A model generated the notes under the pieces. The model worked only from the letters and a program-made list of their open reading frames with translations, did no database searches and was not told the origin of the DNA. A program made the translations under genes and the position numbers. A DNA stretch of 64,000 nucleotides, taken from contig RPFO01001237.1 of assembly GCA_009746045.1 (NCBI GenBank), positions 62,001 through 126,000 of the forward strand, in the 5' to 3' direction. Positions within the stretch are counted from its first letter, which is position 1. The number at the start of each line of letters is the position of its first letter. The DNA comes from Mesostigma viride (lineage: Eukaryota > Streptophyta > Mesostigmatophyceae > Mesostigmatales > Mesostigmataceae). This document shows, one piece after another, positions 1 through 64,000 of this stretch.

Positions 1-104
1 ATTCTGAACGACTCGAACACGCGGACAAGATAACGGCAGGCTCGAGCTACCATGGTTCGGATTCTCCCGATTTCTGGCCTGCGCTGGTTGTCTCCTTGAT
101 AGTT
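1..104 (+). repeat. Dispersed repeat R1, truncated copy
   Basis: This stretch matches 49586-49684 in the same orientation almost base for base, and 6110-6205 in the opposite orientation. The longer copies extend about 130 bp further on the side cut off by the window start. The unit ends in GGTTGTCTCCTTGATA, a motif that recurs elsewhere in the window. It has no coding capacity, and its class is unknown. Confidence 0.8.
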
Positions 105-861
105 TCTATTTGTAAATCCTGCATGACGTTCTTGCTTCATGTGCACACGGTTCCTTGCAATGAAGGCCCTGGCCAAAGCTCGTTGCTTGCCAAAGCGGCT
201 TCTTGTGTCGACAGCGTTTCTGGGCGCATGAAAGAGACGTTCCCAGGCATTGTAAGATTTCCAACCACAATCTTGTCCTGTAACCATGGAATTCATCCCA
301 TTTGCGTTATGAAGCTGGCAGCTTGTGAGCCTGCAACCATTACTTGCAGTTTGGCATACAACAAGTAGGCTCCTTTAATTTAGGCTGCTTTCTCGCTTAT
401 TTTTCTTGATGCTATAGTAGGCAAGATTGGACTTTACACTAACTTGAGTCCCACCCGCATCCAGCCCCCCAGCCCCAATCATCCATCCACTCCGTCCCTA
501 CCCACCCAATTATACGGCACCGTCTTCCCGCCCACTCTTGAGCTAATCAGGTTAACGGCCCCCAGCCCAAGACACAGGCAAATGCCCATGTAGCCACGCA
601 TGTGCGCGTGCAAAGAGACCCTCAACTAGCTACGCTGCGTAAACGTGCCACATGTGGGGACATAATAGGTGCATGGGCGCAGGTGCACATGCAGGCCCGG
701 CCGCAGGCATGCTCACAAGCAAGCAGGCAGGCAGGCTGACAGATGGGTGGGCAGGTAGTAGGCAGGTGGCAGACATGCAGGCAGGTAGGCGGGAGGATGG
801 GCAGAACGTTGGGTGGACGGCGAGTAAGAAGGTCGTTGGGTCCAAGCAACCAGTTTATTGG
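105..861. other. Intergenic, no gene seen
   Basis: No reading frame here resembles a known protein and no splice-linked exons were found. The part from about 660 to 860 is rich in GCAGGCAG-like purine motifs leading into the octamer array. Confidence 0.5.
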
Positions 862-1640
862 TGATGGATTAATGTGTGTGGCGCATGTGTGCAAGTCTGC
901 CTGTGTTTGTGTGCGTTTGTATGCCCATGTGCACGTGTGCTCGTGGGTGTGTGCACATTTGTGTGCATGTGTGTGTTAGTGTGTGCGCATGCGTTACTGT
1001 GCATGAGTGCACGTGGGTGTGTGCACATTTGTGTGCATGTGTGTGATATTGTGTGCATATATGTGTATGTCACAGTGTGCATGTGTGTATGTGTGTATAT
1101 GTGCATGTGTGCATGTGTGCAGGTGTGCATGTGTGCAGGTGTGCATGTGTGCAGGTGTGCAGGTGTGCAGGTGTGCATGTGTGCATGTGTGCATGTGTGC
1201 ATGTGTGCATGTGTGCATGTGTGCATGTGTGCATGTGTGCATGTGTGCATGTGTGCGTGTGTGCATGTGTGCGTGTGTGCATGTGCGCGTGTGTGCATGT
1301 GTGCGTGTGTGCATGTGTGCGTGTGTGCATGTGTGCGTGTGTGCATGTGTGCGTGTGTGCATGTGTGCGTGTGTGCATGTGTGCGTGTGTGCATGTGTGC
1401 GTGTGTGCATGTGTGCGTGTGTGCATGTGTGCGTGTGTGCATGTGTGCGTGTGTGCATGTGTGCGTGTGTGCATGTGTGCGTGTGTGCATGTGTGCGTGT
1501 GTGCATGTGTGCATGTGTGCATGTGTGCATGTGTGCGTGTGTGCATGTGTGCATGTGTGCATGTGTGCATGTGTGCATGTGTGCATGTGTGCATGTGTGC
1601 ATGTGTGCATGTGTATGTATGTGGGCGTGTGTGTGTGCGG
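862..1640. repeat. GTGTGCAT octamer array
   Basis: An almost pure tandem array of the 8-bp unit GTGTGCAT, with GTGTGCGT and GTGTGCAG variants. Higher-order alternation of GTGTGCAT and GTGTGCGT is clear from about 1250 to 1500. The left flank to about 1090 is a more degraded version of the array. All long open frames across it on both strands are translations of the repeat (His/Thr/Cys/Ala or Cys/Val/Met strings). Confidence 0.95.
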
Positions 1641-3205
1641 GGGCTTAGGAAGGATAGGGAAAAGAAATAGTGAAAAATGCAAAGCATGGGGTGGTTAAAT
1701 GTTTCACCTCGCGGCAAAAGTCATTGTGCAGGCCGCGGGTATTGACAAGCAGCTGTGGGCACGGTTGCAGCAAGTGAGTACACGCCAAGGGCCTACACGG
1801 TTCATGCACTAGCACACAGCCAGTCAGTTGAGTGGGACGAACCATCTGCACATATCACTGGGGTTCATCAATTCTGCACATTACCGGCTTGGGTTCATCA
1901 ACTGAATTCTGCACCTTACACTTGCATGGCTCATGGTTTCAATCGCTGCTCAATCGACAGAAAATACACAGGCCATCAACATTCAGATATGTTAATCCTG
2001 AAAAGTGACCTTCCGCACCAGGAGAATGAAGGTCGATGCCGCTTTGACGCATGAGCCTAATCCACGTGCTCTCGGAGGTCTCCACCTCGGCAGGAGCACC
2101 TGCAGGCGTCGTGGCTCGCTTACCTCAAGCAATATGCACGTGCTGAAAGCTACCGGGGTCTAGGCAGAGTTACATTATCTGCCCGGACAAAGCACCTCTT
2201 AAACCTCTCTCGGCAACGAAGCTCTGAGCAGCGCTATACTGTCGTGGCCGGACTTCTATGTCGCCATTAAAATGGCAACAGCTGTTTTTGATTCATCCAA
2301 GGAAAATGCGTGCATGGTAGACAGATCATAAGATGCCCGGGCGTATAGACATGACAAGCAAGTGCTTAGATGACGCTCCGCGCGTTTTCCCTCGACTCAG
2401 CTCGTTAAGGCGCCTAATCCAATGCAGCCAAGGCACGTGGGTGGGACCAGAATACAGAGCCTAGTGCGCGCGGCAATATTGTTTGGTCTGTCGCACAATT
2501 GCTGTTGTGTTTGCAATTATTCTGCTCGCTCAGATGCAGGATTAATTTCGGCTTGATTTTTTAATTAATTATCCTCGTGTGCAGGTCATACAGTACGGTA
2601 TACATTCCTCTAGTACAGTACGGTATACATTCCTCTAGCTTTCGTAGCCATGGCTGAATTTGCTTCCAGGTACATACTGAACACGGCCTGCACCTCGAAC
2701 CCCGAAGACGTAAGGCATTACGTCGGAGTTTACGTACAGATCTGTAATAAAAAAACAGATCATTCTGTATATAAGCCTTACGCCTAGCCATATGTATTTT
2801 TCGGGCCCTAAACTTTGCAGATCAAAAGCTCTAATTATTATAATGTCACTTTTGTCATTAATTTTGTGTTTACCTGTTTATGCGGGCACCTTCATCGTGG
2901 CTAGCGCTTGTCACTCCTGAATCGTGACTGCCGTCTGCCACACGACGGAAGTGTGCGCGGACCCTGGACAGACGAAGCCCTGCTTGCCAGTTGCCAGCAC
3001 GAATTTGCCCTACTGTAGGCCAAGTGGCCAACACGCAGCCAGCTCCTGTGCCTACTGATCACTCCGATCTGTGTTCGAGTAATACACAGGCTACGTATGG
3101 AGGAAGAGTAACGTCGTCCACGTGAAATTGGCAGAATTTCAAGACACAGCAGGTCCAAAACACAAGATAATCGAGAAGAGGCATTTTGTTGATTCACCCA
3201 CAACA
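1641..3205. other. Intergenic and upstream region of the nucleotidase gene
   Basis: No coding exon was recognised. A 25-bp perfect tandem duplication (unit TACAGTACGGTATACATTCC plus CTCTAG context) lies at 2589-2638. The last few hundred bases before 3206 must contain the promoter and 5' UTR of the nucleotidase gene, but I see no clear TATA box. Confidence 0.45.
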
Positions 3206-5550
3206 ATGTCGTCGGCTGCTTACCAGTGCACATTGGACGTTTCCGTCCAAGCCGAGGACCTCATTCGTATCGCCCGTGAGGCAGGGCAGGCTATCCTCAA
3301 CATCTACAATGGCGACAAGGATGATTGGGAAGTAAAGGTACGTGGCTGTTCGGCATTCGAGATGCAGTGTGCACAGCCTGGCCCCTTTCATTTCACAAGA
3401 GCTGTTTTTTAATTGCTGTTGTCCAATGGCCACTTGTCTTTCCTACTGGGTCCTGTCGTGCAGAGCAAGTCCGACAGTTCACCCCTCACCCGGGCTGACC
3501 AGGACGCGAATGCCATTATATGCGACGCACTCGCGCGTATAGCTCCGCACGTGCCCATCATTTCCGAGGAAAACAAAGCGGTGGATTACGCAGTGCGACG
3601 TAACTTCCAGGTCTCCTTTTGCGTCGATCCTCTAGACGGAACTAAGGAGTTCTTGAAACGGAATGGCCAGGTATGTTGCTGCAGAAAATGTTGTGGTATG
3701 TCTCAGCTTGTTCCTCAGAGATCTGTATCTGTGCGCATAACATGGACAACCGAACCGCCCTAGGCACCCAGCTCCTCGTTGGCTCAAACAGGTTTGCCCC
3801 GTCCTCCCGTCAATGCCTTTGTCGGATTCCCTCTCTCAATTTAGGTAATGGTCTACCACCCAGGATAACAAGCTTTTGTAGTGGCATCTGCCCCCCCCAA
3901 CCTTTAACCTCCCCCCCCATCCTCAACCTCCCCCCCCCAGTTCACGGTAAACATCGCACTCCTGCGCGGGGGCCGGCCCGTCATGGGCGTCGTTCACACC
4001 CCCTGCGAGGACCGCACCCACTGGGCGGTGGCCGGCCAGGGCGCCTACGTCCGTGAGGCCGGCTCTACTTCTGACGCCCGTATCCACGCGGCACAGTTTT
4101 CCGAGACGGATGCTGGAATTACCGTCGTCGGCTCCGCATCGCACAGCACACCAGAAACTGAGGCATTCATCGGTAGGTGGCTTTTGATTGGTAGACGGTC
4201 TTTACCGTTAGGTGGCGCTCGTCGGTAAGTGGCACCGATTGCTAGGCAGTGTTTGTTAGTTGGCGGGCATCAGTAATTGGCGGGTATGTGTTGTTTATCT
4301 GTAGGTGGCGTTTGTCGGTAGATGCATTCATTGCTAGATGGCATTCGTTGGTAGTTGCCACCGCTTCATAGGGGCCCCCCTGTTATTACCTCTATATGGT
4401 GGGTGGTGGCATGCTGTTTGGCACTTGGTGCGTATTGCACCCACAGTCGGGCCTGCACCATGATGCAGAGAAAGTCCTCTGTGGCCTGCCCGCTTGCGGC
4501 AGCGAGAGAAGCCAGGGCGCCCTCCCTCCTTCTCGTTGTGTATTAGGGGTTGAAGTTGCCTTTATTGTGACCCATGTGACGCAGTCACATGCTTGTAATT
4601 ATTGAAATAGTTCATTAACTAAAGTAATCTGGTGCACGTCCGTGTGTCCACGTGGCTGTTGGCCGCATGGTTTGCATGCAATCCATTTACTTGCTCCTTT
4701 TGTTTTCACGGTTATTGGTGCCTTCCCGCTGCAACCATCTGGACCACATGGACCTCCCTTGGGCATGTCTTGCAGGAGCCTGTCTTATCTTTTTACTTGG
4801 CATGCGGGAGCAGGCTACATGATATAGTACTACGAAAGCTTACACCCACGTCAAGTAGTTACTTGTGATTTGTGGGGGAAGGACGAGGAAAGGGAGGAGT
4901 GTGTGGAGAGAAGTCTTTGAAACATGTCAGCGGAGCGTCGGCGGGAGAGTTATGTGTGTTTGCAACTGTTTGCACATGCAGTGTGGGTGGGGTGCGATGC
5001 TGCAGTTATGACTGGTTGCGTGGCTTAAGAGAGATGCCTTGGCATGTTATAAAGAGCATTGCTAGTACTTTTGCTATTGTTGTCATTTGTGTAATTGGGT
5101 TACTAGCGTGCTGTGACTCACTGGCAGTTGCTCTCTGTCTGCCTACATCACTTAAGAAAATCATCGTAACAGATTCTGAGCCGCTCTTTCGGGGACAGTT
5201 TATTGCAATAAATTTTGCTCCAGAAACTGCTGCCTGGGAGATCCAGCCCTAAAACGCTTTCTCTGCCTTATCGCTATTGGTGTTTTCTGCTGCCCCAATG
5301 GCCAGCCAAGTACAAGGACCCCAAGTTCAAGGCACTGGGGAGCTCCCTCAAGTTCATGCTTGTGGCGGAGGGCAAGGCGCACGTGTACCCCCGGCTTGCG
5401 CCGACCTGCGAGTGGGACACGGCAGCATCGCAGATCATTGTGGAGGAGGCAGGGGGCGAGGTTTTCAAGCACCCTGAGGGCACGCCGATGGTGTACAACA
5501 AGGAGAACCCTTTGAACCCCTATTTTGTGGTGTATGGCAAGAGGAAGTAG
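3206..5550 (+). CDS. 3'(2'),5'-bisphosphate nucleotidase, CysQ/SAL1 family
   Basis: Four exons: 3206-3337, 3464-3670, 3941-4172 and 5306-5550. They splice in frame at GT-AG sites to 271 residues, close to the length of bacterial CysQ (about 250). The family removes the 3' phosphate from PAP/PAPS in sulfate assimilation and is related to inositol monophosphatases. Visible motifs are SPLTRAD (about residues 50-56), the metal-binding ISEE (77-80), the signature DPLDGT (99-104), FTVNIALL at the start of exon 3, and the C-terminal metal motif EWDTAA (226-231). GSSLKF and VAEGKAHVYPR are typical CysQ segments. The ATG at 3206 gives a short N-terminus without an obvious transit peptide; an upstream in-frame start or alternative first exon is not excluded. 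Acceptors 2-4 follow pyrimidine-rich tracts, and exon 3 is preceded by C runs. Intron 3 begins with decaying copies of its own donor region. Confidence 0.93.
4160..4360 (+). repeat. Degenerate minisatellite derived from exon 3 donor site
   Basis: Immediately after the exon 3 donor (ATTCATCG|GTAGGTGGC) the intron carries several diverged copies of the same segment: GATTGGTAGACGG, CGTTAGGTGGCGCTCGTCGG, TCGGTAAGTGGC, CTGTAGGTGGCGTTTGTCGG, TAGATGCATTCATTGCTAG and ATGGCATTCGTTGGTAG. Several keep GT donor-like dinucleotides. Confidence 0.7.
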
Positions 5551-5849
5551 TCAGCAAATGTGTGCAATGGGTTCCAAGTCAGCTCATGTCAGTAGCCTAG
5601 TGTATAACTGCCTTTTGTGAAGTAATTGAATCAAGTGCGACATCCAGAGGCTGTCTTTAATTGACGCGTGCTCGTTGACATAGCCACCAGTCATGAGTGT
5701 CAACTAGTAAGTGCATGAGACAGTCATGAGGGTCAATTATGCTCACGCGTCACGCAGTTACGATCAAATTCATGCACGAATGTCAGTGAGACAACAATTG
5801 CTAGCCGCGTGTATAATTGCATCAATTGGAATCTCTATCATGTTACTTG
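5551..5849. other. 3' flank of the nucleotidase gene
   Basis: Presumed 3' UTR and intergenic DNA. No exact TGTAA poly(A) motif was found close to the stop codon. No other gene was seen. Confidence 0.4.
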
Positions 5850-5970
5850 CGCCATTCAAATAAAATTAAATTATAACATGACTCCGTTGGGAGATCATGT
5901 AGCGTGTATTCCCTTGCTGATGGGTGGGGGTGAGCGAAGCCGCGAAACCTAACTAATCTAACGCTAAGCT
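5850..5970 (-). mobile_element. LINE 3' end with stem-loop and A/T tail
   Basis: Read on the minus strand, a 3' UTR segment ends in a stem-loop (5879-5906, loop GTTG) followed by a TAATTTAAT-type tail at 5858-5878. The same arrangement and near-identical sequence occur at 20064-20190. The element is severely 5' truncated, or continues beyond the inserted inverted-repeat element at 5989. Confidence 0.75.
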
Positions 5971-6943
5971 AACAGGAGGAAAAAATGGTTTCGACTTAGG
6001 ACTTAGCGTTTTTTTGCAAAACTTAGCCCTAACCGGGAGAAGACAAGTCTGCGGGGGCTGAGATTAAATAAGAGGTACCTTGAAATTAAATAAGAGGCGT
6101 GCCTCTATCAAAGAGACAACCAGCGCAGGCCAGAAATCGGGAGAATCCGGACCATGGTAGCTCGAGCCTGCCGTTATTTTTTCCGCGTTTTCGAGTCGTT
6201 CAGGATGATGAAGATGTATGGTGATGGAAATGTGTATCCTTGTGCATTGAAATTATGGCTGGCTTACGTGTGGAGCGACTAGATGACCTAGACGGTGGGG
6301 CCGGAAACAGCATGCTTGATCAGGGCGTGTGCCTCTATGAATATATAGTTTTGGAGGCGAGTTGCTGTTGGCGTTAAGTCGTAGTATTGTACGATTGATA
6401 GATTGGTAGTGCATTGGTGGTACTGCACGACGGTATTGGACGGAGTTCCCGGAATCCCGGTCTGGCAAGCGGATTTTGCATCTCACGGGTACATCTCACG
6501 GGTACATCTCACGGGTACACGACGCGGCACGAAAATGGCTCGCAGAAAAGCTAGGAACCTAGGCGACTATTTGGCGCCGCGTCGGTCGTGACGTTGTTTA
6601 CTCCGTTGGATCTGCATCTACGGCGTTCGTGGGTTGTTTCGAAACCCGGTTGATGAGATTGAACGGAGAAGTCGGGTATATAACTGATCCTTTTTTGACA
6701 ACTACGTGAAAATGTAAAAGTCGAAATGAATGAAACGGCTTGACATGTTGTCGACTTGTCGTCCAATACTACAAGTTAACGCCCATCGAAACTCGCGTCC
6801 AAAAATATATCTGGATAGAGGCATGTATCTTATTTAATTTCAAGGTACCTCTTAATTAATCTCGGGCCCCGCCTCGGGCTATAAGTTTGCCAAAAAAAAG
6901 TCTGTAAGTCCGGGCAAAGGTGAACAACAGGAGGAAAAAATGG
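5971..6943. mobile_element. Inverted-repeat element flanked by an 18-bp direct repeat
   Basis: The ends of 5989-6925 are imperfect inverted repeats of about 100 bp. Their best-conserved core is TAAGAGGTACCTTGAAATTA at 6067-6090, matched in reverse complement at 6826-6852. The element is flanked by perfect 18-bp direct repeats AACAGGAGGAAAAAATGG at 5971-5988 and 6926-6943, which look like a target-site duplication. The interior holds an inverted copy of repeat R1 and no recognisable transposase. Eighteen bases is long for a cut-and-paste DNA transposon, so the class is uncertain. Confidence 0.65.
6110..6330 (-). repeat. Dispersed repeat R1, inverted copy
   Basis: The reverse complement matches 49455-49684, with the same landmarks: CGTGTGTGC-like left part, TCATCATCCTGAACGACTCG, CTACCATGGTCCGGATTCTC and the terminal GGTTGTCTC. 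It lies inside the inverted-repeat element. Confidence 0.8.
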
Positions 6944-8104
6944 ATATCTAATCTACATGCAAACATCCTATAGCTACTGTATTTCAGCATCACACAGGAG
7001 CGGAAGCTCTTTGTGGCCTGGAGAGGGGGGACGGCTATCGACTACCGCAACACGTCCTGGCTCTACACCTGTGGCGAATCCCGCCAACGCACGGTTATCT
7101 TGACCAGCTACTACCAGCGCAGCTTCGGCGACATCACCAGAGCACTCAACGCACTCAACGCCCCAGCCCCCGCACAGCCGGCAGCCCCATCGGATTCCTC
7201 CCTCTGCAAGGATGACATCCGCGCAGTGCTGGAGGAGCACGTGATTTGGCCGCTGGCCGAGAAGATGACCTCGCTGAACACCACGCTCAACACGGTCGAG
7301 GCCCGGGTCTCCAACGTGGAAACCAAGGTCGTCCACAAGCTACAACCACAGTTCACGGCGCTACATGCACCGCGGCGCAGGCTTCGGAAACGCATGCTGC
7401 ACTTGTCTCTCGCCTTAACCAGGTGGAGGGCAAGTGCGGCGTGCTCATGAAGAAGCTTGAGGCCATCACCGCCCACACCGAGGCCCTGGCCACACAGGTC
7501 CCAAAGCTAGCGGAACAGACGGCCACCATTGCCTCCCAGCCACCCCGGCAGCCTGGATGCTGGTGACCTCCCGCCGCTCTCCTATGCGGACCTGCTGCGG
7601 TCAGCGACCGCCTCCACCACCGACGCCATCGCCACGAAGCTCCAGGAGCTGGAGGACCACCGCCAGGCCCAGCAACGGGAGGTCACCGACCGCGCTCGCC
7701 GCGAGTGCCGAGTGGTGCTACGTCGCTTCCCCCAGAAGCCAGGTGAGACGTCAACCTCACTTGCTGACGAGCTCAAGAACCAGCTTCTTACCCTCATGGG
7801 CCTGGTAGGTGAGGTAGAACTGCGTGGGTGCCACCGCCTTCCCCACTCACGGGACAAGGCGGCTCCCCCACCAGTCCTGCTCACCTTCCTCTCCCCTGAC
7901 GATAAGCAGCGGTTCCTCTCTCGTCGCAAGCGGTTGCACGACCTCACCTGGACGTTGGATGACGACCTCACCCCCGCTCAGCAACAGGCTGCAGCGACGC
8001 GACCTGTGGCCGGAATACCTCCGCCATAAGCAGGACCCCCAGAAGCCCAAGGTGTACTGGAGGGGCGGGGACCTGATGATCAACCACTGAGATGTGGACG
8101 CCCC
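6944..8104 (+). pseudogene. L1-like LINE ORF1 remnant, frameshifted
   Basis: Three overlapping frames (7013-7375, about 7370-7560, 7529-8090) together resemble the ORF1 protein encoded intact-but-for-one-shift at 21411-22720 on the minus strand. Shared features are a coiled-coil-like middle (LNTTLNTVEARVSNVETKV), the RRM-like block around FLSPDDKQRFLSRRKRLHD, and the C-terminal TLDDDLTPAQQQ motif typical of L1 ORF1 proteins. At least two frameshifts break it. The LTR retrotransposon inserted 14 bases after the ORF1 stop (8088-8090). Joining the flanks across that insertion puts a LINE 3' UTR (18869 onward) directly behind ORF1, with no ORF2 between. Confidence 0.8.
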
Positions 8105-8649
8105 TGTTACGTCGCGTAACAATTCGTTGTAGTTACGGACGTAAATTAGGTCTCTTGCCTCGGTTGTCCCTAGGTTTACGTGTAGTTCCTACTGGGACAC
8201 TATTGTCCTCGTAACAGTACTGTGGCACATTGGGTGCCTTTGGGCGCCGCGCCGCGTACTTTATTAGTGGTCCTGATCCTTTGGTAGAATGTAGTGGACC
8301 AGCGTGCATCTGTAGGCGAGGGCCAGGTCGGCCCGAGCGTGTTGGACCGTTGGTGACCATTTATGCACGTTCTACGGGCCTCGTGTGTTCACTCGGCGTG
8401 TGTTAAATGAATTAACACATATAGGCTTGGGTCACGGCAGTGTAGTTGTGTTTCCTTCCTCTATTCCTGGAGTAAACGGGTTGTGTAAATGGCTTATGGC
8501 GTATTATAGTAATACTTACGTTAATGCACTGAGATCTGGATCGTCTCGTTCGTCTTTCGCTAGGGGTTTAACTAGAGGCGGCCTAACTAGTTTAGGTAGT
8601 ATCAGGCCAGGTAGAGGTAGAGGTGGCGGTAGAAACCCGAGGCGTAACA
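8105..8649 (+). repeat. 5' LTR
   Basis: 545 bp, beginning TGTTACG and ending CGTAACA. The first 17 bases, TGTTACGTCGCGTAACA, are themselves a perfect inverted repeat with 7-bp arms, and the 3' tip repeats the right arm. A second palindrome (TGTGTTAA...TTAACACA) lies near 8397-8417. A TGTAA motif at 8484-8488 could be the poly(A) signal. Confidence 0.96.
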
Positions 8650-8650
8650 A

Positions 8651-8665
8651 TGGACTCGGAGGAAT
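8651..8665 (+). promoter_or_regulatory. Putative primer binding site
   Basis: TGGACTCGGAGGAAT starts one base after the 5' LTR, the position and TGG start expected for a tRNA-primed minus-strand origin. I could not assign the tRNA. Confidence 0.45.
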
Positions 8666-9179
8666 TTTAGGTAGAGAGCGAGACGACGATCCCCTGCAAC
8701 ATACGTCATTGAATCAACCCTTCCGCGTCCGGGAAAATGAAGACGACACCTACTTGACAGGTAATGGGCGGGTCGCCTGCAAGCTGGGGGGGTAGTGCTG
8801 CCCGATTCGGGACACGCCTTGCCTAGAAGATAGACCTGCTCGAAGCGGAAAATCCTTTTATAGATAGCTCCTTTCCTCGTTTTGTTTTCCTGAGACATGT
8901 GCCTACTGTCGTAGATAGGTGATGGTTTTGGTTCTACGTAGAGAGACGACTAGCGTCTCGTAGATTACACTTTTTCTGCATTCTTGCCTGCGTTGTATTT
9001 AGACGACCCATCGCCAGACGCAGAATTCTTGAGACCGGATATCTACTTACGACCACCTGGCGCTGGAAACCTCGTCCCTGCGTGCGTCGTCAATCTGGTT
9101 CGGTTTCAGACACCCGAGATAAGTCGCCTTCTCCTCGTTCTCCTTATTTGACTACTCAAGACCTACCAGGTGCGTTAAC

Positions 9180-9583
9180 ATGAGCCAGCGACGTCCTTTT
9201 CCTGCTCCTTCTCATTCGACTAGTAATAATAGTTTAGCGAAATATTACGTTGTTATTACCCCTCAATGGGCATCTATTTCTTATCGTGGGCCGATGCTAG
9301 GAAGTTCGTTCAGTCGCGTGCTTATAATGTCTCCAAATATAAGAAGTTTATGTCCTTTGAAGAAGCTCAGACCTACCTCTTAAATCATAGTGAATCAGAT
9401 TTGGGTCTCCATTCTCGTCCTTCTCCTCATGCTCGTCCTGCTGTAGATAGTCTTGTTTTCGTTGCACCACCTCCATCTCCTCCTTCGTCTCCCCCTAAAC
9501 GGGCTGCATCCTCATCTAGCTTAGATACGCCTCTCACCTTAGAGTTCGGTTCCCTATCCATTACTGTTGCTAAAAAGGATTGA
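9180..9583 (+). pseudogene. N-terminal ORF with RNase H1-type hybrid-binding domain (one frameshift)
   Basis: Starting at ATG 9180, the frame reads a Ser/Pro-rich leader and then AKYYVVITP. A one-base shift near 9260 continues as GIYFLSWADARKF, then SKYKKFMSFEEAQTYLL. This is the pattern of the RNase H1 N-terminal domain, also found in the caulimovirus inclusion-body protein: a YYVV strand, GIY..W, and KYKKF.SFEEA..YL. The downstream part is Pro/Ser-rich and stops at 9581-9583. It sits where gag normally starts. The domain binds RNA/DNA hybrids in RNase H1, so a role in reverse transcription is a reasonable guess. Confidence 0.7.
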
Positions 9584-9835
9584 TTTAAATTGTTTCTTTT
9601 TTAGGACATTAAAAGCTTTTCTTTTCTTTCCTTGCCTCAAATTAGGCCTTGTCCTTTTTCCTTGTTGCTTTCAGTTAGATTCCTATTCATTTACTTAATT
9701 AAAATGGATCCACTGGGTGGAAATATGTCGCCTATCTATACCTACCAACACTCCTACTATGAATAATAATAATAATATAATAATACTAATAACAATAACA
9801 ACACTCGTGGTAACCGACGGGACTCACTTGAAACG

Positions 9836-11455
9836 GTGCACCATCTCACTCCTCAAGGTAATCTTCGTACCTCACCTCCTTCTCCTGTTACTGGTGGTCG
9901 CCGTCGTCCCTCACTTACCCCTCCTACCTATGAACAACGTATGCAAGTCAGATTTAGTGATGACCCTTCCCTTACCTTGAACCAGGCCCCTGCCCCTCCT
10001 GCAACCTTGGCTCAACCCTCAAGCAGGTCCTCACTAACTAACAATGCTTCTAGGCCTCCTTCCCACCCTGTGCCTTCCATGCCTACTTTTAACACGGGTC
10101 GTACCTCTGCCCCTGTCGGCCCTTCTGGGCGCCCTAGTGCAGTTCCCTTTTACCCACCTGCTTCCTGGTCCTACCCTGAGACGGCCTATGAGGCAGCCCA
10201 GGTCCCTACCCGTGTGGCTGATTTAGAAGTTAATAGTGATTTCAGCACCATGCCCTAGATGATAGAAATTATGATCATTTTGCCTACTCCTCTCTTCGTG
10301 AGCAATATACTGTCCCTTCTCTATGGGCACCAGCCTGAAACGGTGGCCCCTTCTAGACCCCTACCCAAACTTTCCTCTTCCTTCCTTCTATCCCGCTTAT
10401 GTAGCAGTGGAAGATAGTGGCCCTATGGGAAAAACTGACTCTTCTAATCCCCCTAAGCCCCCTGCTCTTCCCCTCTTTGCTAACCTTCCCAAGCTGGATG
10501 TCAAGTCTACCCCTCAACAGTTTTTCACCTTTATTATGTTGCTTACCCAGAACACAGAGTCGTGGCAGAATCATAATAGATGGCGTCTCTCTGATGCTGT
10601 ATTAGTCCTCACTATCTTACAACCTGCATTACTCCTGAGCTTGCTAACCTCATTCAGTGTGAGTCTTTGGCCTCTCATGCCTACCCTAACTCTGTAGCAG
10701 AATTGTTTAAGCGTTTAGAGAACCATTTAGTCCCTCCTGATTCAGATTGGCAGGATAGATTAGCCTTTGGTACCTTGCAGCAGGGTACTAAATCATTTAA
10801 GGAGTATATGAAAGAGTTTGATGCTCAGATGGTACGAATTAGGGATTTGTCGGGTGCAGAAGTACGTGCTCGCTTCCTCCAAGGCCTCAGTAGACCTTAT
10901 TACGTGAAGTCAAGCGCCAGTTCTCTGCCTACCGTTTTACTGATCTGCCCCTCAAGCATGTGCGCCAGCATCTCTTGCGAGTAGCAGATTTCTTCACCAC
11001 TCCTTCTCTCCCTACCCGTTCCCGTATTAATAATATTATCCTTACCCCTGAGGAGGAGAACTCCTATGTAGAAGAATTAGATATCTGCGTTACTGACTTT
11101 CAGCTCTTGATGTCTCTCATATCACATGCTATCATTGTAAGGAAGTAGGTCATCTTAAACGTGAGTGCCCCAAGTTCCTTTCGGGTGCTCCCCCTCATCC
11201 CGACGCTCGCCCTCCTCGTACCCCTCAGCGTGCTCCTATTCGTCCCACTTCAGGACGCATTCCCTCAGCTACCCCTAGTAGGCTGAATGCTGTGCAGACA
11301 GGACCCCCAGGGTTCCCCTATGATAATCAGGCTCCCGCACCCTCTTCGCTCCCTCGTGACCCTCCAGCAGTGGCTTTTTCGCCAGGGTCTTCTTCGGGGT
11401 TAGTTCCTATGGATTTGGGGGGGAGGGGGAACAGTAGGCCTGTCAGCCGGGGGTA
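9836..11455 (+). pseudogene. gag: gag region with CCHC zinc knuckle, several frameshifts
   Basis: A Pro/Ser-rich segment (9836-10258) is followed by a retrotransposon Gag core spread over three frames (about 10440-11060), including SVAELFKRLENHL and GTKSFKEYMKEFDAQMVRI. A zinc knuckle follows: CYHCKEVGHLKREC at about 11125-11170 has the exact C-x2-C-x4-H-x4-C spacing. The frame ends at TAA 11453-11455. The pol frame is already open before this point and lies +1 relative to gag, overlapping at a G-rich run (11417-11430). That run could be a programmed frameshift site or a slippage error. At least three other frame changes make this copy non-functional as read. Confidence 0.8.
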
Positions 11456-11550
11456 ACCTGGACAGGTCCTTAGATAGTACCCCAGATAAAAATTTTTGCC
11501 TGCCTGTTTTTATAACCTCTGTAGGAGCTGAATCTTCCCTACCACTACGT

Positions 11551-14136
11551 GTGCGTCCTCTTATGTTCTTGAATGGTGGTTTAACCGTTCCCCATACTGT
11601 TGTAGACCCTTTCTTGCATGCTGATGAACTCTTGAATGTCTCTGTGTTGGTAGATAGCGGTGCGGCTAGCTCCTTTGTGAGCGAGGCCCTAGTTAGGCGT
11701 TTAGGACTAGTCCCTACCCCTCACACCAAACCTGTCACTGTTCATTATGCTGATGGTCGCACCAGTCATTCCCCGGGTACGGTGTCCCTTCCCCTGGTCA
11801 TACAAGGACGTACTGTCAACCTGACGGCCACTATAGGCCCTATCACTACCGCTGATGTATTACTAGGATTAGATTGGCACCAGGATAATAAGATTACTAT
11901 TAATTATGATACCATGGTCATTTGGTTTCCAGATAGCTCTTACTGGGTACCGGAACGTCATTATAGATTGGAAAATTTATCCTTGGTAGATATTACTCCT
12001 CCTACACCTGTTGATCCTCCTGTAAGACCTATACCTGAAGTATTAATGTCCAATGATGAGTTGCGTTCTGAACTAAAGGAATATGGATATTTATTATGTA
12101 TGTTCCTTCAGTTAGAAGTACAGGAGATACCTATCACTAATAATAGTGTGGATATAGATATAAACACAGTGGATACAATAGGAGTGGGATTTACTGAAAA
12201 TGAAATAGTAAGATACATGGCTGTGATAGATTCCTCAAAAGTTTTTGAAGAAAAGACTCCTTCTTATCCTCCTCCTCGTTCTGTTTTACACCGTGTAGTT
12301 ATCAAGGACGGTGCAGTTCCTACGCACTCTCCGATGTATAGAATGGGCCCTACCGAGTTAAAGGAACTAAAACAGATTTTAGTGTCACTATTAGAAGCAG
12401 GATTGATAGAGCCTAGTAACTCTCCCTACTCAGCTGGTGTCCTGTTAGTTCCTAAGCCAAATGGCAAGTTTCGCCTAGTTACTGATTATAGGAAGTTGAA
12501 TGATATTACTGTGAAGTCTAAATACCCTCTACCTCGTATTGATGATATATTTAATAAGGTTAAAGGTTCCACTTGTTTCACAGTACTGGATTGTGCGGAT
12601 GGTTTTTGGCAGTTGCGGATAGCTCCTGAGGATTGCCATAAAACCGCCTTTGCTACCCCTTTTGGTCATTACCAGTTTAGAGTAGCGGCTATGGGACTCT
12701 GTAACTCGCCTGCCTCTTTTCAAATGTTAATGAATGAAGTGCTTAGACCTGTTATGGGAAATTCTCACCTTCCTCAGGTGTCCTCTGATTTAAAGGATCC
12801 TTCCTTCTCCTCTGTTTCTTTATCTGAGCATGACCGTTCTTGTGCTCAAGCTTACTTAGATGATATTCTTATTTACTCTCCTGATTTTGAAACGCACCTA
12901 CGTGATTTAAAGAAAGTATTAGAAATAATGGCTGAAAATTCTTTGTGGGCGCGCCGTGCTAAAGTTCGTTCGGGTAGGAGTGTCCCATTTTTAGGGCACG
13001 TTCTGTCAGATGCCGGGGTCGCTACCGACCCGGATAAAACTAAGTCAATTCAGGAATGGCCTACCCCTACCGACGTTAAAGGTGTACGTAGTTTTCTAGG
13101 AATTGCTTCTTACTATAGGCGTTTTATCCCGCGTTTCGCAACTATAGCAGCCCCTATTAATCATTTATTAAAGAAGGATATCCCCTTTGTTTGGAGTAGT
13201 GAATGTCAGTCGGCTTTTCAGTGTCTAAAATCCCTACTCCTTTCCCCTCCTGTACTCATCCTACCGGATACTACTAAACCCTTTGTGGTAGCTACAGATG
13301 CTAGTAAGGTAGCTATAGGGGGCGTCCTTCTCCAGGATCAGGGTCAGGGCTTACAGCCAATTGAGTATATCTCTAGGACAATGCTCCCTGCGGAGCGTAA
13401 CTATCCCGTACACCAGCAGGAACTCTTAGCGGTGGTGTATTGTTGCCACGCGTGGCAGCACTTTCTTAAAGGTGCTCAATTTGATGTCTGCCTGAATGAA
13501 CCCTGTGAGCTAGATCCTTATAGATTAGTTATCCAAACGGATCACCGTCCCCTTACCCATCTTCTCTCCCAACCCAACCTTACCCCTCGGCAAGCGCGCT
13601 GGATGGAATTTTTAGCACAGTTTTCCCCTTTTAAACTTCAGTATGTTAAGGGTGTAGATAACATAGTACCAGATGCACTCTCTCGTCGTGCAGATTACTC
13701 CTTTTTCGAGGACCTTGATGTTCTCAATACTACTCTAGTTCCTACTACTATGGGTGTAACCCCTTATGGTGAACTACCTGATGATGAATCCTATGCCTAC
13801 CTCTTTCATACAGCTGTTCGCATGCCTGATCTCCTTTCTCACGTAGGACTCTCTCTCCCGTGTGAGGCCCTTCCCGTGGCCTCGGTGGGGGGGGAGGGGA
13901 AAAATAAAATTTCTATACCGCTTAGCCATATAGCGACTAGGTCAGGAAAGTCTTATGAAAACATAGTCCCTCTAGGACCTCCCCTTCTCTTTGGCAAGGC
14001 GGTAGGAGATCTCTTTAAACCTGTTCTGGATACCTCTGTAGCGATGCCTACCTCTGATCTTGAACGCCTTATTAGTAGATTTACGGCCACTGAGCCGGAA
14101 GCATTAGCTGCCATTGCTGCCATCCCCAACAATTAG
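11551..14136 (+). CDS. pol: Pol: aspartic protease, reverse transcriptase, RNase H
   Basis: An intact 861-codon frame. The boundary given is the first GTG; the frame is open further upstream to about 11430, and translation presumably enters from gag. The protease motif DSGA is at residues 35-38. RT blocks include LDCADGFWQLRIAPED and the catalytic YLDD at 435-438, and RNase H begins at TDASK (D583). The polypeptide ends after a linker with a TAG at 14134-14136, before the integrase. Two inserts stand out against other Ty3/gypsy RTs: roughly 25 residues just before YLDD (NSHLPQVSS...HDRSCAQ) and about 18 residues in RNase H (FDVCLNEPCELDPYR). Codon use is strongly T/A-ending, unlike the GC-rich accessory region downstream. 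Confidence 0.95.
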   Translation: MRPLMFLNGGLTVPHTVVDPFLHADELLNVSVLVDSGAASSFVSEALVRRLGLVPTPHTKPVTVHYADGRTSHSPGTVSLPLVIQGRTVNLTATIGPITTADVLLGLDWHQDNKITINYDTMVIWFPDSSYWVPERHYRLENLSLVDITPPTPVDPPVRPIPEVLMSNDELRSELKEYGYLLCMFLQLEVQEIPITNNSVDIDINTVDTIGVGFTENEIVRYMAVIDSSKVFEEKTPSYPPPRSVLHRVVIKDGAVPTHSPMYRMGPTELKELKQILVSLLEAGLIEPSNSPYSAGVLLVPKPNGKFRLVTDYRKLNDITVKSKYPLPRIDDIFNKVKGSTCFTVLDCADGFWQLRIAPEDCHKTAFATPFGHYQFRVAAMGLCNSPASFQMLMNEVLRPVMGNSHLPQVSSDLKDPSFSSVSLSEHDRSCAQAYLDDILIYSPDFETHLRDLKKVLEIMAENSLWARRAKVRSGRSVPFLGHVLSDAGVATDPDKTKSIQEWPTPTDVKGVRSFLGIASYYRRFIPRFATIAAPINHLLKKDIPFVWSSECQSAFQCLKSLLLSPPVLILPDTTKPFVVATDASKVAIGGVLLQDQGQGLQPIEYISRTMLPAERNYPVHQQELLAVVYCCHAWQHFLKGAQFDVCLNEPCELDPYRLVIQTDHRPLTHLLSQPNLTPRQARWMEFLAQFSPFKLQYVKGVDNIVPDALSRRADYSFFEDLDVLNTTLVPTTMGVTPYGELPDDESYAYLFHTAVRMPDLLSHVGLSLPCEALPVASVGGEGKNKISIPLSHIATRSGKSYENIVPLGPPLLFGKAVGDLFKPVLDTSVAMPTSDLERLISRFTATEPEALAAIAAIPNN

Positions 14137-14149
14137 GCAAGCACCCTTG

Positions 14150-15511
14150 TAAATTTGTAGGTGGGTTTTTATATGTGCAGATAGCAGATTCTCCCCCTCA
14201 ATGGCGCCTGTATGTCCCTCCTATCTGTCGCTCCTCCTTGCTCTTTGAGTTGCATGACTTAGCTGCTCATCAGGGTGGTAAACGGGTACGGGACCTAGTA
14301 GCCCGCTCTTATTACTGGCCTTCCCTTTTAAGGATGTAGATGAGTATGTTAGAACTTGTCAATCTTGCCAGGAGATGAAACCCAATAACGTAGGACAGAT
14401 AGCAGAACCTAGGACCTTGCCTGATCCCATCATGCCGTGGGATTCTATCATGATGGATTTTGTAGGACCTTTTAGAAAGAATGATAGAGGCAATGCCCAG
14501 ATCCTTGTGTTCATAGATCGTTTTACTCGTATGTGCCATCTCGTGCCGTGTCCTTTAGAACTCACCGCACGTGATTGCGCACGCCTATACCTTAATAATG
14601 TATACAGATATCATGGTTTGAGTAGGCAGTTTATTAGTGATAAAGATAAGTTATTTACCTCAGATTTTTGGCAGCAGTTTTTCGCTGCCATCGGTACCAA
14701 GGTTACCTACGGTACTGCCTACCACTCCTCCTCCTCTCATTTAGTAGAGCGTCTTAATAGGGTAGTGGAAGAAGCGCTTAGGCACTATGTTAATGGCTCG
14801 GGAAGTGATTGGGAGGATTATTTATGTTTGGTAGAGTTCTCCCTCAACAATTGCCCCCAGGCTGCGCATGGATATACGCCCTTCTTCCTAGATACTGGTA
14901 GACAGCCTCTTACCCCTACCTCTCTCTTAGCTAGTCCTCTACGGGACAGGATGATGTGTCCCGGATACTGTAGAAGGTGTACAGTCCTTGCTAGATAGAA
15001 TGAAAACTGCACATGACCACGCGATCTCAGGGTACCAAAAAGCTCAGTCTAAGTACCTTGCTAGGTTGCGTGCCTCCTTAGATAGAAGAGCACCTGAGAT
15101 AGATAGGAGATCTAGTATTAGTAGAAGGCCCCCGTGTTGGCCGTTTTGCTCATAAGTTTGAAGCAGAACTTAAGGTCAAACTTAGGCCCGCCTTCTTAGG
15201 ACCCTTCCGTGTGTTGTCTAGAGTAGGAAATTTCTTATATAAAGTCGATATCCCTACCTCTTGGCAGACACATTCTAACACCTTCCATAGAAGCCAGCTG
15301 AAACTGTACCACCCTAGCACGTTCGCTGGTAGAGAGCTAGCGCCTGCCCCTTTAGAGCATAACCCTGACACTGGGGAGTAGAAGACGAAGTAGAGAGCAT
15401 CGTGGCCCATAGAGATATCAAAAAGGGCCGCGGTACCCAGCGTCAGTATAAAGTGAAGTGGATGTATGCTCGTAGTGAGGTAGATAAGTATGGTACACGG
15501 AGAGTGAGCTA
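14150..15511 (+). pseudogene. Integrase and chromodomain-like C-terminus, frameshifted
   Basis: The zinc-binding HHCC region is split: LHDLAAHQGGKRVRDLVARS (14249-14310) and TCQSCQEM (14355-14376) are in different frames. The catalytic core is open from 14375 to 14998. It shows the first Asp in MMDFVGPF, the second in ISDKDKLFTSDFW, and the Glu in HLVERLNRVVEE. After another shift the frame continues to a segment reading EDEVESIVAHRDIKKGRGTQ, then QYKVKWM. This resembles the first half of a chromodomain and stops at TAG 15509-15511. The element therefore belongs with chromoviruses, but this copy is unlikely to make an active integrase. Confidence 0.88.
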
Positions 15512-15633
15512 GATGGGTGTAGTCGCCTGCTGCAGGAATACAAAACCCTACACCAGCTCTAGTTGGCAACCTTCCCTCCTTATGTATTCTGCTGTTGGTG
15601 GTGGTTGGTTGTCCCCTCCCCTCCGCAGCCATC

Positions 15634-17945
15634 ATGGCTGATCCTACCCCTCCGTCGGAGAGCCGGCCACCTTCCCCTCCGCCACCGGACCCAGAGTTCT
15701 ACTTCGAGGCCCTTCCGGGCCGCTGGGTGTCACGGTCCAGTTCCGGGTGGCATCGTGCAGCCGGCCCTCCAGGCCCAACATGCGGCTTTAGTCAGGGCTG
15801 CTCTCTTTGGGGTCACGTGGTACGGCCCTCCCCTGATGACCGCACCAGCTTGTTTTGCATGGGTTCGACGATGCCGGGCATTGTCTGTTAGGATGTGGCT
15901 CCCGCTGTCCAGCCTTGGGACAGATAGCCGCGGTCCTTCAGTGCCCCCGGGTGTTTTCCTACCTTTCTACCCCTGTGGGCCGCTCCTGCCTACGGGATGT
16001 GTTCCCCTGGCTTCCGGCGAGGGTGATGCAGAAGTAGATGAGAACCCCTGCGACCTTCTACGGGCAGTAGAGTTCATGGAGATCGCAGACCAGACAGCGG
16101 GCGTAGGATTGGGCGACCCTACTCCTACGGACGCGCCAGTCGAGGCACAGTACACTCCTGAGTATTCGGCCTCCCCTGCGGCGTCCTCCTCTTCAGTGTC
16201 GGCTCCTTCCCCTGTCCCGTCTTCACCAAGGTCGGTCCGGCGCGCATCGGTGGAGCCTACCCCTTTGGGCTCTGGTCGTGAGCCTGATCCTCTTTCGGCG
16301 ACAGTTTCTGCGATGCAGGCGCAGATCCAGTCCCTGACGGCGGCCTTCGGGGCCTTCATGGCGGCCCAGGCGCACGCTCCAGCCACGCCAGGTGGGGTGT
16401 CTGCTGTATCTGTGCCCCCTTCCCCTTCGGTCGCCTCGACGTCTACGGGTCCGTCTGTGCCGCGCGAGCCCTCGGTGGCTGCGGTTCCCTCTGTTGCTGC
16501 GGCTCCTACGCCTTCGGCTACCTCTGCGCCTGCTACTGACTTACCTGCGCCTCGGCGCGAGTCCGCGTCCCAGCGGCCGCGCCCGTCGCCGTCGCGTCCG
16601 GCCGCCCACGCGTCAGCGCCGCCCTCGCGGGGTTTCTTCAGCGACCCGGGCGGTCTTCCCAGGCTTTGGGAGGGCGGTCCTCCGCAGAGGATCCGGTGCC
16701 TGACTGGAGCTTAGACGGTAACCAGTCGTATGCCGGATTGCCTGTCCCCACGGGCCCTGTTTTCAACATGTGGCCTGGTGGTGCTCCGCCCCAGAGACCG
16801 GCGCGCCAGCTGCGGAGGCGGGTCCGTCGCGACCCCCTGCGGCATCGGGTCCGACGCGGCCCCTGTTGTACCGGCGCCGTCTGCGTCTGTGCCGGTTCCT
16901 ACCCCTTCTTCGGCCCCTGTCCCTTCGGCCCCGCGGTCTTTGGCTGCGGTTGTTCGGTCCAGTGGCTCTGATCCTCGCGCCACCCGCGCTGCTGATTCCC
17001 TTCGGGAGTTGTCAGAGGGCGATCGGGATCGGGCCCCTTCTGTGGTGCATGCGACTCCGGAGTCGCGCGACACGCCTGTCTTTGGGTACGGTATGTCTGC
17101 GCTCGCCTGCCGCCAGTGTGACCTGCCGCGCGCCTCCGCCGAGCTTGCCATTTCGCCCATGTCCTACGGGTTCTCCCAGGTGTGTCGGGCGCCGCGGGAC
17201 CGTGGCCTACCAGTTGAGACTGATCGGCCTCCTTTCGATATGGTTATTTTAGCTGATCCGGTGTTCCAGGGTGAGATCCTGGTTCGGCGCGTCCTGTATC
17301 GCTGGGCTAGGCGCCACAATGACTTGGACACCTACGGCGGGTTCCAGTGGGCTTACCCTCCGCCTCTGGGCATTATGGCCTCAGATGCCCTTACGGTAGA
17401 GTTTCCTGCGGTGCCGGGTGCCACGTACAGCACGGTCCTTCAGCCCATCCTAGAGTGGGATGCCCGTCGTCCAGCGCCCATCCCGGGCCAGGGTCTGGAC
17501 TCCGTGGCATCCTCCTCCCCGGGCTAGCGACTACCTCGAGACGTTCGGGTCGCGACAGTGTGCCCGTCGGTGGCGCTCCCGTGAGATTCGGCACATCCGG
17601 TTGTGGCCGTCCAACGTGGAGCCCCTGGTAGATCTGTTTTTCCCGACGGGTATGCGCCCTCGGATCCGGTACCATCGCCTGCTCCTGCGGGCTCTCTGCC
17701 TGATCGCGGTAGAGCCTTTCCTACGCCTCTTTGCCTGTGGTTTCCTGGACTGGGCCCGGGGCCAGGTCGTTCTTACGCAGCATAGGTATTACTGGGCCTT
17801 CCTGGGTCTTTTTCCTGACGGCGTGTGGGCCGATGTTTTCCTCACTGTAGATAGGCACGACAATGCTGAGGATGTGGCTCACTACCAGGCGTACCTGGAT
17901 GTCCTGCTGGCCTCCCGTGGCACTTACCAGACGGATGGCCATTAG
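15634..17945 (+). pseudogene. Accessory ORF between integrase and 3' LTR, unknown function
   Basis: Coding-like, GC-rich sequence follows the integrase. It begins MADPTPPSESRPPSPPPPDP at 15634, shifts frame near 15730, runs on to about 16714 with a long Pro/Ser/Ala region, and contains a short helical motif (ATVSAMQAQIQSLTAAFGAF). It continues in 16730-17527 and ends in a third frame at TAG 17943-17945. The last 300 codons look like a folded domain (RRVLYRWARRHNDLDTYGG; GMRPRIRYHRLLLRALCL; WADVFLTVDRHDNAEDVAHY). I recognise no family. The position is that of env-like ORFs, but no signal peptide or membrane segment is evident. Base composition is much richer in G+C than gag-pol. Confidence 0.6.
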
Positions 17946-18304
17946 ATAGAGGGCCTTAGGCCCGACCTGAGGGTGTTGTCCCTCCGGTATATAGAGTCGC
18001 CCTCACGTTCTGGCCAGTTGACTGGTCGTTCTTGGTCCTTGGTACTGATTTGTTTACTCTGTGTGTCCTGCCCAGTGCCGTTCCCCCCGGCAAGGACTTC
18101 GTTCCAGGCAGTTAGGGGAACCTACCACCAGGCTTGGTGCTGGCTAACCCTACACCTCCCGGCGTGGTGGTGGAGACCGAGTTAATACGTTGGTGCCTTG
18201 TATCTTGGATGGCCTGCCGATTGTGTTGGTGTGTGCTGGGTGCATTAGGTTTCCTACCCCTTGTTTTCCTCCCTGTGCGTAGGGAGAGGGCTCCCTACCT
18301 TTGT

Positions 18305-18315
18305 GGGGGGGGAGG
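18305..18315 (+). promoter_or_regulatory. Polypurine tract
   Basis: GGGGGGGGAGG directly abuts the 3' LTR start (18316), as expected for the plus-strand primer. Similar tracts occur inside the element at 11417-11430 and 13887-13900. Confidence 0.85.
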
Positions 18316-18868
18316 TGTTACGTCGCGTAACAATTCGTTGTAGTTACGGACGTAAATTAGGTCTCTTGCCTCGGTTGTCCATAGGTTTACGTGTAGTTCC
18401 TACTGGGACACTAAATTGTCCTCGTAACAGTACTGTGGCACATTGGGTGCCTTTGGGCGCCGCGCCGCGTACTTTATTATAGTGGTCCTGATCCTTTGGT
18501 AGAATGTAGTGGACCAGCGTGCATCTGTAGGCGAGGGCCAGGTCGGCCCGAGCGTGTTGGACCGTTGGTGACCATTTATGCACGTTCTACCCCTCGTGTG
18601 TTCACTCGGCGTGTGTTAAATGAATTAACACATATAGGCTTGGGTCACGGCAGTGTAGTTGTGTTTCCTTCCTCTATTCCTGCATGGAGTAAACGGGTTG
18701 TGTAAATGGCTTATGGCGTATTATAGTAATACTTACGTTAATGCACTGAGATCTCGGGATCGTCTCGTTCGTCTTTCGCTAGGGGTTTAACTAGAGGCGG
18801 CCTTACTAGTTTAGGTAGTATCAGGCCAGGTAGAGGTAGAGGTGGCGGTAGAAACCCGAGGCGTAACA
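18316..18868 (+). repeat. 3' LTR
   Basis: 553 bp and highly similar to the 5' LTR. Visible differences are mostly indels of 1-4 bases (for example CTGGAGT versus CTGCATGGAGT, and GATCTGGATC versus GATCTCGGGATC) with only a few substitutions. A TGTAA motif is at 18701-18705. Confidence 0.96.
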
Positions 18869-19330
18869 GCCCCCAGCGGGCTAGAATAGCAATAGCCCTA
18901 GCTTGTAACCATTGGAGTCACTGCCGCTAAGGCAGCCATCCATGCCTAGAATCATTGTTTGCCTAGCTGTGCCAACACACCTAGTCACGTGCCGCCAACG
19001 CACGGTACACAACCAGCCATAGCCTTAGCCTAGTCCTAGTACAGCCATGCTACGCCCTGGCTATGTTCAGATTACTTGCCCACGCTATACTTGTTATGCT
19101 ATACGCTTACATGGGTCTTATTGCACCCACAGTTGCCGAATCGTTAGCGTGTCCGTTTAGCTAGCGCGCCCGATTGCAGCTGTGGCATGCCTTTGGCATG
19201 AAGGAGACTGGGGGTCTCTGCCCTTTCTCCTGTAGTGCACACACAGGGATTAAAAGCACTTCGGTGCTCCGTGACTCCCCAACGGGAGCACGAGTTTAAT
19301 TAATTAATTAATTAATTAATTAATTAATTT
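18869..19330 (+). mobile_element. LINE 3' UTR with stem-loop and (TTAA)n tail
   Basis: This is the right-hand flank of the LTR insertion and so the continuation of the LINE at 6944-8104. It ends with the stem-loop GTGACTCCCCAACGGGAGCAC (19271-19291) followed by a TTAA tail to about 19328. A diverged inverted copy lies at 23228-23590: shared blocks include ACATGGGTCTTATTGCACCC and CCATGCTACG..CTGGCTATG. No coding capacity. Confidence 0.82.
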
Positions 19331-20062
19331 CAGCAAAGCGCCCCTTCCTCCTGGGGGGGGCGGGGGGCTGGCGCGCGTGGGCCTGAACAATGGTCCGCCA
19401 CCTCTTGTTGTCCTGCATATAGCAGTCCAAGCAAGAGAGAGGGAGTGAATTAGGAACGTGACTCCGTTGGGAGTACATGTGGCACATAGCGCCCTGAGAA
19501 GGTGCATATGGCACAGTCTGGGCTACTTCCTGCTAGGGTAGGATGTAAACTACACCTGCTCTAGGTGCACCAAGGGCACCTGCACCACCGTGATCTTACG
19601 ATCTATCAGAGCCCATCCCAACTAAGGGGGGCCTGTCGTGGGGTGGAAGATCAGCGTGGCTATACAGAAGCTAGAGCATGGCTTCTCAGCATGGAGAGTA
19701 GCTCTCTGCGTAGGCATGTGCAGCATAACTAAATAAATAAAGCTAGGCATCATCTGGTGTGTGGCGCGTCATGGGCACACACCAGAGGGAGGATTTATGC
19801 GGTGTTCAAACTGGGCTGCATGGGACCACTAGGTCGGCCAGCAACTGATCTATATAGTTCATGGCAGGTCTATACCAACCCTTCCAGATGAGTTTGCATC
19901 CTTGGGGCCAGGCCAGGTCAGGATGTGCCGCCCTAGCTGCGCTGGCTGGCCAAGCCGCTGGGGGCCGGCCAGACCGAGGGCAGTGTTTACCTGACTGGTG
20001 CGAGCAAAATGTCCTACAAATGCTATCCCACGCTGCCTAATCTCATCCCAAGTAGGGGGCAT
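19330..20062 (-). pseudogene. LINE ORF2 C-terminal remnants and 3' UTR
   Basis: On the minus strand, 20062-19859 reads DEIRQRGIAFVGHFARTSQ, then GLAGPQRLGQPAQLGRHILTW, the C-terminal ORF2 region also seen at 52577-52960. Its 3' UTR runs to a stem-loop at about 19455-19475. A second ORF2 C-terminus (CYMQDNKRWRTIVQAHARQ) lies at 19440-19320, so two truncated minus-strand copies are stacked. The 3' UTR at 19540-19760 matches that of the ORF1-only element at 20940-21260. Confidence 0.72.
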
Positions 20063-20063
20063 T

Positions 20064-20830
20064 AAATTAAATTAAATTAAATTATAACATGACTCCGTTG
20101 GGAGATCATGTAGCACATATTCCCGTGGATGGATGGAGGGGGGACAAAGCCGCGAAACCGAACTAATCTAACTCTAAGCTAATCTAAGCTAGAAAACCCT
20201 ATACCTATTCTACTCAGCAAATCAGCCCCTTCCGCTTGGGGGGAGGGGGCTTGCCCGCAGCTGGGCGGGCGTATGAGCTCGCCTGGACAATGGTCTTCCA
20301 CCTCTTCTTGTCCTGCATAGCAGTCCAAGCAAGAGAGAGGGAGTGAATGCGATGTTCAAACTGAGCTGGAACCACGAGGTCAGCCATCAACTGCTGTGCG
20401 GCATACCCTTATACAAAGACTCTAGCGACCTATGAGTGGAAAACCCTACATTCAGGACCTACACCAAAGCATCCTGTAGACTGTGCCGTTCAGCGCCGGG
20501 TGACCAGCTTGTCCGTGAGCGTCCATGCCTCGGCGCCGTATGTGAGCGCCGTGAGGACCAGGACCTTCAAGAGCACGCGCTTGTCGCCAAGGTCCTTGGT
20601 TGCCAGTATGTGTTAAGCGAGCGGAGCCTGGCCCAGGCCAGGCCGACGCGGGTGTCCACATCGTCGGCGGTGTCAGGGAGCATGCTCCCCAGCAGTTTGA
20701 AGCGATCGCGGAACGGGACCTCAGTCCCGTCTAGCAGCCGCGGCAGCGGCGGGCGACTGGTAGCCCCAATCACCATCGCCTCAGTTGCACCATACATACA
20801 TGAAAAGGTCTCCTGGTTGTCTCATTGATG
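20064..20830 (-). pseudogene. LINE ORF2 remnant with 3' UTR, stem-loop and tail
   Basis: The minus strand from 20797 to 20436 encodes an ORF2 segment just after the reverse transcriptase (PRLLDGTEVPFRDRFKLLGS; DVDTRVGLAWARLRSL; YGAEAWTL). Frames are broken. The 3' end carries the loop-GTTG stem-loop at 20080-20112 and an AAATT-type tail at 20064-20080. A conserved ORF2 end (AWTAMQDKK-like, about 20340-20290) is in between. Confidence 0.75.
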
Positions 20831-20874
20831 AAAAGGTCGGCAAACGCAATGCATTCAGATGTATTCTGATTTGA

Positions 20875-22750
20875 TTTGAATTGAATTGAATTGAATTGAA
20901 TTGAATTGAATTGTAACATAACTCCGTTGGGAGTATATGTAGCACATAGCCCCTGAGAGGGGGGCACATGGCCTATCATACATCCTAAGCTACTTCCTGC
21001 AAGGGTGGGGATGTAAAGGACCCTTGCTCTAGGTGCACCAGGGCACTTGCATCCCCATGATCTTCAAGCTATGCCCAGCGAAGGGGGAGCCTGTCATGGG
21101 GGGGAAGATCAGCATAGCTATACCAAAAAGCTAGGGCATGGCGTCTCAGCAGAGAGTTACTCCCTGCATGGGCACTGCGTAATTAAATAAAGCTAGGCAT
21201 CATCTGGAGGGTGGCTCATCATAGACACACATGTACATGACTAAAAAGGCTAGGCCTAAGCTGGTATAGTGCCTGTAGTAGGCGGGCATGTACAAGGCCA
21301 CTGTCTAACTATTCTACACTACTGCTGTATTATTCCCCTAGGCTGGGGCTGGAGTTGCTGGGGCCGCGGTGGTCGAGGGGGTCGCTTGCCAGGGCTTGTG
21401 GCCGACGTAGCTAGATGGCCGCCCCCTTCCAGTACACCGGCTGGCCCGCCTTGGTCTGCCGGAGCTGGATGTAGGTCGGCCATAGCTCCCGTCGCCGTTG
21501 TTGCTGTGCCAGGGTCAAGTCGTCGTCCACGGTGAAGGGAGTATTCGCGAGCCGCTTGCGGCGTCTGAGAAACGAAATCTTGTCCGCTGGGCTATCAAAG
21601 ATGAGAAGAAGCGGAGGCGCCCCGGCTGCCTTACCCCGCGCGCGGGGGAGGCGGTGGGCGGTCAGCTTGATCTCACCAAGAAGGCCCATGCGTGCAAGGA
21701 TTTTGCTCTCAAACGCACGTGCAAGCTTCTCGGAATTCTCACCTTCTTCCATGTCCAAGTTCTTGAGTATGGCGTTGAGGCTGCGCTTGGCAAGCTCGGC
21801 CTCCTCGCGGAGGTCAAGCGTCTGCCGCTGGAGCTGGGCTGCGACGGCGGAGGTGGTGGAGGTGGTATGTTGCATGTCCGCCCAGGTCGTGATGGGAGGA
21901 GCATCGCCGGCCAGGCCAGCCGAGGCTGGCTTGGCGGCAATGTCCTTCACTGCCTGGGCGGTGAGGCCTGCTGCACGTTCTGCAAGACCTCGATAGCGAT
22001 TGCATTATCCTTGAGGCGCTGGTCGATGTCGCGGAGCTGGGCGGTGATGGAGTCGGAGGAGGGGATGGCGGCGGTGGAGGAGGCGAGGAGGGTGGAGGTG
22101 GCGGTGGAAATGGTGGAGAGGAGGGGGAGCTCGGCAGCCAACGTGCTGCCCATGGCCGCCACATCTGCAGCGATGGGGGCCACGTGCTGCTCGAGGGCCT
22201 CCTTGAGGAGTGAGCGGATGGAGGATTCGGTTAAGGTGGTGGTGAGGGGCTTTGGGGGCCAAAGCTCCTCGATGGAGCGTCCAAGGAGGGAAAAAAAGAG
22301 GGCGAATTGCTGAAGGTGGGGGCGGCGGGCGTTGAGGACGGCCCTGTCGAAATCGCGCCTCTGGAGGAAGGCATCGACAAGGCGACCTTGGTGGGAAAGC
22401 TGCTTGCATAGTTCTATAAGAGAGGCATGCGTCCCGAAAAACACGTAGCCCAGGATGCGATCGGGTGTGAGCTTGTCAAAAAAGCCGGGCTGGCTGGCGT
22501 CAAAGTCGTACTCGTCCAGCAGCCCGTCAGGGCGACTGCGCTTGGGTTCGGGCGACGCTGCTGGCGAAGCGGGCGCAGGGGGCTGGACGATCACTAGAGC
22601 TTGGCTAGTGGCGCCGCTGCCTTCTGGGCTGGTGGGCGAAGCTGCAGCCGGAGCTGCAGGCGTATTTTCATTGCCGAGCGCAGCCGCCAGGCTGCGTTGC
22701 GTCGATGGGCGTTTGCTCATCGTATATTGCGTAATAGCTTTGGGAAATTA
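20875..22750 (-). mobile_element. ORF1-only (half-L1-like) LINE
   Basis: On the minus strand this unit has a short 5' leader, ORF1 (22720-21411), a 3' UTR of about 500 bp, the terminal stem-loop at 20915-20945, and a (TTGAA)n tail at 20876-20914. There is no ORF2 between the ORF1 stop and the 3' UTR. The 3' UTR is shared with an ORF2-bearing relative at 19440-20062, which argues that this is an internally deleted or naturally ORF2-less derivative rather than a different family. Confidence 0.75.
21411..22720 (-). pseudogene. L1-type ORF1 protein, one frameshift
   Basis: ATG at 22720 opens a 257-codon frame (start MSKRPSTQRSLAAALGNENT). It stops at 21947, overlapped by a second frame (21950-21411) that continues the same protein. 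One indel near 21955 accounts for the change. The N-terminal part is Ala/Pro/Ser-rich, the middle is helical (SSIRSLLKEALEQHVAPIA), and the C-terminal part has an L1 ORF1-like RRM block (APPLLLIFDSPADKISFL) and CTD (FTVDDDLTLAQQQRRRELWP). Such proteins bind LINE RNA as trimers in known L1s; that role is inferred here. Confidence 0.82.
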
Positions 22751-22884
22751 TATCAGCATGTGCGTCGTAGAAAGACGCATCGATTGTGATATTCACGGCT
22801 AAATTCGGTGCTCAAACGTGAAAGTTATGAGCGCCGCCGTCAGCCATGGCTATCTCGTGGCTCGTGGCTCGTCTACCTAATTCT

Positions 22885-23145
22885 GATCGATTTGGCATGC
22901 CGCAAAGGTGAAAACCATTTGCGTTTAGTGCCGGTCCGCAGAAAATGCGATCTGCAAATGAATCCAGGCCGGAATCGAACTGGGGACCTCTCGTACCAAT
23001 TTCCTAAGGCATCGCCAACTGACACCTACAGTCATCCGCAAAAGTTCTCCTTTAATTCCGGGGAGTGATGCAAGCCTGTCGGATTTGGTACTAGATAAAT
23101 CATTCGAGATCTGTGTGTGTAGGAGTACTACACACACAGATCAGA
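22885..23145 (-). mobile_element. tRNA-like SINE, copy 1
   Basis: The reverse complement matches 48965-49280. It contains a B-box-like AGTTCGATTCC and an A-box-like TGTCAGTTGG about 50 bp upstream, with an unpaired tRNA-like body that does not fold well enough for a functional tRNA. The 5' end is a palindrome, GATCTGTGTGTGTAGGAGTA continuing to CACACAGATC (23108-23142). The 3' end matches GCGTGCCAAATCAGAAT of the other copies. Confidence 0.7.
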
Positions 23146-23204
23146 TGTATGCATACAGTCAGATGTATGCATACGTGTGCATATTGCAAATATCAGCTAG
23201 CTAG

Positions 23205-23590
23205 CTAGTCCTTTTCCTATTAATTGATTAATTAAAAGTGTGCTCCCGGGCCGTTCGAAGTGCTTTTAATCCCTGTATGTGCACAACAGGAAGAAAGGGC
23301 AGAGCTAGGTCTACCCCCTTTAATTCTCCTTCATGCCGGAGGCATGCCATAGGTGCAATCGGACACATACGATAGACGATCCGGCAAGTTCTGTGGGTGC
23401 AATAAGACCCATGTGAGCATATGATTGTTGTCTCTTTGATATCATAACAAGGGCTGGTTGTCTCCTTGATATCATAACAAGGAGTGTGGGCAAGTAATCT
23501 GATCATATAGCCAGGACGTAGCATGGCTGTACAAGGGCTAAGCTGAGGACATGGCTGGTTGTGTACCGTGTGTTAGCGGTGCACGTGACT
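23205..23590 (-). mobile_element. LINE 3' UTR copy with micro-insertion
   Basis: An inverted, diverged copy of 18974-19330, with a TTAATTAATCAATTAA tail at 23218-23237. Compared with that copy it has gained two tandem 26-30 bp units (GTTGTCTCTTTGATATCATA and relatives) at 23427-23482. Confidence 0.75.
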
Positions 23591-24060
23591 ACCAATTTAC
23601 CGATTTGAGAAGTGAGACAACTACGATGAACCTAGTACAAACATTTCGTACTAATCGGCGCTCCATGCGGCGCTGTCAGCTGCATGCAGGTATCAAGGAG
23701 ACAACCAGGTATACTACTAGTGAGACAACTATACGCACCTGCCAGAAATGTTTGGCTGGTTTATAGATGCAAAATGATTGTACAATGTTTGATGTATAAA
23801 GACATAGTCATGGCTAGCGCAGCCCCATCGATTCGTTAGCTAGCTGCCCAAAGCATAGAACATGCATGCACATGGGCCGTACGTGCAGGCCACATGATTC
23901 ACCCAAAACCACTTTATTTACAAAATTACATTACGTCAGCTTCATGGCTGTATGCGACCATGCTGCACATCTATGCCTGCAAGTTTCCACATTAACTTGG
24001 TATTTTCAGTGGGGCTTATCTGCCAACAGTATCTGCTGACCTCCATAAACACCACCCAGC
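23591..24060. other. Intergenic, 3' side of the BolA gene
   Basis: No gene seen. On the minus strand, two TGTAA motifs (23926-23930 and 23918-23922 in plus coordinates) and an AATAAA (23913-23918) lie 125-150 bp past the BolA stop codon and are good poly(A) signal candidates. Short TATCAAGGAGACAACCA and AGTGAGACAACTA motifs occur at 23693-23725. Confidence 0.55.
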
Positions 24061-27000
24061 TTATTGCGGTGCATCAAAATTTGGGGGTGGCTTGGACGCG
24101 GCCTCTTCTGGAGTCCGCGTGACCAGGTTGTCCACCGCGTGCACCGCCTGCTGTAGCTCCTCCCAGATCGCCTTGTACACCTTGCGCTGGCGGTTCACGG
24201 CCGTCTCCCCCTCAAACGCATCCGACACGACGTAGATGCTGCGCACGGGCGACGCAAGCGCAAAGCAGCACACACACCAAACAGTGGCAACGGTACAACA
24301 TTAAGTGAGACAACTAGTAGTATTTAAAATTAACTAAACAGACCGACCCCTTAATTCTGCCAGCATAACGCCACTGGTAGCTCTACAAGTATCCACCTTA
24401 AGATAGCACAATAATGCTGCTAGGGGGTCGAGTGAAATTTCAAGCATGTTCTAACACACAGTCACATACTTACAGAATAACAAATGACTACGTGCAATAA
24501 GAAACATAAGTGCAGTTCGTGGCCTGATAAACACAGGAGAAAAAGCTCCGCAATCCAAGAAGTGGTCTAGAACACAGTTGTGTTCGGACACGTTGGAAAG
24601 TGGTAACTTTTGAGGCAGGTATCCCAGCAGATGAGCCCTGAACGTCGTTCTAAGGTCGGGACTAGAATTTCGCAGTCGAGGCACCATGTACCTGAGGTAC
24701 CTCATGGGGTGTACACCAGCCACAACACAAGGGCTCCCACTGTGATGAGTCGCTTGCTTCACCCAGCTGCTATCCCTCATGAAGTGGCACAATTGCACGA
24801 ATCCAACCCTATCCGTCACTTCCTTCGATTTCAAATCCCTTGAGCTGGGTTCCCATTTGAGCAAACACCAGGAAAACGGCCCAAATTACTTAGACAACTT
24901 GCGGCCATTCGATCCAACAACCGTTCTTCAAGGAATTGCTCCCTCTTAACGATTAATGTTCATGTCGCCCAGCTGTCGGGTAGTCAACGGAGCAATGAAC
25001 GACTAGGCTGTTGTTTAGTGGCGAAAGAAGACAATCCAGGGCATGCCAAGACACGTATGGCGATACTGGGGACACTAGAAACAGTATCTTACTATGGACG
25101 AGCACCCAGATAGAGATAAGCACACAGATAGAGATAAGCACACAGATAGAGATAAGCACACAGAGAAGCACACGAGTACTCGGGTAGAGACAACACACAG
25201 ATAGAGACAGCACGCAGATAGAGATAAGCACACAGATAGAGATAAGCACACAGAGAAGCGCACGAGTACTCGGGTAGAGACAACACACAGATAGAGACAG
25301 CACGCAGATAGAGATAAGCACACAGATAGAGATAAGCGCACAGAGAAGCACACGAGTACTCGGGTAGAGACAACACACAGATAGAGACAGCACGCAGATA
25401 GAGATAAGCACACAGATAGAGATACGCACACAGAGAAGCGCACGAGTACTCGGGTAGAGTCAACACACAGATAGAGACAGCACGCAGATAGAGATAAGCA
25501 CACAGAGAAGCACACGAGTACTCGGGTAGAGACAACACACAGATAGAGACAGCACGCAGATAGAGATAAGCACACAGAGAAGCGCACGAGTACTCGGGTA
25601 GAGACAACACACAGATAGAGACAGCACGCAGATAGAGATAAGCACACACATAGAGATAAGCACACAGAGAAGCACACGAGTACTCGGGTAGAGACAACAC
25701 ACAGATAGAGACAGCACGCAGATAGAGATAAGCACACAGAGACGCACACGAGTACTCGGGTAGAGACAACACACAGATAGAGACAGCACGCAGATAGAGA
25801 TAAGCACACAGATAGAGATAGGCACCCAGACAGATATAAGCACACAAAAAGTCGCCCAAATAGGCACCCAATTAGAGATGAGCACCCAACTGACTGCCTC
25901 TCCAGTAGCAGGGTGGTGATGCCTGTAAACTAATGCCCCACAGCGCATGTGCTGAAATCTGGCGCCCCCACTTTCTCTGCAAAGGTTTGGCAACTGCCCC
26001 CCACTGCCCAACACCATGCAAGGGCTTCCAAGCACCTGTACAAGGCCCATTGCCTCAGCAGCAGTCTCGTGTCTCAACAGAGCCAAGGGTAGCGTCTCAT
26101 CGAACCGCGTAAGCATGACAAAAAATCAATCAGCCTACCTTGCTTTAGCTGTTAGTGCTTATCCAATTGTTCAAAATTAAACTACGAATGCCTAGGCTGA
26201 GGCCTTGAGCACAAATCACTTACTGCCCACCTGACGCAGCCGGCACGTCCTTCACCACAGGCATGTGGTCAAGTTAAACCATATCAGGGCCTAGATGACA
26301 TCAGGGCTCAGATCGTGGGAGCATCACGCGACCATGCCCACCTGACGTGGCGCTGGTCGCCCGACACGTCCTTCACCACAAGCTCCTTTGGCTCGAGCGC
26401 CTCCTGGATCTGATGGGGGGGGAGCAGAGGAGGGAAGGGGAAGGGGACGAGGGGGGTAGGGCAAGGGGAGGAGGGGAGGGGGAGGGGAGGAGAAGGGGAT
26501 GGGGAGGGGAGGAGGAGAGGGGGAGGGGAGGAGGAGGGGAGGGGAAGGGGAGGAAGAGGGTAGGGAAGGGGTGGAGGGTAGCGGGAGGGGAGGAGTAGGA
26601 AGGAAGGGCGAGGAGCGGGAAGGAAGGGGACGCCAAGCAGGAAGGAAGGGGTAGTGGCCGGAGATGGGGCCAAGGCCGAGGAGGACGCTGGTGTGTGTCA
26701 TGTTTAACATCTGTTGGCCAGGTGGCGACGCGCAGATGCAGTCGTGCATGTGTTGCCCAAGGACAGCCTAGCCGGGGCCATCGCACAAGACAAGTGCAAC
26801 TGACGTGTTAAGCAATGGGCTATGCAGGGACCGATAAAAAGAACAGCACAGGGACATGGGTTTAACTGGAGAATGACAACGAGACCTGAGAACCCCCCCC
26901 TATCGATCACTACAATGAGACTCGAGCAAACCGCGGGCTGCTTGCTGGTGCATGCGTGGGAGCGGCACAATAGAGATGGTCCACAGTAGCGCGAATAAAT

Positions 27001-27140
27001 GTGTGGAGTAGTGCAATTACATGTGCGCAATATGCCAAAAAACTGCGCATGCGTGGCATAGTGGAAGACATCCTGCAGCGTTGAGAGCGGGGAAAATGGC
27101 AAACGATCAAGAAGCGGGGAAATATGTGTGCGTGTGTACG

Positions 27141-27176
<36 letters not shown>

Positions 27177-27992
27177 TGGGTGCGTGCGTGCGTGCGTGTG
27201 TGTGTGTGTGCGTGTGGCAAGAATAAATAGGAAAGCAGCCGCCGCGTTTATCTGGTGATACGATGCGAAGTGGAAGGTTTTTCTAAGACGCTGTTCTGGG
27301 CAATTACTTGTTTCGCCGTCCAGCAGGGCACTGCAGAAATGTCATGAGCACCACAGCAGGATAGGGGCTTTCTTCTGAGTGAAGACCCTACCCTGAGAAC
27401 CCTACCCTGCCCGATGAGCGTTTGTAGGTGCAAAGATGCACGTAGACAGCAACGGTGTAAAAGAGAACGCTGTCGGGCTTCTACCCACTAAATGAGCTTT
27501 GTATCCTGCCTTCTGCTGCTAGAAGGCAATAGCTCACAATGCAATAACGATGTCGCAACGGCTAAGACACCTGAGCGTCCAAAAACACGCTGCTGTGCAA
27601 AACATTAAACTAAGAACACGTTGTCACCAAGGTGGCAACAAAGCAGTTAGGGAACGAGCCGAGAGTGCGGGCATAAATAAACCATTATGTGGGGGGTGGC
27701 TGGTTGAAGTGAATTGACTTACTTTCTGCCGCATGGATTGGATCAAAGGCGCGTCAATAGGTCCCGATACCGGGATGCTGCATACTGTGACATTTCGCCT
27801 GTGCATATACAATGGCGTTGCGGACAGCCTCTGCTTTAGACTCAATCCATTGGCACCGGAAGCACGAAGTGCTTTTGTAGGAGTTGCCCTGCAGGGATTG
27901 AGCATGGCTGGGGCATATGACGCCGATGACACTGCTGGCCTGGCCAGGGCGGCCACCGCGACTGGGGAGACCATAGCGGTAGTGCTAATCAT
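24061..27992 (-). CDS. BolA-family protein with plastid-like transit peptide
   Basis: Three exons on the minus strand: 27992-27723, 26409-26342 and 24238-24061. They join in phase at GT-AG sites to 171 residues. The first 65 or so residues ([20 protein letters not shown]...) are rich in Ser/Ala/Thr/Arg and low in acidic residues, like a chloroplast transit peptide. The BolA domain follows: [21 protein letters not shown], then [38 protein letters not shown] and [15 protein letters not shown]. BolA proteins partner monothiol glutaredoxins in iron-sulfur and redox biology; the conserved RQR/H..VY core is present. The loop between strands is shorter than in stress-type BolA, as in plant organellar paralogs. 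The gene is divergently arranged with the NAP gene (about 890 bp between starts). Intron 2 (2.1 kb) holds a minisatellite and a broken second copy of the exon 2 end at 26224-26260. Intron 1 ends in a 250-nt pyrimidine tract. Confidence 0.9.
24239..25085. other. BolA intron 2, non-repetitive part
   Basis: No coding signal was found in either direction, apart from open frames without family similarity. Two more GTGAGACAACTAG motifs occur near 24303. Confidence 0.45.
25090..25870. repeat. Minisatellite in BolA intron 2
   Basis: About nine units of roughly 70-90 bp with landmarks CACGAGTACTCGGGTAGAGA and CAACACACAGATAGAGACAG. Each also contains a variable number of the sub-repeat AGATAGAGATAAGCACAC. 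The long minus-strand frames here ([18 protein letters not shown] strings) are repeat translations, not genes. Confidence 0.95.
26410..26665 (-). repeat. Long pyrimidine tract at the 3' end of BolA intron 1
   Basis: On the coding (minus) strand this is about 250 nt of C/T-rich sequence (CCTCCCC and CCCTTCC motifs) running up to the acceptor CATCAG at 26410. On the plus strand it is a G/A mirror-like tract, which could also form triplex DNA. Confidence 0.85.
27125..27215. repeat. GTGC / GT microsatellite
   Basis: A (GTGC)n run followed by (GT)n, inside BolA intron 1. Confidence 0.9.
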
Positions 27993-28883
27993 GATGTTAG
28001 GAGCAGATGTTTCAAATGAAAAAATAGCAGCGTTGTTCGCTGGGATAAAAGTGCTCGATTACCAAAGAACAATCAGTCACGGTCGGCTGAGCCACTGTGT
28101 CTGTCTGCACAGCGACCCGCTAATCGGAAAACCATGCGGAGAAGTTTAGCCATGGCCGGAATCCGGATGCCCACGTCAAGGCAGTTCACTGCAGATGGAG
28201 CCTGGAATGCTCTTGATACTATCACTCGTGTATTGTAATCTCGAGTATTGTTCAATCAAAAGGTCTATTTTGGGGGGGAAGGACGGTACCTCGATGCTAT
28301 GTCAAATGCTGATGCCACGTTTTGCCAACTCGGCCGCACGCAACAAGCATGCCAAATCGGACAAGAGGACTTCTACAGAGGAAATTCATCAACGAACATC
28401 TTACATTTTCCTTGGAAAAATTCAACAAACATCTACAGCCCAGCTCTACGGGCTCTCGTGCAAAAATTACTTGAGATCTCGCGGGAAACAGTCGACGGAA
28501 TCTGCGACGTTTCCGATTGGCGCAGCTGATGTTATGCGTACTGTCAAGTATTGCGTGTCAGTGAAAGCATGACGCACCTCGGGTGGTGGAATACACAGTA
28601 TAAACGTGAAAGCCTTGCTGGAAAACGGAGCGCCGTGTGTTACCAAGTCTTTGCAGGAGTTCCGCTTGTAATGCCATCATTGGCATGGTGTAGCGAGGTA
28701 TTTTAGCCAGGAAAAGGCGACTCGCGCGGACCTTGTGTGCGAGGGAGTGACCGGATAAAAAAGTGCGGACGGTAATGGTGTTGTGCTTTTAGCGAGGCAC
28801 AGCAGTTTAGCTGGCATCCCGGCAGCTCTGCCTAATTTGTCGGCGGGCAAGAACCTTAATTGGCTCATAGGATCTTCGAGAAC
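27993..28883. promoter_or_regulatory. Divergent promoter region between BolA and NAP genes
   Basis: 890 bp separate the two start codons. No third gene was recognised. The longest frames (28195-28572) lack family similarity. No clear TATA element was found. Confidence 0.5.
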
Positions 28884-46779
<17,896 letters not shown>

Positions 46780-46804
<25 letters not shown>

Positions 46805-47180
46805 ATGCGGCTTGCATTGAGTGATGCGAGAAGAATTGTGCTGCTTGCCGAGGTGGGCTATATATAGATGCGGCTTGTATTGAGTGATGCGAGAAGAATT
46901 GTGCTGCTTGCCGAGGTGGGCTGTAAATAGATGCGGCTTGTATTGAGTGATGCGAGAAGAGTTGTGCTGCTTGCCGAGGTGGGCTGTAAATAGATGCGGC
47001 TTGTATTGAGTGATGCGAGAAGAGTTGTGCTGCTTGCCGAGGTGGGCTGTAAATAGATGCGGCTTGTATTGAGTGATGCGAGAAGAGTTGTGCTGCTTGC
47101 CGAGGTGGGCTGTAAATAGATGCTGCTTGCGTTGAGTGACGCAAGAAGAATTGTGGGCTCGCCGAGGTGGGCTGTAAAAA
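46780..47180 (+). repeat. ~62-bp minisatellite derived from the NAP stop-codon region
   Basis: The last exon ends GTGCTGCTCGGCGAGGTGGG plus CTATAAATAG. This segment and the following 30 bp (ATGCGGCTTG..TTGAGTGATGCGAGAAGA) are repeated about six times in tandem. Later units read GCTGTAAATAG, so each carries the chlorophyte poly(A) motif TGTAA. A diverged copy reappears beyond the telomere array at about 47443-47490. Confidence 0.9.
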
Positions 47181-47201
47181 GGAATCGTTGGGTAGTATCT
47201 G

Positions 47202-47395
47202 TTTAGGGTTTAGGGTTTAGGGTTTAGGGTTTACGGTTTAGGGTTTAGGGTTTAGGGTTTAGGGTTTAGGGTTTAGGGTTTAGGGTTTAGGGTTTAGGGT
47301 TTAGGGTTTAGGGTTTAGGGTTTAGGGTTTAGGGTTTAGGGTTTAGGGTTTAGGGTTTAGGGTTTAGGGTTTAGGGTTTAGGGTTTAGGGTTTAG
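47202..47395 (+). repeat. Interstitial telomere array (TTTAGGG)n
   Basis: About 27 TTTAGGG units with one TTTACGG variant. It is flanked by two imperfect copies of GGAATCGTTGGGTAGTATCTG (47181-47201 and 47398-47418, 18 of 21 identical) and lies inside the stop-codon minisatellite region. Confidence 0.97.
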
Positions 47396-47419
47396 AAGGA
47401 CTCGTTGCGTGGTATCTGT

Positions 47420-48820
47420 GGCGTGCCGCTAATAAGATTTGCAGCAGATTCGTGCTGCTGGACAAGGTGCGCTATGAATAGAGGTCGTAGGTGGTGAGGT
47501 GCGACATAGATAAGATCTGTGACGCGTGACGAGGGTGGGGAATAGCTATCCAATCCGACCCGTTCATTAATTACAACACAAGCCATCTGCCAGTGTGACT
47601 TCATTGCTAGCAAATTTCACACAAGCAGCCGTAGCTTTGTGTGCGGAGGTTAATTGCCTGCTGGCCAGATCATTTTCATTTGGACCTTTGTGACAGGCCT
47701 GGCGCCACGATGACATCAGCCCAATAGCTCATTCCTGGCCACCTGCCGCCAGGCCCACTGGATGCCCATTGGCTGCGGCCGTCAGAACAAATTTCCACCA
47801 CAGGTACAACACACTAGTTCCGGAAAGGAGCATTCCTGGCCACTTAAGTTGTTGGTCGCGCCCCCACAACTTATATGTTAATTGTAAAATATATATATAT
47901 CAAACATCAAATTCAACGGACGAGACGGCATCTGTCAGAGCGGGAGAAACTCTACCTAATTGTTATGCCGGGACGTAACATTCACATGATGGTGCTCTGC
48001 CTGTTTTAATATCATTCCAGATCTCAGGCATGCGCTCTTGGTCTCATGGATACTAGCATACTACTAGCATAGTACTAGTACTAGTACTAGTACTAGTACT
48101 AGTACTAGTACTAGTATTACTAGTACTACGAGATTACTAGTAGCAAGGGGGGAGGGGGGGGGTTGAAACATAGCAGGTTGTGAGTCTCGTGTCTGGACAT
48201 CCTCCATTGTGCTTACTGGACATTCTCCTTTGTGCTTCGTTGCGGTCGGGTTGCTGTCGTCTTGCATGGCTTATGCAGGTTCTCATGTTCTTTCAAGGTT
48301 CGTTATTGTCATGATCACAGGGCTTCTCAATTCATTGTGACCATTGCGCTGCACACCAGAGCTGTACCGGTCTCCGAAATGGTTTTCTTCGAAGGAGCAC
48401 TTCATGGCAAAGCGGTGATAGTCCAAGCATTTGTTCTTGTTCATGTTCCTACTCCGCTGATGCTCTACAGGACATGACAACAAGAATCGCTGCAGCCTTG
48501 TTGTATGGACACATTTATCTTCTCATTTCGTCTGTGTACATACATACAGTGTAGTTGTCTCGTGACGGCTTGAGATAAGGCTATTAGCACGGGCACGTCT
48601 TGTTCAAAACAGATCGACTTGCTGTCTTGTTTTAGTACGTATTTGAGCACACTCCTAGGCGCAATCTCGTTCTTTTCCTCGGACCTACTAGTAGCGCCTG
48701 TTGCCACTGCAGCAGCATCCATGGTGCTATCTGTCTAAATCATGCCAGCGAAATCCGATGGAGGGACTTGACCCACTAATTCTTTCTTATGAGAGATAAT
48801 AATTGCTTTTTGTGATACAT
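47420..48820. other. Intergenic, no gene seen
   Basis: No recognisable coding sequence. A short (CTAGTA)n microsatellite lies at 48062-48112. Confidence 0.5.
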
Positions 48821-48825
48821 GATTG

Positions 48826-48885
48826 GCGCGGACCGGCACTGAACGCAAATGGTTTTCACCTTTGCGGCGTGCCAAATCAGAATAT
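48826..48885 (+). mobile_element. SINE 3' fragment
   Basis: GCGCGGACCGGCACTGAACG, then CAAATGGTTTTCACCTTTGC, then GGCGTGCCAAATCAGAATA matches the 3' part of the SINE copy at 48965-49290. Confidence 0.7.
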
Positions 48886-48964
48886 ACGCTTGGCTGATTT
48901 CAATAGTACCGGCTACGCCCCCTTCTCAAGAAGGTTCCAGCCGTGTTCAGCCCGTCTCATGGTT

Positions 48965-49290
48965 CGAGACTGAACAAGTCTCGAGTGCAGACACGTGTGT
49001 AGTACTCCTACACACAGATCTCGAATGATTTATCTAGTACCAAATCCGAAAGGCTTGCATCACTCCCCGGAAAGGAGAGTTTTTGCGGATGACTGTAGGT
49101 GTCAGTTGGCGATGCCCTAGGATCCGGAGACGTCCGTCCTATAGTCAGCAAAATTGGTGCGAGAGGTCCCCAGTTCGATTCCGGCCTGGATTCATTTGCA
49201 GGTCGCGTTTTTCCGCGTTTTCCGCGGACCGGCACTGAACGCAAATGGTTTTCACCTTTTCGGCGTGCCAAATCAGAATACATGATTAAT
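48965..49290 (+). mobile_element. tRNA-like SINE, copy 2
   Basis: Same body as copy 1 at 22885-23145: TGTGTAGTACTCCTACACACA hairpin start, A-box-like TGTCAGTTGG, B-box-like AGTTCGATTCC, 3' TTCACCTTTTCGGCGTGCCA. It ends in ATTAATTAATTAAT, the same tail type as several LINE copies here. Confidence 0.72.
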
Positions 49291-49429
49291 TAATTAATAG
49301 ACACGACACTGCGCGTCACGTGAGCATAAGTCCTCCTAGCTAGACCTTTTCAGTGGTTTTCCATTTGCGGGTATTTCCTCGTAAATGGTGGGAGAGCGAT
49401 CGCAGCAATGGTGCTCACCACTAGACACT

Positions 49430-49690
49430 CCCGGCCAGTTAGGCTGGAAACACACGCCCTGATCAAGCATGCTACTTCCGGCCCCACCGGACGTCTAGGT
49501 CATCTAGTCGCTCTACACGTAAGCCAGCTAGCCATAATTTCCATGCACAAGGCTACACATTTCCACCACCATTCATCTTCATCATCCTGAACGACTCGAA
49601 CACGCGGACAAGATAACGGCAGGCTCGAGCTACCATGGTCCGGATTCTCCCGATTTCTGGCCTGCGCTGGTTGTCTCCTTGATAAGTCCT
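49430..49690 (+). repeat. Dispersed repeat R1, longest copy
   Basis: About 250 bp matching 6110-6330 inverted and 1-104 directly, ending GGTTGTCTCCTTGATAAG. No coding capacity. Confidence 0.8.
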
Positions 49691-49882
49691 CAGTGGGAGG
49701 GGAATATGGGATGGAATGGATTATGTAAGCTATCTAGATCCTAGTTACAGGGTTGTGGGCACCACAGCCCGAATCGCTGTGAATGCCATACGCGGTACGT
49801 CACACGCGGAGCCCCCACAGACTTGGGGGTGGTCTCCTTCATCACTACATGCCATCTATCTTGCGTACCATCTGCCTCCATA

Positions 49883-51841
49883 TTACAGGCAAACCAGGAG
49901 GCTGCCCGGGTGTGAGCCCGTAAGGTGTGAGTCCACGGGTGGCGGCCCTGCCGCGCGCGGCCTGGGGCACGCCAGGTGAGGACATAGCGCCCAGGCTGGG
50001 CGGGCCAGGTGCCCGGCTAGGCCCAGGCGCCTGTGCCTAAGAATGTGGGAAACATAGGGCAAATCAGCGTACAAATCCTCATTGACTAATGTGCAAACGA
50101 AAGGGGATGCAGTAAGGGCCTTGTGTGCACAGCATCTTGGTTGTTGCCGTCGAGTCGTTGCTCCAGCTCCTGCGTCAGTGTCCAGGTCTCGGCGCCGTAG
50201 GTCAGGATCGTCAGAATGACGACCTTGAAGAGGTCACGCTTGACGATCCGGGGTAGGGCGGGGTTGCTCCACCAGCGGCGGTGGTCATGGAGTTGCGCCC
50301 ACGCCATGCCGATCCGTGTTGTCAGGTCCTCCTCGCAGTCGGGAAGCCAACGGCCGAGCAGCTTGAAGCCGCCTGAAGTAGGGTAGTTGACCTCGGTGTC
50401 GTCTAAGAGGCGGAGTGTGGGCGGGGGCCCGGCCATGATGAGAGCCAGGGCCTCCGTTTTGGGGCTGATTTCTAGACCAACCGCCCGAGCTTCGAGCGCC
50501 AGGCAGTCTAGCCAAAGTTGGGCAGACTCCGGCTTCTAGATGAGCGTGATGTCGTCGGCATAAATGAGGTCAGCTATAAATTCTGCTTGTTAGTCGGCCC
50601 CCCTTCCCCAAGCTCCTTCGTGATCACTAGGCCAGGGGCACGGCCTGCAATGCTAGCAAAAGCGGGCACGTGCCTGGCGCATAACATAATCCACTACAAT
50701 AATAAACAGGTACGGCGACAGGACGCAACCGCTGCCAGACGCCGGTCTGCAGTGGACATAGCGCTCAGGGTCAAGTCGTGCTGAGTGCGCACCGAAGAGG
50801 TCGACCCCTCATACAGCGTGCGGATGACGGTAGTCAGGGTCCCGAGTGGGGACGCGAGCGCGAGCAAGTACAGCCCATAGAGCGGCCCAGAGGACAAAAT
50901 CAAAAGCCAGACTTGATTATGAAGTCGACGAAGATCAGGATATGGCGGGAAACTCGCCAGGTTGCAGGAGCGCGATATCGATTTCCTCGAAGAGGCGGCG
51001 CGCGACGAAGATGGCCATGACGGTGTTGCGCCCAAGACGAAAGCCCATTTGACTCTCCCCAAGGTGACGGTCGAGAGCAGAACGAAGGGGGTTGAGGATC
51101 ATGCGCATGAACAACTTGAGTGCGGCGCTCTGGATGCAGACTCCACGGTACTAGTTGGCGGGGTCGTCAGGGGAACCTTTGTTTTTGTACAGCATTATAC
51201 GGTATAGCTGTGCTGCCACTCAGGAATCGGCGGCGCGGCGGCAAGCAGAATCCGGTTGCAGACGTCAAGCAGGAACCCCGTGAGCGCCGTCAGCCTAACT
51301 AATCACCGGGGCGCGGGGTCGAGCTGCTCAGGTCCAACGGCGGCGTAGAAGCGGAGTTGCTTGGCGCCAGCGGTGCTCAGCTCGAGCTCGGTGAACAGCG
51401 GTAGCTCGTTGGGGTCGGCCAGGGGTTCCGTCAAGGCCGGGTACGTGTAGTCCTGCCCAGCGGCGGGCGGCGCAGGGACGCCCGCAGGCGCCAGTCTGAG
51501 GGTTACTTGGTGGAGGACTCAGGCAGCGGGGGGGCGCCGAGCAGCCAGGACTGGGAGGAATACCACTGGTCAAGCTGCTGGTGCGGTGAGCCAGAGCGCG
51601 TCCGCGGCGCCGGCTGCGCACCACCGGCGGGCCGTTGGGCATGACACAGGCGGGTCTAAGCGTACTTGCCGTGCTGGTCCTTGAGGTGGGCGAAGTACTC
51701 GCGGACATGGAGTACGTCCTCCTGCTCCTTGGTCGCCTGCCGGATGGCCGAATGGTGTTCGGCTTTGAGGCGGGCGTAGCGGGCGGGGCCGCGGTTGTCG
51801 TGCAGTGATACATGATCATCAGTTCCAATGCCATGTTTCAT
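49883..51841 (-). pseudogene. LINE ORF2 (reverse transcriptase) remnant
   Basis: Minus-strand frames preserve pieces of an L1-like ORF2, in order: KHGIGTDDHVSLHDNRGPAR (51841-51656); an RT segment with TLTTVIRTLYEGS (around 50830) and other broken RT frames; then LRLLDDTEVNY, FKLLGRWLPDCEEDLTTRIG and VVILTILTYGAETWTLTQEL (50436-50110); and the C-terminal ADLPYVSHILRHRRLGLAGH (50074-50010). Numerous frameshifts and stops make it a pseudogene. Confidence 0.8.
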
Positions 51842-51844
51842 ATA

Positions 51845-52370
51845 TCTAGTGAATGGACTGAAACTATGGGCAAGAAAACTAGAGGAGGATGCTTTCGTGA
51901 ATCCTACAAGCAGGCCAGCGCGCTGGCCTTTGTTGTATGCATGGCCGGGGTGTTAGACTACAGCTGGATGAATGTCAAGTAGCAATTACTACATGACGGA
52001 AAGTCATGCTATAAGAAAGCATGTGAACACCTAGGATTGTCTTATAGACCTAGGGAATATATAGATAGCAGTATAGTGTAGATTATAGTCAGGTTTAGCC
52101 TAGCACGTACGTGGCCCACGCTTATGCGCATGTGCACCTGTAATGGAACTCCCCACGGATGATGCATCAAGAATTTAGCCAAGCTCTGCCTATTATGCAG
52201 AGAGCTACTTTCTGCTGAGAAGCCATGCCCTAGCCATTGTTTAGCCATGATGATCTTCCACCCTATGTCCGCACCTTCTGCTGGAATACACATAGTGATG
52301 CAGGTGCGCTTTGTGCACCCAGAGCAGGTGTAGTTTACACCCTACCCTTGCAGGAAGTAGCCCAGAATGT
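51845..52370 (-). other. LINE 3' UTR-like DNA, no gene
   Basis: Contains 3' UTR blocks shared with 19660-19720 and 21110-21170 on the opposite strand (CTCTGCTGAGAAGCCATGCC-type), so probably another truncated LINE 3' end. The stretch 51845-52050 has nothing recognisable. Confidence 0.5.
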
Positions 52371-52377
52371 ATTAAAA

Positions 52378-53607
52378 GCCATGCATATTAATTAATTAAT
52401 TAATTAGACTCGTGCTCCCGTTGGGGAGTCACGGAGCATTAACCCCGATGAATGGATGGATGGGTGCACACATTCCTACCGGTCTAATCTATCTACATTG
52501 GCTACATACTGCATCTATCTAACAACATTCTAACTACATCATCTATCTAGGCAGCCGCACGCTGCCCTAGGGGGAGCTATCTAGCGTGCCTCCCGCGGGA
52601 TTGCACACGCGGGCGCTTCCCCACTGGGGGGGGCTCGTTGTCCTCTATGACCTGGGCCCACTTGGCCTTGTCCATCATCTTCTTCCAAATCACGGAGAGG
52701 CCTAGGCCCCCCATGTCCTCTACTAGCTGTTCTTTGAAGGTGCGGGCCTTGCGGCGTCTAACATCACTGGGCCCAGCCCACGTCAGGAGGTGCCGGCCAG
52801 GCTGGGCTGGTCGCAGTCCTGCGGGGGGGCCACGTGAGGTGTCTACCTGGTTGGTGCGAGCTAGGTGCCCTACTAGCTGCAGGCGGCGTTGCTTAATTGT
52901 GCTGGTGATATAGGGCATGCCTTGGTACAGGTCCTCATTGCGGACATGAGTGCTCAGCATATCCTACTCTGAAAATGGAACGCAGCATGCTGGTGACCGC
53001 GCCGTCCAGCTTGCGGGCCAGGTCGGCGGTGAGGGTCCACGTCTCGGCGCCATACGTGAGAACAGGAAGGACGAGGACCTTGAACAGGTCCTGTTTCTCG
53101 ATCTTGCCCAGGGGCTTGCGCCATAGGGCCCGGTACTGGCGTAAAGCGTGCCAGGCGAGGGAGATGCGGTGGTCCACATCCACCTCGCAGCTAGGGAGCA
53201 GGCTGCCCAGCAGCTTAACGCGGTCCCGATACAGGACTCGAGAGCCGTCTAGGAGATAGAGGGGCGGCGCTGAGGTGGTGAGCCCAACCGCCAGGGCCTC
53301 TGTCTTCTTGCTGACCTCAAGCCCCACTGCACGGGCCTCGAGAGCCAGGCAGTCAAGCCATGTCTGCACGTGCTCAGTGTCCTCAAAGAGGGTGGTGTCG
53401 TCTGCGTAAATGATGTCTGCTAGCCGAATCTCCGTGTCCGCACCGCCATGCCAGAATTTGTTAGCAACCTGCACTCCTGGTTCCCTGCCCACGATGCGGG
53501 CAAATCGCTTGCGCGCCTGAATCATTACGTATTCGACAACAATAATGAACAGGTAGGGCGACAGCACGCAGCCCTGCCACACACCCTTCTGTAAAGGCCA
53601 TGCATAT
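52378..53607 (-). pseudogene. 5'-truncated LINE with ORF2 C-terminal half and target duplication
   Basis: On the minus strand, 53582-52935 encodes the RT palm: QGCVLSPYLFIIVVEYVM, catalytic YADD within DIIYADDTTLFED, KLLGSLLPSCEVDVDHRISL and VLPVLTYGAETWTLTADL. After a shift near 52950, the ORF2 C-terminus (DLYQGMPYITSTIKQRRLQL ... RSRGRHAR) ends at 52577. A 3' UTR, the stem-loop at 52405-52430 and a (TTAA)n tail follow. GCCATGCATAT occurs at both edges (52378-52388 and 53597-53607), which fits a target-site duplication of a 5'-truncated insertion. Confidence 0.88.
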
Positions 53608-53734
53608 ATATTAATAATATAATTACTTACAGCAGAGTGAAATCACTCAAACCAAAGCAAACACCCAGCTATAAACCTATATACAGAGCCATGTCAAATC
53701 TCTATACTACGATAAGACCAATGGAAACTCCTAA

Positions 53735-53816
53735 TATATATGCCCCTTCTCGGGGATATGTGCTACATGTACTCCCGATGGAGATATGAATCCAATTGAA
53801 TTGAATTTAATTTAAT
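53735..53816 (+). mobile_element. Very short LINE 3' end
   Basis: GGGGATATGTGCTACATGTACTCCC-type stem-loop followed by an ATTGAATTGAATTTAATTTA tail, in plus orientation. It is the same 3' end as at 20900-20950 but truncated to under 200 bp. Confidence 0.7.
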
Positions 53817-53819
53817 AGA

Positions 53820-54591
53820 CCTAGTTGCATGGGTCGCCTTGGCTTGGCATTGCAGTTGGTGGGGCACTGATGTGGGACCTTAGCCAACTGGACCTCTAGT
53901 GGGTAAAAGATACTGAGCTCTGAGTCAATTGCGATGAGGACATTCGAACCCTAGCCCTGAATCTAGTTGTCAATGCGAACGGGCTTGTTTTCAAGCTGCA
54001 TTTGTGTAGGTCCTTTTCCTGTCCTCAGACTAGCTTTTATGGTGTCATGGTAAGCTACTCATTGTCATGGTAACTTACGCTACTACAACCTACTCGCCCC
54101 GTCCCGCGCCGTCGGCCAGAGGGCTGTCCGCGCCGGCGGCCGGGCGGCGGTTCGGTATCGTCGCTGTTCCAATTGACCCGCGCTTTGAACTTGCTTGAAA
54201 CCGACCGGGTCGGCCGACCGGGTCGGCCGACCGCGCCGGCAGCGGCACCCGGCCAACGGTATCGCAGATCTGGCCGCACGGGGGCAGTTGGTAGCAGAAT
54301 CGGCATGATTCTAAATTTGTGTTGCAGCGTGCACGTGCCAGTCTGCACGTGCAACGAACGTGCTGATACCCGGAGTTATATGGCGGAAATAAGCCACGGC
54401 GATGAAAATCAATTTAGTAGATACGCCAGCGCGAACATGGCAAAAGCTGCTGGAAACGCCCAGAGACCAACCAAGTAATCTTAGTATGCTAGAATGGTCC
54501 CGTTTTTCGCACCTTTGCTACGTATGCTTTTTACAGTTCGGTTTTCTCGACATGGGCACATTGAAACTGACATGGCCTCCAATTGGTAAAG
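53820..54591. promoter_or_regulatory. Upstream region of the kinesin-like gene
   Basis: No other gene seen. A near-palindromic tandem GGGTCGGCCGACCGGGTCGG (54207-54226 and on) lies in a GC-rich island around 54090-54260. No TATA box was identified. Confidence 0.4.
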
Positions 54592-57500
54592 ATGCAAGGT
54601 GCGAACGGCCCGCATTTTGAGCAGGGCGTCCCTATCCAATGCGTGGTTCGCGTACGCCCAACAGAGTCAACTGGTATAGCCGGCGGTAGTGGCTGGAAGG
54701 ACATAGCACGCAACGGAGACCATGTTCAAGTCCTATCCAATTCACAGTTAGAGCGAGCGGAGGCCCGGGTAGACCTGTGCTTCGGTCCAGAGTCGACAAA
54801 TGGCGAGATTTATAGAAACGTTGTCGATCCACTGGTTGCCAAGGTGTGTGATGGGTACAATGGCGCGCTGCTGCTATTCGGCGCCACGGGGAGCGGGAAA
54901 AGCTTCACGTTGGAAGGCACCGGGAGAAACCTTCCCGGTGTCGTGCAATTGGCCATTGAGGGACTCTTCCAGCAGCTGATTGCGAAATCCAAGACCCTCC
55001 TGCTGGACGCCCGGCTCGCCTCCGGTCGCAACCCCGCCGGCAGCTACAACTTCTCGGTCGAGAGCTCTTTCCTCGAGATCTGCGGCGACGAATGCCGCGA
55101 CCTGTACAACCCGTCCACCGACCCCGCCCTCCTCCGCGTGCTCGACGACAGATGGAAAGGCGTTCACGTGGCACGCTTGAGCTCCAAACCAGCCGCCACC
55201 TCCAGCCAGCTCCTGTCGAGTTTCCTCGCCAGCAGGGAGAGCCGTGCCCGCGCTCCCCCGGATGCCAGCAACCCCTCCTCCCGGACCGCCACGATCTTCT
55301 CCCTCACCATCGAACAAAGCAACGTCCCGTCCGGCACGCCCGGAATCCCGCCCACCGAACGCCTCTCCTCCAAGCTTCTATTTGTAGAACTCCCCGGCTC
55401 CGAGAAACTCTCCGCCGACCCCGAGTTGCTCCGCCTGCGCGAGGGCCCCTCCGCGAATAGAGGCATCCTGGCCTTTGGCAGCCAGGTGCGGCTGCTAGCA
55501 TCGCCCGAGACGCGCGAGTACATGGACCCCAGGGCCTCCTCGCTGACCCATCTCCTGGCGGACGCGCTGGGAGGGAACAGCTTCACCACGGTGCTGGCGA
55601 CCGTCATGCCAGGGGAGCCGGCCGTCAGCTCCGCAACACTGCGCCACCTGGGCTACCTGAGCGGGGGCGGCAGCAGCAGCGGTGTCGGCGGACAGAATAA
55701 CAATGGCTACATCGTGGCGGGCGCCAGCACGTACCCGGTCCAGAACAATGACCGTGTGAGAGCGCTGCTGAGGACGCTGCGCGCGAGATTGTTGCATGCG
55801 GAAGAATCGCTGCAGAGCAACCAAACAAAGGGGGGAGGCCATTCAAGGATAGGAGCTGGGCTGTCCACAGGGGGAAGTGCTCCAGGGAACCTGAATCCTT
55901 TGCTCCCCGGCGAGGCGGGAAGGGATGCCAATAGCCTTGGTGGCGATAATGGCAATAATTCTGGCGGCGGTGGGGGGGACTTGGAGGTGGCGGCACTGCA
56001 GGGACGTCTGCTCGAGGAGCGGAAGGAGCGCGCGCTGGCGCTGCAGGAGCGGGACGGCGCGCGTTACCACGTGCGCCAGCTCAAGGAGATGGCGGACCGG
56101 CTGCTAGCAGAAAAGGAGGAGCTCCAGGCGGCGCTGATATCGAGCGAGGAGGAGCGCCTGACCATCGGGCGTGCGCTCATCGACGCCGAGTTGATGGTGA
56201 ACGAGGCGGCGCTGGATGCGGCCAAGACCAGGGCGGAGCTGGAGGGCCGGGTGTTGGAACTAGAGGCCGAGAAGATGGAGCGGGGGGTTGCGGAGGGGGT
56301 CGACGCGGGGCGGGCGAAGCGGCTGGAGGAGGAGGTGAGGGATCTGCGGGCGCGGCTGGCACAGGCAGAGGCATCGGGGGTGGCCAAGGAGGAGGAGAAA
56401 GCGAGGACGGAGGAGGAGGGCCGCCAGATGGCAGCGCGGGTGGGGGAGTTGGTGGCCGAGAAGGATGCTATAATGGAGGAGAAAGCGGGGGTGGAGAGGG
56501 AGCTGCAGGGGGTGCGGTCCGAGGTGGAACGGAGAGGGAGGGATGCGGAAGAGGCCGAGGGCATGGCGGACACCAGGATAAGGGAGGCGGCCGCAAAGGC
56601 GGACGCCAGGATAAGGGAGGCAGCCGCAGAGGCGGACGCCAGGATAAGAGAGGTCGAAGCGAGGGTGGAAGGAAGAATCAGGGACGTGGAGGCTAAAGCG
56701 GAGGGCAGCGTTAGGGAGGCGAGAGCGCAGGTGGAGCTCATGGAGAAACAGGTGGCGGAAGAGAAGAGGGAGGCCGAGAGGAGGCTCGCGGCGGCGCAGG
56801 AGGGCGCACGCGCTGAGCTGGCGGCGGTCACGGCCAAGTGGGAGAGCGAGCTGGCGCGAGCCAAGGCCACGGCGGCGACCGAGGTTGCGGACGCCAGAGC
56901 CAAAGCGGGGGCAGAGATCGCCGACATCAAGGCGAGGGGGGATGCGGAGGTAGAGGAGACAAGGGCGAAGGCAGAGGCGCAAGTCGCGGAGGCAAAGGCT
57001 AGGGCTGACGCAGGGATCAAGGAGGCGGAGAGGGCATCGGGAGTGGCTGCCGAGGAAGCGAGATCATCGACGAGGAGTCTCGAGGAGGCTCGTGCGACCG
57101 TGGAGCGACAGTTGGCGGAGCTGGGAGAGGCCAGGGGGGAGATCGCAGCGATGCGAGGGGAGCGTGACGCCGCGAAGCAGCAACTCGAGGAGGTGAAGCG
57201 CGAGTGGGAGCAGGCGCAGGAGGGGTACCGTGCCAAACTGGCAGGGTACGCGGCGCAGGTGGGGGAGCTGGCCAGGGCGGTCGCTATCACGGAGAGTGAC
57301 CCAGACAGCCACGTGCTGGAGCCGGCGCAGCTGGCGGTCACTATGAGACAGGTGAGGGTCACTATGAGACAGGTGAGGTCACTATGAGATAGCTGACGGT
57401 CACTATGAGACAGTTGAGGGTCACTATGAGACAGGTGAGGGACGCTATGAGGCAGGTGAGGGTCATGATGAGACCGGTGTGGGTCACTGTGTTCTTTTTT

Positions 57501-60500
57501 AGGGTCACTATCAGACAGGTGAGGGTCTTTGTAGGCCGTGGGGTCGCATGTAATAGCCACCATGGTGTTTCAAGCTAGACACACATGGGAGCAGTTGGGA
57601 TTCGTTTAAGGATGGTTGGGTGGCTTGCCGTAAGGACGATGGGTTGGGCCCAATGAGAATTGCCCTGGTTTGTCCGCCGGAAAGCAGGTTGGGCTGGGAT
57701 TCCGACAAAAAGGCACGCTGGGATGGGATTTGGGTGGTAGTCCTGGCTGTCACGCCTTTATGTTGGGTGGGTGGTTGCTCTGCGAGGACCCAGAAAAGTT
57801 TTACTCACAGTCGCAACTAGTCTGAAGTTGCTCACATCCAGAGTTCAATTTCATGAGGTTTTCCCCCACCTTGACGTTGCTGCCCAGCTCACCCTGCTAA
57901 ACCATGTGGCGCCGTCCCACTTTTTAGTTTTCTCCAGGTCATGCGAACGAGCATCGTGTCACATCCTTTGATCATTGCCACATCCTTCGATCGTTGTAAC
58001 AGCCTTCGATCGTCGTAACATCTTTCACTCACTGTCCAGCTCACGCGTAAGAAGATGCCGTGTCCCCCTCCCCCCCCCCCCCCCCCCCTCCCCCGGTTTC
58101 CTTTTTGTCCAGCACAATAATGAGACCCTGCACTGTCTCTTGATTTACTTTGCTCCCGTTGTTGTACAGGAACCTGCGGCCTCCCGTCCCCACCCCGCAC
58201 CCTTTCGCCCCGTCCCATCCCGCCTCCACCCACCCTTTCGCCCCGTCCCGCTCATGGCACCAAACAACCTGTTTCCCTCCCCCCTCCTGTTTCCATCCAG
58301 CTCATGTTTGTACGCAACCTGCTGCCTCTCCGGTTGTTTCCTTTCCTGCCCGTCCCGCTCACCTACCAAAGAATGCTCTTTCCCTCCTGCGCTTTCCCTC
58401 CTTGTCCTATTCGTCCTTTGTCCCATTCCGTGCCCACCCAGCTCATGGCGGAGATTGGTGCTGCGGACGCGGAGCATGACGAGCGGCAGGCGAAAGAGCT
58501 GGCCTCGTTGCGGCGCCAGCTTAAACAACAGACGGCCGCGCACGAGCAGCTCGCTGCTGCACACGCACAGCTCAAGGCAAAGCCCGTGGCCCCGGTGCCA
58601 CCACCACCCGCACATCTCCTTCCCCAGGGCTCCAACAATCCATCCTCTCTATCCCAACCGATCGTGCCGTCGTCATTATCATCCAAGTCAATGCGAGGGG
58701 AGCCTGGCTCGCCAGCAGCCATCGGACGTAACCCTGGCATCATCTTACAAGATGGGGACGGTCCTGATGGAGCTGGTGACGTTGATGGTATTGGCGATGG
58801 CGGGGCGTTGCGGCGCCGATGTCAGCAGTTAGAGCAGCAGCTATTAGACGCCCGGCTGGAGCTATCGCGGCGAGGGGGGGGAGCGGGCGCGTCGGGGTTA
58901 AACCTATCGCCCGCGTTAAACCTGTCGCCGCAGGATCAGCAGGGTCTGCCACCTGGCTCTCCTTTCGCGGGCGGTGGCGTGCTCGGCGGCAACTTTGCTG
59001 GAGCCAACGGTGGCAACGGAGGCAAGCTGCCTGGTGGTGGTGGTGACGGCGGTGACGGCGGTGACGGCCTACCGTATGGGGATGGTCAAGCCCATTCAAT
59101 TGGCATGCCTGCGAGCGAGGGCGTAATCCCACCCGCCGTGGCACTCCTGGACAAGCAGCAGCGCGAGTACCAGCAGCAGCAGCAGCAGCGGCAGCAGCTG
59201 CAGCACCAGAAGAAAGAGCTGGAGCGTCTGTCCGCAGAAAACGAGGTGCTCAAGGAGGAGCTGGAGTCACTGCGGCGCGGTCTTGGCTGGGGGCTGGCCG
59301 CAAAATCCCAGCAGCAACAGCCGCCACCGCCGCAACAGCAGGCCGCGACTAGGGCCCCCACGGGGGATCCATCGTCTTCCGGCCCCTGGCAGGGGGACCG
59401 TTCCCAGATGGACAAGGTGGCACACCCATCGGATCTGGCGGCTCGTCCGCTGCAGACCAACGGGCAGCGGCAGGATAGCCCGCAGCCAGTAGTGGCCCCC
59501 AACGGTCAGCCGTCGCCGCAGAATCGACAACGGGAGGCCTGGACCAGCATTCCTGCGGATGGGGACGCTGCAGGTGGCCCGCAGGGTGCTGGCTCCGGTG
59601 CTGCCCGCGATGTCGACATGCTGGCATCTGGGGAGGCTGCCGCGAGGGGTTCTGGGGCCAGGGACTCGAGTCAACCGCCGGGGAGGAAAGGGGCGGGCCA
59701 GGGGCAGGGATATGGGGACGGTGTGGCGGGTGGGAGTGGCGAACTAGGATCTGGCCTTGGTGGTGACGGGGGATTGGGCCAAGAGGCATGGGGGAACTTT
59801 GGGGGCCGAGAGGTGGACATGGCCAAGCAGGCCGCGGAGAAGGAGGTGGAGCTGTCGCGTCTGACGGCGGAGAGAGATCAGCTCAAGGGGCAGGTGGCGG
59901 AGCTGCAGCGCGCGTACGAGAGCGCGGGCGGGCGTGATGGTGGTGGGGTCGCGGAGATGGCGGCGACGATATCACGTCTCCGGGGACAGGTGGCGGCGAT
60001 GGAGAAGTCAGTGCGGGCGGCGATGAGCATGGAGTCGCTGCGTGTGCAGGTGGCCGAGTTCACGCGGGGAACCCAGATGGAGCTCGAGAGGGAGGTGGCG
60101 GCGTACAGAGGGAGGGCCACGCTCGCCGAGGAGCAGCTGGAGCGGATGCAAGAATACACTGCCAAGGCAACGCTGGCCTACCAAAAGGAGATCGCGCGGC
60201 TGCGGGGCATGCTGGCGCCCGTGGACAGCGGCGCGAATGCAGGGTTGAATGGCGCCGTGTTTGGGGCAACTGTCACTCTCGCTGCTGGCAACGGTCACTC
60301 TGGCCATGGTGGGCCTGGTGCTGTTGCGGCGAATGCTGATAGCCGAAGTTCCCGTCGGGGATCCGGCAGTCAGGGTAGGCAGGGGCCTGCACCTGAGGGA
60401 GGGCATAGTGATAACAATGGTTACCATAGTTCTAGCGGCGCGCCCAGCAGGAAAGCGCATCCCGATGGCGGGCAGGGTGATAGGACCGGGCTTGCCACTG

Positions 60501-61757
60501 ACAGCAGTAGTAGGATGCATCAGAGTGATGGTGCTGGAGCTGACGCGGAACCCGGCAGGCTTACTGCTGGCAGCCACCGCAACAGCGGGAGCAGCAGCGC
60601 GCAGCTGTCGGCACGCCTAGAGAGGTCATCCAGCAGCAAGCGGGAAGCATCGTTGAGCCAGCCTCCACCCAGCGAAACGAGTGACGGCATCACCCCCGCA
60701 GCCTCGAATCCCGCATCGCTGCCGGTGAACCCCCGACCGACCGACAAATCACCGCCACCCTTACCTCGGCCCGCCAAGAGGCTGTCGCAGGCCAACGGGG
60801 AAGCGCCGGGGGACTTGGTCACCGCAGGGCCTGACCCGCCACCAGGGCAGCCGTCCTCGATTGGAGGAGGGGGGGCCGCCACGGGAGCAGGAGGGGGAGT
60901 TGCCGCGTTCTTGGAGCGAAGGGCCTCAAGCAAGTCCGGGTTTGAGGGCGGAGCTGTGCCAGCACGGAGGTTGTCGGTGACGGATGATGGCATCATCGGA
61001 GCCACTGCCAGTGGCGGCGGTGGTAGTGCCCGGGGCAACCACGGCAGTGGCATGGGCAGTGCCCGCGGTCATGGGATTGGAGAGGGGCCGGGTGCCTTGC
61101 AGGGTGCTGCCGGTGTTGCTGGGGCAGGGGCAGGGGCCATGCAGGTGCCCGGGAGCCCGGGGGGGGGCAACGAGGACCTCCAGCCGACGCGGCAGCCGAG
61201 GGTTTCGGCTGCCAGTAGCCAACAACTGCTAGCCAGCGGCACACAGATGTCAGCAGGAACGACGGGGTTGCCCGAGCGACCTGGCCCCCAGGAGCCCGTG
61301 CCACCGGGGGGCTTGCGTGCACGGCTCGCCGCAAGGAAGCTGAGCGCTGGCGCTGAGGATGCGGTGGCAGTGCCGCCTTTCGCAGCCACATCCGGGGGGC
61401 CCGGTGGAACGCCATCGTTGGCACCGGCAGCGACCGCAGGGCCAGGTGCCCCGTCAATCGCGAGACCTTCTGGGGGGGTACCGGCTCGTGCGCGCAGCAC
61501 CAGCTTCACCTCGAGCTCTCCCTTGCAGTCGAGGATGGGGAACCCCGGTGCGGGGGGGGGGCGGGGGCGGGGGCGTGCAGGGCGCCAGTAACAAGCGGGC
61601 AGGTCTATCGGCGAGCACGTCGTTCAGCATGGCATCCCCGACGGTCTCAGCGCTTGTGGGAGCGGATGGCGCGGGGGCATCGGCGCAGAAGTCGTCGGTG
61701 GATGATTTCTTGAAGGAGCGGCGTGCCCGCCGCGTGAGCAGCGTGGACTCTCGGTAG
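54592..61757 (+). CDS. Kinesin-like protein with degenerate motor and long coiled coil
   Basis: Exon 1 (54592-57351, 920 codons) is followed by a 1.09 kb intron and exon 2 (58442 onward); phases agree (MRQ|LMAEIG). As read, exon 2 stops at 61591 in a G-rich run. One base fewer in the 9-G run near 61552-61560 would keep the frame open to 61757, ending KSSVDDFLKERRARRVSSVD, which looks genuine. Length is roughly 2,000 residues. The motor starts at VPIQCVVRVRP. The P-loop GATGSGKS (97-104) is intact, but switch I is NPSSRTATIF (227 on) instead of N..SSRSH, and switch II is ELPGSE (266-271) instead of DLAGSE. A coiled coil runs from about 463 to 920 and includes 11-residue repeats (ADARIREAAAE). 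Exon 2 has a second coiled coil (about QQREYQQQQQQRQQL and later) amid long Gly/Ser/Pro-rich disorder. Microtubule binding without normal ATPase is likely. TGTAA at 62003-62007 is a poly(A) candidate. Confidence 0.8.
57328..57540 (+). repeat. Minisatellite derived from kinesin exon 1 end
   Basis: The exon end and donor GGTCACTATGAGACAG|GTGAG is repeated in tandem 6-7 times with decay (ATAGCTGAC, CAGTTGAG, CCGGTGTG). A final copy, GGTCACTATCAGACAGGTGAG, lies at 57502-57522. Several copies retain the donor. Confidence 0.9.
58230..58450 (+). repeat. Repeated derivatives of the kinesin exon 2 start
   Basis: CCCGCTCATGGC (58246-58257), CCAGCTCATGTT (58297-58308), CCCGCTCACCTA and the true CCCAGCTCATGGCGGAG (58437-58453) are spaced about 50-75 bp apart in pyrimidine-rich sequence. 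A poly-C tract lies at 58066-58094. Confidence 0.6.
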
Positions 61758-62155
61758 CTGATGTCACAATTTGTCAGCGTTGTCAGCACCGTCACTACTG
61801 CCATCACTATTACCTGGCTGCTAGACAGAAAGTTGCGGTTCTCTGCAATACAAAAACAGGACAGTAAGGCGGGCGGCTTGTTCCCAAGCGGTTTGTTTGC
61901 AGGCACTGGCATCGTCTTTGTCAGCACGTCAGGGTAGATGGTATAGCTTATGTTGGGGCAAAAGCGTTGGCTGTTTTTTCCACCATTGCCATCTGTTCGT
62001 TTTGTAAAGCAGAATATTTATTTATTATATTATTTATTTGTGTTTTTGGTAATAATTCATATACATTGTCCCTGTTGCCCGGGCTCATGTCCAAGTGCCA
62101 TTGTACCTGAAGTCCGTTGGGCCACTGCGCGTTACGTGCCAGTACTCCATTCATT
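61758..62155. other. Kinesin 3' flank
   Basis: Presumed 3' UTR with TGTAA at 62003-62007. No other gene. Confidence 0.5.
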
Positions 62156-62310
62156 AATTTATTCATTAATTAATTAATTAATTAATTAATTATTCAAACA
62201 CGTGCTCCCGTTGAGGAGTCACGTCCGGAGTACTAACCCAATGAATGGATGGATGGACAAACAATCCTACTGCCAGGTTGTACTGTATCTATCTAATGAA
62301 TTACTAAACA
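62156..62310 (-). mobile_element. LINE 3' end with (TTAA)n tail and stem-loop
   Basis: On the minus strand, the stem-loop CGTGACTCCTCAACGGGAGCACG (62192-62214) is followed by a TTAA tail (62156-62190). The short 3' UTR (CCATCCATCCATTCATT) matches that of the copy at 52440-52470. Confidence 0.78.
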
Positions 62311-64000
62311 ATTGCATCGCCATCCTGGGAATCCAAGAACACCGGCGCACAGCTTCGAGCTCTACCGGCCTTAATGCTGATGTACCATTGACGGCTAGCG
62401 GTTTTATTATGGAGGCGGCAACGGTGCAGGGAACGGGGGCGTCGGTCTCCTCTGCTTCCCGCTCGCCGTACGCCACGTACATGGGCGAGCCCCAGCTGGC
62501 CAACGCCCGCCTCCTCGTGGCCATCTTCCATATTCGGTGGATGGCCAGTTGACCTACGCCGTGACGGTGTGCGTCGGTTACGCACCGCAGTGACCGCACT
62601 CCGGCCACCCTGAACAAGATCGCAAGGACTTCTTTGCTGAGCTGGAGAAACTGGCGAACGCACGGCACCGGCCTTGGTCGCAACTACCTCGCGCTCTGCT
62701 ACTGGACGCCAACGCAACGCTTCCACAAGGTACTGCATGGAGGATGTCAGCACGCCCCTGATAGTACGGTCTGGCTCCAATTAATGGCAACACTGCGTGC
62801 ACTTTTTGCTGATTTGCTTACGACATGCGATTTGGTGACTGCCAACACCCGCTTTCGACATAGTCATGATGCTCTGGTCACGCACATCTCGCCAACTGCA
62901 TGGCACTGTGCAAAGCTGCCTCGACTAAGTTGTAGTGCACAAGCGTCACCACTACTTAGGGCTGGCACATCCGCCGCATACCGAACACGGACATGTTCGG
63001 GCGAATACCGAACATGTGCGGTGTTCGGGTCGGCAAAAATGTTCGGCCGAACATGTGCTGTTCGGGTTCGGGTCACCTGGAAACTTACAGAACATGTTCG
63101 TGTCCGTATTCGGGTTACCCTGGGAACCGGGCGAACATGTTCGCCTCTGACCCGGTACCGAACATTTTCTGGCGGAATCCCTGTAGTACCATCCAGTGAT
63201 CCGACTAGGCAACGCTTCTCTGATGAAAAAGCGGCCTAGATTAGTCCGCCGACACGCTGGCAAGAGCAAAGCTGTTGTACGGTAGTAGAATTGTCTAAGC
63301 ACGACCGGACTAGTTTAGGTAATGATTACGTAATCATTATTAATTTATTGCGTATTATGAAAAGTGACAACAAACTATGTATAGTTTCTCACTTATTTTA
63401 ATTTATTTAATGAATTGTTCGTGTTCGGTAAAATGTTCGGGTATGTTCGGGCTCGGGTTCGGGTCACTTAATCCTAAACAGTACATGTTCGTGTTCGTGT
63501 TCGGGTCACCTGGGAATGTACCGAACATGTTCGGGTTCGGGTTCGGGTACTCTCCCCAGGTGTTCGTGTTCGTGTCCGGGTCGAGAAAAGACCCGGATGT
63601 GCCAGCCCTACCACTACTTCTGTACTAGAGCTCTGCTCGCTCACACGTGACCCCCTGGTGCGCTCAGATCATCGCATCGTAATCACCCCCATTCGCCTGC
63701 GATTCCCCTCGCACTTTCGTAAGCACGTGGTACCCCTGATGTGCGGAAACTGCAGTTGCTTGCGAAATCTGACGAAGCTCTGGAGTACTTCCCTGAAAAT
63801 TGAAAAACTCGCTCACAAGCGTGCGGCAGAGGAGTTCGTCGACAGGCTGGACATGTATCGATCCCGGCCAGCCACGCCCGGCTGCCGGCCCGCTGCCAGC
63901 GCCCGGCATCCGCACTTCGGCACCTCGCTGGCGAGCTGCCCTGCGGCAGGGACCCTGCTTCTATACCGGCCTGGCCCCCCGACGCGGGCACCCGCCACTT
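62310..64000 (+). pseudogene. LINE ORF2 endonuclease region, interrupted by a hAT element
   Basis: Plus-strand pieces of an apurinic-endonuclease-like domain appear in order: LGIQEHR (62327-62347), TYMGEPQLANARLLVAIFHI (62475-62535), AVTVCVGYAPQ, FFAELEKLANARHRPWSQLP and LLLDANATL (62630-62725), TCDLVTANTRFRH (62822-62860), and VVVHKRHHYFCTRALLAHT with the hAT element removed. The catalytic SDHR motif follows at about 63665-63677, then IVITPIRLRFP. Stops and frameshifts break it. It runs off the window end. Confidence 0.8.
62957..63610. mobile_element. Non-autonomous hAT-type element, 654 bp
   Basis: Perfect terminal inverted repeats TAGGGCTGGCACATCC / GGATGTGCCAGCCCTA, flanked by the 8-bp duplication CCACTACT (62949-62956 and 63611-63618). 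An 8-bp duplication and YAGGG termini are hAT hallmarks. The interior has no transposase but many copies of GTTCGGGT and the palindrome CGAACATGTTCG near both ends, which may be transposase-binding repeats. It interrupts the LINE endonuclease frame. Confidence 0.92.

Follow-up and report, generated by a model that had tools for sequence, protein, structure and literature searches.

The lengthening of introns and the origin of new splice sites have been debated mostly from single cases. Introners, or introner-like elements, are dispersed families that bear splice sites and raise intron content. In the AGGT model of Rogers, introns are reportedly gained by tandem duplication across a border; Zhuo et al. 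in 2007 are said to have traced human introns to tandem arrays, and Gao and Lynch in 2009 reportedly treated, by the title of their paper, internal gene duplication and intron creation. The report on potato RdRp describes the gain of an intron by tandem duplication over an intron-exon border, with a second set of splice signals (PMC4974935). In amphioxus, the "mirages" of Adh3 and of the globin genes BflGb6 and BflGb9 are tandem repeats across exon-intron borders, both 5' and 3', whose units of 10 to ~160 bp contain AG/GT in many, not all, instances; regular splicing is reported there to be undisturbed, and length polymorphism is also reported (PMC3087553).

In Mesostigma viride, the results point to decayed copies of the exon edge together with its splice site, located in introns and mainly at 5' splice sites. 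About half of them are demonstrable head-to-tail tandem duplications, the rest are likely of the same origin, and the copies are likely tolerated through use of the exon-proximal site; we give this reading a probability of roughly 0.6.

The window, the whole analysed stretch of 64,000 nucleotides, is nuclear DNA of this species, and the initial annotation had listed junction copies at ten of its splice junctions. Exon borders were placed by visual inspection of translations and of GT/AG sites; those of SAL1 match the public gene model P0050 (239-aa query, full length, 100% identity, exon 3/4 join included), and the kinesin exon 1/2 border matches the public model P0001. The NAP "introns" 41366-43804 and 43892-45031 may each contain another small exon, corresponding to exons 12 and 14. 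When 25+25 nt probes from 32 junctions of 16 introns were compared with up to 1 kb of their own intron, p<0.003 was obtained at 7 of the 32 junctions; all seven copies cross the junction, and all seven junctions had been named in the initial annotation. The SAL1/CysQ exon 3 donor (4172/4173, as in P0050) is followed by a degenerate array of ~17 bp units that starts in the exon edge, GCATTCATCG/GTAGGTG (4160..4365, plus strand, as are all features below except that of BolA; p=4.7e-5). At NAP exon 6, a copy of the acceptor with ~40 nt of exon occupies 34799..34853 (real acceptor 34904/34905; p=4.4e-5), and copies of the donor edge occupy 35182..35262 (real donor 35147/35148; lags 55 and 114; p=2.2e-3 over 1 kb and 0.005 over 400 bp); the real donor is a GC donor, and the copy at 35182 has GAG/GTAAGG. 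Copies of the NAP exon 9 donor edge lie at 39409 and 39710 (39409..39740; real donor 39315/39316; lags 121 and 416; p=8e-4). At NAP exon 13, the acceptor with the first exon bases is copied at 43705..43734 (real acceptor 43804/43805; p=1.1e-4), and the donor edge at 43939 and 44002 (43939..44030; real donor 43891/43892; p=1.8e-8), within a head-to-tail array of a 54-bp unit with a unit coverage of 1.0. At the kinesin exon 1 donor (57351/57352, as in P0001), a minisatellite of 21 bp x 9.2 starts in the exon (57328..57527; p=9e-15).

The signal was weak at two further listed junctions. The decayed copy of the BolA exon 2 edge and donor (26224..26260, minus strand) reached p=0.022 over 1 kb and 0.008 over 400 bp; by eye it measures 37 nt, ~10 nt less than its source, and the real edge lies at 26332-26381 on the minus strand, where the exon ends with base 26342. 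The degenerate copies of the kinesin exon 2 acceptor edge (58244..58306; real acceptor 58441/58442) reached p=0.036 over 1 kb and 0.011 over 400 bp. The copy claimed at the NAP exon 15 donor was unsupported (p=0.024 over 1 kb, 0.32 over 400 bp). The "NAP exon 16 end", also on the initial list, was rejected as a splice junction, the edge being the stop codon (46804) inside a minisatellite of 63 bp x 6.4 (46770..47178); the unit of this coding-end array combines the final 35 coding nt, stop codon included, with 3' flank.

Intron interiors of the window are also rich in duplications, and the idea that junctions are their sole seat was rejected. Local duplication at p<1e-3 was found for 385 of 1435 interior probes, mostly from a few large arrays. 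By sequence class, local duplication reached 31% in introns, 5.6% in intergenic DNA, 2.2% in CDS and 0.4% in TE-like sequence. Because local duplication is common throughout introns, junctions can be no more than a hot spot against an already high background. The comparison of edges with interiors proposed in the initial annotation gave no enrichment inside the window, where copies within 400 bp were found at 4/16 donors against 194/727 interior positions and at 2/15 acceptors against 191/708, and it gave enrichment outside. The high interior background and the lack of enrichment within the window alone both favour an explanation by constraint only, in which introns undergo tandem duplication evenly along their length and the frozen exon copy keeps old edge duplications recognisable.

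Outside the window, exons of kinesin, CCT chaperonin, E2 enzyme and cyclophilin genes were picked by Pfam match and pooled, the listed matches entering the sample only in part. Junctions were predicted from splice-site score alone. The kinesin set consisted of 30 loci, minus L007 and L009 (domain in a single exon) and L010 (the window itself). Exon ends were dropped when no site exceeded the score threshold, when they lay in a masked simple repeat or when the end of the stretch was too close; per sampling batch, 19/27, 42/52, 17/23, 12/19 and 8/10 donors (ten terminal exons set aside in the last) and 22/27, 41/52, 17/23, 12/19 and 14/20 acceptors were kept. Copies crossing the junction, scored within 400 bp of it, were found at 36/98 donors against 266/2427 interior intron positions (locus-wise sign-flip p=2e-5, 62 loci) and at 18/106 acceptors against 275/2472 (locus-wise p=0.007, 70 loci; simple Fisher test p=0.05), with a background that may be underestimated where interior probes land in unrecognised exons or young transposons. 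The donor and acceptor rates differed at p=0.0015. Crossing copies were present in all four families; acceptor copies were absent in the CCT (0/17) and E2 (0/12) samples, and cyclophilin donors (2/8) were close to their interior (11/57). The shared theme is real in genes beyond the window, and the expectation that edge copies are commoner than copies elsewhere in the intron holds clearly for donors and more weakly for acceptors. Since the copies are diverged (mean identity 88% at donors and 84% at acceptors of the kinesin, CCT and window junctions) and occur in all four outside families, errors of assembly are unlikely to account for them in general. Loci L037 and L038 coincide over 5.2 kb at 99.96% identity, and contigs C622 and C2, considered for a comparison of polymorphism, were uninformative, being one and the same sequence. 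More than one third of the sampled donors thus have a partly decayed second copy, and therefore M. viride introns likely grow by tandem duplication over their own splice sites.

The position profile, built on 94 donors and 96 acceptors of the kinesin, CCT and window junctions, places the donor signal at the border itself. The donor rate was 0.344 at the edge, 0.155 in the next intron and 0.134 in the far intron, which gives an edge/near ratio of 2.23 (1.69-2.98) and an edge/far ratio of 2.6 (1.74-3.93); at acceptors the rates were 0.163, 0.080 and 0.128, with ratios of 2.04 (1.23-4.09) and 1.28 (0.75-2.04). The excess forms a sharp peak restricted to probes containing the exon edge, as constraint only would have it, and some excess is to be expected with an exon copy that is not free to drift. 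In simulations of uniform duplication with a frozen exon, however, the edge/near ratio was 1.02-1.43, below the donor value, and with longer units the edge stayed within ~1.2 of the interior. Stop-codon edges, which are constrained alike but unspliced, had a crossing copy in 1/20 cases (p=0.003 against donors), in a control that adjoins 3' flanks, possibly less duplicating than introns to judge by the intergenic and intron percentages of the window. From this set the kinesin open-frame end was left out because its border was misplaced, L083 because no stop lay within reach, and L085 because it is likely an intron; L055 and L061 are less certain, and L078 is a near miss (p=0.002). In alignments reaching at least 20 nt into the intron, mismatch was 0.135 in the exon part and 0.148 in the intron part, whereas a frozen exon predicts 1:2, a comparison biased towards equality by the end-trimming of local alignments. 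Moreover, donor and acceptor rates differ by a factor of two, with the exon frozen in both cases. Constraint only is considered unlikely as the whole explanation. If a hot spot produced copies with long intronic parts, intron-only probes near donors should score higher too; for those 30-120 nt past donors the rise over far intron was barely seen (1.16, 0.69-1.89).

The geometry of the copies was followed at kinesin, CCT and window junctions. Head-to-tail unit coverage was at least 0.6 in 27/54 copies and at least 0.8 in 18/54, the latter against 0.016 in shuffles; the other half could not be traced as a tandem unit. Spacing in the clear tandem cases was 38-146 bp, with a single exception of 416 bp. 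Dispersed mobile elements of the introner type, or reverse-spliced pieces carrying splice sites, would also yield intronic copies with splice dinucleotides, but the copies match their own exon edge, and probes of the kinesin, CCT and window junctions compared with introns of other genes matched in 5/744 and 3/752 cases. Introner-like dispersion was thus not found among the sampled introns, and such an origin is extremely improbable: like introners, the copies carry splice sites and add intron sequence, but they are local and gene-specific. The persistence of GT or AG in 38/53 junction copies of the same set could suggest that selection retains decoy sites, either to regulate splicing or as back-ups. 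Retention was nevertheless close to what overall identity predicts under neutrality (27/36 against 0.77 and 11/17 against 0.72); because it agrees with neutral drift, the copies bear no mark of selection, which makes this possibility very improbable.

Concerning the mechanism, a general slippage or repair process would duplicate short intron stretches throughout introns, and the 5' end of the intron appears to be struck, or to retain duplications, ~2.2-fold above adjacent intron, more than constraint alone predicts (1.0-1.4 in simulation). The 5' bias likely reflects a factor coupled to transcription, or to splicing, where the intron begins with G-rich sequence. The initial annotation had proposed R-loop or spliceosome-associated breaks at junctions, the repair of which duplicates the junction. 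R-loops are favoured when the non-template strand has a G skew and runs of G, and both are found directly after donors: G skew was +0.30 at +6 to +40, +0.13 at +150 to +300 and -0.02 beyond, and GGG density on the non-template strand was 36/kb at +6 to +40 versus 16/kb at +300 to +600. The donor bias is also in line with such breaks, yet the near-intron rate is scarcely raised, and intron on the acceptor side has a strand skew of opposite sense and equal or larger size with fewer copies, so that this proposal is held as tentative and somewhat doubtful. As for the tolerance of tandem copies, splicing likely stays with the site adjoining the real exon, as in the predicted gene models P0050 and P0001, which join the exon-proximal sites. 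Acceptor copies are rarer, likely because a decoy acceptor upstream is more readily mis-spliced. In the long term, the process would lengthen introns and supply minisatellites.

It is conceivable, though we regard it as speculative, that a mutational process coupled to splicing or transcription copies 5' splice junctions into the following intron at more than one third of M. viride donors, and that it keeps driving intron growth while building up a large natural reserve of second splice sites for new introns and exons. In a genome with a decaying self-duplicate at this share of sampled donors, one could measure in hundreds of natural replicates how decoy sites arise, decay and come into use, and the same replicates would allow testing whether splicing or transcription provokes the duplications. 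They also raise the question of how the spliceosome picks the correct donor of two near-identical ones.

In the studies of Zhuo et al. and of Gao and Lynch, as in M. viride, tandem arrays supply intron sequence; by their titles these studies concern the creation of introns, whereas the copies described here lie beside existing splice sites. As in potato RdRp, border-crossing tandem duplication brings second splice signals, but there a new intron resulted, and here the copies lie within existing introns (PMC4974935). The nearest known counterpart is the amphioxus mirages (PMC3087553). Like these, M. viride has head-to-tail units (27/54 at coverage of at least 0.6, 18/54 at least 0.8), among them the kinesin 21-bp and NAP exon 13 54-bp arrays, copies at both borders (36/98 donors and 18/106 acceptors, the latter modestly above interior), and AG/GT kept in many, not all, copies (27/36, 11/17). 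Unlike the mirages, described in single genes of a chordate, the M. viride copies occur in a green alga, at 37% of sampled donors and in four gene families, and their donor bias was gauged against intron interiors, introns of other genes, stop codons and simulation. Host, high frequency and donor bias set M. viride apart.

The joined SAL1 exons are identical to the EukProt Mesostigma viride protein Mv09606, and residues 1-420 of the kinesin frame to Mv09609 (jgi Mesvir1). Pfam named an Inositol_P domain in 3/3 SAL1 exons, a BolA domain in the last exon of the minus-strand BolA gene, a kinesin domain, and a NAP domain in 3/5 tested NAP exons, exons 6 and 15 being without a match. The NAP gene as read (30521-46804) has two tandem NAP-like domains and an apparent C-terminal membrane helix; the Bryopsis protein BSKO_00793 (585 aa) shares 28% identity with the joined NAP query over 77% of its length.

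The initial annotation had claimed that introns of all four genes carry copies of the adjoining exon edge with its splice site. Exon borders in the window were placed from translation and splice signals, and 25+25 nt at each of 32 junctions were aligned against as much as 1 kb of the intron at that junction, p being derived from shuffled introns. At 7/32 junctions p<0.003 was obtained, every match crossing the border: the SAL1 exon 3 donor, both sides of NAP exons 6 and 13, the NAP exon 9 donor and the kinesin exon 1 donor. All seven had been named by that annotation; its BolA exon 2 donor and kinesin exon 2 acceptor are weak, its NAP exon 15 donor copy fails the shuffled-intron test, and at its 'NAP exon 16 end' there lies instead a stop codon within a 63-bp minisatellite. 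The kinesin donor array repeats a 21-bp unit consisting of the exon end plus GTGAGG, the NAP exon 13 donor has a 54-bp head-to-tail unit, and copies flank NAP exons 6 and 13 on both sides. NAP exon 6 has an apparent GC donor, GAG|GCAAGT, and the copy 55 bp downstream a canonical GT, GAG|GTAAGG (donor and copy together at 35147-35210); a second GC donor was indicated by site score at an outside kinesin locus (L017). A minisatellite of 53 bp x 31 (37318-38960) forms most of NAP intron 8, beginning about 250 bp from the exon, and directly behind the NAP 3' minisatellite 28 telomere-like TTTAGGG units form an interstitial array (47201-47395).

Local duplication is a feature of introns in the window: of 844 positions tested in introns 31% showed it, compared with 5.6% of 853 between genes and 2.2% of 372 in coding sequence. 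Transposon-like stretches, judged by eye to resemble LTR and non-LTR retroelement frames (7000-17600, 20400-22750, 50000-53700), are nearly devoid of local duplications (0.4% of 773 positions), unlike introns. In the NIES-296 assembly (442 Mb, 66% repeats), the mean intron is reported as 1142 bp, with 30.1% of intron space repetitive (PMC6947507). Short-stretch tandem duplication is general in the Mesostigma introns examined. Within the window, junctions were not enriched over intron interiors for matches at p<1e-3 (donors 4/16 vs 194/727, acceptors 2/15 vs 191/708), the interior tally being dominated by a few large arrays.

Outside the window, exons were picked by Pfam match alone, blind to repeats, junctions were set by reading frame and site score, and copies were searched within 400 bp. 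Border-crossing copies were found at donors of kinesins (10/19 and 15/42), CCT chaperonins (6/17), E2 enzymes (3/12) and cyclophilins (2/8, about as rich as their donor-side interior, 11/57), and at acceptors in 6/22 and 8/41, 0/17, 0/12 and 4/14, respectively. Pooled over the four families, donors reached 36/98 against 266/2427 interior positions, and acceptors 18/106 against 275/2472. The proposed excess of exon-edge copies over random intron positions, absent within the window, held outside it with loci as units (donors p=2e-5; acceptors p=0.007, Fisher 0.05), and the donor rate exceeded the acceptor rate (p=0.0015). Two sampled loci, on contigs C622 and C2 (C2:6329500-), differ only by two gaps over 5.2 kb (99.96% identity) and probably represent an unpurged duplicate contig.

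Shared splice consensus was rejected as the source of the matches, because the same kind of probes matched introns of other genes in just 5/744 and 3/752 cases. With 40-nt probes, donors and acceptors reached their highest copy rates, 0.40 and 0.18, at offset -10, where the probe includes the exon edge; the rates were 0.08 and 0.03 within the exon (-40) and 0.15 and 0.07 within the intron (+30). Exon constraint by itself extends the lifetime of copy pairs; when uniform duplication was simulated with frozen exons, the ratio of edge to adjoining intron came to 1.02-1.43, and the observed ratios were 2.23 [1.69-2.98] for donors and 2.04 [1.23-4.09] for acceptors. Against the deeper intron, donors reached 2.6 [1.74-3.93] and acceptors only 1.28 [0.75-2.04]. 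Stop-codon edges, which are unspliced coding ends, carried a copy in 1/20 cases, namely NAP (p=0.003 vs donors), an imperfect control, since duplication may be less frequent in 3' flanks than in introns. At the 5' splice junction, duplications arise, or persist, more often than constraint accounts for.

Donor copies lie at a median distance of 96 nt, and their match extends a median of 21.5 nt into the exon (limit 25 nt) at a mean identity of 0.88; for acceptor copies the corresponding values are 137 nt, 23 nt and 0.84. The splice dinucleotide is kept in 27/36 donor and 11/17 acceptor copies, approximately as neutral drift predicts. A full head-to-tail unit was traceable with coverage of at least 0.6 in 27/54 and at least 0.8 in 18/54 (shuffles, 1.6% at 0.8). 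Exon-proximal splicing would render junction copies silent; the exon-proximal site is used by the public gene models of SAL1 and kinesin, which are predictions. Acceptor copies, lying upstream of the true site, would reach the spliceosome first and are likely exposed to selection in this way, which may be why they are fewer. The R-loop or spliceosome-associated process suggested initially is compatible with the donor bias. On the RNA-like strand, sampled introns start G-rich and end C-rich, the skew extending 150-300 nt inward; G skew after donors was +0.30 at +6 to +40, +0.13 at +150 to +300 and -0.02 beyond. Such G-rich starts would suit R-loops, though the skew in itself demonstrates none.

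In the open-licence literature, neither a genome-scale rate of such arrays nor any instance in green plants or algae was found beyond potato, where an intron is described as created by a border-crossing tandem duplication (PMC4974935). The Mesostigma junction copies are the same kind of structure as the 'mirages' already described in the amphioxus Adh3 and globin genes (PMC3087553).
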